Origin: Bacteroidales bacterium
GTDB taxonomy: Bacteria; Bacteroidota; Bacteroidia; Bacteroidales; F082
DNA: 64,000 bases
NCBI GenBank assembly: GCA_017549805.1
Contig: JAFYNJ010000008.1
Coordinates: 124,001 to 188,000, forward strand
Direction: 5' to 3'
Part shown: positions 1 to 64,000 of the stretch, piece by piece
How the letters are laid out: every line of letters starts with the position of its first letter
Position numbering within the stretch: the first letter of the stretch is position 1
The notes under the pieces: generated by a model
The model's input: only the letters and a program-made list of their open reading frames with translations
What the model was told of the DNA's origin: nothing
Database searches by the model: none
Made by a program: the position numbers and the translations under genes

Positions 1-1713
1 CTCGTTGCCGTGGGCATATTGCCCGATAAGACCGGTGATGTCAACCTGTTCGCGACCCGTGAGTTTGCTCGAAGCCGTGAAGAGGCCGTCCAATTTCTTG
101 CCGTATGCTTCCCTGCCGCCCATCATGTCAATATGCGTATTGATGTCCTGCGGCACAAAGAAATTATACTGCCAAGTGTTGGCTTCAGTCAGAGTGAAGT
201 TGACCTGAGTGGGATCGAATGGTTGCATGAAGCCACCGTTGCGACGGCCTTGGAAGAACTGGTTTTTCGGATTATATAGGTTCTTGTAAGCCTGGGCCCT
301 TTGATAGAATTCCTGGGCGATGTCGGCCTTCCCCATCGCCTCGGCCATACGAGCAACGCACCAGTCGTCATAGGCATATTCCAAAGTCTTGGAAACGGCC
401 TCGCCTTCCATATCCACTGGGATAAAGCCATATTTCACGTATGCGCCGATGCCACGGCGATCCTGACGAGAAGAGTTGACCATGGCCTCCAAGGCCTTCT
501 CGGCATCGAAACCCTTGATACCGCTGAAATAGGCATCGGCGATGACAGGGATGGCATGGTTGCCAATCATACAATGCGTTTCGTTGGCGGCAAGTTCCCA
601 AATTGGAAGCATGTGCTCTTCATCGGTTTCATAATTATTAATAAAGGTATTGATGAAATCGACGGTACGCTCCCGCTGGATCAGGCTGAACAATGGATGC
701 AGGCTGCGGAAGGTGTCCCAAAGAGAAAACACCGTATAGACAGGACGGTCGGAATGATAAATCTGAAGGTCATGGGCACGGTAACGGCCGTCAGCATCGC
801 TATAGAGGTTGGGAGCGATCATGGCGTGATACATATTGGTGTAGAACACCCTCATGTCAGCTTCATCTTTGCCTTGGACTTTGACACAGCCCAGCTCTTG
901 GTTCCATTTGTCGAAGGACTTCCGAGCCAAGGCGTCGAGGTCGAAGTCACCATCCTTGAGCTCGGCTTTCAGGTTGTTTTTGGCACCCTCGGCATCGACT
1001 GCAGAGATGGCGATGCGCATGACAACCGACTCGCCCTCTTCGGTATCGAAGACGAACGAGGCATTGTGTTGCTCGTCGATGTTGTATGACTTGATGGGCT
1101 TTGAGAACTCGGCGTAGAAATAGAGGTACTGGTCGTCGGCCCAGTCTCTGGTACGACGGAAACCAACTACGGTAGTGGGCGATTCCACATCAAGAGCGGA
1201 TTCATAAACAAACTCGTCGTTGACACCTTGCACCATGTTCAACAACAGTTTGGCTTGGTCCGACTTGGGGAAGGTGCAGCTCATCATGCCTACGCGATCG
1301 CCAGCAGCCAAAGCCACTATCACCTGAGGATGGTCGAATGCCACGCAGTAATAGCCAGGTTTGGCCCATTCGTTTTCATGCTGGAAGGCGGAACACACTT
1401 GGTCGCCCACTGCTGGAGTAAAACGGAAGTCGCCGTAGTCGGAGCAGCCTGTGCCGCTAAGATGGGTAGTGCTGAAGCCAAGGATAGCATTGTCAGAGGT
1501 ATGGTAGCCTGAGCAGCCGTCCCAATCGTTCATACGGGTGTCGGGGCTGAACTGCATCATGCCGAAAGGCACCGTGGCGCCCGGGAAAGTGTGACCGTGT
1601 CCACCCGTACCGATAAAAGGATCGACCAACGATGCGGGATCCACAGAAGATTGCTTTTGACAGGAAGCCAATGCTATGATGGCCAGTAGAAAAAGAATCA
1701 GATAACGTTTCAT
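1..1713 (-). CDS. GH92 family alpha-mannosidase-like lipoprotein (C-terminus beyond window)
   Basis: The reading frame is open from an ATG at 1713 to the left edge without a stop, giving 571 residues of a family usually about 750 long. The N-terminus is a lipoprotein signal ending ALASC, so the enzyme is probably anchored in the outer membrane or periplasm. Residues about 29-50 contain VDPFIGTGGHGHTFPG, the signature of the GH92 N-terminal domain. The last visible residues read GQYAHGNE, the start of the GH92 active-site motif that normally continues PSHH. GH92 enzymes are calcium-dependent exo-alpha-mannosidases acting on N-glycans or yeast mannan; the linkage specificity cannot be read here. 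The gene is divergent from the 1873 gene and has its own promoter. The family call is secure, the substrate is inferred. Confidence 0.93.
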   Translation of the reverse strand, partial: MKRYLILFLLAIIALASCQKQSSVDPASLVDPFIGTGGHGHTFPGATVPFGMMQFSPDTRMNDWDGCSGYHTSDNAILGFSTTHLSGTGCSDYGDFRFTPAVGDQVCSAFQHENEWAKPGYYCVAFDHPQVIVALAAGDRVGMMSCTFPKSDQAKLLLNMVQGVNDEFVYESALDVESPTTVVGFRRTRDWADDQYLYFYAEFSKPIKSYNIDEQHNASFVFDTEEGESVVMRIAISAVDAEGAKNNLKAELKDGDFDLDALARKSFDKWNQELGCVKVQGKDEADMRVFYTNMYHAMIAPNLYSDADGRYRAHDLQIYHSDRPVYTVFSLWDTFRSLHPLFSLIQRERTVDFINTFINNYETDEEHMLPIWELAANETHCMIGNHAIPVIADAYFSGIKGFDAEKALEAMVNSSRQDRRGIGAYVKYGFIPVDMEGEAVSKTLEYAYDDWCVARMAEAMGKADIAQEFYQRAQAYKNLYNPKNQFFQGRRNGGFMQPFDPTQVNFTLTEANTWQYNFFVPQDINTHIDMMGGREAYGKKLDGLFTASSKLTGREQVDITGLIGQYAHGNE

Positions 1714-1746
1714 GGCAAGATTTTTGTATCACTAAAATTTTATGCT

Positions 1747-1754
1747 CAAAAGTA
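1747..1754 (-). promoter_or_regulatory. Bacteroidota -7 element for the GH92 gene
   Basis: The minus strand reads TACTTTTG, matching TAnnTTTG, 33 bases before the GH92 ATG. A TTG lies about 18 bases further upstream as a possible -33 element. Confidence 0.6.
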
Positions 1755-1796
1755 AGAAAAATTATCAGAAACCAACATCAAATAAAAATTTTTTAT

Positions 1797-1804
1797 TATC
1801 TTTG
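1797..1804 (+). promoter_or_regulatory. Bacteroidota -7 element for the 1873 gene
   Basis: TATCTTTG followed by CG matches TAnnTTTG exactly and sits in an AT-rich gap, 68 bases before the ATG. The leader would be about 60 nt long. Confidence 0.65.
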
Positions 1805-1872
1805 CGCGTTAAACAGCCCTTTTGAGAACTCAAAAAAGACACTAAATAGTATTAACTTCAAATCATTAAAAC

Positions 1873-3939
1873 ATGAAAAGAGTTTTATTCTTAATGCTCG
1901 CTTTGGCCGTCGGTATGACTGCCTTTGCACAACAGAAAGTCGCCTACAAGAAAGGTGATGCTTTCAAGACTCCTGTTTTAACAAGAGTTCAGGACCTTCA
2001 AGGCAAGGACAACACGACCGTTATGGACTTCACTCCCGCTCCGGCTATCACCCGTGCTGCTACACACAATGCCGCTAAGGGTTATGACGAATGGGAAACC
2101 ATGACCACCCTCTACGACCTTCAGTCCAACTCAATGATTGGTAACCGTATCGCTGTATGGGAAGACGGTACTGCCGCTGTGACTGCCACCTGGAGCAGTG
2201 ACGATAGCAACACCAGCTACTCTACCCGTGGTACTGGCTACAACTACTACGATGGTTCCGACTTTGGCGATCAGCCCGAAGAACGCGTTGAACCTGCAAA
2301 GCGTGGTTGGCCCAGCATCACTCCGCTTGGCAACGGCGAACTCCTCACCTCACACGGTGACGGCGTCTTCATGTACAAGAGAGACACCAAGGGCGACGGT
2401 GCATGGAACGAGATCCATCACTTCAGAGACAACAACTATCACAACTACACCGCTGATGCCGGTGCTTGGACCTGGGCAAGAGTTGCCACCTCTGGTGACA
2501 ATGACCAGTACGTCCATGTTCTGTTAGCCGACCAGCAAACCATTGGCGGCAACAACCGCAGCATCGTGGCTTACATCCGTTCCACTGACGGTGGCCAGAC
2601 CTTCACCGCTCCTGCAGATCCTCCGCTCATTGACATCGAGGCTGACTACCTGCTTGACATCTCCGCTGACGACTACATGATCGCCACCAACGGCGACAAA
2701 GTTGCCCTTCTCTTTGCCAGCATGAACTACGACTTGTTCTACCTCTATTCAGAGGACAATGGTGAAACCTGGACCAAGCATGTGATTTGGAACTTCAGAG
2801 GCGAAGACCACGCTTGGGATTGGGGCAGAACCGACGTTTCCGCCGAGTTGGGTGACTCCATCTGGGCTCCCGACAACAGCGCCAGCATCGCCATTGACAA
2901 TGCCGGTACCGTCCATGTTGCCTTCGGTTTAACCCGTTGGGCACCTTCACCTTCAAGCGGTTGGGGTTACTACACCTACTGGCCGTTCACCGATGGTATC
3001 GTTTATTGGAACTCCAACTACACCAACGAACAAGGCGGCCACAACATCCCCGACTTCGGTCAATGGAGTGGCGATGCCGATCTTCAAGTTTACATGGGAA
3101 GCAACGGCACCAATGGTATCAACAGCACACTGAACGATGAGCGTATCTTTGCTTTGGCTGAGGCAGACGGCTTCCAGAACCTCAACCTCATCACTCCTGA
3201 CGAAGACCACGATGGTGTGTTGGGTTACACCACTGACATTTGGGAAAACAACTGGGGTTCCTATCGTACCAATGGCATTGCTACTTTGCCCGCTATCTCT
3301 GTTGACGAAAACGGCAACATGATCATTGCCTATAGCGTCCTTTCCGAGTTACGTACTGGTAGTCTCCCAGATGGTGCTGAATTCTATCTGAGAAGCGGCA
3401 TCATCACCGCAAGAGACAGCCAAGGTGAATGGTACTATGATGCCATCAACCTCTCCGAATCATACGAACATGCTGCTGACGAAGTTTACTCCGTCACTGC
3501 CAACAGCAATGGCCACAATGGTGACTTCTGGATAGCCTACAGCGCTGACGATGAAATGGGTCTGGTCCTTGACTATAATACAGGCGATAACGCTCAATCC
3601 ACTGCCTCCGACAACATCATCTGGGCTGTTAAAGTCAACCCCACCGACCTCGAAGGCTTCGACCATGTTGGTGAAGTTGTCAACCCGATGACTTCTGCCC
3701 GCGTTTATCCCAACCCTGCCACCACCGTGCTGAACGTTGAAGTGAACGCTTCACAAAGCTCGAACGTGAACATGAGCGTGTTCAACATCATGGGCCAGAA
3801 GGTTGCTGAAAAGAACGGCAGCGTTAACACTGGTATCAACACCCTGAGCATCAACACCAATGAACTCAGCAGCGGCGTTTACTTCGTCACCGTCAAGGCC
3901 AACGGCTTCGACAAGACCATGAAGTTCGTCGTCAAATAA
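1873..3939 (+). CDS. Secreted Asp-box (BNR) repeat protein with T9SS type A sorting domain
   Basis: The 688-residue product starts with a signal peptide ending AFAQQ. Two Asp-box motifs are visible, STDGGQTF near residue 237 and SEDNGETW near residue 293, which indicate a sialidase-like beta-propeller fold. Asp boxes are structural, and I see no catalytic sialidase arginine triad, so no enzyme activity is claimed. Residues about 611-688 begin with VYPNPA and end in a basic FVVK tail: this is the T9SS type A C-terminal sorting domain, so the protein should cross the outer membrane through SprA and be released or anchored at the surface. The codons are rich in C-ending triplets, which suggests high expression. 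Its stop overlaps the end of the convergent pdxA gene by 8 bases. Confidence 0.88.
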   Translation: MKRVLFLMLALAVGMTAFAQQKVAYKKGDAFKTPVLTRVQDLQGKDNTTVMDFTPAPAITRAATHNAAKGYDEWETMTTLYDLQSNSMIGNRIAVWEDGTAAVTATWSSDDSNTSYSTRGTGYNYYDGSDFGDQPEERVEPAKRGWPSITPLGNGELLTSHGDGVFMYKRDTKGDGAWNEIHHFRDNNYHNYTADAGAWTWARVATSGDNDQYVHVLLADQQTIGGNNRSIVAYIRSTDGGQTFTAPADPPLIDIEADYLLDISADDYMIATNGDKVALLFASMNYDLFYLYSEDNGETWTKHVIWNFRGEDHAWDWGRTDVSAELGDSIWAPDNSASIAIDNAGTVHVAFGLTRWAPSPSSGWGYYTYWPFTDGIVYWNSNYTNEQGGHNIPDFGQWSGDADLQVYMGSNGTNGINSTLNDERIFALAEADGFQNLNLITPDEDHDGVLGYTTDIWENNWGSYRTNGIATLPAISVDENGNMIIAYSVLSELRTGSLPDGAEFYLRSGIITARDSQGEWYYDAINLSESYEHAADEVYSVTANSNGHNGDFWIAYSADDEMGLVLDYNTGDNAQSTASDNIIWAVKVNPTDLEGFDHVGEVVNPMTSARVYPNPATTVLNVEVNASQSSNVNMSVFNIMGQKVAEKNGSVNTGINTLSINTNELSSGVYFVTVKANGFDKTMKFVVK

Positions 3940-4951
3940 GTTTTAGATTATTAACCATATCTAAAGCAAGAAACATCGCCTGGCGCATCGCGTCGGGCGA
4001 TGCTTCGTTTTTATTGGCAATGTCGTATGCCGGACCGTGGAATGGGGTGGTGCGGATTACAGGAAGACCCGCTGTAAAGATGGCACCGCCATTGGCGGAG
4101 ATTAACTTGAACGGCAAGGCGGCTTGGTCGTGATACATGGCCAACACGGCATCATACTTGCGCCATGCACCCGTTGAGAACAGGCGGTCCGAAGGAAATG
4201 GACCAAAGGCAAACAAGCCGTTTTTCTTAGCCATTTCCAACACAGGTGCAATAATGTCCTGTTCCTCCCCTCCTGCAAGACCGGCATCGCCAGCATGGGG
4301 ATTTAAGCCCAAAACGGCAATTTTTGGAGAGGCGATGTTGAAGTTCTTCTTCAAGGCATTGGCGAGGATGATCAACTTATGCAACACCATCTCCTTGGTG
4401 ATGCAAGACAAAGCTTCCTTCATCGGAATGTCGGAAGTCACCATGCCTATCCGGATGTAATCGCTGACCAAAATCTCAAGGTAATCCTGGCCGTTGAACA
4501 AGGATGAGAGATAATCCGACTGACCGTTGAAGTTGAATCTGTCTGACTTCAGGATGGTGGGATTCACCGGAGCCGTCACCAAGGCATCGAGATTGCCCTT
4601 TACCAAGTCGTCGGCTGCACGCTTCAAGGAAAGCACCGCCATCCTTCCAGCCTGCTCGGTGGCCAATCCTGGCTCAATCTTCAATTCATCATCCGTGATG
4701 TTGATGATATTGAACTTCTGCGACCACGACTGACGCACATCACGAGTCAGTGAATAATTGAAATCATCAATACCCAAGTTCTTCTTGTAATAGGACAATA
4801 CTTTCGACTGACCATACAAGATGGGGGTCATCATTTGCAACATCCGGGCATCGGAAAAGGTCTTTAAGATGATTTCGTATGAAATGCCATTGAAATCGCC
4901 ATGGGTAATGCCAATCCTAACGGATTTGGGAGAGGTATTCGTGGCCTGCAT
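3932..4951 (-). CDS. pdxA: PdxA-like 4-hydroxythreonine-4-phosphate dehydrogenase, divergent active site
   Basis: This 339-residue protein aligns along its length with PdxA, the NAD-dependent enzyme of pyridoxal phosphate synthesis. Conserved parts include HGDFNGISYEI, TAPVN, GLNPHAGD, AMYHDQ and GLPVIRTTPFHG. From memory of E. coli PdxA, metal ligands are His166, His211 and His266, with His136 and Thr137 touching the substrate. Here the GHTE segment reads GQSD and the TTHLP segment reads TSDIP, so His136 is replaced by Gln and metal ligand His166 by Asp. The other two metal histidines remain. An upstream TTG at 4990 lies inside the -7 element, so the ATG at 4951, preceded by AGGATT, is the start. 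It may be a true PdxA with altered ligands or a relative acting on another 4-phospho-hydroxy acid. Confidence 0.85.
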   Translation of the reverse strand: MQATNTSPKSVRIGITHGDFNGISYEIILKTFSDARMLQMMTPILYGQSKVLSYYKKNLGIDDFNYSLTRDVRQSWSQKFNIINITDDELKIEPGLATEQAGRMAVLSLKRAADDLVKGNLDALVTAPVNPTILKSDRFNFNGQSDYLSSLFNGQDYLEILVSDYIRIGMVTSDIPMKEALSCITKEMVLHKLIILANALKKNFNIASPKIAVLGLNPHAGDAGLAGGEEQDIIAPVLEMAKKNGLFAFGPFPSDRLFSTGAWRKYDAVLAMYHDQAALPFKLISANGGAIFTAGLPVIRTTPFHGPAYDIANKNEASPDAMRQAMFLALDMVNNLKLI

Positions 4952-4987
4952 AATCCTGAATTTTAAAGGGTTATAATTATCAACCTT

Positions 4988-4995
4988 CAAAATTA
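4988..4995 (-). promoter_or_regulatory. Promoter for pdxA (TAATTTTG)
   Basis: The minus strand reads TAATTTTG with a TTG 20 bases upstream, a good Bacteroidota promoter. Its position rules out translation from the TTG at 4990. Confidence 0.65.
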
Positions 4996-5025
4996 GGAGA
5001 TTATTTTGTTAAAAGCAAGTAAAAA

Positions 5026-7494
5026 TCAATACATTTCCTCGTCGCTGCCACCCTCGTAATCGTCGCCACCACCTTCATCGGGTCTGCGACCGCGTTTGGA
5101 GTTTTGCTGATTGATGCGGTAGTTGAAGTTCAACGACATGGAGGTACGATTCCAAGTGCTGTTGCTGTATTGCCAGAAATTGTCGCCCCACGACTCGCCG
5201 CCACGGCCTCGAGTGCCGAACACGTCGCGCACATTGAAGGTGACGGTACCATTGCCTTGAAGCACCTCCTTGCTCAGCGCCATGTCCATCCACCACTCGC
5301 TATCTCGCTTGCCTAATGGCTCCAAATGAGGTCCCATCACATGGGCTGTCAGTTGGAAGTCGAACCAGTTCTTGATCTTGAACTTAGATACCAAGCGCCC
5401 AAACAGCATCCAAGATTCGGTTTTATAGTATTTCCCTTCGATGGTGCCACGGGTATAGGAACGGAAGAAGTTCACATTGCCGTTCAAGTTCAGCCATTTG
5501 GTCATCTGACCCTGTGCCACAGCTTCCACGCCGAAGTCGTCGGCCTTTCCGAAGTTGACCGGCATGCTGTAATACACACCGTCGCGCTCGTAAGTGTAAT
5601 GACGAATCATGTTGTTGCCATGACGGTAATAGGTGGTAAAACTGAAGCTGGAGCGATCCCAGAAATGCAGATACCCCAACTCATAGCTATCCATGAAAGT
5701 GGGCTTCAAAGCCGGATTGCCCATGCGAATGTTACGGTTGTCGTTATAGGACCGGAAAGGACTCATCTGCCAGAAGCCAGGACGACGGATACGACGCGTG
5801 TAGCTTACTTGGAATTGGTCGTTCTCGGTCAGGGAATAGTTCAAATGGGCGCTCGGGAAAAGGTTGACGTAGGGTTTGCCGCCATTGATGGAGTCGGTGC
5901 CATCATGGGCATAGCCTTTCAAGTTGGTGAAGATGTCGGTCATCTCAGCTCGCACACCCACCTGTCCCGACCAGCGTCCCCAGTCGTTGCCCAAGCTAGT
6001 GTACAATGCAGCCACCTGCTCCTTGTATTCATAATCGTAACAATAATCATCCAATGACTCAAATTCACCTGAATCATTCATCTCGGTCACTGACGAGATG
6101 CTGTTGATATCGCGGTTGGTGTATTTGGCGCCAATTTCCCATTGTGCCTTGGTGGCGAAAGGATGCACATAGTCGATGCTGGCCTGCAGGTTACGCATGC
6201 CTTGGTCTTCGGCAGTTTTCTGATAAAGCGACGATAACACCGTCTGCATCTGACTGTCGGGATAAACGAACTCCGTGATGTCGGAGCCGGAATTCTCGGC
6301 ATTTTGGAAGAAGCGAAGATTGGCTTTCAGGCTGCGGCCTTGTCGTTCAAAAGTCTTGTCATAATCAAGCGTAATCTCATACATCGGGTCGGTCTCATGC
6401 CATTGCTCCTCGCGAACATCGTAGGAAGAGGTGCCCAACTGTGGGTATTCATCGGAATACCTCACAATAGGGTTGGTGCGATTGGTACCGTAACGGAACA
6501 CGAAAGCCGCACTGATAATGTCGCGATCGGTAAGGTAATAGTCGGCACCCACACGCATGTTATGCCCCATACGTCGCATGGCACGCTCGGTGGTTTGGTT
6601 GGTGATTTGCTGATAGATGGTGTCGTTACCATCCATCTCGAACCGTTTGGTCTGATTGATGCCACCTCCAATATTGGATCGGGTATTGAAGCCATAGCTG
6701 GCAAACAGGTTCCATCGTTGCAAACGGTAATTCATGGAAAGGCTGCCGCCATATTGCCAAGGATAGCCGGTGCGAAGATTGATAGCGCCGTTAAAGCCTT
6801 GGCGCTTGTCCTTTTTCAGGATGATGTTGATGATGCCTGCCGATCCTTCTGCGTCATAACGCACCGACGGGTTGGTGATTACCTCCACCCGCTCGATCAT
6901 GTCGCCTTGCAGCGTGCGCAGCGCGTCCTGGGTACTCAAGCCTGAGAGACCCGACTCCTTGCCGTCGATAAGGATGCGCACGCCGTCATCGCCACGCAGG
7001 CTCACATTGCCCTCCACATCCACCGAAACGGCCGGGATGCTTTCCAGCACTTCAATGGCATTGCCTGCGGTATTGCTCACATCCTTGCCCACATTGAAAA
7101 CCCGTTTGTCGAGCGTCATCTCGTAGGTGCTGATCTCAGCCACCACTTCCACTTCCTCCAGCAAGGCCTCATCAGGAGCTAACATGACCCTTCCCAAATC
7201 AACCGTGGATTTTTCACCGGTCAGATTAATGCTCTTTTTAGCCGGAATGAAGCCCATGTATTGGAACAGCAGGTAATACCTACCCTTTTCCAGCTGCAAT
7301 GCAAAATGTCCTGTGGGCTCCGTGATGACACCGGTAACCAAAGTGGAATCAGGCAAGGCAAAGGCCGACACGGTGGCATACTCCATGGGCTCGCCAGTAT
7401 TCTTGTTCACGACTTTGCCTTTGACGGTAATGGAAGCCAATGCAACTTGGGCCATGAAAACCAAAGCCAAAAGGGAAACGATACGATATCTCAT
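5026..7494 (-). CDS. TonB-dependent receptor-like outer membrane beta-barrel protein
   Basis: The 822-residue product has a signal peptide (MRYRIVSLLALVFMAQVALA). A carboxypeptidase-regulatory-like domain follows at about residues 22-105 (VKGKVVNKNTGEPMEYATV). Next is a plug domain with LRGDDGVRILIDGK and ERVEVITNPSVRYDAEGSAG, then a long barrel of the OMP_b-brl_3 type. The C-terminus is not the usual aromatic end: it carries a tail rich in Gly, Asp and Glu (DEGGGDDYEGG). Members of this family sit in the outer membrane; their substrates are mostly unknown and none can be inferred here. The gene has its own promoter and does not appear to share a transcript with priA, which lies upstream on the same strand in a gap of only 79 bases to its stop. 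Confidence 0.9.
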   Translation of the reverse strand: MRYRIVSLLALVFMAQVALASITVKGKVVNKNTGEPMEYATVSAFALPDSTLVTGVITEPTGHFALQLEKGRYYLLFQYMGFIPAKKSINLTGEKSTVDLGRVMLAPDEALLEEVEVVAEISTYEMTLDKRVFNVGKDVSNTAGNAIEVLESIPAVSVDVEGNVSLRGDDGVRILIDGKESGLSGLSTQDALRTLQGDMIERVEVITNPSVRYDAEGSAGIINIILKKDKRQGFNGAINLRTGYPWQYGGSLSMNYRLQRWNLFASYGFNTRSNIGGGINQTKRFEMDGNDTIYQQITNQTTERAMRRMGHNMRVGADYYLTDRDIISAAFVFRYGTNRTNPIVRYSDEYPQLGTSSYDVREEQWHETDPMYEITLDYDKTFERQGRSLKANLRFFQNAENSGSDITEFVYPDSQMQTVLSSLYQKTAEDQGMRNLQASIDYVHPFATKAQWEIGAKYTNRDINSISSVTEMNDSGEFESLDDYCYDYEYKEQVAALYTSLGNDWGRWSGQVGVRAEMTDIFTNLKGYAHDGTDSINGGKPYVNLFPSAHLNYSLTENDQFQVSYTRRIRRPGFWQMSPFRSYNDNRNIRMGNPALKPTFMDSYELGYLHFWDRSSFSFTTYYRHGNNMIRHYTYERDGVYYSMPVNFGKADDFGVEAVAQGQMTKWLNLNGNVNFFRSYTRGTIEGKYYKTESWMLFGRLVSKFKIKNWFDFQLTAHVMGPHLEPLGKRDSEWWMDMALSKEVLQGNGTVTFNVRDVFGTRGRGGESWGDNFWQYSNSTWNRTSMSLNFNYRINQQNSKRGRRPDEGGGDDYEGGSDEEMY

Positions 7495-7517
7495 AAAATG
7501 CTGCTCAATTAAAAGAG

Positions 7518-7525
7518 CAAAAATA
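7518..7525 (-). promoter_or_regulatory. Bacteroidota -7 element for the 7494 gene
   Basis: The minus strand reads TATTTTTG, 23 bases before the ATG, within the gap behind priA. Confidence 0.55.
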
Positions 7526-7573
7526 AACTATTTCAACCAATTAAATGAGGAAAAATGCTTGAAACAGAATTTT

Positions 7574-10060
7574 TTATATCGGATCCACATCAATTTGCAC
7601 TTGAACCGACTTATAGTCGGGATGCAACTGGAACAAGTGGATCTGCTTCATAATGAGCTCCTTGACTTGTTGGGCGTTGTGTTCGCGATTAAACTTCACC
7701 ATCATCTGTTTAATATACAGATTCTTGACCCTCGACACCATGGGGTATTCCGGCCCTAACAAATCCTGTTTGAAGATCGGGCGGAGCATGCTTGACAGTT
7801 CGGCTGCGGCAGGGTTCAGCTTTTGGTATTCCTTGTGTTTTAGACGGATCAGGACGATTCGGTAAAACGGCGGATAGCCAAATTGGCGGCGGGTAATCAT
7901 CTGCTTTTCGTAAAGCGCCTTGAAATCGTTGCGCAACACGTCTTGCAGCACAGGATGCGAAGGCTCGAATGTCTGGATGACAACCTTTCCCTGTTTACCT
8001 TTGCGCCCGGCGCGGCCAGCCACCTGAGCCATCAGTTGGAAGCTGCGCTCATGGGCACGAAAGTCGGGGAAGGAAAGCATGTTGTCGGCATTCAAGATGC
8101 CCACTACTTTCACCGAATCGAAATCCAAACCCTTGGTAACCATCTGGGTGCCCACCAAAATATCCGTTTCCTTATCTTGGAAAGCTTCAAGAATCGATTG
8201 ATAGTCGTTCCTTGAACGGGTTGTATCCAAATCGAGACGGGCCACCTTCACTTCCGGCAGCATGAGTTTCAAGTCCTCCTCCACCTTCTCGGTACCAAAT
8301 CCATGCATCCTGATGTTGGTGCTGTGGCAGGAGGGACACTCCGACGGCACGCTGGTAGTATAGCCGCAATAATGGCAACGCAACACATTCTGTTGCTTGT
8401 GATAGATCAAACTTACATCACAATTGATGCACTGGGGCACATAGTGGCAATCGTCGCATTCGACACGCAAGGAAAAGCCGCGCCGATTCTGGAATAGAAT
8501 GACTTGGTTATGTTCCTTCAAGGTGTCGTTCATGGCATCGAGCAAGACACTGCCGAAATCGGCCTGTGCGGTCTTTCGCTTTCGCTCCACACGCATGTCG
8601 CTCAAGATGATCTCAGGCATCTCCACGCCTCCATAGCGTTCCGTGATCTCAACCAATTTAAAACGGCCTTGCAAGGCATTGTAATAACTCTCGTAAGATG
8701 GCGTAGCCGATCCCAGCAACACCTTGGCATGATGCAGGGCTCCCAACACGATGGCAGCGTCACGGGCATGATAACGCGGGGCAGGATCCACCTGCTTGAA
8801 GCTGCTGTCGTGCTCCTCATCCACGATAATCAGGCCGATGTCGGAATAAGGCAGGAAGATGGCCGAGCGCGAGCCGATAATGACTTGGCGCTGCGCAGTT
8901 TGGCCTGGGACGAAGTCGCGCACCTGTTGCCAGACCTCTACCCGCTCGTTGACGCCATAACGGGAGTGGTAAACACCCAGCTTGTCGCCGAAATACTGTT
9001 TCAACCGGTTGATGATCTGAGCAGTCAAGGCAATTTCCGGCAACAAATACAGCACCTGCTTCCCTTCGTCCAACGCCTCCTGGATCAACTTAATATAAAT
9101 CTCCGTCTTGCCACTGGAAGTGACGCCATGCAACAGCACCGGCTTTTGCTCCTCAAACCCGGCCTTGATCTCATGGTATGCCCGCTGTTGCGTTTCAGTA
9201 AGTTCAATGGACGAGACATCAACTTGAGCCTTGAGTTCCTTCAGGCGGCTCACTTTTCGCTCATAGACCTCGAAAATGCCCTTGTCGGCCATAGCTTTGA
9301 GAATGGCACCGGAAGCATCGGCTCTTTTCAACAACTCGGAAGCCTTCACGTCATGGTCGCAATCACCGCCCATGGTAATATAGGCCAACAACACTTCCAA
9401 CTGCTTATAGGCTCTTTTGGTAAGACCATCCATCAGCTCCTGCATCCTATCGTCGTCTCGATACAGGCTGGCGAGATGGACAAAACGCTCATACTTTGCC
9501 TTGTATTTCTCATCCAGCTCCTCCTCCATTATGAGAATTCCCTTCTCCATCATGGTATGAATGAGCGGCATCACTTTCTTGAAACCGATGATCTTGCTTA
9601 CCTCGCTGATGGCAATCTTCGGCTGCACCTGCAGGGCCTCTACGATGAGATACTCATAGTCGTTGAGCGGCATACTGTCGAGCACATAATCGTCAGAAAG
9701 CGCCACTTTCGACTCACTGCTCAGTTTCAGGGCCGAAGGCAGGGCTGCCTGCATTACTTCACCAAGATGACAAAGGTAGTAGGTCTTCACCCAGTCCCAA
9801 AACTTCAGCTGTCTATTGTTTACAATCGGCTGTTCGTCAAGGATGTCCATCAGGTACTTCACCTCTACCTCCGGCACTTTCTCCGTCAAGGATATGACCA
9901 GTCCCGACATGATCTTGGTCTTGCCAAACTGTACTACTACCCTTTGTCCCACACGGATACTATCGTTGAGCGAATAAGGCACACGGTAGGTGAATGTCCC
10001 CGGCACGGGAATTGGCAGAAGGACTTCGGCGAAGAGGGTGATTCTTTCGGGGAGGGACAT
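7574..10060 (-). CDS. priA: Primosomal protein N' (replication restart helicase PriA)
   Basis: PriA recognises stalled replication forks and reloads the replicative helicase. The 828-residue product shows the N-terminal 3'-DNA-binding region (PVPGTFTYRVP), Walker A GVTSSGKT at about 312-319 and the DEEH box at about 415-418. Eight zinc-binding cysteines lie at about 536, 539, 545, 548, 563, 566, 576 and 579, and helicase motifs follow (ILVGTQMVTKGLDF, QVAGRAGR). All expected elements are present, so it should be active. The ATG at 10060 directly follows a heptamer array that runs from the stop of the Plug gene. No promoter is visible in that 34-base gap, so the two genes are probably co-transcribed. 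A 526-residue open frame on the opposite strand is a shadow of this gene. Confidence 0.97.
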   Translation of the reverse strand: MSLPERITLFAEVLLPIPVPGTFTYRVPYSLNDSIRVGQRVVVQFGKTKIMSGLVISLTEKVPEVEVKYLMDILDEQPIVNNRQLKFWDWVKTYYLCHLGEVMQAALPSALKLSSESKVALSDDYVLDSMPLNDYEYLIVEALQVQPKIAISEVSKIIGFKKVMPLIHTMMEKGILIMEEELDEKYKAKYERFVHLASLYRDDDRMQELMDGLTKRAYKQLEVLLAYITMGGDCDHDVKASELLKRADASGAILKAMADKGIFEVYERKVSRLKELKAQVDVSSIELTETQQRAYHEIKAGFEEQKPVLLHGVTSSGKTEIYIKLIQEALDEGKQVLYLLPEIALTAQIINRLKQYFGDKLGVYHSRYGVNERVEVWQQVRDFVPGQTAQRQVIIGSRSAIFLPYSDIGLIIVDEEHDSSFKQVDPAPRYHARDAAIVLGALHHAKVLLGSATPSYESYYNALQGRFKLVEITERYGGVEMPEIILSDMRVERKRKTAQADFGSVLLDAMNDTLKEHNQVILFQNRRGFSLRVECDDCHYVPQCINCDVSLIYHKQQNVLRCHYCGYTTSVPSECPSCHSTNIRMHGFGTEKVEEDLKLMLPEVKVARLDLDTTRSRNDYQSILEAFQDKETDILVGTQMVTKGLDFDSVKVVGILNADNMLSFPDFRAHERSFQLMAQVAGRAGRKGKQGKVVIQTFEPSHPVLQDVLRNDFKALYEKQMITRRQFGYPPFYRIVLIRLKHKEYQKLNPAAAELSSMLRPIFKQDLLGPEYPMVSRVKNLYIKQMMVKFNREHNAQQVKELIMKQIHLFQLHPDYKSVQVQIDVDPI

Positions 10061-10063
10061 GGG

Positions 10064-10098
10064 GAGGTGAGAGGTGAGAGGTGAAAGGTGAAAGTTAA
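10064..10098. repeat. Heptamer array between Plug gene and priA (GAGGTGA family)
   Basis: On the plus strand the array reads GAGGTGA three times, then AAGGTGA and AAGTTAA, in exact 7-base phase. The last unit contains the stop codon of the Plug gene, and only GGG separates the first unit from the priA ATG. Read in the gene direction it is a run of TCACCTC. A near-identical array precedes tatD at 63266. Confidence 0.93.
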
Positions 10099-11372
10099 TG
10101 AGAAAGGAGGGTGGTGTAGCCTATTAATTCGTCATAGCCTTTGTTGGCGTTGTAGTAATACAAATAAATCCTGTACAGGTTGTCGGTATCCCAAAAGTTG
10201 CCTTCTGTAAGCTCTGTGGAAACCGCATACGAGTTTCGGTCGGCCGTGACGAAGAGGAAATTGTAATATCCTTGTTTGAGCAGTAGCTGGCACAGGTAGC
10301 CATGCAAATTATAGTCATACCGCATCAGGTTGCGCTCATCGAATCTCCAATTGTTGGCGGCGCCCATTACATACACATCTTCCTGGATCAGAGGAGTTGG
10401 CCAGCGAAGGAAGATGTTAACCCAAGCATAATCAGCCTCCGTGTCGGTTTCGCGTCCTTCATTGGCAATGTAGATGTATTTTTCACCGTGGATATCCTCG
10501 TAGGTGATATAAGGCTTACGCGCCCTCGATTCACAGGTGGCGTAATCCACCACATAATAATCGTCGGTTTGATAGATACGGGCAATGTTTTCCGATTGGA
10601 AATAGAAGTTACTGAAGTTGAGCCTCCGATATTGGTTGGAAGCCTCGAAAACCGTTGCCGGATGATGTTCGTATGAGATGTAATCGGGATAGACGAACGA
10701 AGGTTTCAACCCGATGGCGGCATTGTCCCAACGGCCATTCTGACGGATGGTCATGTTGGCATATTGCTGCACATTTCCCGTCATGATGCTCGGCATGTTG
10801 ACTTTGATGTTCAGTTGCTGATGAGTGTCGCTAAGTGAAAGATCATCGCAATAGCGGGGCACAGAAGCCGTAATGGAGGCTTTTTCGTCGTAAATCATAA
10901 AGCGCCGGGTGAAATAGACATGCTCCTCTGAAAGATCGTCACCATAAACAATGAGCAAGTAGTTCCCAGAAAGGGTAGGCTTCATGTCCTCATCGGGGAA
11001 AGAAAGGCGATAATGCACATAGTCAACCAATGTGTTCCGAGAAAAATCGAAATCATCGATTCGACCGTAATCAAAACCATTGACATAAGTGGTCCTCTGG
11101 ATTTCGGTGGGATACCAATCGTTGGTACAATGGATAAAAGTATAATTGAGCACTTCGCCTTCCGAACCCAATAGATCGAACGACAAAGTAAGCCGGCCCG
11201 TTGGATTGTCCAACGGAATCAAGGGTTCCTTGTTTTGGTTGCCGTCGGCATAGAGCAGCACCGTCTTCACCGATTCCTTGTAATCGAGATCGGCGCATGG
11301 TAAATCAAAGGGTTGGGCCAAGGCACTCGTGACAAGAAACAGGCCCAATAGAAAAGAAAGTGCTTTTTTCAT
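10095..11372 (-). CDS. Type IX secretion system Plug protein (DUF5103 family)
   Basis: The 425-residue protein has a signal peptide (MKKALSFLLGLFLVTSALA) and matches the DUF5103 family, whose members occupy the SprA channel from the periplasmic side when PorV is absent. Recognisable stretches are VLLYADGNQNKEPLIPLD, WYPTEIQRTTYVNGFDYG and the C-terminal RIYLYYYNANKGYDELIGY. It should act in the periplasm, sealing the translocon encoded at 44914. A longer frame reaches 11453, but its first 27 residues are not signal-like and cover the -7 element at 11390, so the ATG at 11372 is chosen. It is followed directly by the heptamer array and priA, and is divergent from a PorT-like barrel gene. The function is taken from the family. 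Confidence 0.88.
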   Translation of the reverse strand: MKKALSFLLGLFLVTSALAQPFDLPCADLDYKESVKTVLLYADGNQNKEPLIPLDNPTGRLTLSFDLLGSEGEVLNYTFIHCTNDWYPTEIQRTTYVNGFDYGRIDDFDFSRNTLVDYVHYRLSFPDEDMKPTLSGNYLLIVYGDDLSEEHVYFTRRFMIYDEKASITASVPRYCDDLSLSDTHQQLNIKVNMPSIMTGNVQQYANMTIRQNGRWDNAAIGLKPSFVYPDYISYEHHPATVFEASNQYRRLNFSNFYFQSENIARIYQTDDYYVVDYATCESRARKPYITYEDIHGEKYIYIANEGRETDTEADYAWVNIFLRWPTPLIQEDVYVMGAANNWRFDERNLMRYDYNLHGYLCQLLLKQGYYNFLFVTADRNSYAVSTELTEGNFWDTDNLYRIYLYYYNANKGYDELIGYTTLLSH

Positions 11373-11389
11373 CTGATTGTTACTTTCTG

Positions 11390-11397
11390 CAAAAATA
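11390..11397 (-). promoter_or_regulatory. Bacteroidota -7 element for the Plug/priA transcript
   Basis: The minus strand reads TATTTTTG followed by C, 17 bases before the Plug ATG. It supports the shorter start. Confidence 0.6.
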
Positions 11398-11422
11398 ATG
11401 CATTTTTTAAAAGAAATCTCCC

Positions 11423-11430
11423 TATCTTTG
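11423..11430 (+). promoter_or_regulatory. Bacteroidota -7 element for the 11459 gene
   Basis: TATCTTTG followed by CC lies 28 bases before the ATG at 11459, back to back with the Plug promoter. Confidence 0.6.
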
Positions 11431-11458
11431 CCTTTTGTTGAAACAAAATCCATCCAAG

Positions 11459-12295
11459 ATGAAAAACACAGTCCGTTGCCTTATTGTATTGGCTTTCACC
11501 CTGTCGGTTTCCTTTGCGGAAGCCCAAGTTATCGGGAAAGAGAATTTGGTCTTGAAAAAGAACATCTTTTTAGGTTTTAAGGGAGGGGTGTCGGCCATGG
11601 ACATGAAATACTCCTACAATGAGTCAATAGATAAGGATAATTTCATCAATAAAACCGCTTTGTTTAAAGCTCCTTTGGGCTGTTGGACTGGAGGCTTTTT
11701 CGTGGAGCGCACCCTTCCTGGATGGTCCTACGGCATTGAGTTCAACCTCAACCATCTTTATGCCACAGAAAAAATACCGGACAATCCAAGCAAAGGTCTG
11801 AAAGACGCACAGAACCCTTCTTGGGACTCGGTCTATTTTGCCAATATCCGCATTCCCGTCAAGCTCAAGTTTTTGGAAGACGATATGTTTTCACCCTATA
11901 TCTTTATGGCACCCGAAATCGGAACCTATATTAGCGATTCCATTGCAAGCAGCATCCCCGTCTTCTCCTATTCCAGCATTGATGGCGAGCAGGAGGCATG
12001 GGGGGCAGACAATGCCCGCAAATTGAACTTGAATCTGGTGGCAGGTGCCGGCGTGGAAGGCAAAATACAAATCGGGCTCTATGAAATCAGAGCCCGATTT
12101 GAAGCTGGTTACCGTTTGGGATTGCTCAGCACTACGCCCAAGTACATTCCACAGGATCCAAACACAAACGATCCGAACGCAACGCCGCCTCAACCTGAAG
12201 CGTATCCGTTCAAAAGGATGATGCGTGGCTGGGAAGCTACCATAGGATTGGCTTTCCCCTTGTTCCTCAATCCGAGTTATAGCTGGATGAACTAA
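11459..12295 (+). CDS. Outer membrane beta-barrel protein, PorT-like family
   Basis: The 278-residue product has a signal peptide (MKNTVRCLIVLAFTLSVSFAEA) and a pattern of alternating strands with aromatic girdles, for example FLGFKGGVSAMD, GWSYGIEFNLNHLY, ARFEAGYRLGLLS and WEATIGLAFPLFLNPSY. This is the layout of the PorT-like eight-stranded barrels common in Bacteroidota. PorT itself belongs to T9SS, but this family is broad, so no role in secretion is claimed beyond being divergent from the Plug gene. The start follows the promoter; an in-frame upstream ATG at 11435 precedes the signal peptide and is less likely. The last 4 bases overlap the convergent HIT gene. Confidence 0.75.
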   Translation: MKNTVRCLIVLAFTLSVSFAEAQVIGKENLVLKKNIFLGFKGGVSAMDMKYSYNESIDKDNFINKTALFKAPLGCWTGGFFVERTLPGWSYGIEFNLNHLYATEKIPDNPSKGLKDAQNPSWDSVYFANIRIPVKLKFLEDDMFSPYIFMAPEIGTYISDSIASSIPVFSYSSIDGEQEAWGADNARKLNLNLVAGAGVEGKIQIGLYEIRARFEAGYRLGLLSTTPKYIPQDPNTNDPNATPPQPEAYPFKRMMRGWEATIGLAFPLFLNPSYSWMN

Positions 12296-12681
12296 GCCTC
12301 GACAATTGCCTTCTGAACCTCAAGAAACTCCTCTTGAGTCAGTTTCAAATGTTCTTTCTTGAAGTCCAAGTCGCCCTCACAAGTGATGGGGACAAGATGA
12401 ATGTGGGCATGGGGAACTTCCAGCCCGATGACGGCAACGGCAATGCGCTTGCAGGGGATGGCCTTTTCGATCTTCTGTGCGACTTTCTTGGCGAAGACCA
12501 TCATGCTGCCCAATTCCTCATCTTCGATGTTGAAGATATAGTCCGTCTCATGCTTTGGGACGACCAAGGTATGACCTTTTGACAAAGGATTGATGTCAAG
12601 GAAGGCAAAGAACTGGTCGTCTTCGGCTATTTTATAGCAAGGTATTTCACCCTGAATGATTCTGGAAAAAATGGTAGCCAT
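12292..12681 (-). CDS. HIT family nucleotide-binding protein
   Basis: This 129-residue protein belongs to the histidine triad superfamily, small hydrolases of nucleoside phosphoramidates and dinucleotides. It starts TIFSRIIQGEIPCYKI, contains FLDINPLSKGHTLVVPK and has the catalytic triad motif HAHIHLVPI near the C-terminus. Length and motifs are normal for the HINT branch. It lies downstream of greA on the same strand, with a heptamer array filling the gap from the greA stop to this ATG, so the two are likely co-transcribed. Its 3' end overlaps the convergent barrel gene by 4 bases. The physiological substrate cannot be read from sequence. Confidence 0.93.
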   Translation of the reverse strand: MATIFSRIIQGEIPCYKIAEDDQFFAFLDINPLSKGHTLVVPKHETDYIFNIEDEELGSMMVFAKKVAQKIEKAIPCKRIAVAVIGLEVPHAHIHLVPITCEGDLDFKKEHLKLTQEEFLEVQKAIVEA

Positions 12682-12682
12682 G

Positions 12683-12724
12683 GCGGTTCAGAGTTGAGAG
12701 TTTAGGGTTGAGAGTTTAGAGTTA
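12683..12724. repeat. Heptamer array between greA and the HIT gene
   Basis: Read in the gene direction, the stop codon of greA is followed by TAACTCT, AAACTCT, CAACCCT, AAACTCT, CAACTCT and a decayed GAACCGCC, then the ATG of the HIT gene. The unit is 7 bases with consensus NAACTCT. It fills the entire gap. Confidence 0.88.
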
Positions 12725-13198
12725 TTAACGGGTGATTTCGAGTATTTCGAAAAACATCTTTCCGGCGGGGACCATGATCTCAGCCACTTCACCGACTTTC
12801 TTACCGAGGAGACCTTGTCCGATAGGAGAATTGATGGAAATCTTTCCAGACTTGAAATCAGCTTCCTTTTCAGGAACGATGGAATAAGTCATCGAGGCCT
12901 TGGTCTTGGTGTTCTTGATCTTGACCGTTGAATAAAGGAGCACCTTGGAAGTGTCAATCTTCGACTCATCCAACACGCGAGCGTTGAAGATCAAATCCTG
13001 CAGGTCGGCTATCTTAGCTTCAAGAAGGCCTTGTGCTTCCTTGGCAGCATCGTACTCTGCGTTTTCCGACAAATCACCTTTATCGCGTGCTTCAGCGATG
13101 GCCTGGATGATACGCGGACGTTCACGAAGGATCAAGTCATCCAATTCGTCCTTCAACTTTTGCAACCCTTCAGAGGTAAAATACTTGATTTCTGACAT
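12725..13198 (-). CDS. greA: Transcription elongation factor GreA
   Basis: GreA enters the secondary channel of RNA polymerase and stimulates cleavage of backtracked RNA. The 157-residue product has the N-terminal coiled coil (MSEIKYFTSEGLQKLKDELDD) with the acidic tip GDLSENAEYDAAKE, whose Asp and Glu residues are catalytic. The C-terminal FKBP-like domain contains SPIGQGLLGKKVGE. Length is standard. The leader between the promoter at 13269 and this ATG holds a complete intrinsic terminator hairpin (13222-13260), which suggests attenuation of greA. It is followed by the HIT gene after a heptamer array. Confidence 0.97.
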   Translation of the reverse strand: MSEIKYFTSEGLQKLKDELDDLILRERPRIIQAIAEARDKGDLSENAEYDAAKEAQGLLEAKIADLQDLIFNARVLDESKIDTSKVLLYSTVKIKNTKTKASMTYSIVPEKEADFKSGKISINSPIGQGLLGKKVGEVAEIMVPAGKMFFEILEITR

Positions 13199-13221
13199 GG
13201 TATAGGTTTTTTAACAACGTG

Positions 13222-13260
13222 AAAAAAGAGACCCTTACCGGAATAAGGGTCTTCTTTTTT
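13222..13260 (-). terminator. Intrinsic terminator inside the greA leader
   Basis: An 8-base-pair stem (GACCCTTA at 13230-13237 with TAAGGGTC at 13244-13251, loop CCGGAA) is followed on the minus strand by TCTTTTTT. It lies downstream of the PorV-like gene and also between the greA promoter and the greA ATG. It can therefore end read-through and also attenuate greA itself. The A tract on the other side makes it symmetrical. Confidence 0.85.
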
Positions 13261-13268
13261 TGAATGTG

Positions 13269-13276
13269 CAAAGATA
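13269..13276 (-). promoter_or_regulatory. Bacteroidota -7 element for greA
   Basis: The minus strand reads TATCTTTG followed by CAC, with a TTG about 21 bases upstream. Transcription would begin near 13264, so the leader is about 65 nt and includes the hairpin at 13222-13260. Confidence 0.65.
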
Positions 13277-13307
13277 CTAATTTTCTTTCAAATGTTGCAA
13301 CACATTT

Positions 13308-14378
13308 TTAGAAAATAAGTCTTGCGCCAATGCTGTGGGTGCCCGAATAGCTATAGGTTTGGCGGAAAGCGTAGTCAATAGCGAGCATCGGGGCATCCTC
13401 TTTCTTGGAAATCGGAACTTGGACAGAGCAACCGGCATTGAGTCCTTGGTTAAGGTTCATGCAGTTCTCATCCAAAATGCCTTTGAACAATCCGCTCTCG
13501 TAGGTATAACCAGCACGGATCAAGAACCACTCTCTCCAGCCGTATTCAAGACCGAGGACATATTGGTCCTTGGTGAAGGAGTTGGAGATGAAGTTGCCAG
13601 CAAAGGTGATACGGGAAGTCTCAGCAAAGTGCCAGTCGTAAGCAGCTGCAATACTCAACTGAGTAGGAAGCTCGAACTGGTCGGCACGTTGGATCACCGT
13701 ATGCTGCAACGAGCTGTTGGGCAGCAAGTAGGCCTTGATTGACAAACCGTCGCCCGACATGGTCATGGTGGGTCCAATGTTCTTCAGGGTGATACCGAAG
13801 TGGATGTTGTCGAAAGGACCGGTAACATACTGGATACCGGCATCAAGGGCAACACCGACAGCACCCATGTTAGCAATGGACTCGCTGATGATCTTCAGGT
13901 TGAAACCACCGCTGATGCTGTTGGAGAACGTTTTGGCAAATGCCACGTTGATGTTCATGAGATTCGGCTTGAAGGTACCGATACCACCATCGGGGTTGTC
14001 AGTGGTGGTCTCCATGATCGTTCCGGGATTCAGGGAGAAGAAGGAAAGTCCCAACACGCTTGATTCGCCCACACGCACAGCCATACCGAAGGAAGAGATC
14101 TTCACTTCGGAGCCTTTCAGCCAGTCAGTATGGGAGAAGTTGACATCCAATGAACGGATGGCCGAGATGCCGGCCACATTGCCGAACATGGCTTCAACAC
14201 CCTTCACGAACGACATGCCTGCATTGCCCCAACCTGCTGAAGCAGCCCAGGGGTTGATCAACAATTCAGGAGCACCGGCTTGACCGGAACGGTCCTCATT
14301 ACCTGCAAATGCCTTGGGAGCGCTGACTCCAAGAAGGAGAACAAGGCTCATTACTATATATCTAAATGATTTCTTCAT
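13308..14378 (-). CDS. PorV/PorQ family outer membrane barrel protein
   Basis: The 356-residue product has a signal peptide ending PKAFAG, then the family hallmark APELLINPWAASAGWGNAGMS, followed by repeated strand pairs typical of the FadL-like PorV/PorQ barrel. PorV proteins carry T9SS cargo from SprA to the attachment complex. This copy is the last gene of a module with a TonB-dependent receptor and a 1515-residue cargo protein, so it may be a dedicated partner of that cargo rather than the general PorV. The ATG at 14378 is preferred to the one at 14405 because the signal peptide starts there. A terminator follows within the greA leader. The family is clear; the pairing with the cargo is inference. 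Confidence 0.82.
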   Translation of the reverse strand: MKKSFRYIVMSLVLLLGVSAPKAFAGNEDRSGQAGAPELLINPWAASAGWGNAGMSFVKGVEAMFGNVAGISAIRSLDVNFSHTDWLKGSEVKISSFGMAVRVGESSVLGLSFFSLNPGTIMETTTDNPDGGIGTFKPNLMNINVAFAKTFSNSISGGFNLKIISESIANMGAVGVALDAGIQYVTGPFDNIHFGITLKNIGPTMTMSGDGLSIKAYLLPNSSLQHTVIQRADQFELPTQLSIAAAYDWHFAETSRITFAGNFISNSFTKDQYVLGLEYGWREWFLIRAGYTYESGLFKGILDENCMNLNQGLNAGCSVQVPISKKEDAPMLAIDYAFRQTYSYSGTHSIGARLIF

Positions 14379-14416
14379 GATTCTGATATTTTTAAGGTTA
14401 AGCATTTCACGATAAA

Positions 14417-17400
14417 TTAGAACGTATTCAAGTCAATGAGACGCATGGCACCGAAGAACTTGATCGTACGTTCGCCGCCGCTGGTGTTGTCCTTCACATG
14501 GATCAGATAGAAGCCTGAGGCAACAGGAGTGTTGGCGAAGTTGGTGAGATCCCAGTCAATGGAAGGAAGCTCATTGTCTTTCTTGAATTGACGGATCTTG
14601 GTTCCTGCAAGGTTGTAAATGGTAACCGTACAGTTGTTGGGGAGGTTCGTGATCTTGACCAAGTTGTTGAGCGCATTCTTTTCGTATGAAGAATAAGCGT
14701 AGTAAGGATTAGGAACAACCGTGATCAGATCAAGGTCGGATTCAGTCTTCTCGGGATCATTCCAAACAGGATCCAGACCTTCGATCACAAAGTTATACTT
14801 AGGATAGAGACCGTTGATGTCCAGTTCGGAATAGAGCGAGTCGAGTTCGCATACACCATAGCCCTTGTCGTAAGGCTTGGCAACGCGGATACGGATCTTG
14901 GCATCGTTGCCAGGTTCCAACCAAGTGGTGCCTTCAACACCCATCGGCATACCAACGTACATGCACTGACGATAGAAGAGGTGTTGCAAGTTCTTTTCGT
15001 CGGTAGAGTTGTTTTGGAACATGTTCAACATGTCGAAACCATGGTATCCAGCATCGTATGCCGGGCTATAGAAGCGTTCAACCGGATAGGGGGTGCCATT
15101 GGGCAACTCAGAGGCCCTGGGTTTGTCCATACCGAAGATATAGACATAGTGCATACCGCCGAACACTGCCTCTTGGTCAACTTGACGGAAGAGAGTAGGA
15201 TCATAATACTGTGTATTATCGCCATACAGCTCTTCGACGGTGGCCTTCTGCAACGCTGGAGGATTGAACATCATGTCGCGTCCATTCAAATCCTCAAGAT
15301 AGGAGTTCTCACCAAACGCCAGATTCAGACGAGCGCCAGATTCCACATCAATGACATAGCCCGGGAACCAGCTCATACCTTGTGGCGAGATGTAGTTGGG
15401 ATCGTTCGGATCATCGCTGACATACATCGAAGCGGTGTCTTGTGTCCAATCGGAGAACGGCTGGCCGTCAACCATGTAGGGGTTGCCATCCATATCGACG
15501 GATGGAGCTTTTCTCAAATTGAACTTCTTGGCTCCGTTTTGAGAGAGTTTATCATCGACACACATCTCAATGACGGGGCAACGGGTCCACTTGGAACGGT
15601 CGGATGTCAGAACGATATCCACGCTAGCCACTCTGGAGAAGTATTCGGGTTGGATACTCTTGGTGGAAGGCACTGGATAGACGGAATTCTTTTGGTATGG
15701 AACAAGGGCAAACGGTGACCAAGTTCGGTTGGCAATCTTCTCAAAGCTTTCGTTAGGATCGTATGCCACCATACCACCGTTCATGTTATAGTCGTTGTTC
15801 GCAGTGTTTTCAAAGTCATAGTAGTTACCGGCACGGATCCAGTTAAGAACGGAACCAGGAATATCCTTGTCGCGGATACCATCCAGCCATTTGCTTGTAC
15901 TGTCTTGGAAAATCAACGAGGAGGTAATCATACCGCTGTTCTTGGCAAGGGCCTCGTAAGCTACATTCCACGGATCAGTAGACGATGAGTTGTCATACAG
16001 GTAACCTACTGCGGTAGGACCGACATTCCACGGTTGTTCAATCGTAATGGAGATGCCTCTATCAATAAACATCTTTTCATCAGCGTAAGTGGTAATGGTA
16101 TCGCTCCTAATGGGTTCCTCATCTGATTCAAGATCCTTCAGATACCAGTGCGAAGCCATTCGTGTTGCCTCACTACCAGATTGATTGTTCGTGGTAGAGA
16201 TAGGCTGAGTTTCATCAATGGGAAGGCTCACTAAATTATTGGATGAGACGTTCGTAGTCTTTACCTCAAACAGCGTATCGAACCACAATTCATAGCTGGT
16301 AGTCTTCACATTCAACGGGTCAATGACCTTCACATTCAAAGGACCGTAGCCAACCTTGTATTGAGGATGGTAAATGATTGGGTAATCGGGATGGCCGAAC
16401 ACAATCTTGTTGCCATTCTCATCGTAGGTATTGGCAACTTTCTTTGTGAACAACTCGTCAATGGATTCTTGTGAAAGTTCGAGTTCGTTACCACCGTTGC
16501 CTTGTCCCACGATACGGGTAATGGCAGGTCTTTGACCATATTCGCACTGCATCACCGTACCGTTCACAATCTTGTGAGGAACAGCCGAGTAGCAGGTGAT
16601 GTTCTTACGGCCTTCCAGATAAGGTGTTTGCTGGCCATAGAGACCGAACGTTTCGCTGGGTTCTTGTGAGTAGGTCAAGTAGTTGTTATAAGCGTAGGCC
16701 ACAGCCATGAAATAATAGGTCTTGTGGTTGACCAAAGCAGGATTCTCAGTCGTGGCGAACTTGTCTTCAGTAACGATGAAGCTATGGGTAATACCACCAT
16801 CGCCGCCTTCCACTTTCAGTGACGGGACAATGGCACCGATCTGTTCATTCCAAGCATAGTTGACAAGATGAGAGACACCGTTGTGGATGTCGCATTGGAA
16901 GACCAAACGGGCTTTGGCATTGTTGTCGAGTTCATCGGCACCCACCTCAGCATTGGCAAGCTGATACACCTTATAGCCTTCGAAGCGATAGTAACGGTCG
17001 CTCTTTTGAGTGGAGTCGTCGGGACGGTATTCCGGAATCTCAGGATCGATCTCAACATAGCCTTCCTTGTAGTTGTTGGAAATGGCGCTGTTGGAGAGAT
17101 AGATGATGAGTTTCTGATCCAGCTCACGGATGGTCAGGTCAGGAGCATTAGGACCGTCGATGACTTTGAAGCAGTTGTCGAACAAGGCCTGGCACTTGTC
17201 GTCGGTGACGCGAAGCAGTTCAACGGAAGCAAGAGGGCCACCGGAATTGGCACGAGCCCACGGCACACCGAAGGTAATGTAGTTGACAGCACCCGGTTTC
17301 AAAGTGAAGGGGCCGGCTGACTGCATGAAACGACGGTCGGCGGCTTCATTGCCTGCTTCGGAGTCGGTCCAATACTTACCATCTTGGTTGTAACCGTTGT

Positions 17401-18964
17401 TAGGTCTCACACCATCGGTACCCCAGTTGCACGGGTCGGAATCGCCAGGGAACATGAAGTCGCAGGCAGGACCCACGGTACCAGCGACGCCTGGATAGGC
17501 ATTGCCGCCGTACAACATGCGGTTACCATCTTTCCAAATACCACGCAGCAGGTTGTAGTAGTCGGCTGCGTATTTCGGGTCACCCGTAGTGGAGTTGTCG
17601 TTGTTGTGATAGAGGAAACGGCGCATACCGAAACGTTCATCGTCAACGATACCGTTACCGAAGTTCACACCATTGATGGAAACGTCGCAGATCTGCTGCT
17701 GACCAACAGTGTCGTTGATGTAAATGGAGTCGCCCGAGACAGGGTCAATACCCATGTAGGTACTGGTGACCGTGAAGATGTATTTGGGGTTGTCCAAACC
17801 ATCGGCATCCATGTAAGGACCCTGGAAGAAGTCGATACCCACCGCCGGAGGCTGGTCGCCGTAGGATTCAGGCTCACCATTACCGTCGATGGCCTTACCG
17901 TTATAGCCATAGCCGAGACCACGTTGGACGTCGCATCCCACATAGTCGTCCTTGGCATAACCGAGGTCAACGTCGGTCCAGGGGCAGAAATACGTACCCG
18001 TCAACTCGTAAGTGGAACGGTTAATGATTTCGTAACTGCAGAACGACATGTTGTTGATTTCATCGTTGGTTGCGAAACCAAAGGCTTGAGCGCGAACTTC
18101 AATACCGATGGCGGCACCGTTGGATTCCGTATGGGAGTTACCTTTGTCGTTGAACACCCACCACAAGGTTTGGTCGCCCTTCAACACTTGGTCGGCGAGA
18201 ACCGTACCATGGATAACGTCTTCACCATAGTATTCCTCTTCCAAGGTTTTAATCTTGGTGTGGCAGAGTTCGTTCTCAATATCATAGTATGGGAAGTCAC
18301 CAGCGTAAGGGTTGTACTCACCATTACCATCCCTATCAAAGAAGGGGGCCATGTAGTGGCTTACGCCTTCATAGCTACCACCGACCACTTCAGGGTGGGC
18401 AGGCCATTCCAGAATCACCTTCGGGATGCTGTAGTCTTCCGACTCCACAAACGCACCCGTTTCATCCAAATGGCTCAAGAATTCATCCACTTCAGCGCGG
18501 GTGATCTTCCAGATTTGGTCCCATTGGGCGCAGGTGACTTCATCGATGGAAGCACCCTCGAGGGTCAAAGGACCAGTCCAGAAGTCGTTACCACCGTTCA
18601 GGTCGGGACCTTGGCGGAAACGGACAGCAGAACATTTCAACTGGTTGTTGATGTCAAGACCAGCGATCCAAAGGGCGCCAGCAAACAGGGAAGTTGCGGA
18701 ACCGTTGGCTGGGATGAAGTATTGGGCTCCGATACCACCGGGGAGGTCCCACCACATGTCACCACCAGCATTATAACGTGTTCTGACGTTGTTGATGTTC
18801 AACCATTCGAAAGCGGACGATGGAGAACAACCGGCCGTAGTCTGTTTCAGCTCTCTGGAACCTTTTGAGGGATTACCATCGCCTACCCAGACATGAGCCT
18901 TTGCGGGAATTGTTACGCCCACCATAAGGAGCGCGACAAACAATAAACGTGTTATATTCTTCAT
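14417..18964 (-). CDS. Giant secreted surface protein with T9SS type A sorting domain
   Basis: This 1515-residue protein begins with a signal peptide (MKNITRLLFVALLMVGVTIPAKA) followed by VWVGDGNPSKG. The body is rich in Asp, Asn, Gly and aromatic residues and has a calcium-loop-like stretch DRDGNGEYNPYAGDFPYYD near residue 225. The end, from about residue 1412 (VVPNPYYAYSS, NCTVTIYNLAGTKIRQF, ASGFYLIHVKD, RTIKFFGAM), is a T9SS type A sorting domain. I do not recognise an enzymatic domain. It lies between a TonB-dependent receptor gene (gap of 39 bases) and a PorV-like barrel gene (38 bases), all on one strand with one promoter visible. It may be the surface component of an uptake or adhesion complex, much as SusD partners SusC. 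Confidence 0.85.
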   Translation of the reverse strand: MKNITRLLFVALLMVGVTIPAKAHVWVGDGNPSKGSRELKQTTAGCSPSSAFEWLNINNVRTRYNAGGDMWWDLPGGIGAQYFIPANGSATSLFAGALWIAGLDINNQLKCSAVRFRQGPDLNGGNDFWTGPLTLEGASIDEVTCAQWDQIWKITRAEVDEFLSHLDETGAFVESEDYSIPKVILEWPAHPEVVGGSYEGVSHYMAPFFDRDGNGEYNPYAGDFPYYDIENELCHTKIKTLEEEYYGEDVIHGTVLADQVLKGDQTLWWVFNDKGNSHTESNGAAIGIEVRAQAFGFATNDEINNMSFCSYEIINRSTYELTGTYFCPWTDVDLGYAKDDYVGCDVQRGLGYGYNGKAIDGNGEPESYGDQPPAVGIDFFQGPYMDADGLDNPKYIFTVTSTYMGIDPVSGDSIYINDTVGQQQICDVSINGVNFGNGIVDDERFGMRRFLYHNNDNSTTGDPKYAADYYNLLRGIWKDGNRMLYGGNAYPGVAGTVGPACDFMFPGDSDPCNWGTDGVRPNNGYNQDGKYWTDSEAGNEAADRRFMQSAGPFTLKPGAVNYITFGVPWARANSGGPLASVELLRVTDDKCQALFDNCFKVIDGPNAPDLTIRELDQKLIIYLSNSAISNNYKEGYVEIDPEIPEYRPDDSTQKSDRYYRFEGYKVYQLANAEVGADELDNNAKARLVFQCDIHNGVSHLVNYAWNEQIGAIVPSLKVEGGDGGITHSFIVTEDKFATTENPALVNHKTYYFMAVAYAYNNYLTYSQEPSETFGLYGQQTPYLEGRKNITCYSAVPHKIVNGTVMQCEYGQRPAITRIVGQGNGGNELELSQESIDELFTKKVANTYDENGNKIVFGHPDYPIIYHPQYKVGYGPLNVKVIDPLNVKTTSYELWFDTLFEVKTTNVSSNNLVSLPIDETQPISTTNNQSGSEATRMASHWYLKDLESDEEPIRSDTITTYADEKMFIDRGISITIEQPWNVGPTAVGYLYDNSSSTDPWNVAYEALAKNSGMITSSLIFQDSTSKWLDGIRDKDIPGSVLNWIRAGNYYDFENTANNDYNMNGGMVAYDPNESFEKIANRTWSPFALVPYQKNSVYPVPSTKSIQPEYFSRVASVDIVLTSDRSKWTRCPVIEMCVDDKLSQNGAKKFNLRKAPSVDMDGNPYMVDGQPFSDWTQDTASMYVSDDPNDPNYISPQGMSWFPGYVIDVESGARLNLAFGENSYLEDLNGRDMMFNPPALQKATVEELYGDNTQYYDPTLFRQVDQEAVFGGMHYVYIFGMDKPRASELPNGTPYPVERFYSPAYDAGYHGFDMLNMFQNNSTDEKNLQHLFYRQCMYVGMPMGVEGTTWLEPGNDAKIRIRVAKPYDKGYGVCELDSLYSELDINGLYPKYNFVIEGLDPVWNDPEKTESDLDLITVVPNPYYAYSSYEKNALNNLVKITNLPNNCTVTIYNLAGTKIRQFKKDNELPSIDWDLTNFANTPVASGFYLIHVKDNTSGGERTIKFFGAMRLIDLNTF

Positions 18965-19003
18965 AATATCTGTGATTATTCGATTAAATTCTACCATCAT
19001 TCA

Positions 19004-22000
19004 TTAGAAGTTGAAGCTGGCACCAACCTTGATCTGACGCGGGGTCGAGTATCTTCCACCATTGTTCCTGTAGATCTCATACAATTGGATGAATGCCTCA
19101 GGATCCAACTGGTTGCGGATTTCCTGCTGATACTTCGAAGAGGTGAGGTAACCATCGTCGTCAGCATCGCCAGTAGCAGCGTACACCGACAAGATGTTCT
19201 TGGCATTGAGGAGGTTGGTTATATTGACATACACATTGAAGTAGGCTTCGTGACCCGTCTTGCCTTCCTTGTTGCCACCAATGGTGAAGTAGAAGTCCTT
19301 GTCGGCACGGAGGTCGATCTTGAAGGAGGCAGGCATTCTGGAGCCGAAGTAGGTACCTTCGAGCAAGTTGTTGCCGCCAGACAGCGGGGAAGAAACGGTA
19401 CGGGAAGCGGTGTAAGGAGCACCAGAACCACCAGTGACCGTCATAGCAACACCAGCATTGGCAAGCAACTGGATCGGGGTCTTGCCCGACTTGTCGCGAT
19501 TGATGACGGGACCATCATATTTCTTGCCAGAGCTGAAACGATAGTCAACGGTCAAACCGAGCATGTGACGACGGTCGAATCCGGTCGGGAAGGTTGATCT
19601 CAGGTTAGGAACACCTGCATTGATCAAAGCGGAAGCGGTCGTGGTGGAAGCACCGGTCATGTTAGCATACTGCAAGGTGTAGTTGGCACGGACACGGATG
19701 TTCTTGGTTCTACGGAGGTCGTACTCAGCGGTGAGACCCTTCGTGGTACCGAAGTCCAAATTGCTGTAGGAAGTGTAGTCCTTAGGATAAGCACCCGTGA
19801 GACGATACAACTGGATCATGTTACGGATCTCACGATAGTAAGCCGTGATGGTCAAGGATGAAGTGTTGTTCAGTTTCTGGGTGAAACCAAGTTCATAGTC
19901 AACAGTCTGCATCGGTTTCAAGTTGGGGTTGGCAATGGCGCCCGAAACATCGTTGAAATAATAATAGGTAAGCGGAGAGATGAAATATGAACTGGAAGGA
20001 CGCTGAGTCAACACATCATAGTGAGCGAAGAACAAAGCTTCATCAGAAATCGGGAAGGAGAAGGAGATACGAGGCATGAAGTTCCAAGTAGGCTTGTAAT
20101 CCTCGAAGGACTCCTTGTCAACACGCTGTTGGTCAGCTTTCTTGATCCACGGAGAGATACCGGAACCCTTGTCCAAAACCGTCGGAGAAGCAATTTCAGC
20201 ACCTTCGGCGTTGAACCAAGTGCTTCCAGTACGATAACCGACAACCTCGCTGATGTCAGTGATCTTGTTGACATAAACGGCATAGTCGTCACCGATGTTG
20301 CTCGGAACCACCACTTCTTCACCAGTGGAAGGAAGCGTGATCTTACCATTCTGTCTCAAGTCGCCAACTTTATAGTAATCGTAAAGGATGAACGGATCTT
20401 TCAACACATATTGGTTAGCATCGAAACGGTCGGCACGGAGACCAATCTGGAAGATCAGGTCTTTGAAAGCGAACTTGTCTTGGATGTAACCGGCAGTATA
20501 GATCGGCTGGCTAGAGGCCACTGGACGGGTGAAGAAGTTATTGCCATTGTCGTCGGTAATATTCTCAGTGAAGAAGTCGTCCAGCGTAGGACGTTCGCCC
20601 CAGGAATGCTTCTTACCATCGTAGGTATAGCCATAGTAGGAAACATAGAAGTTACCATCGCGGGTGAGCTCATCGGGAGCAAACATGCTGATGTTGAGGC
20701 CACCGTTGACATAGCCTTTCTTCATATTGCCATTCTCATCATAATACATGATGGAGTTGTCGTTGAAGTTGTAGGAGTCGATGAGGATGTACTCCGTACC
20801 ATTGATAGGAAGGTTCATTGCCTTACGCAGATTGGCGTCGAAGACATATTGTGCGTTGGCATCATAGAATCTATGGTATTTGACGGTATCAACAAAGCCG
20901 TCATAGCTGATGGCATACGGGTTATCCATATCCAACTCGGAAATATGCGCATTCACCAAGCTACGCATGAGGGTCCAATAGTCGGTGCTATAGCTCATGC
21001 CGCTTGAATTGCGTTGTTCATATTGGAAACCGAGTTTGATTTCGTGAGAGCTTTCACCCTTGCCAATGGTCATGGAGGCGTTGACATTCACGGAGAACTG
21101 GTCGCTAACCGACTTGTCGTAGTTCGACATCAAGGAGCCTGGAACTGCATACATCTGATAGATGTAGTTGGGGTTTCTACCATTGATCAAAGCACCACCC
21201 AACTGCAGGTTGGTGAAGTTGTCATAGTAGCCGCTGGCACCATAACCTTGGTTCAGTTCCAAGTAGTTCTCGGTATAGCGGGCGAGCAGCGGGTTGAACT
21301 CAGAAGCCTGGAAATCGACCAGGGTGTCATAGTCCCAAGAGTTCAGCACCATGACATTGGTGAAGTTTCTATAGCTGCCATCGGCCATGAGCACCGAGTC
21401 AACATCACCCAACTGATAGGTAGGAGTCTTGTGGGTGATGAAACGTCCCAAGTTGCCGTAAGCAAAGATGTTGTCCCACAAATCCGGGTCGCCGTCTTCG
21501 CTGGTAAATCTTGTGTAGTCGGCTTGGATGCTGTAGTAGAAGTTACGGATCAGCGAGGTGCTTTCAGGAGCCGTGGGGAAACGCTGGGTAAAGCGGACAT
21601 AACCACGGGTGGTTCCATTCTTGTAGATGGAGTTCTTGGCCGTATTGAAATACGAGAAGGAAGATGCGAAGTCGTGACCTTGCGATCTGACGAACGATCC
21701 ACCCACGGTGAGGTTGATGGTCTCCGTAGTACGGATGTTGATATTACCGGAGAGGTTCACCGAATAGTTGCTCGTGTTGGTGGAATACTTGGAGTAAACC
21801 AAATCGCTCTTCTTGGTGAAGGAAGCGGTTTGATAGGTACCGCCACCAATGCCTGACGGGACAAGCGGGGTTTCCTCGATGTATTTTTGATATTCTTCAT
21901 TGGCGGTATAGTAACCGACAGCGGAGAGGGCTCCTACCTTGTGATAGGTGAGGTCGCCAGCGAGGAAGAAACCAAGCAGAGCGGTCTCGGCTTGCTTACC

Positions 22001-22768
22001 CTTGATGAGCGGTCCCTGAACGCTGAAGCCCAAACGGTTGTGGCCATATCCTTCAACTGAGGTTTCCAATTCCAAACCGGCACCGAAAGTACGGCTGGGA
22101 CCCTTCGTGGTCAAGTTGATGATACCGCCCATGGCGTCACCGTACATGGCGGGAGTACCACCGAGGATGACGTCCACCTGGTCAATAGCACTCTGAGGCA
22201 CGCTGGCACTACCGATTACCTTCACACCGTCGATGTAGTAAACCGCGCTTTCACGAGAACCACGGATACTACCGACTTCACCGTCAGCGGTAAACACACC
22301 ACCGACAGTGGAGGCGACGCCTGAAGCCGAACGGTTTGGCAACTTAGCGATTTCCTCTGCCGTGATGGATGCACCGGAAGTGGTGTTATCCTTCGAGATC
22401 AGAGGCACCTCGTAATCGATAACCGTGACCTCCGTCAAGCTGATGGCGCCACTGGTCATCTTAATGTTCCAATCGGTGATCTTGTTGGCCGGGATGATAA
22501 TGCCGTTCAAGACATAGTTGTTGTAGCCAACGAAAGTCGCCTTCAAATCATACGTTCCCGGAGGAATGGGGTTGATGTCGTAGTTACCATCGAAATCCGA
22601 AGTCGCGCCACCAATCATCGTTCCGCCTTTTTCGAGGACGATGTTGGCGAATGATACGGGCTGACCCGTTTCATCGGTAACCTTTCCTTTGAGTCGTCCT
22701 TGCTGCGCGAAAGCCAACGTACAAGTCGCTAACACAATTGCAAGGGTCATTAGTAAATTTCTAAACAT
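19004..22768 (-). CDS. TonB-dependent receptor, SusC-like, with carboxypeptidase-regulatory domain
   Basis: The 1254-residue product has a signal peptide (MFRNLLMTLAIVLATCTLAFA). A carboxypeptidase-regulatory-like domain follows (LKGKVTDETGQPVSFANIVLE, residues about 24-105). The plug domain contains RGSRESAVYYIDGVKV and DQVDVILGGTPAMYGDAMGG, and a long beta-barrel ends in the terminal aromatic IKVGASFNF. It should import a large or scarce substrate across the outer membrane using TonB energy. It is the first gene of a three-gene unit with a giant T9SS cargo and a PorV-like barrel; there is no SusD gene. Substrate cannot be deduced. The promoter upstream is well formed. Confidence 0.93.
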   Translation of the reverse strand: MFRNLLMTLAIVLATCTLAFAQQGRLKGKVTDETGQPVSFANIVLEKGGTMIGGATSDFDGNYDINPIPPGTYDLKATFVGYNNYVLNGIIIPANKITDWNIKMTSGAISLTEVTVIDYEVPLISKDNTTSGASITAEEIAKLPNRSASGVASTVGGVFTADGEVGSIRGSRESAVYYIDGVKVIGSASVPQSAIDQVDVILGGTPAMYGDAMGGIINLTTKGPSRTFGAGLELETSVEGYGHNRLGFSVQGPLIKGKQAETALLGFFLAGDLTYHKVGALSAVGYYTANEEYQKYIEETPLVPSGIGGGTYQTASFTKKSDLVYSKYSTNTSNYSVNLSGNINIRTTETINLTVGGSFVRSQGHDFASSFSYFNTAKNSIYKNGTTRGYVRFTQRFPTAPESTSLIRNFYYSIQADYTRFTSEDGDPDLWDNIFAYGNLGRFITHKTPTYQLGDVDSVLMADGSYRNFTNVMVLNSWDYDTLVDFQASEFNPLLARYTENYLELNQGYGASGYYDNFTNLQLGGALINGRNPNYIYQMYAVPGSLMSNYDKSVSDQFSVNVNASMTIGKGESSHEIKLGFQYEQRNSSGMSYSTDYWTLMRSLVNAHISELDMDNPYAISYDGFVDTVKYHRFYDANAQYVFDANLRKAMNLPINGTEYILIDSYNFNDNSIMYYDENGNMKKGYVNGGLNISMFAPDELTRDGNFYVSYYGYTYDGKKHSWGERPTLDDFFTENITDDNGNNFFTRPVASSQPIYTAGYIQDKFAFKDLIFQIGLRADRFDANQYVLKDPFILYDYYKVGDLRQNGKITLPSTGEEVVVPSNIGDDYAVYVNKITDISEVVGYRTGSTWFNAEGAEIASPTVLDKGSGISPWIKKADQQRVDKESFEDYKPTWNFMPRISFSFPISDEALFFAHYDVLTQRPSSSYFISPLTYYYFNDVSGAIANPNLKPMQTVDYELGFTQKLNNTSSLTITAYYREIRNMIQLYRLTGAYPKDYTSYSNLDFGTTKGLTAEYDLRRTKNIRVRANYTLQYANMTGASTTTASALINAGVPNLRSTFPTGFDRRHMLGLTVDYRFSSGKKYDGPVINRDKSGKTPIQLLANAGVAMTVTGGSGAPYTASRTVSSPLSGGNNLLEGTYFGSRMPASFKIDLRADKDFYFTIGGNKEGKTGHEAYFNVYVNITNLLNAKNILSVYAATGDADDDGYLTSSKYQQEIRNQLDPEAFIQLYEIYRNNGGRYSTPRQIKVGASFNF

Positions 22769-22817
22769 ACCTTGTGATTTTATGTTATACTTCCTATTAA
22801 ATGCATTAAAAAGGCTT

Positions 22818-22849
22818 CAAAAATATAAACTTTTTACGTAGCACACAAG
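22818..22849 (-). promoter_or_regulatory. Promoter for the TonB receptor/cargo/PorV module
   Basis: The minus strand shows CTTG (22846-22849), 20 bases, then TATTTTTG (22818-22825). It lies in a 230-base AT-rich gap that otherwise holds nothing recognisable. The leader is about 45 nt. Confidence 0.6.
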
Positions 22850-22998
22850 AAAAATCAGTTTTTAGTGCCATTTTTTTACTCATAAAATTTTTAACATTTT
22901 ATAAACACTATGATAACGAGAGAATTAGAAAAAAAGCAATTCAAGCGGTTTTTTACATGGTTCAAAATGTTTTTTAACCGATTCACACCTATTTTATA

Positions 22999-23250
22999 TT
23001 AATACCGTCTTAAATGCCGGTTCAACTCGCGCGCTCTTTTCCGATCCTCCTTGATCATTTTCTTGGTTTTCGGCGCCTGATGCTCATAATGGGCCTCCTT
23101 GGCTTCCTTATAATCCTTTCTGGCTTGCCGCTCTTGTTTTTCCATCATCCGCTCAGCCTTCCGAATCGCCCTGCTGGAGCGGCTTGTCGCGCAGGAGGCC
23201 ATCATCAACAACGACAGGCCGAACGCCATTATCAACAAGCTTTTCTTCAT
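22999..23250 (-). CDS. Small basic lipoprotein of unknown function
   Basis: This 83-residue protein starts with a lipoprotein signal whose lipobox is MASC, with the modified cysteine at residue 20. The mature part is about 63 residues, highly charged and probably helical: SRAIRKAERMMEKQERQARK followed by KEAKEAHYEH and KKMIKEDRKRARELNRHLRR. It has no recognised domain. The helical, Arg/Lys-rich make-up could suit binding to peptidoglycan, lipopolysaccharide or nucleic acid, but nothing proves this. It has its own promoter and is divergent from another lipoprotein gene. Being short but with a clean signal, promoter and normal codon use, it is very probably real. Confidence 0.75.
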   Translation of the reverse strand: MKKSLLIMAFGLSLLMMASCATSRSSRAIRKAERMMEKQERQARKDYKEAKEAHYEHQAPKTKKMIKEDRKRARELNRHLRRY

Positions 23251-23271
23251 AACTGCATGTTTATTGTTTTA

Positions 23272-23279
23272 CAAAGATA
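23272..23279 (-). promoter_or_regulatory. Bacteroidota -7 element for the small lipoprotein gene
   Basis: The minus strand reads TATCTTTG, 21 bases before the ATG at 23250, back to back with the promoter at 23300. Confidence 0.6.
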
Positions 23280-23299
23280 AGGATTTCGAAAAAAACAAG

Positions 23300-23307
23300 T
23301 ATCTTTG
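23300..23307 (+). promoter_or_regulatory. Bacteroidota -7 element abutting the 23312 ATG
   Basis: TATCTTTG followed by CGAC and then the ATG. Only 4 bases separate the element from the start codon, so the transcript would have no leader or only a few bases. Confidence 0.6.
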
Positions 23308-23311
23308 CGAC

Positions 23312-23761
23312 ATGAAAAAAAGCGTTGTCCTATTACTTCTCCTATCAACAATGGTTTTCCTCGGCTGCGAAAGCGAACCGGAGAACCCCAACTACCCCAA
23401 TGCCATTATAGATTTCACCATCAACCTGAACCAGAATTCATACTATGATCTCAGGGTGGTAAGCGGCTACATGTACCTTACCTCCGACTACGAGAGCAGC
23501 AGCCGCGGCATCATCGTTTACAGATACTCTCTGGATGAATTCAGAGCCTACGACCGCCTTCCTCCGAACAACCCCAATGCCTGCTGCGACGAACAAGGCA
23601 ATTGCACCCGACTGGTGGTGGAATCACCTTTTGTCATTGACCACTGCAACGACATCAAGTACAACATCCTGAATGGTGATATTGTCGAAGGCAATGGCGT
23701 CTATCCTTTGATCCAATACCACACCAGCTTCAACGGCTACGAGTTGCACATATATAATTAG
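23312..23761 (+). CDS. Lipoprotein resembling a Rieske-type fold that lacks cluster ligands
   Basis: The 149-residue product has a lipoprotein signal ending FLGC, Cys at 19. The order of segments (GIIVYRYSLDEFRAYDRLPP, a CC-containing turn, VVESPFVIDHC, YNILNGDIVEGNGVYPLIQY) resembles Bacteroidota lipoproteins built on the Rieske fold. The paired Cys-x-His and Cys-x-x-His ligands of a 2Fe-2S cluster are not present in the usual form, so it is probably not an iron-sulfur protein. The fold assignment is by pattern memory only. The ATG sits 4 bases after the -7 element. The stop codon TAG is the first part of a heptamer array. Confidence 0.7.
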   Translation: MKKSVVLLLLLSTMVFLGCESEPENPNYPNAIIDFTINLNQNSYYDLRVVSGYMYLTSDYESSSRGIIVYRYSLDEFRAYDRLPPNNPNACCDEQGNCTRLVVESPFVIDHCNDIKYNILNGDIVEGNGVYPLIQYHTSFNGYELHIYN

Positions 23762-23795
23762 GAGTGAGGAGTTAGAAGTTAGGAGTTAGGAGTTT
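23759..23795. repeat. Heptamer array joining two convergent stop codons
   Basis: After TAGGAG the plus strand reads TGAGGAG, TTAGAAG, TTAGGAG, TTAGGAG and TTTTC in 7-base phase. The stop of the 23312 gene (TAG at 23759-23761) and the stop of the convergent DAHP synthase gene (23786-23788) both fall within the array. Confidence 0.88.
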
Positions 23796-24850
23796 TCAAA
23801 AATAGAGGTTTGGCGTTGGATGGAGGAATGATGGATTGCCTCAAAGACTTTTTTGATGAGTTCGGGAGATAAGCCCAGTTCCATTCCTGTATTGAGATGT
23901 TCGGAAAGGATCTGCTTCCAACGGTCCATCTGAACCACTGTCAGACCCTTTTCTTTTTTATACTCACCGATTTGGCTTGAGACATTCATGCGCCGTGCCA
24001 GTAACTGGAGCAACTCGGCATCGATGTCATCAATCTCGCTTCTCAGTGCAGCCAGCATCGGATCGCTGCCGTCAGCCTGCTGTGAACGGGGCAACAAGGC
24101 ACCTATCAACTCGCCAAGAGCGTCCGGGGTGATTTGCTGGTCAGCATCGGTAAGCGCCCGACTGGGATCATGGTGGCATTCCACCATCAAGCCGTCGAAA
24201 GCCAAGTCCACCGACTTCTGGGCGGTATTCTGAAGCAGTTCCCTGCATCCGCAAATATGGCTGATGTCGGTGATGACCGGAACATCAAGCATCCGTTTCA
24301 ATTCAATGGGTATTTCCCACATCGGGTAATTCCGATAGGCCGTTTCCTTATAATATGAAAAACCGCGATGGATGGCCGCCAGGTGTTTCAAACCTGCTTT
24401 TTGGAAACGCTCAAAGGCGCCGATCCAAAGGTTCAGGTCGGGTGAAACGGGATTCTTGATGAACATAGGAATGTCAACACCGCGCAAGGCATCGGCCAGC
24501 TGTTGTACCGAGAAGGGATTGACAACGGTTCGAGCACCGACCCACAAGGCATCGACACCATATTTCAAAGCCATCTCAACATGTTCAGGAGTAGCCACCT
24601 CTGTTGCAACGGGAAGGCCTGTCTCTTGCTTAGCCTTCAGGAGCCAAGCCAAGCCCTCCTCTCCCCTGCCCTCAAAAGCATCGGGACGGGTACGCGGCTT
24701 CCAGATGCCGCCGCGAAGCAGCTTTACCTCGGGGATCTGTGCCAACGCTTGCGCTGTGGCAAGGATTTGCCTTTCGTTCTCAACACTGCAAGGGCCGCTG
24801 ATGATGAGGGGGGCGCTAGGATGGGTAAACCAAGAAGTCAAGTAGGCCAT
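23786..24850 (-). CDS. Bifunctional DAHP synthase / chorismate mutase (type II)
   Basis: The enzyme would catalyse the first step of the shikimate pathway and, through its fused mutase, turn chorismate into prephenate. In this 354-residue protein the first 250 residues form the DAHP synthase barrel, with ISGPCSVENE, LLRGGIWKPRTRP, ATEVATPEH, FIKNPVSPDL and MVECHHDPSRALTDADQQ. Residues about 265-354 are an AroQ-type chorismate mutase (IDDIDAELLQLLARRMNVSSQIGEYK). This fusion order is common in Bacteroidota and is thought to give feedback control through the mutase domain. The last codons are provided by the heptamer array shared with the convergent gene. Confidence 0.95.
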   Translation of the reverse strand: MAYLTSWFTHPSAPLIISGPCSVENERQILATAQALAQIPEVKLLRGGIWKPRTRPDAFEGRGEEGLAWLLKAKQETGLPVATEVATPEHVEMALKYGVDALWVGARTVVNPFSVQQLADALRGVDIPMFIKNPVSPDLNLWIGAFERFQKAGLKHLAAIHRGFSYYKETAYRNYPMWEIPIELKRMLDVPVITDISHICGCRELLQNTAQKSVDLAFDGLMVECHHDPSRALTDADQQITPDALGELIGALLPRSQQADGSDPMLAALRSEIDDIDAELLQLLARRMNVSSQIGEYKKEKGLTVVQMDRWKQILSEHLNTGMELGLSPELIKKVFEAIHHSSIQRQTSIFENS

Positions 24851-24870
24851 AATGAAACGATTCTTGCCTG

Positions 24871-24878
24871 CAAAGGTA
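24871..24878 (-). promoter_or_regulatory. Bacteroidota -7 element for DAHP synthase/chorismate mutase
   Basis: The minus strand reads TACCTTTG followed by CAGG, 20 bases before the ATG. Confidence 0.6.
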
Positions 24879-24954
24879 AAAAATACGATGATTATTCATT
24901 AAAATTTCGTTTCTTTGCATTTCAATTAATAGGTAACAAACAAAACAACATAAC

Positions 24955-26394
<1,440 letters not shown>

Positions 26395-26425
26395 GATAAG
26401 AGATAAGAGATAAAAGATAAAAGTT
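26395..26425. repeat. Heptamer array between asnS and rpoN
   Basis: The stop of asnS is followed by GATAAGA, GATAAGA, GATAAAA, GATAAAA and GTT, then the rpoN ATG. The unit is 7 bases and the array fills the whole gap. Confidence 0.92.
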
Positions 26426-27955
26426 ATGTCGGATCAACGATTGACTCAGATTCAGCGTCAGGAGCTGAAGCTCTCGCCACAGCAGATTCAACTGATGAAA
26501 CTGCTGCAGCTGCCATTGATTGAACTTGAACAACGCATCAAGGAGGAGATTGAAGCCAACCCCGCCCTTGAGGACAGCATCAACAGCGACGATAACGAGT
26601 CAACCGCTGATGAAAGAGACAACAGCGAAGAGCTGGACGGCTACAACGACAACGAGGACAGCGGCGAAAACGACGACTACAACGACGATGAATTCAACGT
26701 CAACAAGGAAGACGAATTCGACTTCAACGACTTTCTCCCGGAGGAGGACGAATACGACTACGCCTACAAGATGCACGCCAACAACCGCAGCGCCGACGAC
26801 GAGGACTATCAAGCCCCTATCGTCCACGAAGAGTCGTTCCAAGACTATTTGATCCATCAGCTCGGCTACCACGACCTCACGGAAAAAGAGGAAATCATCG
26901 GTGAAGTCATCATCGGCAACCTCGACGACAACGGCTATTTGAGCCGACCCATCACCAACCTCGTTGACGACCTGCTCTTCACCATGAATTTGGAGACCAC
27001 CGAAGACGAGATCCGCAGGGTCTTGAAGATCATCCACCAACTCGACCCGCCCGGCATCGGTGCCACCGACCTGCAAGAATGCCTGCTCATCCAGCTCCAA
27101 AGGCTTCAGGAAGAGAATCCATATAGCGACTACAAGCTTTGCATGACCATCATCAAGGACTGTTTCGAGGAATTCACCAAGAAGCATTACGACAAGATTG
27201 CCAAGAAGACCGGCGCTTCCAACCGCCAGCTCAAGGCTGCCTTGGACGAGATCCTCAAGCTGAATCCGAAACCCGGCGACTCTTCAACCTCGGGAGCCAA
27301 GAACAGCCATTACATCACGCCTGATTTCTTTGTGTATATCAAAGACGGAAACTTGGAGCTCTCCCTCGACGGGCGCAACAACCCCGACTTGAAGGTCAAC
27401 AAGCAATATGTCAAGATGCTGGAGGACTTCTCGAAAAGCAAGGAATCGCGCAGCATGCAAGAAGCCGCCACCTTTGTGCGCCAGAAGATCGACAGCGCCA
27501 AGTGGTTCATCGATGCCATCCGTCAGCGGCAACATACCTTATACATCACCATGAAAGCCATCATGGACATGCAGCGTGAGTACTTCCTCACTGGCGACGA
27601 CACCAAGCTGAAGCCCATGATCCTGAAGGACATCGCCGAAAAGGTTGGCTTGGACATTTCCACCATTTCACGCGTGGCCAACAGCAAGTATGTTCAGACT
27701 CCTTACGGCACCTTCCTCCTAAAGACCTTCTTCAGCGAAGGCATCACCAACGAGGAAGGCGAAGAGGTCTCAACGCGCGAGATCAAGAAGATCCTGCAAG
27801 ACTGCGTGGCCGACGAACGCAAGGACAAGCCGCTCACCGACGAGGAGCTGATGAATGTGTTGAAAGAAAAAGGCTATCCCATCGCCCGACGCACCGTGGC
27901 GAAATACCGCGAACAGTTAGGCATCCCAGTGGCAAGGCTTAGGAAGGAGCTTTAA
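26426..27955 (+). CDS. rpoN: RNA polymerase sigma-54 factor
   Basis: Sigma-54 directs RNA polymerase to -24/-12 promoters that need AAA+ activators. The 509-residue protein has region I ([25 protein letters not shown], activator interaction) and a long acidic region II at about residues 50-135 in which Asp, Glu and Asn dominate. The core-binding domain and helix-turn-helix follow ([19 protein letters not shown]). The RpoN box [10 protein letters not shown] lies at about 487-496. All domains are intact. No clear -24/-12 site was found in the window, so its targets are elsewhere. Its stop overlaps the end of ruvB by 4 bases. Confidence 0.97.
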
Positions 27956-28980
27956 AACAATTCTATTTCTCCTGTTTTGGAAATACGCACTTTCCCCAAG
28001 TGCTTATAAGCGAGGTCGGTGCATTCGCGGCCTCTGGGGGTACGCATGAGGTAGCCTTCCTGGATGAGGAACGGCTCATAGACTTCCTCGATGGTGCCTG
28101 CATCTTCGCCCACTGCCGTGGCGATGGTCTTGACCCCCACGGGACCTCCCTTGAATTTATCGATAATGGTATTGAGAATCCTGTTATCCATATCGTCAAG
28201 GCCATGCTCATCCACATTGAGTGCGGACAAACCGAAACGGGCAATCTCCACGTTGATGTTCCCATCTCCTTTGATTTGGGCAAAGTCACGAATGCGACGC
28301 AGCAGCAAGTTGGCTATACGAGGCGTACCACGGCTACGGCGGGCAATCTCGTAAGCGGCCGCGTCATCGATAGGCACTTGCAAGATGCTTGCGGAACGTT
28401 TCACGATGCGCGAAAGCGTCTTGGCGTCATAATACTCCAAACGTTGTTTGATGCCGAAACGCGAACGTAGTGGCGCAGTGAGCTGACCAGAGCGAGTAGT
28501 GGCACCGATCAGCGTGAACGGGTTGAGGGCAATCTGGATGCTGCGGGCATTGGGGCCCGACTCAATCATGATGTCGATGCGATAGTCCTCCATGGCAGAA
28601 TAGAGGTACTCCTCCACCACCGGGCTAAGCCGGTGGATCTCATCGATGAACAGTACATCGTTCGGCTCCAAGCTGGTAAGCAGTCCCGCCAAGTTGCCAG
28701 GCTTGTCGAGCACGGGACCCGAAGTCATTTTCATATTGACACCCAACTCGTGGGCGATAATATGCGACAAGGTGGTTTTGCCCAATCCCGGAGGGCCATA
28801 TAGAAGGGTATGGTCAAGCGCCTCGCCACGTTGAGCGGCAGCCCTCACAAAAACACGCAGGTTCTCCACCACCTTCTCCTGTCCGGCAAAGCTGCTGAAT
28901 GCATCGGGACGCAGGACGTTTTCCAAGTCTTTTTCGGCCTTGGAGAGGTGAGAACCGGTAGCATCGAGGTTACTATTCAT
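27952..28980 (-). CDS. ruvB: Holliday junction branch migration helicase RuvB
   Basis: RuvB is the hexameric AAA+ motor that drives branch migration with RuvA. The 342-residue protein contains Walker [10 protein letters not shown] at about 62-70, Walker [11 protein letters not shown], sensor region [18 protein letters not shown] and the C-terminal winged helix ([21 protein letters not shown]). It is full length. ruvA is also in this window but 15 kb away, so the ruvAB operon of proteobacteria is split here, as is usual in Bacteroidota. It is convergent with rpoN, with 4 shared bases. Confidence 0.97.
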
Positions 28981-28999
28981 CGCATTTTGTCTAGGGCTA

Positions 29000-29007
29000 C
29001 AAAATTA
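29000..29007 (-). promoter_or_regulatory. Bacteroidota -7 element for ruvB
   Basis: The minus strand reads TAATTTTG, 19 bases before the ATG. Confidence 0.55.
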
Positions 29008-29054
29008 ATAAAAAAATGTTGTAATTTAGCAGCCTGAAATCAGACTTGAAAAAA

Positions 29055-29519
29055 ATGAGAAGATATTTGTTGCTCATCTTGCTTTCCGTGCTGACGATCA
29101 GCGGCTTCGCACAAAGAGGTTCTCTCAAGCTCCATCAAGACAGCCGTGTGGATCGGCTCATCAGGCGACAACACGAAGTCTATGCGGTCAGCAATACGAT
29201 GAATGGCTTCCGCATCCAAATTTTCATGGAAATCGGTAACGATGCCGTTGACCATGCCGAATCCATGAAGTACAGTTTCATGCGTGCTTTTCCTGAGATT
29301 CCCGTCTATCTATCCTACGAGCAGCCCTATTACAGACTCCGTGTCGGCGACTTCCGCAACCGTGTGGAGGCCGAGAAATATCTCCGTCTCATCAAACCCA
29401 AGTTCAGCTTGGCTTTCGTTACGGCCGAGGTCATCAATCCTCCAAAGAAACTCTCACCTGTCGATATTGAATTGCTGCTGGAAGACAACGAGGACATCTA
29501 CGACGACGACCAGGAATAA
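29055..29519 (+). CDS. Secreted SPOR-domain protein
   Basis: The 154-residue product has a signal peptide (MRRYLLLILLSVLTISGFA). A SPOR-like domain occupies about residues 55-125: FRIQIFMEIGNDAVDHAESM, then FPEIPVYLSYEQPYYRLRVGDF and RVEAEKYLRLIKPKF. SPOR domains bind septal peptidoglycan lacking stem peptides. The tail is very acidic (ELLLEDNEDIYDDDQE). An in-frame TTG at 29046 would add three residues, but the ATG at 29055 gives a better signal peptide. The nearest promoter-like site, TAATTTAG near 29022, departs from the consensus at one base. It is probably periplasmic; a role at the septum is inference. Confidence 0.82.
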   Translation: MRRYLLLILLSVLTISGFAQRGSLKLHQDSRVDRLIRRQHEVYAVSNTMNGFRIQIFMEIGNDAVDHAESMKYSFMRAFPEIPVYLSYEQPYYRLRVGDFRNRVEAEKYLRLIKPKFSLAFVTAEVINPPKKLSPVDIELLLEDNEDIYDDDQE

Positions 29520-29532
29520 TTCAGAATCCAAA

Positions 29533-30372
29533 TTACCCTATTCTTTCGAGAATCAAGTTTGCCAAACGGCTGGTACCCACCCGAAACAATGTCGGGTTAA
29601 GCCATTCGTCGCCAAGGATATGTTTCACCAGATAATAATAGGTGAGCGCATCTTCGGGTGTCTTCATGCCACCGGCAGGCTTGAAGCCGACTTTCTTGCC
29701 CGTGGCTTCATAGTATTCCTTGATGGTATCGATCATAATGATGGCGGCCAACGGAGTAGCGGCTACCGGCACCTTGCCTGTCGAAGTCTTGATGAAGTCG
29801 GCTCCTGCGAGGATGGCGAGCTCACTTGCCTTGCGAATGTTTTCCACGGTCTTCAGTTCGCCCGTTTCAAGGATGACTTTCAGATGTGCCTTGTCACCGC
29901 AAGTCTCCTTGATGGTCTTGATTTCATTGAACACCTCGTCGTAGCGACCTGCGAGGAACGTACCTCTTGAGATCACCATGTCCACCTCATCGGCCCCTTC
30001 GTTGACACAGTATTCCACCTCTTTCACCTTGAGGTCGAAGGGCATCTGTCCTGAAGGGAAGCAGCAGGCTACGGTAGCCACGCGGATGCCACTTCCGGCC
30101 AATAGCCGCTTGGCTTGGCGAATGAAGGGGCTGTAGATACAGATGGCCGGCACGGAGAGATGTGGCGCCTGTTTCGGGAATGCCAGCGCCTTGGCGCAGA
30201 AGTCGTTGATCTTCTCTTCATTGTCAAAGGCCTCCAAGGTGGTGAAGTCGATGCTTTGGAAAATGGTCTTCAAGGCTTCTTTCTCACTGCCTTGTTTCTT
30301 CTCGATGTTGACGATCTGAGCGATGCGCTCTTCAAGGGCGGCTTCGCTATGGTTGTAAGGGTTGAATTTCAT
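29533..30372 (-). CDS. deoC: Deoxyribose-phosphate aldolase
   Basis: DeoC cleaves 2-deoxyribose 5-phosphate to glyceraldehyde 3-phosphate and acetaldehyde in deoxynucleoside breakdown. The 279-residue protein shows the Schiff-base lysine region DFIKTSTGKV, the second active-site lysine in VGFKPAGGMKT, and VDMVISRGTFLAGRYDEV. It is of the longer E. coli type. No other nucleoside catabolic gene adjoins it. It has its own promoter and is divergent from an acyltransferase. Confidence 0.95.
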   Translation of the reverse strand: MKFNPYNHSEAALEERIAQIVNIEKKQGSEKEALKTIFQSIDFTTLEAFDNEEKINDFCAKALAFPKQAPHLSVPAICIYSPFIRQAKRLLAGSGIRVATVACCFPSGQMPFDLKVKEVEYCVNEGADEVDMVISRGTFLAGRYDEVFNEIKTIKETCGDKAHLKVILETGELKTVENIRKASELAILAGADFIKTSTGKVPVAATPLAAIIMIDTIKEYYEATGKKVGFKPAGGMKTPEDALTYYYLVKHILGDEWLNPTLFRVGTSRLANLILERIG

Positions 30373-30391
30373 AGTGATACGATCTTTGATG

Positions 30392-30399
30392 CAAAATTA
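30392..30399 (-). promoter_or_regulatory. Bacteroidota -7 element for deoC
   Basis: The minus strand reads TAATTTTG followed by C, 19 bases before the ATG. Confidence 0.55.
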
Positions 30400-30411
30400 A
30401 TAAAAAATAGC

Positions 30412-30419
30412 TACCTTTG
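30412..30419 (+). promoter_or_regulatory. Bacteroidota -7 element for the 30435 acyltransferase
   Basis: TACCTTTG lies 15 bases before the ATG, back to back with the deoC promoter. Confidence 0.55.
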
Positions 30420-30434
30420 TCAAAAATTTAAGCC

Positions 30435-31100
30435 ATGACCTTCAGCGACAAACTGCATATCCTCTGCTCCATCCCCAAGACGTTGCGTTTCAATCTTCAT
30501 TACTTCCCCTTCAAGACGGCCATCAAGTGCCCTGTGATGGTGTCGCGAAGAGTGTATTTGAGGGAGTTGCATGGCAAGGTGACGATCCCCGAAAATGCCG
30601 AGACCGCCAGTATCAAAATCGGGTTCGGCGATGTGGGGCATTACGACCGCAAGCGTTCGCGGACAATATGGCAAGTGAGCGGTGAGGTGGATTTCAAGGG
30701 CAAGGCCTCCATCGGCCATGGCAGCAAGATTTCCGTAAGAGGCAAGCTGGAGTTGGGCGACTGGTTCAACATTACGGCGGAAAGCACCATCGTGTGCGCC
30801 AAGGACATCCGCTTCGGCAATCATTGCTTGGTGAGTTGGGATGTGTTGGTGATGGACACTGACGAACATCCTATTTATAACAAGGAAGGGGAACGCATCA
30901 ACGAAGACCGTCCCATCGTCGTGGGCAACCATGTATGGATCGGCTGCAAGTGCATGCTGCTGAAAGGTGCCGAGTTGCCGGATAACACGATTCTCGCCGC
31001 AGGCACCGCCTTACGGTCGGCCTTCCGCGGCGAAGATCAAATCATTGGCGGCAATCCACCGTCCATCCTCAAGAGAGAAGTTCGCTGGGAACATTCGTGA
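30435..31100 (+). CDS. Hexapeptide-repeat acyltransferase
   Basis: The 221-residue protein has a left-handed beta-helix pattern in its C-terminal two thirds (GKASIGHGSKISVRGKLELG, RFGNHCLVSWDVLVMDTDEH, IVVGNHVWIGCKCMLLKGAE, PDNTILAAGTAL). A histidine in DTDEH corresponds to the usual catalytic position. Such enzymes transfer acetyl or other acyl groups to sugars in surface polysaccharides. There is no neighbouring polysaccharide cluster, so the acceptor cannot be guessed. The N-terminal 60 residues (KLHILCSIPKTLRFNLHYFP) are typical of the Bacteroidota subgroup. A long palindrome separates it from the convergent adk. Confidence 0.85.
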   Translation: MTFSDKLHILCSIPKTLRFNLHYFPFKTAIKCPVMVSRRVYLRELHGKVTIPENAETASIKIGFGDVGHYDRKRSRTIWQVSGEVDFKGKASIGHGSKISVRGKLELGDWFNITAESTIVCAKDIRFGNHCLVSWDVLVMDTDEHPIYNKEGERINEDRPIVVGNHVWIGCKCMLLKGAELPDNTILAAGTALRSAFRGEDQIIGGNPPSILKREVRWEHS

Positions 31101-31103
31101 TAT

Positions 31104-31189
31104 GTCATTGCGAGCGCAGCGAAGCAATCCAACCAGCATCATTTCGGGTCAAGTTGGATTGCTTCGTCGCTAACGCTCCTCGCAATGAC
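31104..31189. repeat. Dispersed palindromic element between convergent genes
   Basis: Left arm GTCATTGCGAGCGCAGCGAA (31104 onward to 31132) pairs with a right arm at 31154-31189 whose reverse complement begins GTCATTGCGAGGAGCG and ends GAAGCAATCCAA. The arms match except for small internal loops; about 21 bases lie between them. Elements of this sequence are, as I recall, scattered in intergenic regions of many bacteria. It fills the gap from the acyltransferase stop to the adk stop and could act as a bidirectional terminator. Confidence 0.85.
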
Positions 31190-31190
31190 G

Positions 31191-31760
31191 TTAAAGAACA
31201 TCGATCATTTCGCAGAGCTTCTTGAAGATCTCGGGAATCTCGCCCACGCCGTTGACGGGGTGAAGTTTGCCTGTGCCTTCATAATAAGCTAACACCGGCT
31301 TGGTCTTGGCTTCGTATTCCACAAATCGGTGTTTGATGGAGTCGATGTTGTCGTCGGCGCGACCGCTGACCTTGCCGCGTTCGAGCATGCGTTCGATCAA
31401 CAAGTTCTCGGGCACTTCGAGGCTCAGCACACCTGTAAGGGCGATGCCATATTTCTTCATCATCTCGTCGAGGATCTCGGCTTGTTTCACGGTACGTGGA
31501 TAGCCGTCGAAGAGGAAGCCGGGAGAGTTGATGTTCTCGGAGAGTTTCTTCTCGATGATGGCGGCGACGATCTCGTCAGAGACCAGACCTCCTTGGCTGA
31601 TGATGCCCTTCACCTGAAGGCCAAGTTCCGTTTCGGCGGCGATCTCCTCACGAAGGATCTCACCCGTGGAGATATAGGTTAACTGATACTTTTCGCGAAG
31701 GAACTGCGACTGGGTCCCTTTGCCTGCCCCTGGAGGGCCAAAAAGGATGATGTTAAGCAT
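31191..31760 (-). CDS. adk: Adenylate kinase
   Basis: Adk converts ATP and AMP into two ADP. The 189-residue protein has the P-loop GPPGAGKGTQ at residues about 7-16, the AMP-binding segment TYISTGEILREEIA, GFLFDGYPRT and a short LID (RGKVSGRADDNIDSIKHRF) with no zinc cysteines. This short form is common in Bacteroidota. It has its own promoter, divergent from a TPR regulator gene. Its stop codon immediately follows the palindrome at 31104-31189. Confidence 0.97.
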   Translation of the reverse strand: MLNIILFGPPGAGKGTQSQFLREKYQLTYISTGEILREEIAAETELGLQVKGIISQGGLVSDEIVAAIIEKKLSENINSPGFLFDGYPRTVKQAEILDEMMKKYGIALTGVLSLEVPENLLIERMLERGKVSGRADDNIDSIKHRFVEYEAKTKPVLAYYEGTGKLHPVNGVGEIPEIFKKLCEMIDVL

Positions 31761-31784
31761 GGTGATGATGTTGTTTTAAGGTTA

Positions 31785-31792
31785 CAAAGATA
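31785..31792 (-). promoter_or_regulatory. Bacteroidota -7 element for adk
   Basis: The minus strand reads TATCTTTG, 24 bases before the ATG. Confidence 0.6.
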
Positions 31793-31804
31793 GGAATAAT
31801 TATG

Positions 31805-31812
31805 TAATTTTG
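31805..31812 (+). promoter_or_regulatory. Bacteroidota -7 element abutting the 31817 GTG
   Basis: TAATTTTG is followed by CATT and then the GTG start codon. The 4-base spacing equals that at 23300 and implies a leaderless or almost leaderless mRNA. Confidence 0.55.
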
Positions 31813-31816
31813 CATT

Positions 31817-33289
31817 GTGAAACGAAGAGATTTGATAGGATTGCTAATAGTGGCCGTTGTATTTACGGCTTGTGATCCCTATCCCCGCAAGTCGGAACGC
31901 ATGGAGTATGCCTTGAAACAGGCCGATTCCATCTATAGCGGAGGTGAGAACGATACGGCGCTGTTCATCCCCAACCTTGCCGAGGCTGCTTCCTATTTTG
32001 CTGATAAAAAGCAATTCGACAAGGCCGCGCTTGCCGCACTCTACAACGGCTATGCCGAGAAAAACTATGACAAGGCTGCTGCCATGGAGTCGTTCAAGGA
32101 GGCGGAGCGTTATGGCACTTTGGCACACGACACGCTTGCACTAGCTCGTGCGCTATATCAGTTGGGGAGTATGCTTTACAAAGACTATATGCACGAGGAT
32201 GCGCTGACCTGTTATAGAAAAGCGGAAACTGGTTTTGGCCAACACTATGTTGAAAAGTCCATGGCCAGAAACGCAATGGCGTGTTGCTACATCATGAACA
32301 AAGAATACGATAGTGCAGCCTTTAACCTTGAGCTGAGCCTCACCTATGCAGGATTGGGCAATTCCAGTTTAGCTAGGACAAAAGCCTTGAACAATTATGC
32401 CGTGTTGAATAAGTTAAGAGGCGAATACGACAAAGCTTTTGATTGTTTGAAAATGATAGAACCGAAGAATGCTCAGCAAAAGGTACTGAATCAACTTAAC
32501 ATCGGGAACACTTTTATGGCCATAGGTGCAATGGATTCAGCGGCCTATTATTTCAACCAAATGGAAGCACTTCTTTCGGATACAACCATCAAGGAAGAAA
32601 CGAAAGTATCTGCTTACGGTTCCCTATCCCATTTTATGGAAAGCCAAAATAAATACCAAGAGGCGTTGGAATTCATTAAAGAAGAACTGCAAAATATTTA
32701 CAGAGTAAAAAATGAAATTGAGGGAAAAAATATTTATCGGGTACAGCAGAAATACGATTACAAAACCGTCCGTAACGAGATGAGCGAGAAAATCGTTGCT
32801 CGTCAACGCGCCATTCTTTTCATGAGTTTGATCATCATACTTGCTATTTTGTTGTTGGTTGTTTCGCAGAAACGTTTGGCAAGAATCCAAAAGCAGGAGA
32901 TGGAGGCTAAAGAACGCACGTTGTTTTACGTCCGTCAATATTCCGATCTTTTGGCGCGGCAGGGCCAAACCATGCAAAAACTCGCCATCGTCATGGATAA
33001 TAAAGAAGACAAGGCGCTGTTGGACAATTTGAGAGCGACCGTTTTCGGCAAAAAGGATCCATGGGAAGCCTTGGTGGAAGTTTTTGATATCTTGCATCCA
33101 AATGAGAGGGAGCGTATCCGTGATCAACATCCGGAACTCACTGAAATGGAACAAAAAGACATCATCCTGTCCTATTTCAATGTGTCACGACAAGATGAGG
33201 CGTTGTTGCTTAAAACAAGTATCCATTCAATAGACAAATTACGCACAAGTGTTAAAAGAAAGACAAGTGCTATTGCGAAAAAACAGTAA
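31817..33289 (+). CDS. Membrane-bound TPR protein with C-terminal helix-turn-helix
   Basis: The 490-residue protein begins with GTG. Its N-terminus KRRDLIGLLIVAVVFTAC looks like a lipoprotein signal with Cys19. Residues about 45-315 are TPR-like helical pairs (KAALAALYNGYAEKNYDKAA, ARALYQLGSMLYKDYMHEDA). A single membrane helix lies at about 331-350 (AILFMSLIIILAILLLVVSQ), then a charged coiled coil. A region at about 439-485 (TEMEQKDIILSYFNVSRQDE, LLKTSIHSIDKLRTSVKRK) reads like the DNA-binding helix-turn-helix of LuxR or sigma-4 type. This architecture fits a one-component regulator sensing in the periplasm and binding DNA in the cytoplasm. Its likely targets are the T9SS cargo genes just downstream. 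DNA binding is inferred from pattern only. Confidence 0.75.
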   Translation: MKRRDLIGLLIVAVVFTACDPYPRKSERMEYALKQADSIYSGGENDTALFIPNLAEAASYFADKKQFDKAALAALYNGYAEKNYDKAAAMESFKEAERYGTLAHDTLALARALYQLGSMLYKDYMHEDALTCYRKAETGFGQHYVEKSMARNAMACCYIMNKEYDSAAFNLELSLTYAGLGNSSLARTKALNNYAVLNKLRGEYDKAFDCLKMIEPKNAQQKVLNQLNIGNTFMAIGAMDSAAYYFNQMEALLSDTTIKEETKVSAYGSLSHFMESQNKYQEALEFIKEELQNIYRVKNEIEGKNIYRVQQKYDYKTVRNEMSEKIVARQRAILFMSLIIILAILLLVVSQKRLARIQKQEMEAKERTLFYVRQYSDLLARQGQTMQKLAIVMDNKEDKALLDNLRATVFGKKDPWEALVEVFDILHPNERERIRDQHPELTEMEQKDIILSYFNVSRQDEALLLKTSIHSIDKLRTSVKRKTSAIAKKQ

Positions 33290-33291
33290 AA

Positions 33292-33386
33292 AGCTCGTAA
33301 TTTTACTGAAATAGTTCGTAAAGATACTATTGTAATTTGTTTATTTTCAATGATTTAGAATAACGATTAGCCAAAATAGTTCGTAA
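33292..33386 (+). promoter_or_regulatory. Three direct repeats upstream of the T9SS cargo operon
   Basis: AAATAGTTCGTAA occurs identically at 33309-33321 and 33374-33386, and a shorter copy AGCTCGTAA (one mismatch) is at 33292-33300. The cores are 21 and 65 bases apart, close to whole helical turns. They lie between the TPR/HTH gene and the promoter at 33415 and are candidate operator sites. Confidence 0.5.
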
Positions 33387-33414
33387 TAGGGTTTTAAAGT
33401 GTTATTTCTGAATA

Positions 33415-33422
33415 TATTTTTG
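33415..33422 (+). promoter_or_regulatory. Bacteroidota -7 element for the 33447 operon
   Basis: TATTTTTG followed by CATTC lies 24 bases before the ATG. The last direct repeat (33374-33386) sits just above the expected -33 position. Confidence 0.6.
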
Positions 33423-33446
33423 CATTCGACCAAACATAATCGAATC

Positions 33447-34985
33447 ATGAGAAAAATCTTCCAATTGGTTCATGTGCTGTTGTTATGGTGGCTTATCGCA
33501 GTGCCGGGCGTGTCTCACGCCCAGCACTGCGACTCTATCATCAACCATCTGTCAGGACCTTTTTATACGGTTGGCGAATATGTCATCCAGCTTGAAGACG
33601 GATCCCTGCTATGCAGGGCAATCGTTGACTCTCTTACACCATGGCCCAGCTCGATGCCAGTAAAACCATACGGATGCAAATATTACAAGATCACCCGACA
33701 TGGAGCGACAATCGTGGACTCGCTTTTCGTCGAGGACGACAACGTGCGTTCCAAGCTTTTGGCACACCTCCATCCCTGTAGCGACACCCTATTGGAACGC
33801 ACTAACGTTTTGGTTGAATATAACATGGATACACTTAACCAGCGTACCGACCTGAGCATTACATTCTTTGACGACAATCTCAATTTCAGTGCAGAGAAGC
33901 TCATCGTTCCACTCTCTGATACAATTGTTGCAACAAATGGCATGAACGCCTCTTTTTTACTTGACAGCAATAATGACATCATCACAGAATATAACATTTG
34001 GCCGAGACACGAGTCCCATTTCGCTCGGATCGGACTTGATGGCACCATAAAATGCGAGAAAGTCTATCCGGATTCCATTGTCCCGATTACCAGCCTTATG
34101 TATTGGGAACCCTGTGGTTTGAGGCAAATCAGCGAGTCTCCACGAAAATATGCTTTCTACGGTCGTCTTGAAGACGAGGCTTTCAAATGCTTTGAGCTCG
34201 ACTCGCTTTTCAATATTCTGAGCGTTTTCAATCTCCCTGATCGACCAAAAATGTTTGCTCCCACAGGAACCTGTGGAATGGTCAATTTTGGAGAGGAGGG
34301 CGTAGTTGTCATGCAGGAACAAAAAAAACACTCCAATCAGATGGGCAGCATCGGAGTTGCCCAATGCGATGTAAACGGCAATGTGTTGAAAACATGGTTC
34401 TCACCCGTGTTAGTTTCCGCAACCGGAAGTTACAATTACTACTATGGAATTGATTTGAAAAACGACCATGACGGAAACCTTTATTTTGCGGCTGGCACTT
34501 TATGGGTGGCTTGTGGTCAGGAAATCTGTTGCATTGCAAAATTGGACAAAGACCTGAATGTCATCTATGAGCGATATTACACACATCCAGTTTTTTCTCC
34601 CGAACCGTTTGGAATGATTGTTCTTGATGGAGGTGGCATGTGTTTATATGGCGATATGTTTGAAAGGTATTCTGGCAATCCCTATCTATCAGGCCTGTTC
34701 ATGCTGGTGTTTGACGACGATGGCGTGAGCGTTTCTGAGACTGAGGGTGTCGTCCGTCCCTATTGCCTCTTCCCTAATCCCGTAAGCGACCAATTGAGCA
34801 TTCACTTTTCCCCCGATGTCTCACCTGACCAAGTGGAACTTTACGACCTTCAAGGCCGACTGCTCTTCACCCAACGAAAGAACTTGGAAAGCATCAACAT
34901 GGAAGGCTTGCCCTCGGGCACTTACTCGCTGCGTGTCGTCATGCATGACGGCAATACTTATTCCGAAAAGGTGGTTAAACAATGA
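33447..34985 (+). CDS. Secreted protein with T9SS type A sorting domain (first of operon)
   Basis: The 512-residue product has a signal peptide (MRKIFQLVHVLLLWWLIAVPGVSHA). The body has repeated strand units such as GTIKCEKVYPDS, GNLYFAAGTLWVACGQEICC and GGGMCLYGDMFERYSGNP that suggest a beta-propeller-like fold; no enzyme motif is seen. The C-terminus from about residue 441 (LFPNPVSDQLSIHFSPDVSP) is a T9SS type A sorting domain nearly identical at the DNA level to that of the gene at 36494. The longer frame starting at 33399 covers the -7 element and is rejected. The next gene starts 18 bases after the stop, so they are co-transcribed. Confidence 0.83.
   Translation: MRKIFQLVHVLLLWWLIAVPGVSHAQHCDSIINHLSGPFYTVGEYVIQLEDGSLLCRAIVDSLTPWPSSMPVKPYGCKYYKITRHGATIVDSLFVEDDNVRSKLLAHLHPCSDTLLERTNVLVEYNMDTLNQRTDLSITFFDDNLNFSAEKLIVPLSDTIVATNGMNASFLLDSNNDIITEYNIWPRHESHFARIGLDGTIKCEKVYPDSIVPITSLMYWEPCGLRQISESPRKYAFYGRLEDEAFKCFELDSLFNILSVFNLPDRPKMFAPTGTCGMVNFGEEGVVVMQEQKKHSNQMGSIGVAQCDVNGNVLKTWFSPVLVSATGSYNYYYGIDLKNDHDGNLYFAAGTLWVACGQEICCIAKLDKDLNVIYERYYTHPVFSPEPFGMIVLDGGGMCLYGDMFERYSGNPYLSGLFMLVFDDDGVSVSETEGVVRPYCLFPNPVSDQLSIHFSPDVSPDQVELYDLQGRLLFTQRKNLESINMEGLPSGTYSLRVVMHDGNTYSEKVVKQ
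34806..34965 (+). repeat. Duplicated T9SS sorting-domain cassette, copy 1
   Basis: This stretch encodes FSPDVSPDQVELYDLQGRLL followed by KNLESINMEGLPSG and is nearly identical at the DNA level to 37868-38027. Only scattered, mostly silent differences are seen, while the rest of the two genes is not alike. This points to recent duplication or gene conversion. Confidence 0.8.
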
Positions 34986-35003
34986 AACACATTTAAAGAA
35001 ATT

Positions 35004-35915
35004 ATGAAACACATTATTACAAAAGCATTCCTTATCTTATTGTTTTTCTCTGTCGCGGCCTCGGTGAAGGCTCAGCCGATTGTCTATAAATATGGACAAC
35101 AATGGAATGTATATTCTATCCCGACCTCGTCTTCCCCTGCAAAAAGTTGTACTCTAATCTTCCATGCCGATAATCACTTTACGCAATATGCCGGAAACGT
35201 TTATAAACTGCTATATGTGGACAGCGGTGATATTATGGGTGCGCTATACGGTTTGTATCGAGAAAACGACGGGAAGGTTTTTATTAGAGAGCTTAACAGT
35301 ATGCAACAACCTCAAGAAGAGCATCTTCTATATGATTGGAATATAAGTATTGGTGATGTTGCTTATGTGCAGCAAGGAGATTTAGAAATAGGTTTGGTGC
35401 TGGATGCCATTACGGACACAACGATGAACGGAAATAACAGGCGTGTGTTTCACCTTCATTACGAAACAGACAACGAGTTGACTGAAATTTGGGTCGAGGG
35501 AATGGGGAGTGAGTTGGGGTTTCCATTCAGCGGAACCAAGAACAATCCCGTCAGTCCATTTTATTATCCAATGACCACCGAAATGCTTTGCTATTATGAG
35601 GGTGGGGATTTGTTTTGGGACAATCCTGCTTATGACGAATGTGTGATAGATTACTGGGGCAATATTCCAGAGATCGAAGAATGTACAAGTGTTTTCGTTT
35701 ATCCAAACCCCACTCGAGGAGATGTTACTATTAAAAAAACATTTCATCGAGAAGCGATAATTGAAATCTATGATTTGATGGGGAGAATAGTGTTCCATGA
35801 CAACATGGAGAATGAAGAAAAAAAAGTTGATATGAGCTGTTTCCCAAAAGGAATGTATATTGTTTCAATACAAGATTATGAAAGCACAAAACGATCGTTG
35901 ATTATTAAAAATTAA
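35004..35915 (+). CDS. Secreted protein with T9SS type A sorting domain (second of operon)
   Basis: The 303-residue protein has a signal peptide (MKHIITKAFLILLFFSVAASVKA). The body of about 200 residues is of unknown function, with strand-rich segments (VYKLLYVDSGDIMGALYGLY). A T9SS type A sorting domain begins near residue 232: VYPNPTRGDVTIKK, IEIYDLMGRIVF, FPKGMYIVSIQDYE. This domain is distinct from the near-identical pair at 33447 and 36494. The coding sequence is visibly more AT-rich than the flanking housekeeping genes. Its stop is directly followed by the next ATG without any spacer. Confidence 0.8.
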   Translation: MKHIITKAFLILLFFSVAASVKAQPIVYKYGQQWNVYSIPTSSSPAKSCTLIFHADNHFTQYAGNVYKLLYVDSGDIMGALYGLYRENDGKVFIRELNSMQQPQEEHLLYDWNISIGDVAYVQQGDLEIGLVLDAITDTTMNGNNRRVFHLHYETDNELTEIWVEGMGSELGFPFSGTKNNPVSPFYYPMTTEMLCYYEGGDLFWDNPAYDECVIDYWGNIPEIEECTSVFVYPNPTRGDVTIKKTFHREAIIEIYDLMGRIVFHDNMENEEKKVDMSCFPKGMYIVSIQDYESTKRSLIIKN

Positions 35916-36482
35916 ATGAAAAGATTTTCAATTATTGTCGCATTATGTACTTTGAATCTTCTTCAGGCATTTGCACAATACCAGTTTCGGTGTGACATAG
36001 ACACAATAATTCATCTTGGAGATTCAATTCTAAGCGAAGGTCTTAACCATTGTCATGAAGACTTATATTTAAATGATACTTGCATTGAGTATTATGGAAA
36101 TCTAAATCAGTATATTCCAGATATGGATATATCTAAACCTTTACATGTCCCACCTATTAAAACTATTAGATTGAATATTAATGTGATACAAAAAAGCAAT
36201 GGAACAGGTAATTTTGAAAATAACGAAACAACAAGAGTAAGATTAAGGCAAATTTTAGAATGGATAAACCAACGCTATGATCGTTTTGCGCCATCCGAGA
36301 TGAATTACTATCTCAGTGCCATTGAAAACGACATGGCTGATTTAGAATCCCAATATTACAATTCTCTTGTGGAATTTTTGCTTGACGAGCATTCTTATTG
36401 GAAAGAACCGAATCAAAACAAGGAAGCTTTCCTCAATTACACTATTGCCGAAGTACACTATACCCCACTGCCGAATAATTAA
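35916..36482 (+). CDS. Secreted protein of unknown function, probably truncated family member
   Basis: The 188-residue product has a signal peptide (MKRFSIIVALCTLNLLQAFA). The segment KTIRLNINVIQKSNGTGNFE followed by RQILEWINQRYDRFAPSE resembles the N-terminal part of larger Bacteroidota secreted proteins, which continue into a protease-like or surface domain and end with a sorting domain. Here the protein stops early and has no T9SS domain, so it may be a decayed or shortened member. It begins at the base after the previous stop and ends 11 bases before the next gene, so it is transcribed with both. The relation to the larger family is by pattern memory. Confidence 0.65.
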   Translation: MKRFSIIVALCTLNLLQAFAQYQFRCDIDTIIHLGDSILSEGLNHCHEDLYLNDTCIEYYGNLNQYIPDMDISKPLHVPPIKTIRLNINVIQKSNGTGNFENNETTRVRLRQILEWINQRYDRFAPSEMNYYLSAIENDMADLESQYYNSLVEFLLDEHSYWKEPNQNKEAFLNYTIAEVHYTPLPNN

Positions 36483-36493
36483 ACGGTATCTAT

Positions 36494-38047
36494 ATGAAAA
36501 ACCAGGTTAAAGCATTGTTGGTCGGGTTGTTTTTCTCTTGTGTATTAAATAGTGTTTTCCCTCAAGAATCCGCATTTGAAGAGCTGCTCGACTATTCCAT
36601 GGACATTACCTTTTCATTTTGCGGTGAAACTTCAGACGGACATTTTCTGGTTGTCCCCGGCAAGTGCATGGTGCTCAAGCTCTCCACGGAAGGCGAGGTG
36701 GTGAAGGAGATGACCTACGAGCTGGAGACTTCAGGCGGGGAGTATGAGTGGACATGGATCAGCGGTTTGCTCGACATCCCTGGCGATCCCTCGCATCACA
36801 TAGCCATTGCCGAGTCGTACAACGGCTATACGGAAATCGGCAATGTGTTTCATATCGTAAAATTCGATGACGACCTTAACTACGATCCCAACGAAGTGGT
36901 CGTCGTTGACTTGTCGGCAGAGGTTAAGAATTATTGGCATCGTCTTCCTCCCCGTTTTCTGATGGAGGAAGACGGCAGCCTATGCTTTGCCTGCCTTGCC
37001 GTCAGATGGGACGACACCTCTGGACTGATGTATGTGAGGGTGACTGCACAAGGTGATAAAATCGTCGTTTTCGATGATGGATTTGATGATCCTTATGCGG
37101 AAATATACGATTTTTCCCTAAACGACGACCATTATAACATGGTCATCAGTTTTAGAGAAGGTACGCCTCCATGCAATTACTTGTATTATTGTGAAGTCAG
37201 TCGGGATTTTGTTTCGGAAAGAAAGTTTTGCTTTACGAATGGGTCGTCAAGTGAAGCTTCTTTGATTTACGAGAACGGGGTCGATTCGCTTGTCTGGGGT
37301 GTGGTGGACGCACATGCCTATTCGGTTCCAGAACGGATTTCGGAAAGCGTATTCCTGTTGCCAACCATAGTGAAAGGTTACCCATATTACGGCACCACCA
37401 CCCAAGATGGAGTTGCAGTATGGAAAATGGATGCCGGTTTCAACCTCATTGGCCATGCCTTTTTCGATGTCTTCAATGGAAAAGACAAACATGAAATTCT
37501 CTATACATGGAATCCTGTACTGGGGCGTGACAACGAAGTGTTTTTCTGCTACACAACATACAAAGGGGGAACCGGAGGGCCGCAACAAAACGTGATATGC
37601 AAGCTCGATGCCGACCTAAACCTGAAATGGAGGAGATGGTATGGCGGAGAGAGCGAATACCATGTAGCCACGGGTTTCTCTTTGACCAGCGACGGGGGCT
37701 GTCTCCTTTCGGGGGTGGGCCATCCCTCCCCTTCACACTATTACGACCCGTATCCATACGTGCTGAAGATCACTTCCGATGGCTATTGCTCTGTCCCAGA
37801 AAGTGAGCCCCTGCTCAAGCCTTTCTGCTGTTATCCCAACCCGGTTGACGACCAACTTCATCTTGAGTTTTCCCCCGACGTTTCCCCCGACCAAGTGGAG
37901 CTTTACGACCTTCAAGGCCGACTGCTCCTTACCCAACGAAAGAACTTGGAAAACATCGACATGGAAGGCTTACCCTCGGGCACTTACTCGTTACGCGTCG
38001 TCATGGCCGATGGTAACACTTATATTGACAAAGTAGTGAAACCTTAG
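36494..38047 (+). CDS. Secreted beta-propeller-like protein with T9SS type A sorting domain
   Basis: The 517-residue product has a signal peptide (MKNQVKALLVGLFFSCVLNSVFPQ). Its body has repeating strand units often seen in Bacteroidota propeller-like proteins, for example WKMDAGFNLIGHAFFD, VICKLDADLNLKWRRWYGGE and GFSLTSDGGCLLSG. The T9SS type A sorting domain starts near residue 445 (CCYPNPVDDQLHLEF). About 160 bases of it (37868-38027) are nearly the same as 34806-34965 in the first gene of the operon, although the bodies differ. It is the last gene of the operon. Function unknown; surface location is inferred from the sorting domain. Confidence 0.82.
   Translation: MKNQVKALLVGLFFSCVLNSVFPQESAFEELLDYSMDITFSFCGETSDGHFLVVPGKCMVLKLSTEGEVVKEMTYELETSGGEYEWTWISGLLDIPGDPSHHIAIAESYNGYTEIGNVFHIVKFDDDLNYDPNEVVVVDLSAEVKNYWHRLPPRFLMEEDGSLCFACLAVRWDDTSGLMYVRVTAQGDKIVVFDDGFDDPYAEIYDFSLNDDHYNMVISFREGTPPCNYLYYCEVSRDFVSERKFCFTNGSSSEASLIYENGVDSLVWGVVDAHAYSVPERISESVFLLPTIVKGYPYYGTTTQDGVAVWKMDAGFNLIGHAFFDVFNGKDKHEILYTWNPVLGRDNEVFFCYTTYKGGTGGPQQNVICKLDADLNLKWRRWYGGESEYHVATGFSLTSDGGCLLSGVGHPSPSHYYDPYPYVLKITSDGYCSVPESEPLLKPFCCYPNPVDDQLHLEFSPDVSPDQVELYDLQGRLLLTQRKNLENIDMEGLPSGTYSLRVVMADGNTYIDKVVKP
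37868..38027 (+). repeat. Duplicated T9SS sorting-domain cassette, copy 2
   Basis: The partner of 34806-34965. It encodes FSPDVSPDQVELYDLQGRLL followed by KNLENIDMEGLPSG. Confidence 0.8.
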
Positions 38048-38056
38048 CCTCCAACT

Positions 38057-38590
38057 TTAGATTACCTTATAAATATCCGGCAAGTTGCGGCCTTGCTGAT
38101 CGTAGTCGAGGCCGTAGCCTACGATGAACTCATTATCAATATCCATCGCCTTATAGTTGATGGGATAATCGTACTGGAAGGAGTTCGGCTTGAAAAACAA
38201 CGTGGCGATACGGACATCCGTAGCACGGAGGTTGCGGAGTTTCTCAAGGGTGTATTTCATGGTATGGCCTGTGTCAACGATGTCCTCCACCACCACCACA
38301 TTGCGGCCCACTAATGAATGGTCGAGGCCAATGAGTTCACGCACCACATTGGTGGTTTCGGTGCCTGCGTAGGAAGAAAGCTTCACGAATGAGATTTCAC
38401 AAGGAATGGTCAACCGCTTGAAAAGCTCCGAGGCAAACATGAAGGCGCCGTTGAGCACCACGAGAAAAAGTGGATTCTTGTCGGCCATATCCTTGTTCAG
38501 CTGATCTGCCACCGTTTGTATGGCATTCTCGATTTTCTCTTGTGGGATGTAGAGGGAGAACTCCTTGTCTAAGACTTTTACCGTTTTCAT
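38057..38590 (-). CDS. hpt: Hypoxanthine phosphoribosyltransferase
   Basis: This salvage enzyme joins hypoxanthine or guanine to PRPP. The 177-residue product (from MKTVKVLDKEFSLYI) contains the PRPP loop VVVVEDIVDTGHTMKYTL and the C-terminal FIVGYGLDYDQQGRNLP, both diagnostic. The in-frame ATG at 38611 would add seven residues but lies in the -7 element, so 38590 is chosen. It is divergent from purE, so purine salvage and synthesis genes share one control region. The gene ends 9 bases from the convergent T9SS cargo gene, with no terminator in between. Confidence 0.95.
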   Translation of the reverse strand: MKTVKVLDKEFSLYIPQEKIENAIQTVADQLNKDMADKNPLFLVVLNGAFMFASELFKRLTIPCEISFVKLSSYAGTETTNVVRELIGLDHSLVGRNVVVVEDIVDTGHTMKYTLEKLRNLRATDVRIATLFFKPNSFQYDYPINYKAMDIDNEFIVGYGLDYDQQGRNLPDIYKVI

Positions 38591-38610
38591 GTTATTGAGG
38601 ATTGGAAACA

Positions 38611-38618
38611 CAAAAATA
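38611..38618 (-). promoter_or_regulatory. Bacteroidota -7 element for hpt
   Basis: The minus strand reads TATTTTTG, 20 bases before the ATG at 38590. Confidence 0.6.
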
Positions 38619-38652
38619 AAAAAAACAATGATTGATGAAACGGGAAAAAAAC

Positions 38653-38660
38653 TATTTTTG
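38653..38660 (+). promoter_or_regulatory. Bacteroidota -7 element for purE
   Basis: TATTTTTG at 38653-38660 precedes a half-palindrome and the octamer array, so the purE leader would be about 80 nt and repeat-rich. Confidence 0.6.
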
Positions 38661-38689
38661 CTACCGATAGCGCATCCCTATGGGAAGCC
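38661..38689 (+). repeat. Half copy of a palindromic element in the purE leader
   Basis: CTACCGATAGCGCATCCCTA followed by TGGGAAGCC resembles the left arm of the larger hairpin at 39257-39309 (CTACCGACAGGGCTTCCCTA followed by CGGGAAGC). It can fold into a small hairpin of its own around CCCTATGGG. Confidence 0.65.
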
Positions 38690-38696
38690 ACTGGTC

Positions 38697-38744
38697 AACT
38701 GAACAACTGAACAACTGAACAACTGAACAACTGAACAACTTCAA
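38697..38744 (+). repeat. Octamer array directly upstream of purE
   Basis: AACTGAAC is repeated five times without a mismatch, followed by AACTTCAA, and the purE ATG begins one base later. It is the only array in the window with an 8-base unit. Confidence 0.93.
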
Positions 38745-38745
38745 A

Positions 38746-39252
38746 ATGAGCCCTATTGTCAGCATCATCATGGGAAGCACCTCCGACCTTCCCGTCTTGG
38801 AAAAAGCCGCCCAATATTTCGATGAGATGGAAATCCCGTTTGAGATGAACGCCTTGAGTGCCCATCGCACCCCTCAAGAGGTGGAACAATTCGCCCGTGA
38901 GGCAGAAGGCCGCGGCATCAAAGTCATCATCGCCGCCGCCGGCATGGCCGCCGCCTTGCCCGGTGTCATCGCCGCCAACACTACTTTGCCTGTGATTGGT
39001 GTTCCCGTCAAAGGCATGTTGGACGGTCTCGACGCCATGCTTTCCATCATCCAGATGCCTCCCGGGATCCCTGTGGCCACGGTGGGTGTCAACGGGGCAC
39101 TTAACGCCGCCATCCTCGCCACCGAGATGTTGGCTTTGTCGGATGAAGGCATCGCCAAGAAAGTCAAGGCATACAAGGAAGGACTGAAGAACAAGATCAC
39201 CAAGGCCAACGCCGAGCTGAAAGAGGTTCGCTACAATTTCAAAACCAATTAA
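38746..39252 (+). CDS. purE: N5-carboxyaminoimidazole ribonucleotide mutase
   Basis: PurE interconverts N5-CAIR and CAIR in purine synthesis. The 168-residue protein has the signature residues GSTSDLPVLEKAA near the N-terminus, SAHRTPQEVEQF and AAAGMAAALPGVIAANT. Length and motifs fit class I PurE, which needs PurK as partner; purK is not in the window. The ATG follows the octamer array; an internal start is unlikely because MSPIVSIIMGSTSD is the normal beginning. A large hairpin follows the stop. Confidence 0.96.
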   Translation: MSPIVSIIMGSTSDLPVLEKAAQYFDEMEIPFEMNALSAHRTPQEVEQFAREAEGRGIKVIIAAAGMAAALPGVIAANTTLPVIGVPVKGMLDGLDAMLSIIQMPPGIPVATVGVNGALNAAILATEMLALSDEGIAKKVKAYKEGLKNKITKANAELKEVRYNFKTN

Positions 39253-39256
39253 TTCC

Positions 39257-39309
39257 TACCGACAGGGCTTCCCTACGGGAAGCAGCATCCCGAGGGAAGC
39301 TCTATCGGT
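39257..39309. terminator. Large hairpin between purE and the O-methyltransferase gene
   Basis: ACCGACAGGGCTTCCCTACG at 39258 onward (arm to 39280) pairs with an arm at 39288-39309 whose reverse complement is ACCGATAGAGCTTCCCTCGG followed by GA. It ends in TTTTT for the plus strand. The stop codon of the convergent methyltransferase (39302-39304) lies inside the right arm. It is probably a bidirectional terminator built from a dispersed repeat. Confidence 0.75.
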
Positions 39310-39943
39310 TTTTCCTTACCATCATCAACCCGTCACGCAACGGCAACAACACGTTCTCCACACGGGGATCGTTCTGGACTTTGTCGTTAAACGCACGGAT
39401 GGCTTGCGTGTCACGCTCCTTGGTGTCTGCATTCAGCACTTTGCCTTCCCATAACACGTTATCTGCTAAAAGCAATCCTCCTGGATCAAGCTTATCCATC
39501 ACCAAATCGTAATAAATGGGATAACTGGCTTTGTCGGCATCCAAGAAAACCAAGTCAAACCCACCTTCTAAAGTCGGGATCACCGCCTTGGCGTCGCCGA
39601 TGACCAGCTGCACACGCTCTGAAACGCCAGCCTTCTCGAGGTACTTTCGGATGATGCCCTCGTATTCCTCATTGGCCTCGATGGTAGTCAACAAGCCATC
39701 CGAGGCCATACCACGCGCCATGCAGATGGTGGAAAAACCCGTGAAGGTCCCTATTTCGAGCACCTTTGCCGGATGCATCAACTGACAGAGCAATTGCAGG
39801 AAGCGTCCTTGCACTGGACCTGACGCCATCCGAGGATTCATGGCATGGAGATGCGTCTCACGATACAGCGATTCCAGCACCTCATCCATCGGTGTGGTGT
39901 GTTGCTCCAGGTATTCCTCGATGGCGTAGGTGAGATCGGTCAT
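39302..39943 (-). CDS. SAM-dependent O-methyltransferase, caffeoyl-CoA/catechol type
   Basis: The 213-residue protein has motif I LEIGTFTGFSTICMARG for SAM binding, the acidic residue pair in LVFLDADKASYPIYYDL and the metal-proximal LLLADNVLWEGKV. This is the layout of small cation-dependent O-methyltransferases (family 3). Bacterial members act on catechol-like small molecules or have unknown substrates; none can be assigned here. Its ATG overlaps the stop of the upstream M16 peptidase gene (ATGA), so translation is likely coupled. The last residues and stop are encoded by the right arm of the hairpin. Confidence 0.92.
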   Translation of the reverse strand: MTDLTYAIEEYLEQHTTPMDEVLESLYRETHLHAMNPRMASGPVQGRFLQLLCQLMHPAKVLEIGTFTGFSTICMARGMASDGLLTTIEANEEYEGIIRKYLEKAGVSERVQLVIGDAKAVIPTLEGGFDLVFLDADKASYPIYYDLVMDKLDPGGLLLADNVLWEGKVLNADTKERDTQAIRAFNDKVQNDPRVENVLLPLRDGLMMVRKNR

Positions 39944-41181
39944 GGCTTGGGCGCACGGAAAATCAAGGTGGAAAGCTTCTCGTGGGCAAACACTTCGTTG
40001 GCTTGTTCCATCAAGTCTTCCGCGGTGATTACCTCAATGGTGTGGATGATATCGGGTACCGTTTCCACCGGCTCGTTCATCAGCATGGACCGTGTGATGG
40101 CCAGCAGTTCACTCATCCCCGACTCGCGTCCAAGAGCCAACTGCCCAATAAGCTGTTGCTTGGCATGGTGCAGCTGCATGGTACCCATCTTCTGGTTCCG
40201 AAGCTTGTCCAATTCCTTATAAACCAAATTGACAGCCTTTTCCAAGGCATCGGGGTCCACACCCATATACACATTGAACAGGCCCACATCGGAATAGGCG
40301 TTGTATTGCGACTCGATGGTATAGGCGAAGCCATACTTCTCGCGGATGTTCAGACTGAGTCGGGAGTTCATGGCCGGACCGCCTAAGATGTTGTTCAGCA
40401 GCACCATGGTACGTTTCTTGGCGTGGTTGAACTCAGGCGCCAAACCCCCAATCATACAATGGCTAAGATGGTTGTTGCGTTCCATCTCCACTTTGGTGGG
40501 AGTGTAGGACTGGAAAGGCTTCCGACGGTTTGGAACAAGATGCGCAGGACGGCTACCGAAGAAGCACATCGCCATCTTCTCAAAGTCCTTGAAGCTGATG
40601 TCGCCGATGGTGGCCAGCACCATGGAATCGGTGCTGTAGTTGGCCGACATGAAGTTCAGGATGTCCTCACGGCGAAAGCCTTTTACCAACTGGCTGGTAC
40701 CCAAGATATTCCTTCCCAAGGGATGATCCTTGAACATGGTTTCCTCAAACACGTCGTAGATCTCCTCCGACGGCATGTCGAGGTAGGAATTGATCTCATC
40801 CAGCACCACCTCTTTCTCTTTATCCAGCTCATGTTCCGGAAAAGTGGCCTGGAAAGCGATGTCGGACAGCAGGTCCATGGCGCGTTTGTAATACACCTTC
40901 AGAAAAGAGGCTTGCAGGCAGGTCTCTTCCTTGGTGGTAAAGGCGTTCAGGTCGCCCCCCACATTGTCGAGGCAACTCAAGATATGGTAAGGCTTGCGGT
41001 TTTGGGTGCCTTTGAAGATGGTATGCTCAATGAAATGGGCCATGCCGTTCTCGAAATCCCGCTCATCGCGCGACCCCGTGCCCACCACCAGCACCAGATG
41101 GGCAATCTCTCCCTTTTTCTGCCGATGCAACAGTCGGATGCCGTTGGGTAAAGTGACTATATTGTATTGTTCAGTGTCCAT
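39940..41181 (-). CDS. M16 family zinc metallopeptidase, processing-peptidase type
   Basis: The 413-residue protein carries the inverted zinc motif HFIEH (about residues 49-53) and the third ligand Glu129 in EKEVVLDEINSYLD. Both halves of a single M16 unit follow. There is no signal peptide, so it is probably cytoplasmic. The arginine and tyrosine motif of the C-terminal half reads NIREKYGFAYTIESQYN, which is also normal. Members form dimers and degrade small peptides. A longer frame to 41367 adds residues that cover the promoter and part of the divergent gene, so the ATG at 41181 is preferred. It overlaps the following O-methyltransferase by 4 bases. Confidence 0.93.
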   Translation of the reverse strand: MDTEQYNIVTLPNGIRLLHRQKKGEIAHLVLVVGTGSRDERDFENGMAHFIEHTIFKGTQNRKPYHILSCLDNVGGDLNAFTTKEETCLQASFLKVYYKRAMDLLSDIAFQATFPEHELDKEKEVVLDEINSYLDMPSEEIYDVFEETMFKDHPLGRNILGTSQLVKGFRREDILNFMSANYSTDSMVLATIGDISFKDFEKMAMCFFGSRPAHLVPNRRKPFQSYTPTKVEMERNNHLSHCMIGGLAPEFNHAKKRTMVLLNNILGGPAMNSRLSLNIREKYGFAYTIESQYNAYSDVGLFNVYMGVDPDALEKAVNLVYKELDKLRNQKMGTMQLHHAKQQLIGQLALGRESGMSELLAITRSMLMNEPVETVPDIIHTIEVITAEDLMEQANEVFAHEKLSTLIFRAPKP

Positions 41182-41202
41182 GACGAAAAATAAAAAACGC
41201 TG

Positions 41203-41210
41203 CAAAGGTA
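41203..41210 (-). promoter_or_regulatory. Bacteroidota -7 element for the M16 peptidase operon
   Basis: The minus strand reads TACCTTTG followed by CAGC, 21 bases before the ATG at 41181. Confidence 0.6.
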
Positions 41211-41231
41211 ATAAGTTATTATGAAATTCGT

Positions 41232-41239
41232 TAAGTTTG
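41232..41239 (+). promoter_or_regulatory. Bacteroidota -7 element for the 41264/waaA operon
   Basis: TAAGTTTG followed by CATCC lies 24 bases before the ATG at 41264. Confidence 0.55.
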
Positions 41240-41263
41240 CATCCCCAATCAACATTCCAAGGC

Positions 41264-42076
41264 ATGAAAAAAACCGTCTTTACCATACTCTTTTCCTTAA
41301 TGCTGGTCTCGTTGTCGATCGGCCAAAATGCACGCAACATCGAGAAAGAAGCCATCCCCACCGCCATGTTTGAAGTAACCTATGGGGCGTTGTTTCCTGC
41401 CTTTGACACCAAGACCGACTATGGTTTCACAAACACCGTCGGAGGCAGTGTCATCTTCAAAAGCGAGAGCAACTGGCTCTTGACCGCCAACGGAAACTTC
41501 GTCTTCGGCAACCAAATCAAGGGATCAAGAATCGACAATCTGGGCGAGAGCATCACTACCGTCTATGGTGAGGTCATTGGAGGTGGCGGGCTACCCTCTT
41601 CCTTGGCTTTTTTCCAACGCGGAATGCATTTCCAGGCCAAGATTGGCAAGCTGTTCGCCTTCAAGCCCAACCCCAATAGCGGCTTTTTCGTCCAAGCCGG
41701 CATCGGCTACTTGCGCAATCGTATCCGCATCGACTACCAAATTGAATCACAAAACCCACCCTATCCCCTGTTAGACGACTACCAATACGGCTACGACCGT
41801 ATGCGTGGCGGATGGGCTTTGCACGGCGAGACCGGCTATTTGGTCATGAGCAACTCCAGAATCTTGAATTTCTCGGTTTCGTTGGAAGCGACCTATGCAC
41901 GGACCAGGAACCTAAGGGACTATGATTTCAGGGTGTTCTATGACGAAAACGGGAATCCCCAGATTATGGGGTACAATGACAAGACCAAGCGTTTCAACGA
42001 CTTCTACTATGGCATCAGACTCAGCTGGATGATCCCCACCTACCAGCGCCAACCTGAAGAGTACTACTATTATTGA
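41264..42076 (+). CDS. Outer membrane beta-barrel protein of unknown function
   Basis: The 270-residue product has a signal peptide (MKKTVFTILFSLMLVSLSIGQ) and alternating strands with Gly and aromatic residues, such as FEVTYGALFPAFDTKTDYGF, GFFVQAGIGYLRNRIRIDY and YYGIRLSWMIPTY, typical of a barrel. The end is a tyrosine run (EEYYYY) after a short polar stretch. It is 4 bases upstream of waaA and shares its promoter, which makes a role in lipopolysaccharide or envelope assembly plausible but unproven. In many Bacteroidota a barrel gene of this kind lies next to waaA, as I recall. The upstream in-frame ATG at 41237 overlaps the promoter and is rejected. Confidence 0.75.
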   Translation: MKKTVFTILFSLMLVSLSIGQNARNIEKEAIPTAMFEVTYGALFPAFDTKTDYGFTNTVGGSVIFKSESNWLLTANGNFVFGNQIKGSRIDNLGESITTVYGEVIGGGGLPSSLAFFQRGMHFQAKIGKLFAFKPNPNSGFFVQAGIGYLRNRIRIDYQIESQNPPYPLLDDYQYGYDRMRGGWALHGETGYLVMSNSRILNFSVSLEATYARTRNLRDYDFRVFYDENGNPQIMGYNDKTKRFNDFYYGIRLSWMIPTYQRQPEEYYYY

Positions 42077-42080
42077 TATC

Positions 42081-43304
42081 ATGCATGCATGCTACACCCT
42101 GGCGATACGCGCCTATGCCCTTGCCGTAAGGATCGCTGCCCTGTTTGGCAACGCGAAGGCGAAGTTGTGGGTCCAAGGTAGAAAGAAAATGCCGGAGCCT
42201 GGCACTGGCCAAGACCGCTGGGTGTGGTTCCATGCCGCCTCGTTGGGTGAATTCGAACAAGGACGTCCTTTGATCGAAGCCATCAAGCAAACGCATCCCG
42301 AAATCAAGATTTCGTTGACTTTCTTTTCCCCTTCGGGATATGAGATCAGGAAGGATTATCCCTTGGCGGACGAGGTGCTTTACCTCCCTATCGACACCAT
42401 GAAAAACGCCCGTTACTGGGTAAAAAGGCACCGATTCGTTGCCGCTTTTTTCATCAAATACGAGTTTTGGTTCAACTACATGTCGGCACTCCATGAGCAA
42501 GGGATTCCACTCTATTATATCTCCTTGATTCTCAAGCCCAGACAGTATTTCTTCAAATGGTACGGCGGCTGGTTCCGCAAGCAGCTACAGCATGTGACCC
42601 ATTTCTTCGTGCAGGACGACACCACTTTGGAACTCTTGAAGGGCATCGGCTTCAACAACGTCACCCAATGCGGCGACACCCGTTTCGACCGCGTGGCTGC
42701 CATTGCCAAGCAAGCCAAGCCCTTCCCCGAGATAGAGGCCTTCATCCAAGGTCGGCAATGCATTATCGCCGGCAGTTCGTGGCCACCCGATGAGAAGTTG
42801 CTCATCCCTTACCTCTCACGGCTTCCCGAGAATTACTGTATGATCATCGCCCCACACGATATCAGTGAAAAGCATATCCAGCAAATCACTGAACACCTGA
42901 ACAACCACCAACTCTATTCCGATTTCCATCCCGAAAAGAGGAGCCAAGTGCTGGTGCTCAACACCATCGGCATCCTTTCGCAGCTCTACCAATACGCACG
43001 TTTCGTCTATATCGGCGGCGGCTTCGGCGTCAACATACACAACATCCAGGAGCCTGTCACTTTCGGTTGTCCCGTGGTGTTCGGACCGAAATACAAGAGC
43101 TTCAAGGAAGCCGTCGATCTGGTGGGATTGGGTGGTGCTTTCCCAGTGGAAAGCCAAGAGGCCTTGGATAGCATCTTCGACCGTCTCATCCACGACGAGG
43201 CGTTTTGTCAGGAAGCATCAAGAATTTGCAAGGATTATCTGGCATCCCAGCTGGGTGCCACCGATGCCATCATGCATCGAATCACATCCATTTTCTCCGT
43301 TTGA
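42081..43304 (+). CDS. waaA: 3-deoxy-D-manno-octulosonic acid transferase
   Basis: WaaA (KdtA) adds Kdo from CMP-Kdo to lipid A precursor at the inner membrane. The 407-residue GT-B enzyme has FHAASLGEFEQGRP with the conserved catalytic Glu near residue 57, the pattern FIKYEFWFNYM, IAGSSWPPDEKLL and the nucleotide-binding IGGGFGVNIHNIQEP followed by GCPVVFGP. The N-terminal hydrophobic helix for membrane attachment is short but present. It is co-transcribed with the barrel gene at 41264. Its last 23 bases overlap the convergent corA gene. Confidence 0.95.
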   Translation: MHACYTLAIRAYALAVRIAALFGNAKAKLWVQGRKKMPEPGTGQDRWVWFHAASLGEFEQGRPLIEAIKQTHPEIKISLTFFSPSGYEIRKDYPLADEVLYLPIDTMKNARYWVKRHRFVAAFFIKYEFWFNYMSALHEQGIPLYYISLILKPRQYFFKWYGGWFRKQLQHVTHFFVQDDTTLELLKGIGFNNVTQCGDTRFDRVAAIAKQAKPFPEIEAFIQGRQCIIAGSSWPPDEKLLIPYLSRLPENYCMIIAPHDISEKHIQQITEHLNNHQLYSDFHPEKRSQVLVLNTIGILSQLYQYARFVYIGGGFGVNIHNIQEPVTFGCPVVFGPKYKSFKEAVDLVGLGGAFPVESQEALDSIFDRLIHDEAFCQEASRICKDYLASQLGATDAIMHRITSIFSV

Positions 43305-44199
43305 AGATATAGATGAACACGGCTGCCACGACGACCATCACACCGAGCAGTCCGTAGAATGCCCATTTCTTTTCCTGGAAGGGCAGATAGACGTTCATTC
43401 CGTAGAGACCGGTGATGAAGGTCAAAGGCAGGATGATGGACGAAATGATGGTGAGGATCTTCATCGTTTCGTTCGTCTTGTTGGTCTGCATCGAGTCGAA
43501 AGTTTGCGACAGGCCCTCGATCAACTCTTCGTAGTCCTCGGTCATATCCCATACCTTCTGGTAGTAGTCCAAGATGTTGCCCCAGTAGTCTTCCATGTAC
43601 TCCACATCCTCGGTAAAGCCTTTGATCTTGCCGTTTTCGAACATCTGGAAGAGACGCAACTGCGGCTTGAAGATGGTGTTGATCAGGATCAGGTTCTTAC
43701 GGGTGACCGAGATGCGTTCGATGATCTTGACTTGCTTTTCCTGGAGCAGCTCGCGGTTGATCAACTCCACGTCAAGGCCCACCTTTCGAAGGAGATAGAC
43801 AGACTCGGTAATCAGCTTCTCAAGGATGCGGTACAGCAGCTTGTCGGAGCTTTCGATGCTGACATCCTCCTCGTTTTGAAGCCTTTCCTCATACTCATTG
43901 AAGAGTTGCGACACGCCCCAAGGATTTTTCTCAATGGAGATAATGTAGTCCTGACCCCAGAAGAGTTTCACTTCCTTGATCTTCACGAACTTGTTCTGGC
44001 GATCGAAGTTGGGGAAATGCAGGATAAGGAAATAGTAGTCGTCGTAGATATCGATCTTGGGGCGTTGGTTGACCGACTTACAGTCTTCGATATCCAAGGG
44101 GTGGAAATGGAAACGGTCCAAGAGAAACTCAAAATCCTCCTCGCTCGGGTTGTTCAGATGGCGCCATGTGATATTGCCTATTTTGAGACTGTTGATCAT
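43282..44199 (-). CDS. corA: CorA-type magnesium/cobalt transporter
   Basis: The 305-residue protein has the large cytoplasmic domain (DFEFLLDRFHFHPLDIEDCK) and two C-terminal membrane helices. These flank the signature GLYGMNV, with the GMN selectivity filter near residue 270, followed by a basic tail KRRKWM. CorA pentamers import Mg2+ at the inner membrane. Length is a little shorter than E. coli CorA but normal for the Bacteroidota form. It overlaps waaA by 23 bases at the 3' end and has its own promoter. Confidence 0.95.
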   Translation of the reverse strand: MINSLKIGNITWRHLNNPSEEDFEFLLDRFHFHPLDIEDCKSVNQRPKIDIYDDYYFLILHFPNFDRQNKFVKIKEVKLFWGQDYIISIEKNPWGVSQLFNEYEERLQNEEDVSIESSDKLLYRILEKLITESVYLLRKVGLDVELINRELLQEKQVKIIERISVTRKNLILINTIFKPQLRLFQMFENGKIKGFTEDVEYMEDYWGNILDYYQKVWDMTEDYEELIEGLSQTFDSMQTNKTNETMKILTIISSIILPLTFITGLYGMNVYLPFQEKKWAFYGLLGVMVVVAAVFIYIFKRRKWM

Positions 44200-44228
44200 A
44201 ACCTATCCCCCCGTTTTATTTTGCGATG

Positions 44229-44236
44229 CAAAACTA
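44229..44236 (-). promoter_or_regulatory. Bacteroidota -7 element for corA
   Basis: The minus strand reads TAGTTTTG followed by C, 29 bases before the ATG. Confidence 0.5.
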
Positions 44237-44303
44237 AACAAAAAAAATTGAAAAAAAAGCTTTATTCTTCAAAAAAAACACGCTGTATTTAAGGCCAGTT
44301 TAC

Positions 44304-44311
44304 TATCTTTG
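44304..44311 (+). promoter_or_regulatory. Bacteroidota -7 element for the ruvA-sprA operon
   Basis: TATCTTTG followed by CAG lies 24 bases before the ruvA ATG at 44336. Confidence 0.65.
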
Positions 44312-44335
44312 CAGATTCAATCTATTGTGAGCCTC

Positions 44336-44917
44336 ATGTACGCTTTCATTTCTGGAAAAATAGCGGAGATAACACCGGCATACGCCATTCTCGACAACCA
44401 TGGCGTGGGTTATTTCATCAACATCACGCTCAACACTTTCACGGCCATCGGCGAGCAACAGGAAGTGAAGTTGTTCACCCATCTCCAAGTGCTTGAGGAC
44501 GCTCACAACCTGTTTGGTTTCTACACCGCGAAGGAACGCGACATGTTCGAGATGCTGATCACTGTCAGCGGCGTCGGTTGCAACACGGCCCGACTCATCC
44601 TTTCCTCGCTGACGGTCAACGAGCTCAGCACCGCCATTGCCAACGAGGACATCCGGACCATCCAAGCCGTGAAGGGCATCGGCAGCAAGACGGCACAGCG
44701 TCTTGTCGTGGACCTGAAAGACAAGGTGAAGAAAACCGACTACACCGAAGAGATCGTGGGAGCCGTTGACAACACCCTCAAGAACGAGGCGTTGTCGGCC
44801 TTGGTGATATTAGGCTTCAGCAAGAACGCCGCCAACAAGGCTCTCGACAAATTATTAAAACAAACGCCTGACGCTTCCGTGGAGGTTTTGATCCGTGAAG
44901 CCCTCAAGTTACTATGA
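44336..44917 (+). CDS. ruvA: Holliday junction branch migration protein RuvA
   Basis: RuvA binds four-way junctions and loads RuvB. The 194-residue protein has the N-terminal OB fold (MYAFISGKIAEITPAYAILD), helix-hairpin-helix motifs in the middle (LITVSGVGCNTARLILSSLT, TIQAVKGIGSKTAQRLVVDL) and the small C-terminal UBA-like domain that contacts RuvB (LSALVILGFSKNAANKAL). It is full length. Its stop overlaps the sprA ATG (ATGA), so the two are translationally coupled. The linkage ruvA-sprA is, as I recall, conserved in Bacteroidota. Confidence 0.96.
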   Translation: MYAFISGKIAEITPAYAILDNHGVGYFINITLNTFTAIGEQQEVKLFTHLQVLEDAHNLFGFYTAKERDMFEMLITVSGVGCNTARLILSSLTVNELSTAIANEDIRTIQAVKGIGSKTAQRLVVDLKDKVKKTDYTEEIVGAVDNTLKNEALSALVILGFSKNAANKALDKLLKQTPDASVEVLIREALKLL

Positions 44918-47900
44918 ACCGCATGAAACGACATATCATCCTGCTTTTCCTGTTGGCCATCCTGATTCCGGGATTCGCCCAACAACCCCAACAGAATCAA
45001 CAGCTGATCTATCCCATTCCCCAGGACCATGGAGATCCGATGCAGCAACTGTACAACCAGTCGCCGCTCTATCTCAGTGATCCTTCCAACATCACCCATG
45101 AGGTTTTCTACGACCCCATCACCGGCCAATACACCTTCAAGCACAAAATCGGCGACTTTGAATACACCACGCCGACCACCATGTCGCAGAAGGACTACTA
45201 TAACTACAAGAACCGCCAAGGCGTGATGGAATACTGGCGTGACCGCCGCATGCAGAACTCACGCTCCACCACCGACGGCAACTCCATCATCCCGCCGCTG
45301 TACATCGGCGGTGAGGCTTTCGACCTCATCTTCGGAAGCAACACCATCGACATCCGTCCCCAAGGCTCCGTTGACCTGACTTTCGGCATCAAGCACAACT
45401 ACCGCGGCGACCCGCAACTGACCCGACAAACGACCACCAATTTCGATTTCGACCAAGATATCCAGCTGAACGTCATCGCCAAGATCGGCGACAAAATCAA
45501 CTTCAACATCAACAAGAATACCAAGGCCACCTTCAATTACGAAGACCTGATGAAGTTGAAATACGAAGGCAAGGAAGACGAGATCATCCAGCTGCTCGAG
45601 GCCGGCGACGTCAGCTTCCCGTTGAACAGCACCCTGATCACGGGTACGCAACGGTTGTTCGGCTTGAAGTCGAAACTGAAATTCGGAAACACCTCGATCA
45701 CCTCCGTGGTGTCCTATCAGGAGAGCGAATCCAGGAATTTCGCCGTGCAAGGCGGTGCGCAAACCAGCGAATTCAACATCAGCTGCCTCGACTACGAAGA
45801 GAACCGCCACTTCTTCCTGAGCCAATACTTCAGGGACCAGTATGAAGCCGCCCTCTCCACGCTGCCGACGGTAACCTCAAGCATCAACATCACCAAGATC
45901 GAGGTCTGGGTGACCAACACGAACACCTCCACCCAAGACACCCGTAACATCTTGGCACTTACCGACTTGGGCGAAGGAAAAAATGCATGGATCTACAACA
46001 ACGAAATCACACCCGCCAATACAGCCACCATCTATCCACGCAACGGTGCCAACAACATGCTCTCACGCATCGACACCACCCAAATCCGCAGCATCAGCTC
46101 GGTGACCAACTACATGTCGGGCGACCCGTTGAGAATTGGCAAGCAAGGCTACATGGTTTCGGGCCGTGATTTCGAAAAGGTTGAAAATGCCCGCCGCTTG
46201 AGCAGCTCCGAATACTCGCTGAACTCCAAGTTGGGTTTCATCTCCTTGAACATCAACCTCAACTCCAACCAAACCTTGGCCGTCGCCTACCAATACACCA
46301 TCGTCGGCAGCGACCAGGTCTATCAAGTGGGTGAGTTCTCCGACCAAGGCATCAACACACCCCAGGTGCTGGTTGCCAAATTGCTGCGGGGCACTACGGT
46401 GAACACCTCCATGCCGATTTGGAACCTGATGATGAAGAACGTCTATAACATCAAGGCGTATCAGATCAGTTCCAACGACTTCATGCTCAACATCTTCTAC
46501 AACGGCAACTCCAACAGCACCCCGATGGGATATTTCACGGAAGGACCCGCCAATGTGAAAGGTGTTTCCCTGTTGCATCTGCTCGGGCTCGATAATTTGA
46601 CCCAGCAGAACAACCCCATCCCTGGCGGTGATGGCGTGTTCGACTTCATCAACGGGGCGCAGACCACAGGCGGTACCATCAACGCCGCCACAGGCCGCAT
46701 CTACTTCCCTGTATTGGAGCCGTTCGGAAGCCACTTGCGACAAGTCTTCTCCGAGAATGCCGAACTGGCCAACAAGTACGCCTACGACTCGTTATACACC
46801 ATGACAAAGACCTCCGCCGAACAGTTCTCCGAGAAGAACAAGTTCACATTGCAAGGCTATTATTCCTCGCAATCGGGCAGTGAGATCAGCTTGAACGCCA
46901 TGAACGTGGCCCAAGGCTCGGTCACCGTGACTGCCGGCGGCAGAACGTTGGTCGAGAATGTCGACTACACCGTCGATTACACCTTGGGACGTGTCTCCAT
47001 CATCAACGAAGGCATCTTGAATTCAGGCACCCCGATCAACATCTCGTTGGAGAGCAACTCGGGCTTCAGCGCCTTGAAGAAGACCTTCCTCGGGACGCGC
47101 ATCGAACATGAATTCGACAGAGACTTCCGTGTCGGCGGTACCGTACTCTATCTTGGCGAGAAGTCCTACACCCAAAAGATCAGCTATGGTGAAGAGGCCA
47201 TCGCCAACACCATCTATGGTTTCGACATGAGCTATGCTTCCGAAGTGCGTTGGCTCACCAACTTCATCGACAAGCTTCCCGGCATCAGCACCAAAGCCCC
47301 GTCAAGGATTCGTTTCGACGGGGAATTTGCACGGTTCATTCCCGGCTTGTCGAAATCGGTCAGCGAACGAGGCACCTCTTACATCGACGATTTCGAGGGT
47401 GCCAAGTCCACCATCGACTTGAGGCTGTTCAACCAATGGCATCTGGCCAGTACGCCGCAGCACCAAACCGACCTCTTCCCTGAAGCATCGCCCAATACTG
47501 GTCTGTCGTATGGCAAGAACAGGGCAAAGCTCTCTTGGTACACCATCGACCAGAACGTGTTCTACGATCGTAGCACCACCATCAGGCCTAAGAACATCAC
47601 CAGCGACGAATTGTCAAGACATAGTGTTAGACAGGTGTTGGAAACCGAGATCTTCCCCACCAAGGACATCGTCGCGGGTACTCCCACCAACATCTCGGTG
47701 CTCAACCTTGCTTTCTTCCCAACCGACAGGGGTCCATACAACTACGACGTGATGCCAAGCCAATATTCAGCAGGTGTGGATGAAGACGGCGAACTGTACG
47801 ATCCGCAGTCACGCTGGGCAGGTATTATGAGAAAGATGGAGACCACCGATTTCGAGGCCACCAACATCGAATACATCGAGTTCTGGATGATGGATCCTTT

Positions 47901-50900
47901 TGCCGATCCAGAATACCAGAACAATCCCGGCAAGCTCTATTTCAACCTCGGTGACATCTCCGAGGATGTGCTCCGCGACGGCCGCAAGTATTACGAGAAC
48001 GGCATGCCAGAAAACGAACAGATTGTCAATGTTGACACCACGATGTGGGGCCGCATCCCCACCATGCAGGACTTGGTGGGCACGTTCAGCACCAATCCCG
48101 ATGCCCGTCAGTTCCAGGACGTCGGTTACGACGGTCTTCGCGATGTGGATGAGCGCAGTTTCTTCGAAAGCAACTACCTGAGTGTGATCCGAAGCCAATA
48201 TGGCGAGGGCTCGGCAGCCTACCAGAAGGCACTGGAAGACCCGTCAAGCGACAACTACCATCACTTCAGGAGCTCCGATTGGAACAACGATGAGCTTCAC
48301 AGCAGCATCATCGAAAGATACAAATACTACAACGGCACGGAAGGCAACTCTCCTTCGGAGAACCAGCGCGAGGAGAACTATTCCACCAGCAACACCACCC
48401 TGCCCGATGGCGAAGACATCAACTCCGACAACACCTTGAGCGAATCCGAGCGCTATTACCAATATGAAATCGAGTTGGATCCCAACAAGATGGAGGTCGG
48501 ACAAAACCACATCGCCGACATCTATGAGGCCAGCGGCATCATGTTGGCCAACGGCCAGACCGGCAGCGTGAAATGGTACCAGTTCAGGATCCCCGTCAGG
48601 CAACCCGACAGGGTTATCGGCAGCATCGAGGACTTCTCCTCCATCCGTTTCATGAGAATGTTCGTCAGAGGCTTCCAGAGACCCGTTGTGTTGCGTTTCG
48701 CCACCCTCAACCTCGTCAAGGGAGAATGGAGAACCTACACCCAGAGCATCCAGGCTCCTGGCGAATACCAGCCTAACGATATCGCCAACGGCACCACCAT
48801 GGACATTTCCGCGGTGAACATCGAGGAAAACGGCCGCCGTTCGCCCGTCCCGTACGTCATTCCTCCTGGAATCGTGCAGGAGCAACTGGTAGGCGCCACC
48901 GCCGTTACCAAACTCAACGAACAGGCATTGCAGATGACCGTGCAGAACTTAGTTGACGGCGACGGCAGGGCCATCTACAAGACCGCTGACTTCGACTTGA
49001 GGCAATACAAATACCTCAAGATGTTCGTCCATGCCGAACAAGCCAAGGAAGACCAAGTGCTCAACGACCAAGATCTTACTGTGTTCATGCGTATCGGTAC
49101 GGACTTCACGGAAAACTACTACGAATACGAGATCCCGTTGCAAGTGACGCCTTGGGGAACGCCTTACACCTACAAGGGAGACGAGAACGGAGGCATCTGG
49201 CCTGAAATCAACAATATCGAGATCCTCTTGGAAGACCTCGTGACCGTGAAGACCAACCGCAACGCCGCCATGAACCAGCCCGGCAGCAATGTCAGGTTGA
49301 ATTTCATCTATTCCGAGCGCTTCAAGAAAGGCCATGTGAACGGCAAGGATTACTACCATACCATCAAGGTCATCGGTAACCCGAGTATCAGCGATGTGGA
49401 GGCCATCATGATCGGTATCAGGAACCCCAAACGGCAGAGCCTCGACAACAACAACGACGATGGCGAGAACAAGAGCGCCGTCATCTGGATCAACGAGCTT
49501 CGTCTCACCGACTTGAGCAGCAATGGAGGCTATGCCGGAACGGGACGCGTGGAAGCCACGTTGGCCGACTTAGGACGCGTCGTGGTTAGTGGATCCTACC
49601 GTTCAGGCGGATTCGGAGCGCTCGACAGCGACATTATCGACAACACCTTCGAGGCCAATTCACAATTCAACGTTTCAACCGATCTTGAGCTTGGTAAATT
49701 CGTTGAAAACAGCGGACTTAAGCTTCCGCTCCACGTGGATTACGGAAAGAACGTGACCACCCCGTTGTACAATCCTTACGATCCCGATGTCAAGCTCAGC
49801 GATGCACTATCCATCATGAACACCCCGAGGGAAAGAGACTCCCTGACTTCCATCGTGCACAACATGACCCAATACAAGAACATCAATTTGATGAATGTCA
49901 GGAAGGAGCGTACCACGAGAAATCGCAACAGGCGCAGTGAGGGCAACAAGGAAGAGTCAACGGGCAACACCAGAGATCCCAACAGAGGCTTGGGACGTGG
50001 CAACATGCCCACCGTCCACATCTATGACATCGAGAACTTCAACTTCTCGTTCTCCTACAGCGAAACCAACCAGGAAAACACCGACATCCAATATTTCAAC
50101 CAAAAGACCTACCGAGGTAGTTTGGGTTACAACTTCGTGAACAACCCGAAGAACGTTGCACCTTTCTCCAAGGCAAAATGGGCTTCAAAGTCCTATCTCG
50201 CCTTGATCAAGGACATCAACTTCTACTACATGCCCAAGAGCATCTCGTTCAACACTGAGATGAATCGCTTCTATTCTGAAAAGTTGATGCGCAACAAGAG
50301 TGGCGGCGAGATCATCATCAACCCAACTTATTCCAAGCAATGGGATTGGAACCGCAATTTCCAATTCAGATATGACCTGACCAAGGGATTGAGCCTTGAA
50401 TATGCCGCACAAGCCCAAGCCTATGTGTACGAACCTGCCGGCAACCCCGACAAAGGCACTGAGGAATGGCAACTCTACCAGGACACCGTCAAACGCGAGT
50501 TGCGCAACTTGGGTACGATGTCACGGTTCAACCAGAACGTCAATGTCAACTACACCATTCCCATCAACAAGCTTCCGCTGTTGAATTGGGTTACTGCCAC
50601 GGCAAGTTATCAAGGCCAGTATTTCTGGACCGCTTCGGCACAATCCATCCAAGACCGGTTGGGCAACACCATTGAGAACTCGAACACCATCCAAGGCAAC
50701 GCAACCCTCGACTTCACCAAGATCTACAACTCCATCCCCTATCTGAAGAAGCTCAGCACTCCTGCCAAGAGGAACAACAAGTCCCAAAGCGACAAAAAAG
50801 CGTCGAAGACGGATAAAGACATGAAATCCGACAGCACTTCGGTGAAATCCAAAGACGATAAAGAGCTGAAAGGCAACTTCCTCCTCGACGGTGCATTGAG

Positions 50901-52281
50901 AATCCTCACTTTGGTCAAGAGAGCCACGGCCACCTATTCCTTGAATGGTGGGCAGACCCTACCGGGATTCATGCCAAAACCGAAGTATTTCGGCATGAGC
51001 AACGGGGAATGGGCTCCCGGATGGGATTTCGTTGTCGGCGCCCCAGGAGAAATCTACGACAAGGCGGTGAACAGCGGCTGGCTGACGCTCGACTCCATCT
51101 TGAGCGATCCTTACATCAAGAGAAGCACCGAGACCTTCAACTACCGTGTCAATTGCGAGCCGTTACAAGGGTTCAAGCTGGACATCCAAGGCAACATGAC
51201 CTATGCCGAGAACTACCAGCATTATTTCAGGGCCAACAATTTCGGCAACTTCGAGATCTTCACCCCAACCAATGGCGGTAACTTCTCCTCCTCAACCATG
51301 CTGATCAAGACGGCATTTACCAAGGATTACGGTGACGACAGCGACGGATCGCCCATCTTCGACCAGATGCTGGCCAACAGGTCCGTTATCGCCGACCGCA
51401 TTGCCAAGAACAATCCGCAATGGGTCGCCAATGTCAACGACTACTACTTCGACACCATTGCCGGCGACTACTTCCCACGAGGCTACAACGCCTCCTCCAT
51501 GGAAGTGTTGCTGTACTCCTTCTTGGCAGCTTACCAAGGACAAGACGCCTCCAAGATCACCCTCTCCCCCTTCCAAAAGATTCCGTTCCCGAACTGGACG
51601 GTGACCTATAACGGCTTGTCAAACATCCCATCGATCAGCGCCGTCTTCAAGACTGTCAACATCACCCACTCCTACCGCTCAACCTACACCATCAGCAATT
51701 GGGCCAGCAACGTCTATTACGATGCCAACAATCCCATCCAAACCTACGAGAACTCCTCTAACATCATACCGAGAATCGACATCAACCAGATCGTCCTCAA
51801 CGAGCAGTTCATGCCTTTGGTCGGTGTGGACGTAGGCTTCCAGAATTCCATGACCTGCAATGTGCAGTACAAGAAATCGAGATCCTTGACCATGAGCTTC
51901 TCCAACAACCAGCTCACTGAGGTCAATGGAAGAGAGATTGTCGTCGGCGCCGGTTACCGTTTCAAGGGGCTCACCTTCAATATCATGTCGTTGACTGGCG
52001 GCAACAGCAGGAAGACTGTCAAGAACGACTTGGTGCTGAAGATCGACCTGGGATTCAAGAAAGACAAGACCATCCTCCGCCGTATCGACGAGAACAACAA
52101 CCAGGTGTCGGCAGGTCAGAACAAGATCAACATCTATATCACCGGCGACTACCAGTTCAGCGCGCGTCTCAGCGCCCAAGCCTTCTTCAAGCGCGACATG
52201 AACACCCCGTTTGTATCGACTTCCTTCCCGACGGCCACGACCTTCGCAGGCTTGATGTTCCGCTTCAATCTCGCCCAATAA
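44914..52281 (+). CDS. sprA: Type IX secretion system translocon SprA (Sov)
   Basis: SprA is the giant 36-strand outer-membrane barrel through which all T9SS cargo leaves the cell. The 2455-residue product is close in size to Flavobacterium SprA and Porphyromonas Sov. A signal peptide covers about residues 1-25 (MKRHIILLFLLAILIPGFA). Recognisable conserved parts include GSVDLTFGIKHNYRGDPQLT near the N-terminus, RGTSYIDDFEGAKSTIDL, LNLAFFPTDRGPYNYDV and the barrel end TFAGLMFRFNLAQ. Two polar, charged loops without strands lie at about residues 1662-1698 (Arg/Asn-rich) and 1947-1987 (Lys/Ser/Asp-rich). The first two Met codons are both possible starts. The Plug protein is at 10095 and five cargo-type proteins lie in the window. 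Confidence 0.97.
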   Translation: MNRMKRHIILLFLLAILIPGFAQQPQQNQQLIYPIPQDHGDPMQQLYNQSPLYLSDPSNITHEVFYDPITGQYTFKHKIGDFEYTTPTTMSQKDYYNYKNRQGVMEYWRDRRMQNSRSTTDGNSIIPPLYIGGEAFDLIFGSNTIDIRPQGSVDLTFGIKHNYRGDPQLTRQTTTNFDFDQDIQLNVIAKIGDKINFNINKNTKATFNYEDLMKLKYEGKEDEIIQLLEAGDVSFPLNSTLITGTQRLFGLKSKLKFGNTSITSVVSYQESESRNFAVQGGAQTSEFNISCLDYEENRHFFLSQYFRDQYEAALSTLPTVTSSINITKIEVWVTNTNTSTQDTRNILALTDLGEGKNAWIYNNEITPANTATIYPRNGANNMLSRIDTTQIRSISSVTNYMSGDPLRIGKQGYMVSGRDFEKVENARRLSSSEYSLNSKLGFISLNINLNSNQTLAVAYQYTIVGSDQVYQVGEFSDQGINTPQVLVAKLLRGTTVNTSMPIWNLMMKNVYNIKAYQISSNDFMLNIFYNGNSNSTPMGYFTEGPANVKGVSLLHLLGLDNLTQQNNPIPGGDGVFDFINGAQTTGGTINAATGRIYFPVLEPFGSHLRQVFSENAELANKYAYDSLYTMTKTSAEQFSEKNKFTLQGYYSSQSGSEISLNAMNVAQGSVTVTAGGRTLVENVDYTVDYTLGRVSIINEGILNSGTPINISLESNSGFSALKKTFLGTRIEHEFDRDFRVGGTVLYLGEKSYTQKISYGEEAIANTIYGFDMSYASEVRWLTNFIDKLPGISTKAPSRIRFDGEFARFIPGLSKSVSERGTSYIDDFEGAKSTIDLRLFNQWHLASTPQHQTDLFPEASPNTGLSYGKNRAKLSWYTIDQNVFYDRSTTIRPKNITSDELSRHSVRQVLETEIFPTKDIVAGTPTNISVLNLAFFPTDRGPYNYDVMPSQYSAGVDEDGELYDPQSRWAGIMRKMETTDFEATNIEYIEFWMMDPFADPEYQNNPGKLYFNLGDISEDVLRDGRKYYENGMPENEQIVNVDTTMWGRIPTMQDLVGTFSTNPDARQFQDVGYDGLRDVDERSFFESNYLSVIRSQYGEGSAAYQKALEDPSSDNYHHFRSSDWNNDELHSSIIERYKYYNGTEGNSPSENQREENYSTSNTTLPDGEDINSDNTLSESERYYQYEIELDPNKMEVGQNHIADIYEASGIMLANGQTGSVKWYQFRIPVRQPDRVIGSIEDFSSIRFMRMFVRGFQRPVVLRFATLNLVKGEWRTYTQSIQAPGEYQPNDIANGTTMDISAVNIEENGRRSPVPYVIPPGIVQEQLVGATAVTKLNEQALQMTVQNLVDGDGRAIYKTADFDLRQYKYLKMFVHAEQAKEDQVLNDQDLTVFMRIGTDFTENYYEYEIPLQVTPWGTPYTYKGDENGGIWPEINNIEILLEDLVTVKTNRNAAMNQPGSNVRLNFIYSERFKKGHVNGKDYYHTIKVIGNPSISDVEAIMIGIRNPKRQSLDNNNDDGENKSAVIWINELRLTDLSSNGGYAGTGRVEATLADLGRVVVSGSYRSGGFGALDSDIIDNTFEANSQFNVSTDLELGKFVENSGLKLPLHVDYGKNVTTPLYNPYDPDVKLSDALSIMNTPRERDSLTSIVHNMTQYKNINLMNVRKERTTRNRNRRSEGNKEESTGNTRDPNRGLGRGNMPTVHIYDIENFNFSFSYSETNQENTDIQYFNQKTYRGSLGYNFVNNPKNVAPFSKAKWASKSYLALIKDINFYYMPKSISFNTEMNRFYSEKLMRNKSGGEIIINPTYSKQWDWNRNFQFRYDLTKGLSLEYAAQAQAYVYEPAGNPDKGTEEWQLYQDTVKRELRNLGTMSRFNQNVNVNYTIPINKLPLLNWVTATASYQGQYFWTASAQSIQDRLGNTIENSNTIQGNATLDFTKIYNSIPYLKKLSTPAKRNNKSQSDKKASKTDKDMKSDSTSVKSKDDKELKGNFLLDGALRILTLVKRATATYSLNGGQTLPGFMPKPKYFGMSNGEWAPGWDFVVGAPGEIYDKAVNSGWLTLDSILSDPYIKRSTETFNYRVNCEPLQGFKLDIQGNMTYAENYQHYFRANNFGNFEIFTPTNGGNFSSSTMLIKTAFTKDYGDDSDGSPIFDQMLANRSVIADRIAKNNPQWVANVNDYYFDTIAGDYFPRGYNASSMEVLLYSFLAAYQGQDASKITLSPFQKIPFPNWTVTYNGLSNIPSISAVFKTVNITHSYRSTYTISNWASNVYYDANNPIQTYENSSNIIPRIDINQIVLNEQFMPLVGVDVGFQNSMTCNVQYKKSRSLTMSFSNNQLTEVNGREIVVGAGYRFKGLTFNIMSLTGGNSRKTVKNDLVLKIDLGFKKDKTILRRIDENNNQVSAGQNKINIYITGDYQFSARLSAQAFFKRDMNTPFVSTSFPTATTFAGLMFRFNLAQ

Positions 52282-52320
52282 GTTTTTTTGGAGGAATGTG
52301 TGAAGCAAGCATTTAATTTG

Positions 52321-52328
52321 TAATTTTG
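52321..52328 (+). promoter_or_regulatory. Bacteroidota -7 element for gcvH
   Basis: TAATTTTG lies 36 bases before the gcvH ATG in the 83-base gap after sprA, so gcvH can be expressed independently of the ruvA-sprA transcript. Confidence 0.55.
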
Positions 52329-52364
52329 ACCACTTAAAAAACTAACAGTTTAACAAATAAGAAA

Positions 52365-52754
52365 ATGAATATTCTAACTAACCTGAAGTACACGAAAGAC
52401 GATGAATGGATCCGTCTGGAAGGCGAATTCGGCTACATCGGCATCACTGATTATGCACAACACGAACTGGGTGACATCACCTTTGTCGACATCGACCCCG
52501 ACCTCGTTGGCGAGACCCTCGACGCCGAGGAAGTATTCGGCGCCGTTGAGGCCGTCAAGACCTCTGCCGAGCTGATGATGCCCGTCGCCGGCGAAGTCGT
52601 CGAAGTCAACGAAACCCTCGCTGACGAAGAAAACGCCAAGCTGGTCAACACCGATCCTTACGGCGAAGGCTGGATGCTGAAGATCAAGGTGAGCAACATC
52701 GCCGACATGGACAACCTCCTCGACGCTGCCGCTTACGAAGAGAAGATCAAGTAA
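52365..52754 (+). CDS. gcvH: Glycine cleavage system H protein
   Basis: GcvH carries the aminomethyl group on a lipoyl arm between the P, T and L proteins. The 129-residue protein contains VEAVKTSAELMMPVAGEVVE, with the lipoylated lysine at residue 65. The N-terminal part HDEWIR is represented here by DDEWIRLEGEFGYIGITDYA. Length and motif are standard. The partners gcvP and gcvT are not in the window. Codon use is strongly biased to C-ending codons, which suggests high expression. A VanZ-like gene follows after 9 bases. Confidence 0.96.
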   Translation: MNILTNLKYTKDDEWIRLEGEFGYIGITDYAQHELGDITFVDIDPDLVGETLDAEEVFGAVEAVKTSAELMMPVAGEVVEVNETLADEENAKLVNTDPYGEGWMLKIKVSNIADMDNLLDAAAYEEKIK

Positions 52755-52763
52755 CCTTTCCCT

Positions 52764-53177
52764 TTGGACAGATTCACAAGAAATAGTTACCCGGGAGTCC
52801 TTTGTGCATTGGTGATCCTCGTGCTTACAGGGCTGCCGGGTTCTTGTTTTCCCAAGGTCAAGCCCACCATCGGACTCGACAAGGTAGCCCACCTGCTCAT
52901 GTACCTGGGCTTTGCCTTCATCACGCTGTGGGGCTACCGCAAGCCCTTCCAGGAAAACGGGAAAAGCTACCGACGCAAAGCACTATGGCTTACGCTGGCC
53001 ATCGGCATCGTGTTCGGCGCACTCACCGAAATCATGCAGGAAAAGCTGGTTCCCTCACGCATCGGAAGCGTTTATGACTGGATCGCCGACATCATCGGGA
53101 GCATTATTGGAGTGACGGCCTATTATTTTTTCAATCGAAATGGAAATAATTTGAAAAATGAGTCGTTACATAAATAA
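52764..53177 (+). CDS. VanZ-like family membrane protein
   Basis: This 137-residue protein has about four membrane helices and the family pattern KPTIGLDKVAHLLMYLGFAF, ALTEIMQ and IGSVYDWIADIIGSIIGVTA. VanZ-like proteins are small integral membrane proteins; a few influence glycopeptide resistance, but most have unknown function, so no resistance is implied. The start is a TTG nine bases after the gcvH stop; no in-frame ATG occurs before the first helix, so the exact start is uncertain. It probably shares the gcvH transcript. In F. johnsoniae a gene of this type is, as I recall, also close to sprA. Confidence 0.8.
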   Translation: MDRFTRNSYPGVLCALVILVLTGLPGSCFPKVKPTIGLDKVAHLLMYLGFAFITLWGYRKPFQENGKSYRRKALWLTLAIGIVFGALTEIMQEKLVPSRIGSVYDWIADIIGSIIGVTAYYFFNRNGNNLKNESLHK

Positions 53178-53233
53178 ATAATTACTAATTTCGCAACGGA
53201 AAAATTTGCGAATTATTAAAAACACTATAACCA

Positions 53234-53911
53234 ATGGAAGAGAAAAAATCACCAAAAGCGAATCTTGAGAACAAGAAATTGATGTTCACTCAGATCGGCT
53301 TGATTATCAGTTTAGCTGTGGCTTGGTTGGTATTCGAACTCAAGAGTTACGACAAACGCGAATTCGCCGACATCGGCAGAACCGTGGAAGTCCTTGACGA
53401 AGAAATGGTGGAAATCACCAAGCAGGATCAGCCCAAACCTCAACCTGTGGAAGTTCCTAAACAAACCACCCAGCTGACCATCGTGGAAGACGACGTTGAA
53501 GTTGAAGACGTCAACATCAACGCTGAAGTTGACCAAAACGAAGTCATCGAAGAGTATGTGGCTCCTGAAGTTGTAGAAGAAGAAGTCAGTGAACAGGAAG
53601 TCTTCACCATTGTGGAAGAGATGCCTGACTTCCCCGGAGGCGTTGCCAAGCTTTCCGAGTACCTCCAGAAGAACATCAAGTACCCCCAGATGGCCCGTGA
53701 AAGCGGCATCCAAGGTCGTGTGTTCGTTCAATTCGTAGTTGAACCAGACGGACATGTATCGAACGTCGCTGTGATGCGTTCACTCGGTGGTGGTTGCGAC
53801 GAAGAAGCTATGCGCGTTGTGAAAGCCATGCCGAAATGGAAACCTGGCAAACAGCGTGGCAAACCGGTGCGTGTAAGCTACATCCTGCCTGTCAACTTCA
53901 AGTTGCAGTAA
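53234..53911 (+). CDS. tonB: TonB family energy transducer
   Basis: The 225-residue protein has an N-terminal membrane anchor at about residues 19-37 (FTQIGLIISLAVAWLVFEL). A periplasmic linker rich in Pro, Glu and Val follows (QPKPQPVEVPKQ and a run of VEVEDVNI). The C-terminal domain spans about 135-225: FPGGVAKLSEYLQKNIKYPQ, GRVFVQFVVEPDGHVSNVAV and KWKPGKQRGKPVRVSYILPV. TonB links the ExbB/ExbD motor in the inner membrane to outer membrane receptors; both partner types occur in this window (exbBD at 58839-61188; receptors at 19004 and 5026). The nearest promoter-like site is TAATTTCG at 53186, one base off consensus. It ends one base from the convergent uvrC stop. Confidence 0.93.
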   Translation: MEEKKSPKANLENKKLMFTQIGLIISLAVAWLVFELKSYDKREFADIGRTVEVLDEEMVEITKQDQPKPQPVEVPKQTTQLTIVEDDVEVEDVNINAEVDQNEVIEEYVAPEVVEEEVSEQEVFTIVEEMPDFPGGVAKLSEYLQKNIKYPQMARESGIQGRVFVQFVVEPDGHVSNVAVMRSLGGGCDEEAMRVVKAMPKWKPGKQRGKPVRVSYILPVNFKLQ

Positions 53912-53912
53912 T

Positions 53913-55709
53913 CTAACAACGGAAATGGTCGAAGACTAACTTCGCCTTTGCCGGACCAATCAAGGAAGTCAAGCTTTCGAGCGAGGCTTCCTTGATTGCT
54001 TTTACGGACTTCAGTTCCAGCAACAGTTTCTCGGCCGTCGCCTTCCCGATACCCTTGATGTCGGCCATCTCCGAATGCATGAAACCCTTTTCGAATTGCT
54101 TGCGGTGATGCGTGATGGCGAAACGGTGCACCTCATCCTGGATGTGCGTCATCAGCCTGAAGATCTCTGAATCGGGCTTGATACCCACCTCCTTCGGAGG
54201 GAAGCCATAAAGCAGCTCACGGGTACGGTGCCTGTCGTCCTTGACCAATCCCGCGATGGCGATCTCCACATGCAGCTCGTCCTCGATTACCTGCCTGACG
54301 ACCTCCATCTGACCCTTGCCACCGTCAGTGACAATCAAGTTGGGCAAAGGCTTCTCTTCCTCCAATAGGCGCGAATAGCGGCGACGCACCACCTCTTTCA
54401 TTGAGGCATAGTCGTCGGCACCCACCACCGTCTTGATGTTGAAATGCCGATAGGCGCTCTTGTTAGGCTTGCCATTGACGAACTGCACCATGGCCGCCAC
54501 AGGATAGTCGCCCTGGAAGTTGGAGTTGTCGAAACACTCGATGATTTCAGGAACGACAGGCAGATGCAGCATCTCCTTGAGCTGGTTGAGCACCCGTTTC
54601 TGATGGCGCTCGGGATCCACCAGCGTGCGCTGTTTCTCCACATCCATCCTATATTGCAAGGCATTGCGGCGTGAGAGCTCCAAAAGCTTCATCTTGTCGC
54701 CTCGCTGGGGTACGGTGACTTCCACTTCGCCCAAGTCGAAGTCGAGTTTCATGGGCAACACCACCTCTTGCGATGACGACTCGAACTGCTGCCGCAAGTC
54801 GGTAACAGCAAACAAAAGCAGCTCCTCGGCCGACTCTTCCAACTTCCGCTTCATCTCCACGGTGTGCGACTGCACCACGGCCCCTTCGACCACCTTCATG
54901 TAGTTCACATAGAAGAGACTCTCGGAATCTACGTATGAGAATACATCCACGTTGTGGATGGTCGAGCTGACCACCGTGGAGCGGCTGCGGTAGTTCTCCA
55001 GCAATTCATATTTCTCCTTGATCACCTGTGCTTCCTCGAATTCCATCCTGGAGGCGTGGTCCATCATCTGGCTCTTCATCTCCTTGAGCACGCCCTGCAG
55101 GTTGCCTCGGATAATCTCCTTCACTTTCTGGATCATCTGCTGGTAGTCCTCACGGGAGACATTCCCCACGCACGAGCCCGCGCACTTGTGGATGTGATAG
55201 TCGAGACAAACACGGTATTTGCCTTTCTCGATGTTAGCCTCGGTCAAGGTGGTCTTGCAAGTGCGGATTTGATAGAGTTGACCCAATAGATCAAGGAGCA
55301 CATGGGCTGTACGAACCGAAGGATACGGTCCGTAGTAGTCCGACCCATCGTTGAGTTTACGGCGTGTCAGGAAAACCCTCGGGAAAGGCTCGTTTTTGAC
55401 GCAGATCCAAGGATAGGTCTTGTCGTCCTTGAGCATGATGTTGTAGCGCGGCTTGTACTGCTTGATGAGGTTGTTCTCAAGCAACAATGCCTCCGACTCC
55501 GACTCCACCACGATAAACTTGAAGTCGGCAATGCGGCTTACCAGAACCTTTGTCTTGCCCGTTTGCTCCTTGTTGAAATAGCTGGACACACGGCGCTTGA
55601 GGTTCTTCGCCTTACCCACATAGATGAGGTTACCGTCCTTGTCATAGTAACGGTAAACTCCCGGCTTATTGGGAATAGTGGCTAATATTGGTTTCAGGTC
55701 ACCTCTCAC
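53913..55709 (-). CDS. uvrC: Excinuclease ABC subunit C
   Basis: UvrC makes both incisions in nucleotide excision repair. The 598-residue protein has the GIY-YIG-type domain (GVYRYYDKDGNLIYVGKAKN), the UVR motif region (MEFEEAQVIKEKYELLENY), the RNase H-like domain with IECFDNSNFQGDYPVA and C-terminal helix-hairpin-helices (MADIKGIGKATAEKLLLELK). The frame can only begin at GTG 55709, which lies inside a heptamer array: the preceding in-frame stop is only six bases upstream. The array thus encodes the first residues MRGD. The upstream gene thiL ends in the same array, so the two are co-transcribed. Confidence 0.95.
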   Translation of the reverse strand: MRGDLKPILATIPNKPGVYRYYDKDGNLIYVGKAKNLKRRVSSYFNKEQTGKTKVLVSRIADFKFIVVESESEALLLENNLIKQYKPRYNIMLKDDKTYPWICVKNEPFPRVFLTRRKLNDGSDYYGPYPSVRTAHVLLDLLGQLYQIRTCKTTLTEANIEKGKYRVCLDYHIHKCAGSCVGNVSREDYQQMIQKVKEIIRGNLQGVLKEMKSQMMDHASRMEFEEAQVIKEKYELLENYRSRSTVVSSTIHNVDVFSYVDSESLFYVNYMKVVEGAVVQSHTVEMKRKLEESAEELLLFAVTDLRQQFESSSQEVVLPMKLDFDLGEVEVTVPQRGDKMKLLELSRRNALQYRMDVEKQRTLVDPERHQKRVLNQLKEMLHLPVVPEIIECFDNSNFQGDYPVAAMVQFVNGKPNKSAYRHFNIKTVVGADDYASMKEVVRRRYSRLLEEEKPLPNLIVTDGGKGQMEVVRQVIEDELHVEIAIAGLVKDDRHRTRELLYGFPPKEVGIKPDSEIFRLMTHIQDEVHRFAITHHRKQFEKGFMHSEMADIKGIGKATAEKLLLELKSVKAIKEASLESLTSLIGPAKAKLVFDHFRC

Positions 55710-55735
55710 CTCTCAACTTTCACCTCTCACCTTTA
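55701..55735. repeat. Heptamer array carrying the thiL stop and the uvrC start
   Basis: On the plus strand the units are ACCTCTC, ACCTCTC, AACTTTC, ACCTCTC and ACCTTTA in 7-base phase. Read in the gene direction they are AGGTGAG-like. The thiL stop (TGA, 55722-55720) and the uvrC GTG (55709-55707) both lie inside. The unit is the reverse orientation, relative to transcription, of those before priA and tatD. Confidence 0.9.
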
Positions 55736-56775
55736 AAATGGTCCCATCCCTGTGCCTTTAGCGGAATGACATGGTTGTCAGGCGTGATCAGCTCGGCGAT
55801 ACCCTTGTCGGCAGTCATGTAGCCGATCACCGTGACATCCTCGCTTATCTGTTGGATCTTCTCATAGTCTTTCTGGCTGATGGTGAAAAGCAACTCATAG
55901 TCCTCTCCCCCGTTCAGCGCCGCCACGCTGGGCACAATCTGGAAGTCCTTGGCGACCTTCGAAGTGGAAGGATCCAAAGGGATTTTGTTCTCATAAAGCT
56001 GGCATCCCACACCCGATTCCTTGCAGAGGTGCAGCACCTCCGAAGCCAATCCGTCGGAGATGTCGATCATCGAGGTCGGCTTGATGCCGAGTTCTTTCAA
56101 TCGGGCGATGACGTCCTTGCGTGCCTCAGGCTTCAGCTGGCGTTCCAGCACATAGTCGAAGCCTTGCAGCTGGGGCTGCATATTGGGATTGGCCAGGTAT
56201 TCCGCCTTCTCCCTTTCGAGGATCAGCAGACCCATATAGGCACCGCCGAGGTCACCGCTTACACATAAGAGATCGTTGGGCTGGGCGCCGCTACGATACA
56301 CTACATCTTCCTCCTTGGCCATGCCGATCACCGTGATGGAGATCATCAGTCCCGAGCGACTTGAGGTGGTGTCGCCACCGACAAGGTCAACCCCATAGGT
56401 CTCGCATGCCAGACGGATGCCGGCATAAAGTTCCTCCAAGGCCTCCACCGAATACCGGTTCGAGATGCCTAGGCCCACCACAATCTGGGTAGGAGTTCCG
56501 TTCATGGCATAGATGTCGGAGAAGTTGACCACTGCCGCCTTGTAGCCGAGATGCTTTAAGGGTGTATAGGTCATGTCGAAATGAACTCCTTCAAGCAGGA
56601 GATCCACCGACACCAAGGTGCGATAGCCTTCATGGTTGATGACGGCAGCATCGTCGCCAACGCCTTTCAACGAAGAGGCATTGCGTAACGGGAAATCCTC
56701 CGTCATCCTGTCGATAAGCCCAAACTCGCCCAAGTCATTGAGTTCGGTGCGTTCAAGATCTTTATTGTCTTCCAT
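55720..56775 (-). CDS. thiL: Thiamine-monophosphate kinase
   Basis: ThiL phosphorylates thiamine monophosphate to thiamine diphosphate, the active cofactor. The 351-residue protein shows LGEFGLIDRMTEDF, GDDAAVINHEG, the metal-binding VVNFSDIYAMNGTPTQIVV, DLVGGDTTSSRSG and MIDISDGLASEVLH, all typical. The ATG at 56775 is chosen over 56796; either overlaps the end of the CPBP gene (by 14 or 35 bases). The last residues GER and the stop are supplied by the heptamer array shared with uvrC. Other thi genes are absent from the window. Confidence 0.94.
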   Translation of the reverse strand: MEDNKDLERTELNDLGEFGLIDRMTEDFPLRNASSLKGVGDDAAVINHEGYRTLVSVDLLLEGVHFDMTYTPLKHLGYKAAVVNFSDIYAMNGTPTQIVVGLGISNRYSVEALEELYAGIRLACETYGVDLVGGDTTSSRSGLMISITVIGMAKEEDVVYRSGAQPNDLLCVSGDLGGAYMGLLILEREKAEYLANPNMQPQLQGFDYVLERQLKPEARKDVIARLKELGIKPTSMIDISDGLASEVLHLCKESGVGCQLYENKIPLDPSTSKVAKDFQIVPSVAALNGGEDYELLFTISQKDYEKIQQISEDVTVIGYMTADKGIAELITPDNHVIPLKAQGWDHFKGER

Positions 56776-57622
56776 ATCTTTTATTGAATTTTGCACTTAA
56801 AACGATCAATCCTACGGTCACGATTAGACTGGCTAAGAGCACCCACACGCTGTCGGTGGCTCCGAAATGCTCAACATCCATATCGATTCCGTTTTTGTAT
56901 TGGAAATAGGACACCACGACAGCCGCACCATTGTTGAAGAAGTGCATTAGGATGCTTGTCCAAAGGGAACCCGAATAATAGAACAAGTAACCCAAAATGA
57001 GGCCGAGGAACATGCGTGGCAGGAAACCGTAAAACTGGAAATGGATGAAAGAGAAGATAAAAGCGGAAAGCCATACCGCCACGTGTGCATTGCATCTCCT
57101 TGACAAAGCCTGTTGCAACACACCGCGGAAAGTCAACTCCTCCCCGATGGCTGGAATCAAGGCGATGACCAGCAGGTTGAAGAGCAAGCCGCCAAAGGTA
57201 TCTACCTCAAGCATACGTTCTGTCAAGTCGCCCGCAGTGTCTTCCAGTTGTTTCAGCAAGGCTTCGAGCGACTCAAAAGCGGTACCGAAGTCCATCTTCT
57301 CGTTCCACGAAGTCAAAAGGTTGGTCAAAGGCAGGGAGACGACCATCAAGACGACACCGATGAGCAGCATCCATGCCATGTTGGGCTTGCGGAAGCCCAG
57401 TCGGCGCATGGGCTGGTTACGTGTGATCGCATAGAGGATGATGGGCGGAACGATGAATATCAGGGTGGAACTGATGCCTTGGCTGATTTTCATCTGGGTA
57501 ATGTCGCCCATAAAAAACAGGGTGATTCCTGTGCCGATCAAGGCACATAGTAGCAGGGCAAACAGATACACGAAGATCCGAAATCCCAGCGACGACCTCA
57601 GGTTTTTCTTGAATTCATCCAT
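56762..57622 (-). CDS. CPBP family intramembrane metalloprotease
   Basis: The 286-residue membrane protein has about seven hydrophobic helices and the three CPBP (Abi) motifs: EELTFRG at about residues 161-167, the HFQFYGFLPRM histidine near 194, and HFFNN near 227. CPBP proteases include eukaryotic CAAX-processing Rce1 and many bacterial proteins of unknown substrate; bacteriocin self-protection is one known role, but there is no bacteriocin gene nearby. It is the first gene of a thiL-uvrC transcript. Its promoter is back to back with that of dusB. Confidence 0.92.
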   Translation of the reverse strand: MDEFKKNLRSSLGFRIFVYLFALLLCALIGTGITLFFMGDITQMKISQGISSTLIFIVPPIILYAITRNQPMRRLGFRKPNMAWMLLIGVVLMVVSLPLTNLLTSWNEKMDFGTAFESLEALLKQLEDTAGDLTERMLEVDTFGGLLFNLLVIALIPAIGEELTFRGVLQQALSRRCNAHVAVWLSAFIFSFIHFQFYGFLPRMFLGLILGYLFYYSGSLWTSILMHFFNNGAAVVVSYFQYKNGIDMDVEHFGATDSVWVLLASLIVTVGLIVLSAKFNKRYGRQ

Positions 57623-57642
57623 GACAAAGTCCTTTTAAAATG

Positions 57643-57650
57643 CAAAAGTA
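57643..57650 (-). promoter_or_regulatory. Bacteroidota -7 element for the CPBP-thiL-uvrC transcript
   Basis: The minus strand reads TACTTTTG followed by CATT, 20 bases before the ATG. It lies 2 bases from the dusB element. Confidence 0.6.
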
Positions 57651-57652
57651 CG

Positions 57653-57660
57653 TATTTTTG
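57653..57660 (+). promoter_or_regulatory. Bacteroidota -7 element for dusB
   Basis: TATTTTTG followed by CAAC, 16 bases before the dusB ATG. Because it is so close to the opposite element, the two RNA polymerases cannot bind at the same time. Confidence 0.6.
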
Positions 57661-57676
57661 CAACAAAATTCATCTG

Positions 57677-58651
57677 ATGTACAAGATTGCCAACTTGGAA
57701 TTCGATCATTATCCCCTGCTGCTGGCTCCCATGGAGGATGTCTCCGACCCGCCGTTCCGCCATGTGTGCAAGCTGTTCGGGGCCGATCTGGTCTATTCCG
57801 AGTTCATCTCGTCCGACGGCTTGATCCGCGATAGCGTGAAAAGCATCAAGAAGTTGGATTTCGATGAGTTTGAAAGACCCTTCGGGGTACAGATCTTCGG
57901 CAATGCCGTCGAGCCTATGGTGGAGGCGGCACGATATGCCGAGACCGCCCATCCCGACTTGATCGACATCAACTTCGGGTGTCCCGTGAAGAAGGTGGCT
58001 TCGAAAGGTGCCGGCTCGGGTATTATGAACGACATCCCCAAGATGGTGGCCATTGCGGAGGCGGTGGTGAAGGCGGTCAACATCCCCGTGACGGTAAAGA
58101 CCCGGTTGGGCTACGACGAGCAACACAAGGAGATTGTGGACATTGCCGAACGCCTGCAGGATGTGGGTATTGCCGCCCTGACCATTCACGGCCGGCTGCG
58201 CACCACCAAATACAGTGAGCCTGCCGACTGGACTTTGATCGGTGCGGTAAAGAACAATCCCAGGATGCGCATCCCCATCATCGGTAACGGCGACGTGGTG
58301 GATGGTCCGAGTGCCAAACATTACAAGGACACCTACGGTGTGGATGCCTTAATGATCGGACGCGCCACCTACGGCAATCCTTGGATCTTCAAGGAGATCA
58401 GGCATTATTTAGAGACTGGCGAGGAGCTGTCCAAGCCCGACGTGAAGGAACGCGTTCGCATCGCCAAGATGCAGCTGGAGCGTTCCGTTGACTGGAAAGG
58501 CGAACACATCGCCGTGATGGAGATCCGCAAGCATTGGAGCTCCTATTTCAAGGGATATCCTGGCTTCAAGCCTTTCAAGATGCAGTTGATGGAAGCCAAG
58601 ACGGCGGGTGAGGTCGTGGAAATCTTGGAAGATATTGGGAGGAAGTATTAG
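57677..58651 (+). CDS. dusB: tRNA-dihydrouridine synthase B-like
   Basis: Dus enzymes reduce uridines in the tRNA D-loop with FMN. The 324-residue TIM barrel starts LLLAPMEDVSDPPFRHVC and has the catalytic cysteine (about residue 102) in DINFGCPVKKVASKGAGSG. It continues with VTVKTRLGYD, LTIHGRLRTTKYSEPADW and MIGRATYGNPWIF, all diagnostic. A tRNA gene follows 51 bases downstream, with its own promoter. Assignment to the DusB branch is by general similarity. Confidence 0.94.
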   Translation: MYKIANLEFDHYPLLLAPMEDVSDPPFRHVCKLFGADLVYSEFISSDGLIRDSVKSIKKLDFDEFERPFGVQIFGNAVEPMVEAARYAETAHPDLIDINFGCPVKKVASKGAGSGIMNDIPKMVAIAEAVVKAVNIPVTVKTRLGYDEQHKEIVDIAERLQDVGIAALTIHGRLRTTKYSEPADWTLIGAVKNNPRMRIPIIGNGDVVDGPSAKHYKDTYGVDALMIGRATYGNPWIFKEIRHYLETGEELSKPDVKERVRIAKMQLERSVDWKGEHIAVMEIRKHWSSYFKGYPGFKPFKMQLMEAKTAGEVVEILEDIGRKY

Positions 58652-58669
58652 CGTTTCCAAAAATAATTG

Positions 58670-58677
58670 TATTTTTG
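58670..58677 (+). promoter_or_regulatory. Bacteroidota -7 element for the CAT-anticodon tRNA
   Basis: TATTTTTG followed by CATCG lies 25 bases before the tRNA. Confidence 0.55.
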
Positions 58678-58702
58678 CATCGCAATCCCGCGAGGGCATT
58701 GC

Positions 58703-58776
58703 GGTCCCATAGCGCAGTTGGTTAGAGCAACTGACTCATAATCAGTAGGTCCTAGGTTCAAGCCCTAGTGGGACCA
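58703..58776 (+). tRNA. tRNA with CAT anticodon (probably elongator Met)
   Basis: A 74-base cloverleaf can be drawn. The acceptor stem is GGTCCCA with TGGGACC; the anticodon stem ACTGA/TCAGT has loop CTCATAA (anticodon CAT); the T arm is CTAGG, TTCAAGC, CCTAG; the discriminator is A. The D stem GCGC/GAGC contains one G-A mismatch. The CCA end is not encoded. CAT could mean elongator methionine or, after lysidine modification, isoleucine for AUA; the initiator is excluded because the first base pair is normal (G-C). No fixed mark decides between the two. Confidence 0.93.
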
Positions 58777-58782
58777 CGGAAA

Positions 58783-58814
58783 ACAAAAAAAGGATGCCTT
58801 TCGGCATCCTTTTT
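58783..58814. terminator. Bidirectional terminator between the tRNA and exbD
   Basis: An A-rich tract precedes AGGATGCC (58791-58798), TTTC loop and GGCATCCT (58803-58810), then TTTT. The stem has 8 perfect pairs. It ends the tRNA transcript on the plus strand and, on the minus strand, the exbB-exbD operon transcript. Confidence 0.9.
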
Positions 58815-58838
58815 AGTTTCGCGGCAGAGATGAACCGC

Positions 58839-59306
58839 TTAGTTTTCCAAAGCGCTACCCTTGAGTGTCGTGTAGTTGATACGGAAGGCACCAACCTTAC
58901 GGAGCTCCTGTTTCACGTCGGTGACGATACCCATACGGGTCTCTTTGTGCACCTTCAGTGCGGTAGTCATCAAAGGACGGTCGGCCTCATTGCGAGCTTC
59001 ACGTTCCTGAAGCACCCAGTCGGCGATGTCGTCGGGACGGGCGAACTGGTCGTTCAGCTGGATACGCGACTCGGTACCGAGTTTGGCATCACGCGGAGGG
59101 CCGATGTAGATGGAACTCACCAAAGCTTTCTTTTCGAGTTTGGCAATTTCGGTTGCCTTAGGCATGGCGGTCTTGACTTTCAGCTCCACATCACGCATTG
59201 AAGTGGTGATCATAAAGAAGAAGATCAACATGTAAACGATGTCGGGCAGTGACGAGGTGCTCACTTGCGGCACTTCCTTTTTGCCTCCTTTTTTGAATTT
59301 ACCCAT
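58839..59306 (-). CDS. exbD: ExbD/TolR family biopolymer transport protein (second copy)
   Basis: The 155-residue protein has a short cytoplasmic N-terminus rich in lysine, a membrane helix at about residues 20-40 (SSLPDIVYMLIFFFMITTSM) containing the Asp of the proton path, and a periplasmic domain. It is the last gene of a four-gene unit exbB, 4TM protein, exbD, exbD. With two different ExbD proteins in one operon, as in other Bacteroidota, a mixed stator is possible. It should power TonB-dependent uptake, or gliding-like or secretion machinery. A terminator follows. Confidence 0.92.
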   Translation of the reverse strand: MGKFKKGGKKEVPQVSTSSLPDIVYMLIFFFMITTSMRDVELKVKTAMPKATEIAKLEKKALVSSIYIGPPRDAKLGTESRIQLNDQFARPDDIADWVLQEREARNEADRPLMTTALKVHKETRMGIVTDVKQELRKVGAFRINYTTLKGSALEN

Positions 59307-59323
59307 AGTTCAATCCTCCATTA

Positions 59324-59887
59324 TTAATGTACTTCAACAGGTTCAGCTTCACTGACACGTACAGGAACAGCTTCGCTAACTGCTTTGGTTTGGTCTTCAT
59401 TGAGCTGGTCGAGATGTTTGTGGAAGTGTTTCCAAGCCATCTCCTCCTTCAACTCATTGAAGGCGCGTGCCAGCTCATTCTGCACACTGATATACATAGC
59501 ATACGATGTACCACGGTCGTTCTGCAGTGAGATCACGCCTTTCGACATCATGATTTCGCCGAGGAGCTCGATTGTCTTGGGCTCCACTTCCGGAGCGGTT
59601 TCATCGCCCGGGCGCGGGGTCATGAAGTTCTTGGCGTCATCCTTCAGCAGGGAGATGTCCGAAGGACGGCCGTTGACCATCAGCTTGTTATTCTTGTTAA
59701 TCAAAACATTCATCACGTTTCTTTCCTTGACCTTGACGTCATCGTCGTTCTGTTCCACCGGAGGGGGCAGACGACGGGTGATACCGTAGTCCACGTCCAT
59801 GGAGGTGGTCATCAGGAAGAAACACAACAGCAAGAATGCTATGTCAGCCTGCGAACTAGAATTGATTTCCGGAGTTTTCTTGGCCAT
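59324..59887 (-). CDS. exbD: ExbD/TolR family biopolymer transport protein (first copy)
   Basis: The 187-residue protein begins TPEINSSSQADIAFLLLCFF, the usual ExbD helix with the proton-path Asp, then has the periplasmic domain (VLINKNNKLMVNGRPSDISL). The C-terminal 30 residues (VSEAVPVRVSEAEPVEVH) are acidic and proline/valine-rich and look disordered. It lies 12 bases downstream of a small 4TM protein and 17 bases before the second exbD. It differs clearly from the second copy, so this is not a recent duplicate. Role as for the operon. Confidence 0.92.
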   Translation of the reverse strand: MAKKTPEINSSSQADIAFLLLCFFLMTTSMDVDYGITRRLPPPVEQNDDDVKVKERNVMNVLINKNNKLMVNGRPSDISLLKDDAKNFMTPRPGDETAPEVEPKTIELLGEIMMSKGVISLQNDRGTSYAMYISVQNELARAFNELKEEMAWKHFHKHLDQLNEDQTKAVSEAVPVRVSEAEPVEVH

Positions 59888-59898
59888 GATGAAATGTT

Positions 59899-60354
59899 TT
59901 ATTTACCTGATCTGATAACTGAATAGAGAATAGTGATGATGCTAACTCCAAGTGTAATATAGAAGAAGTTGAGGCCCCATTCGACCAATCCGTGGGTTCT
60001 GCCTGAATAAACATGCTCACCTGTGGGATATTCAACGCCGAAGCTGCCTCTTGACATGATGTAAGCTACAACTCCAATAACAATGATTGCACCGATGGCA
60101 ACCAAAATCTTCTTAAAGTTAACGCCTTTGATCATAGCTGTGACAACCACAGAGATGAGGGCGACAACAATACCAAGAATAATCAGGATGTAGCCCCAAT
60201 TCAGGAATAAATCGGCGCGAGGAGTGGGTTCACCATGTTCAAAGTTCGGCTTGATCGTACCCACGACGAGGTAGAACAGAACCGCGATGACAACGGTGAT
60301 TGCAGCCAATGCGACGAATACCCATTTCGAAATATTGGATGACTTGCCGTTCAT
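59899..60354 (-). CDS. Four-helix membrane protein in the exb operon
   Basis: The 151-residue product has four predicted membrane helices: about 12-30 (VFVALAAITVVIAVLFYLV), 52-72 (WGYILIILGIVVALISVVVT), 82-100 (ILVAIGAIIVIGVVAYIMS) and 128-146 (FFYITLGVSIITILYSVI). The loop between the third and fourth carries SFGVEYPTGEHVYSGRT. It has no known catalytic motif. It lies 12 bases after exbB and 11 bases before exbD, on the same strand, so it is co-transcribed and probably part of, or an assembly factor for, the Exb motor. The family function is unknown to me. Confidence 0.8.
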   Translation of the reverse strand: MNGKSSNISKWVFVALAAITVVIAVLFYLVVGTIKPNFEHGEPTPRADLFLNWGYILIILGIVVALISVVVTAMIKGVNFKKILVAIGAIIVIGVVAYIMSRGSFGVEYPTGEHVYSGRTHGLVEWGLNFFYITLGVSIITILYSVIRSGK

Positions 60355-60366
60355 GATTATTACTTT

Positions 60367-61188
60367 TTATTTGTTGTTGTACTTAACGAGGATGTCCATG
60401 AAGCTGATGGAAGCGTCTTCCATGTCGCTCGTGATCTTTTCGATTTTGGATGCAATGAAGTTGAAGAAAATCTGAAGGATGATAGCGGCGATCAGACCGA
60501 ACACGGTGGTCAACAGAGCGACCTTCATACCGGAGGCAACGACCGTCGGGCTCATGTCACCAGCAGCGGCGATAGCGTCGAATGCGGAGATCATACCGAT
60601 AACGGTACCCATAAATCCGAACATAGGAGCCAAGCTGATGCAGAGGCCGATCCAGCTCAAACCGCTTTCAAGTTTACCAGCGGCAACGGCACCGTAGGAG
60701 ACGAGTGACTTCTCGACTTCGTCCAGCGACTGACCGTCCTGATAACGGATGAGACCTTGGGTGAAGATGCTGGCCACAGGACCGCGGGTGTCCTTGCAGA
60801 GCTGTTTGGCACCTTCAACGTCGCCAGCCTTCATCTTCTCTTCGATACCGGCGAGAAGCTTCTTGGAATTGGCGTCAGCCATGGTCAGATAGATGATTCT
60901 CTCAATGGAGATGGCCATACCAAGCAGCAAGATGACCAACACGATGCCCATGAAGCCAGGACCGCCATCGATGAATTGTTTCTTGATGACCTCACGGAAG
61001 GTGGTAGGACCTTCAGCGGGAGTGAGTTCGGTAGTAGCGGCAGCCTCTTCAACTGCAGGAGCTACGGTTTCAGCAACCTGTTCGGTAGCTGCTTCTTCTG
61101 GTTGAGCTTGCTCTTCTTGAGCAAAGAGATTGCTGATTCCAAATGTCATAAAACCAACAATCGTGAGGAAAGCAATTAATTTTTTCAT
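60367..61188 (-). CDS. exbB: ExbB/TolQ/MotA family proton channel protein
   Basis: The 273-residue protein has an unusual start for the family: a cleavable-looking signal (MKKLIAFLTIVGFMTFGISNLFAQ) and an Ala/Glu/Pro-rich stretch to about residue 65. ExbB helices follow: first helix about 79-98 (GFMGIVLVILLLGMAISIER), then the paired helices GAVAAGKLESGLSWIGLCIS and VVASGMKVALLTTVFGLIAA. The motif GFMGTVIGMI is diagnostic. This long N-terminal form is common in Bacteroidota. It is the first gene of the exb operon and would supply energy to TonB at 53234. Confidence 0.93.
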   Translation of the reverse strand: MKKLIAFLTIVGFMTFGISNLFAQEEQAQPEEAATEQVAETVAPAVEEAAATTELTPAEGPTTFREVIKKQFIDGGPGFMGIVLVILLLGMAISIERIIYLTMADANSKKLLAGIEEKMKAGDVEGAKQLCKDTRGPVASIFTQGLIRYQDGQSLDEVEKSLVSYGAVAAGKLESGLSWIGLCISLAPMFGFMGTVIGMISAFDAIAAAGDMSPTVVASGMKVALLTTVFGLIAAIILQIFFNFIASKIEKITSDMEDASISFMDILVKYNNK

Positions 61189-61233
61189 GATTTAGTTTAA
61201 TGTTGTGATTACAAATAATTTCTGTTCAGTCAG

Positions 61234-61321
61234 CGGAGAGAGCGGGATTCGAACCCGCGGTACCCTTTTGGAGTACACACACTTTCCAGGCGTGCTCCTT
61301 AAACCACTCGGACATCTCTCC
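61234..61321 (-). tRNA. tRNA-Ser (GGA anticodon)
   Basis: An 88-base class II tRNA is read on the minus strand. The acceptor stem is GGAGAGA with TCTCTCC; the anticodon loop CTGGAAA gives anticodon GGA; there is a long variable arm and the T arm CGGGTTCGAATCCCG. Discriminator is G as expected for serine. The CCA end is not encoded. It lies in the gap between exbB and ansA. Confidence 0.95.
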
Positions 61322-61396
61322 AAGAAAAATCGTTGCCAAAATTACATAATTTTTTGTTTGAAAAACCAAGACAACCGCATTTTTTTTGCAAACATC

Positions 61397-62431
61397 CTAT
61401 TTTGTCATTTCACCCCTGATGGAAATGCCAAGGATTTCAATGACTTTCTCCCTGGAGAGGCCTTCGCCGATGAGATACATCAGCTTGGCGACGGCCGCCT
61501 CGGTGGTCAAGTCGTAGCCGCTCACCACGCCGATACGAGCCATGTCGAGACTGGTCTCGTAACGGCCCATCTCCACGGAACCGCCCTTGCACTGGGTGAT
61601 GTTGAGGATGATCAACCCGCGGTCGATGGCCTCTTTCAAGGCATCGAGGAACCAAGGGGCAGTGGTGGCGTTGCCTGAGCCGAAGGTCTCCAGCACCATG
61701 GCCTTCAAGCCCGGCGTGCGCAAGGCATGGCACACAAACTCCTCGGAGATGCCTGGGAACAGCTTGATAATGCCAACGTTGCGGTCCATGTTGGTGTGCA
61801 GCTTCAGCTTCTTGAAGTTGGGCTTCAGGATGCGGTCCTTGTTGTATTTGATGTGCACGCCCACCTCGGCCAGACCCGGATAGTTGGTAGAAGCGAAGGC
61901 GTTGAAATTCTCCGCGTTGAACTTGGTGGTGCGGTTGCCACGCAGCAACTGGTCCTGGAAGAAGATGCAGACCTCGGGCACGATGGCAGTGTCGTCTTCC
62001 TTGGCGGCGGCAATCTCGATGGCAGCCAAGAAGTTCTCACGACCGTCGGTGCGCACCACACCCATGGGCAGCTGCGATCCCGTCAGCACCACGGGCTTGT
62101 TGAGGTTCTCGAGCATGAAGCTCAGTGCCGAGGCCGTGTAGGCCATCGTGTCGGAGCCATGCAGCACCACGAAGCCGTCGTATTGCTCATAGTTTTCCGT
62201 GATCTTGGTGGCCAACTTTGCCCAGAAGTCGGGTGACATGTTCGACGAATCGATCAGCGGATCGAACGAGTAGAAGTCGATCTGGTAGCCGAAGTTCTGC
62301 AACACGGGAAGGTGCTTATAAATGTTATCGAAGTCGAAAGGCACCAAGGCACCCGTCTTGGGGTCCTGCATCATGCCGATGGTGCCGCCGGTGTAAAGCA
62401 CCAGGATGGAAGTCTCTTCTTTTTGGGTCAC
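61397..62431 (-). CDS. ansA: Type I L-asparaginase
   Basis: AnsA hydrolyses asparagine to aspartate and ammonia in the cytoplasm. The 344-residue protein has the first active-site motif LYTGGTIGMMQDP (Thr about 14-17) and the second motif VVLHGSDTMAYTASALSF. There the usual Thr is replaced by Ser93 next to Asp94, a conservative change. MVLETFGSGNATTAPWFLDA in the C-terminal domain is also typical. There is no signal peptide. The start is GTG at 62431. The leader between the promoter at 62480 and the GTG consists mostly of a heptamer array. tatD lies upstream. Confidence 0.95.
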   Translation of the reverse strand: MTQKEETSILVLYTGGTIGMMQDPKTGALVPFDFDNIYKHLPVLQNFGYQIDFYSFDPLIDSSNMSPDFWAKLATKITENYEQYDGFVVLHGSDTMAYTASALSFMLENLNKPVVLTGSQLPMGVVRTDGRENFLAAIEIAAAKEDDTAIVPEVCIFFQDQLLRGNRTTKFNAENFNAFASTNYPGLAEVGVHIKYNKDRILKPNFKKLKLHTNMDRNVGIIKLFPGISEEFVCHALRTPGLKAMVLETFGSGNATTAPWFLDALKEAIDRGLIILNITQCKGGSVEMGRYETSLDMARIGVVSGYDLTTEAAVAKLMYLIGEGLSREKVIEILGISIRGEMTK

Positions 62432-62441
62432 TTTTTTTAGA

Positions 62442-62476
62442 ATTTAGAAGTCAGAAGAAAGAAGTAAGAATTTGAG
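62442..62476. repeat. Heptamer array in the ansA leader
   Basis: On the plus strand the units are ATTTAGA, AGTCAGA, AGAAAGA, AGTAAGA and ATTTGAG, consensus ANNNAGA with 7-base phase. It is more degenerate than the others. It begins right at the predicted transcription start of ansA, so it forms most of the 5' leader. Confidence 0.7.
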
Positions 62477-62479
62477 TTG

Positions 62480-62487
62480 CAAAGATA
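62480..62487 (-). promoter_or_regulatory. Bacteroidota -7 element for ansA
   Basis: The minus strand reads TATCTTTG followed by CAAC, in the gap downstream of tatD. Confidence 0.6.
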
Positions 62488-62494
62488 GGGTTTT

Positions 62495-63262
62495 TTAGAT
62501 TTTAAAGAGTGTTTTGACGTTTCTTGTGGTGATTTCAGCGATTTCTTGCACTAACATTTCATAGATTTCAGCGATCTTTTTAGCCGTCTCCACCATGAAA
62601 GCGGGTTCATTGCGCTTGCCGCGGTGTGGCACGGGCGACAGGTAAGGCGCGTCGGTCTCCAAAACGATGCGGTTCAAGGGAATATTGTGCAGATAATCTT
62701 TCACACCGCAATTCTTGTGAGTGGTCACGCCGCCCAACCCCAGATGGAAACCCAGTTCGAGGTAAACCTTGGCCTCTTCCTCTGTACCTGTGAAGCAGTG
62801 CATCACGCCTTTCAAGCTTCCATCCTGATGCTTTTCCAGTATCCTGGCCATGAAGCCGAAGGCGTTGCGGCAGTGGATGGAAAGCGGCAATCCGAGCTGT
62901 TTGGCCCATCCCAGCTGGGTTTCGAAAGCGTCAAGCTGTTCCTTTTCGAAGGTGGTGTCCCAATAGAAGTCGAGGCCGATTTCCCCAACACCTATATAAA
63001 TATCGCGTTCGAGTTCCTTTTCCATGTTGGCGAGCACCTGCTTGTAGTCGCCTTTCACCTCTTCGGGTTGGAGGCCCATCATCATGCGGGTGCAATCGGG
63101 AAAACACTCATGCGTCGCCAACATGGGCGCGATGGTGGAAGCATCCACATTAGGCAAAAGCAACATGCCAACCCCCGCTTCGAGAGCCCTTTTTACGGCT
63201 TCTTCACGGTCGAGGTCGAACTCGGGACCATAGATATGGGTATGGGTGTCGATGAGGTGCAT
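62495..63262 (-). CDS. TatD family metal-dependent hydrolase
   Basis: The 255-residue TIM-barrel protein starts LIDTHTHIYGPEFDLDREEA with the metal-binding HTH pair. It has GVGEIGLDFYWDTTFEKEQL and LPLSIHCRNAFGF with the second metal-site His, CFTGTEEEAKVYLELGFHLG and ETDAPYLSP near the end. TatD enzymes are 3'-5' DNA exonucleases or D-aminoacyl deacylases. The ATG directly follows a heptamer array that begins in the stop codon of hflX, so the two genes are probably co-transcribed. Confidence 0.95.
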   Translation of the reverse strand: MHLIDTHTHIYGPEFDLDREEAVKRALEAGVGMLLLPNVDASTIAPMLATHECFPDCTRMMMGLQPEEVKGDYKQVLANMEKELERDIYIGVGEIGLDFYWDTTFEKEQLDAFETQLGWAKQLGLPLSIHCRNAFGFMARILEKHQDGSLKGVMHCFTGTEEEAKVYLELGFHLGLGGVTTHKNCGVKDYLHNIPLNRIVLETDAPYLSPVPHRGKRNEPAFMVETAKKIAEIYEMLVQEIAEITTRNVKTLFKI

Positions 63263-63265
63263 GGG

Positions 63266-63307
63266 GAGGTGAGAGGTGAGAGGTGAGAGGTGAAAGGTGA
63301 AAGCTAA
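63266..63307. repeat. Heptamer array between hflX and tatD (twin of the priA array)
   Basis: GAGGTGA occurs four times, then AAGGTGA and AAGCTAA. Compared with 10064-10098 it has one more unit and one base change in the last unit, in the same phase relative to the upstream stop codon. The sequence from CATGGGGAGGTGA onward is identical. Confidence 0.95.
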
Positions 63308-64000
63308 TAAAGGAAGTTGTCGTAGGGGTAGCGAATAGCATGCATATCCTTGATTTCCTTATAAAGCAAATCACGGAACTCCTGGTAGTTGTCACGGTTC
63401 TTAGCGGAGATGAAGATGCAGTTGTCGTTCATCTTGGCCATCCAGGTTTGTTTAAGCTCTTCGTAAGAGACATTGCGCTTGGTGGCCGGGGTGAGGTCCG
63501 TGGGATCTTTCTCTTCCCAAGTGTAGGCATCGATCTTGTTGAAGACCATGATGGTCTTCTTGTCGGCACAGCCTAACTCAGAAAGCGTCTGGTTTACCAC
63601 CTCAATCTGCGACTCGAAGTCGGGATGCGAGATGTCAACCACATGCAGCAGAATATCCGACTCACGCACCTCGTCCAAAGTCGATTTGAACGATTCCACC
63701 AGATGGTGTGGCAACTTTCGGATGAACCCGACGGTATCGGACAGCAAGAAAGGCAGGTTCTCCACCACCACCTTGCGAACGGTGGTATCCAAGGTGGCGA
63801 AGAGCTTGTTCTCGGTATAGACCTCCGACTTGCTCAGCAGGTTCATGATGGTTGACTTGCCCACATTGGTGTAGCCCACGAGGGCCACTCTTACCAACTT
63901 GCCGCGGTTCTTGCGCTGCACCGTCTTCTGCATGTCGATCTCCTTGAGTTTCTCCTTCAAAGCGGAGATGCGATCCAAGATCAAACGGCGGTCGGTCTCG
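63304..64000 (-). CDS. hflX: GTPase HflX (N-terminus beyond window)
   Basis: HflX is a ribosome-associated GTPase that splits stalled or heat-damaged ribosomes. The visible part begins ETDRRLILDRI, the end of the motif usually written GPGEKQIETDRR, and has G1 VALVGYTNVGKST, G3 DTVGFIRKLP, G4 NKID in MVFNKIDAY and G5 ISAKN. The frame is open at the right edge. No complete N-terminal domain is in view. Its stop (TAG, 63304-63306) is part of the heptamer array before tatD. Confidence 0.95.
   Translation of the reverse strand, partial: ETDRRLILDRISALKEKLKEIDMQKTVQRKNRGKLVRVALVGYTNVGKSTIMNLLSKSEVYTENKLFATLDTTVRKVVVENLPFLLSDTVGFIRKLPHHLVESFKSTLDEVRESDILLHVVDISHPDFESQIEVVNQTLSELGCADKKTIMVFNKIDAYTWEEKDPTDLTPATKRNVSYEELKQTWMAKMNDNCIFISAKNRDNYQEFRDLLYKEIKDMHAIRYPYDNFLY

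Follow-up and report, generated by a model that had tools for sequence, protein, structure and literature searches.

Tandem arrays with a unit of seven bases, found mainly between the genes of a gut-type Bacteroidales bacterium, probably represent several families of short dispersed cassettes that spread, and replace one another, by non-reciprocal copying and without a dedicated transposase. Copies from a single family occur at many unrelated sites of the genome, the number of units changes in whole steps between sister species, and a cassette can give way to one from another family between flanks that remain similar.

The eight arrays of the window

The window, a stretch of 64,000 nucleotides, contains all eight arrays named in a preliminary description of this DNA, each within a few bases of where it had been placed; seven have period 7 and the one before purE has period 8 (Table 1). 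Gene borders around them are those of ORF-based gene calls made in this analysis. The claim that the arrays run exactly from a stop codon to the next start or stop is only partly accurate: those at 10064, 12686, 26393 and 63266 come within about 5 bases of the genes on both sides, but those at 23758 and 55699 overlap both gene ends, 105 bases separate the purE array from the neighbour on its far side, and the array at 62436 leaves 24 bases on one side. The arrays at 63266 and 10064 have identical ends, with the end variants in identical order. The TATTTTTGC motif upstream of the purE array has what we take to be a resemblance to the Bacteroidetes -7 box. An Rfam search of the window returned nothing beyond two tRNAs.

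Table 1. Tandem arrays of the window and the state of the same junctions in related genomes
Position	Strand	Unit	Period	Location	Same junction in relatives
10064..10094	+	GAGGTGA x4	7	Between T9SS-plug gene (stop) and priA (start), both minus	Two GGAGTTA units instead in G033
12686..12723	+	GTTTAGA/GTTGAGA	7/14	Between greA (stop) and HIT-family gene (start), both minus	No array in G033 and G013
23758..23794	+	TTAGGAG/TGAGGAG	7	Convergent junction; minus-strand neighbour is the DAHP synthase/chorismate mutase gene	
26393..26423	+	GATAAGA/GATAAAA	7	asnS stop codon to 2 bases before rpoN start	Other unit families in G022, G033 and G004
38696..38740	+	CAACTGAA	8	Ends 5 bases before purE start codon, 3' of a TATTTTTGC motif	
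55699..55732	-	GAGGTGA (minus strand)	7	thiL stop / uvrC start, both minus	GGAGTTA-type array (G033, G078) or GTTTTCC-type array (G008)
62436..62473	+	AGAATTT/AGAAGTM	7	Between TatD-family gene (stop) and asparaginase gene (start), both minus	Period-8 family in G033 and G078
63266..63303	+	GAGGTGA x5	7	Between GTPase gene (stop) and TatD-family gene (start), both minus	Array absent in G033 and G078; gap of 41 bases here, 3 there

Period 7 across the genome

When periods 2 to 30 were scanned with equal scoring in 796 kb of the genome (the window and 38 stretches), a score of 14 yielded 48 intergenic arrays, 35 of period 7, 5 of period 8, 4 of period 14 and 4 of others, together with 40 coding arrays, 26 of period 7 and 4 of period 14. 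At that score, ten Markov-1 controls of the intergenic DNA contained no arrays. Arrays of period 7 or 14 were about 16-fold denser outside genes (39 per 59.6 kb of intergenic DNA vs 30 per 737 kb of coding DNA, those overlapping gene ends being counted as coding). Period 7 is thus special, as had been proposed, in that periods 5 to 9 do not occur equally often, and the arrays do cluster at gene borders, being neither equally common inside genes nor equally frequent in shuffled intergenic sequence.

In the same sample 65 of the 83 period-7 arrays have 4-5 units and none has more than 8, a peak that is firm on its upper side only, because the detection threshold hides arrays of less than about three units. 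Mismatches break the arrays into exact runs, and for 6 of 8 unit families the commonest run has only 2 units. Array DNA is discrete from the remaining intergenic DNA: the lag-7 signal was not raised in intergenic DNA of the sample outside arrays, which rules out decayed arrays as a general background.

Dispersal of exact cassettes

The variability of the unit between arrays had been read as an argument against dispersal, and this reading fails, as the menu of units is limited and long exact stretches recur at unrelated sites. The 97 arrays share 30 dominant units, and 46 of them have at least 21 exact bases in common with another array, compared with 0-7 in five column-permuted controls. An exact 30-mer in which the unit variants follow a fixed order recurs at 14 places in the genome (12 distinct ones, once two on duplicated contig ends are subtracted) between flanks that are unrelated from place to place, and the window array at 26393 is one mismatch away from it. 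Its copies have a common 3' end, GATAAAAG, followed in most rows by TT. The 30-mer was found in 4 of the 60 genomes searched, our own among them; when its 14 loci here were compared with 14 of the 30 places that relatives hold in all, three had homologous surroundings, all in G035, and at one of these the immediate flanks differ as judged by eye.

It is very unlikely, in our opinion, that each array was made in place by a 7-base duplication and local slippage. Such an origin would suit the dominance of period 7, the whole-unit differences between sister species and the many exact two-unit runs, which are possible seeds, but it does not account for the small menu, for long exact haplotypes common to unrelated sites, for a maximum of 8 units per array in our sample or for family swaps between conserved flanks, and it is contradicted as the sole cause because the 30-mer occupies 12 distinct places. 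A dedicated mobile system based on a transposase, a RAYT-like enzyme or a reverse transcriptase, moving cassettes as REP/REPIN are moved, would agree with exact copies sharing a 3' end at unrelated sites, with limited array size and with the strict polarity of array pairs described below. We nonetheless hold it to be rather unlikely, given that several unrelated families behave alike and that the Y1 transposase family PF01797 has a single match in G000, at C7:7876 and more than 2 kb from the nearest sample array, no match in G035 (90% complete) in spite of 51 matches to the GAGGTGA pattern, and none in the array-bearing genomes G001, G005 and G015. The same family is found in 19 of 24 members of the order, yet only 2 of 20 order members sampled have an array. 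A RAYT transposase is accordingly not supported by the array-rich G035 or by the remote match in G000, and a template-copying enzyme, which had been suggested, is not needed, though conceivable.

Turnover between sister species

All comparisons of turnover are between species, the collection holding one genome per species. Redundant contigs were considered as a strain comparison, but in the two contig pairs concerned the shared DNA, about 11 kb, is 99.99-100% identical and so uninformative on strain variation. Of eight arrays on one G078 contig, seven could be placed in the sister species G033, where two are identical, three differ in unit number, and two belong to another unit family between flanks that are 87-94% identical; lengths change in steps of 7, 8 and 14 bases, corresponding to gain or loss of whole units. 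Among 20 junctions with an array in either G000 or G033, 12 pass the threshold in one species only; at 4 or more of these the other species does have an array, as judged by eye, of lesser length or strength. One of ten comparisons scored as a different unit (L059 15) was an artefact, both arrays being present in both species.

The data agree with the preliminary description in that some process repeatedly builds or replaces arrays at gene borders; period 7 and the clustering at borders also survive from its interpretation, whereas the inference against dispersal and the statement that nothing of this kind had been described do not. Assembly or binning artefacts might be suspected from the 7.58% contamination and the two duplicated contig ends of the genome, but we deem them extremely improbable as a source of the arrays, given that 21 of the 32 other members of the genus that were sampled contain period-7/14 arrays, that flanks are conserved between species and that a public named record (L183) also has arrays.

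Gene junctions, polarity and array pairs

In our genome and six relatives, arrays were found at 29 of 125 convergent, 93 of 617 tandem and 12 of 176 divergent junctions (convergent vs divergent, p 6e-5). Thirty-nine close pairs of arrays were seen; 18 are of opposite type, all with the purine array before the pyrimidine array and none in reverse, and those beyond the 18 are untyped or direct. It could be argued that such arrangements reflect a selected function, with purine strands that follow stops, and paired arrays, acting as terminators or mRNA-end elements, pyrimidine strands acting as leaders, and sites being selected while their letters drift. Consistent with this are the 18-to-0 pairs, the AACTGA arrays as leaders (see below), the tandem gaps of at least 55 bases, where purine arrays are nearer the stop in 23 of 27 cases vs 7 of 16 for pyrimidine arrays (p 0.007), and the divergent gaps, where 11 of 12 arrays have their pyrimidine strand in the sense of the nearest start. 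Over all tandem gaps, however, both types are nearer the stop (purine 47/60, pyrimidine 28/38), purine arrays of convergent gaps are in the sense of the nearest stop in just 10 of 18 cases in our genome (20 of 25 in relatives), most of the G000-G033 junctions above differ in whether they pass the threshold, and pairs with this same purine-first order are also seen within called genes, a place where termination would be damaging. We therefore consider a selected function unlikely. Two simpler rules were also dropped. That pyrimidine strands precede starts is true only in divergent and long tandem gaps, and arrays cannot in general be all-frame suppliers of stop codons because GAAGTCA, AACGGAA and GAAGACA have no stop on the purine strand, though many purine units do hold one.

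Arrays inside proteins and before start codons

Of the sample arrays, 22 lie within called genes at a depth of more than 45 bases; a few of those gene calls are weak. In-frame array inserts were found in conserved protein genes, among them a SufS-type gene, one loop of which contains heptamer arrays in 7 of the 31 genomes read. Repeats have thus rewritten one loop of a conserved iron-sulphur-assembly enzyme as well as spacers, which is relevant to how genes are called and proteins aligned in gut genomes.

The AACTGA family, mostly of period 8, lies in one orientation directly 5' of start codons: in 7 of 7 arrays of our genome and in 14 of 19 of the relatives, an ATG that opens a reading frame of 60 codons or more follows within 14 bases. 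Both spacings exist, three-unit patterns having period 8 in 27 and period 7 in 15 of 60 genomes. These arrays probably serve translation as an unstructured leader or a binding site.

Origin and spread of the cassettes

In the account that we favour, dispersed cassettes spread by copying; each comprises a small number of units of 7 (or 8) bases, no array of our own sample having more than 8, and they persist where change is tolerated, that is in operon junctions and convergent gaps, more rarely in divergent gaps, and occasionally in frame within proteins. Changes by whole units may result from replication slippage, while spread and in-place replacement would be due to non-reciprocal copying, either from one array to another or into a new site. 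We infer that copying takes place by template switching or ectopic conversion during replication or repair, possibly guided by short matches in the 7-base register; local point mutation followed by homogenisation could also be the source of some unit changes. Neither a target-site duplication nor a common rule for array boundaries could be established. Some junctions look like insertions (63266) and others like replacements of similar length, so that one mechanism may not cover all of them, and the strict order of pairs is not explained by tolerance and copying alone. A more far-reaching conjecture, which we regard as distinctly unlikely, is that bacteria widely possess a hitherto unrecognised process which draws heptamer cassettes from a stock spread over the genome and writes copies of them over existing spacers and tolerant coding loops. 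This process would always leave paired arrays with the purine arm first, and would also have made the arrays of Xanthomonas, Nostoc and Beggiatoaceae, each, like this Bacteroidales genus, with words of its own.

Heptamer arrays across phyla have been explained by slippage, by quadruplexes or by a regulator, and this genus separates these possibilities through a similar architecture without G-tracts, exact cassettes across sites and family swaps between sister species. With its dozens of related species, it offers a natural set for asking how such repeats move and why seven, and our findings add to a type of bacterial repeat that is poorly understood and was known from a few other phyla.

Comparison with known repeats

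Cyanobacterial STRR heptamers likewise comprise several tandem families per genome, though in another phylum, and the likeness is one of description only. Rickettsia palindromic elements are short repeats tolerated in frame in protein genes, as are the inserts in conserved protein genes seen here, but they form one palindromic family, unlike the many families of tandem heptamers, in single or paired arrays, of this genus. Long simple sequence repeats show an excess of heptamers, as here, for which slippage was proposed (Mrazek et al. 2007, as relayed in PMC4679880 and PMC4692102); the independent origins expected of slippage repeats are not what we found, since long exact sequence is common to many arrays, and the shared cassettes point to dispersal beyond slippage.

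The preliminary description knew of no comparable system, yet much the same architecture has been published in two papers. Heptamer arrays are described in Xanthomonas (GGGAATC) and Nostoc (GGGGA(C/T)T) by Rehm et al. 2015 (PMC4692102), where three heptanucleotides of Calothrix are also cited, and in Beggiatoaceae, cyanobacteria and a few Bacteroidetes (PMC4679880). A literature search for heptanucleotide tandem repeats with Prevotella found nothing, and one for intergenic heptamer repeats in Bacteroidetes found MacGregor 2015 (PMC4679880) alone. The repeats of Rehm et al. (PMC4692102) share with ours period 7, about four units (mostly 4-5 here), inverted pairs in convergent orientation and avoidance of divergent junctions. 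Their G-tracts fold into quadruplexes, but the commonest units of our sample hold no GGG, and because these lack G-tracts a quadruplex cannot be the general reason and was dropped as such. Many families in one genome, as opposed to the G-tract unit studied there, cassette haplotypes at unrelated sites, in-place family swaps and a shared coding-loop site all go beyond that work as far as its available text extends.

The TAACTGA direct repeats of MacGregor 2015 (PMC4679880) lie in forward orientation directly before start codons and show indels in 7-base steps, and other heptamers, some in Bacteroidetes, are noted. Our AACTGA family has the same core, orientation and position; it differs from the strict 7-base TAACTGA described there in having period 8 (AACTGANN) more often than period 7, and in standing beside many other heptamer families. 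The architecture itself is therefore known, and what is new here is the presence of many families without G-tracts, whose short cassettes are copied and exchanged for others at the same site.

Period and placement of the arrays

All eight intergenic arrays claimed in the preliminary description are present in the window (see table). The genome itself (G000) comprises 2.73 Mb in 33 contigs, and a named Bacteroidales record from yak reticulum (L183) has six gene matches with the window, at a mean identity of 83% and a best of 95%. Two pairs of G000 contig ends are near-duplicates over about 11 kb, at 99.99-100% identity, and a contamination of 7.58% is listed for this genome.

Locations of the arrays (start in the window; flanking genes where identified) and of other features
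Feature	Location	Genes
Array	10064	priA, T9SS plug gene
Array		HIT, greA
Array		DAHP synthase/chorismate mutase
Array	26393	asnS, rpoN
Array	38696	purE
Array		uvrC, thiL
Array		asparaginase, TatD
Array	63266	TatD, GTPase
Gene with the clearest internal array	L056:7490-8704	SufS-type cysteine desulfurase (TIGR01979)
Array-coded peptides	L161; L053:3969-5399	one gene family
TCATTGCGAG...GCAATCC repeat	window 31051-31188 and 58987	
Near-duplicate contig ends	G000:C13:20001-31163 and C14:8838-20000	
Near-duplicate contig ends	G000:C30:63460-74233 and C8:20001-30774	

Periods 2-30 were scanned with equal scoring over 796 kb of G000, using 657 genes from our own codon model, whose calls are approximate and may be wrong for small genes and start sites. 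The fixed period of 7 that had been proposed is indeed dominant: at score 14 it accounts for 35 of the 48 intergenic arrays (period 8 for 5, period 14 for 4) and for 26 of the 40 coding ones, while ten Markov controls of the intergenic DNA gave no array of any period at that score, which argues against chance. Nor are the arrays equally common inside genes, as the suggested preference for gene borders implies, since 39 arrays of period 7 or 14 lie in 59.6 kb of intergenic and 30 in 737 kb of coding sequence, an approximately 16-fold higher density per base between genes. Detected period-7 arrays are short, with 4-5 units in 65 of 83 and never more than 8, and among their exact runs, which mismatches interrupt, two units is the commonest length in six of eight families.

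Dispersed cassettes in one genome

The preliminary description held that varied units argue against dispersal, a view contradicted by the comparison of 97 arrays (period 7, 8 or 14, score 12). These have 30 dominant units, and 46 of them have at least 21 exact bases in common with another array, against 0-7 in five controls permuting unit positions. The 30-mer AGATAAAAGATAAGAGATAAAAGATAAAAG consists of four unit variants in a fixed order; G000 has 14 exact copies of it, at 12 distinct places because two pairs fall in the duplicated contig ends, and 36 matches, some overlapping, when up to two mismatches are allowed. The flanks of these places are unrelated, even though the base that follows is T in 24 of 30 rows and the second base T in 28 (rows with up to two mismatches, in which one place may recur). 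The arrays are thus dispersed cassettes rather than independent arrays.

Across 60 genomes AGATAAAAGATAAGAGATAAAAGATAAAAG was found in four, all within the genus (G000 14, G022 10, G033 16 and G035 4). When the 14 own loci were compared with 14 of the 30 places in relatives, three had homologous surroundings, always in G035, and at one of these (L309/L332) the immediate flanks are unlike by eye. Three copies of GAGGTGA with up to one mismatch matched five of the 60 genomes, all within the genus, as many as the backward-read control, which is itself a heptamer repeat. A palindrome-like dispersed repeat is also present in the window; its 10-mer TCATTGCGAG has 28 copies at 28 places of the own sample, where about 1.5 are expected.

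Turnover between species

At score 14, arrays of period 7 or 14 were found in 21 of 32 other genus members (stretches of 4 to 400 kb) and in 2 of 20 order members (0.4-20 kb each, two of these stretches being devoid of G or C and probably masked), and the units displayed by genus members change from species to species. Own junctions were compared with twelve sets of relatives' sequence in 201 comparisons, which are not independent: 147 had an above-threshold array on neither side, 10 had a shared unit, 10 a different one, 19 an array in G000 only and 15 in the relative only. The different-unit comparisons are really nine, at four own junctions, because one (L059 15) was an artefact of choosing the best among several arrays, and for some of the 'only' cases (10064, L059 7, L059 8, L061 9) inspection by eye shows a weaker or shorter array in G033.

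At the asnS-rpoN junction of four species, the spacer is built of GAGATAA, AGAATTT, GGAGTTA (with its own reverse complement behind it) or AGAAGAC, with conserved flanks and stop codon. Between the sister species G033 and G078, which have long matches at 90-95% identity, seven of eight arrays on one G078 contig could be placed: two are identical, three show whole-unit differences (of one 8-mer, two 7-mers and one 7-mer), and two, including the array before purE, are swapped for another family between flanks 87-94% identical. The 63266 junction is insertion-like (a gap of 41 bases in G000 against 3 in G033 and G078), and some others are replacement-like, with similar length between species. An unrelated palindrome can also occupy a spacer, since at junction 2 of L059 GGGCGGACACACAGGTCCGCCC in G000 stands where G033 has a heptamer array.

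Polarity and start codons

A strong bias towards G or C on one strand was found in 95 of 126 own arrays (51 G, 44 C, 31 untyped) and in 120 of 199 arrays of relatives. Adjacent arrays within 60 bases run purine-then-pyrimidine in 7 of 11 own pairs and 11 of 28 pairs of relatives and never in the reverse order, the remainder being direct or including an untyped array. Where a tandem gap spans 55 bases or more, 23 of 27 purine and 7 of 16 pyrimidine arrays lie nearer the stop, and the pyrimidine strand has the sense of the nearest start in 11 of 12 arrays of divergent gaps. A simple rule placing purine arrays at stops and pyrimidine arrays at starts is nonetheless counted against by all tandem gaps taken together (47/60 and 28/38 nearer the stop) and by convergent gaps, where purine arrays have the nearest stop's sense in 10/18 own cases and in 20/25 from relatives. 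The stop bias is partly a consequence of the units themselves: a stop codon is present in many of the purine ones, and an array at a gene end thereby supplies the stop. Arrays were found at 29/125 convergent, 93/617 tandem and 12/176 divergent junctions; these counts pool G000 with six relatives and include junctions that are homologous between genomes.

The AACTGA family (an AACTGA-like core plus one or two further bases) lies a short way upstream of a start codon in 7/7 own and 14/19 relatives' arrays, and in three of the five misses an ATG follows after 12-17 bases, as judged by eye. The corresponding own and relatives' figures are 7/12 and 3/5 for GATAA (reverse 0/12 and 0/5), 0/8 and 0/4 for GGTGA (TCACC 2/8 and 0/4), and 0/2 and 0/10 for GGAGTK (reverse 1/2 and 3/10). 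AACTGA triplets of period 8 were found in 27 of 60 genomes (backward control in 3), and 26 of these belong to the 36 within the genus; triplets of period 7 were found in 15 of 60. Upstream of purE, an AACTGA-type array was seen by eye in 13 of 30 loci, often behind a TATTTTTG-like box. Period-8 AACTGAGG arrays in G009 (C6, C20, C76) are a variant of this leader family.

Arrays inside genes

In the own sample, 22 arrays are located within called genes at a depth of more than 45 bases, a few in weak gene calls. The SufS-type gene was matched in 55 of 60 genus genomes (only weakly in G027), with no match in the other five searched. Its loop was read in 30 cut-out loci (L346-L375) plus L183 and L261, 32 rows that represent 31 genomes because L183 and G035 agree. 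Inserts of either sort occupy this loop in 13 of the 31 genomes: heptamer arrays with differing units in seven (G000, G078, G022, G008, G035/L183, G010, G068), as inverted pairs in G022, G008 and G010, and other inserts in six (G004, G013, G018, G079, G032, G016), among which only the TCATTGCGAG type (G004, G013) was shown, in G000, to be dispersed. The other 18 have neither. By our reading, the G000 array substitutes for the usual loop residues and is not added beside them. In six genomes beyond the 31 the match is split around residues 100-113. Another gene family has array-coded peptides at one place, namely KVKGERLKVKG followed by SHLSPFTSHLS, plus a second, different version in L161; at this place the G000 copy carries a different array.

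Possible mechanism and relation to known systems

Dispersal, whole-unit differences, family swaps, the tolerance pattern and pair polarity are all direct observations. Changes in unit number probably reflect slippage, and spread and family swap probably arose through non-reciprocal copying, that is template switching or ectopic conversion. The distribution of a Y1 transposase (27/36 genus and 19/24 order members) does not match that of the arrays, the gene being absent in G035 despite 51 array-pattern matches there.

Although the preliminary description knew of no described system, the heptamer arrays of G000 are of a known kind, here as a variant. In Rehm et al. 2015 (PMC4692102), GGGAATC and GGGGA(C/T)T arrays have similar unit number, location, convergent pairs and strand preference, and vary between close species; MacGregor 2015 (PMC4679880) describes TAACTGA arrays that closely precede start codons, and notes that heptamers occur in some Bacteroidetes. 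The variant is set apart by features that the consulted passages of neither paper report: numerous families free of G-tracts within a single genome, exact cassette haplotypes recurring at sites that are unrelated, exchange of one family for another between sister species, and repeated use of a single coding loop, that of the SufS-type gene.
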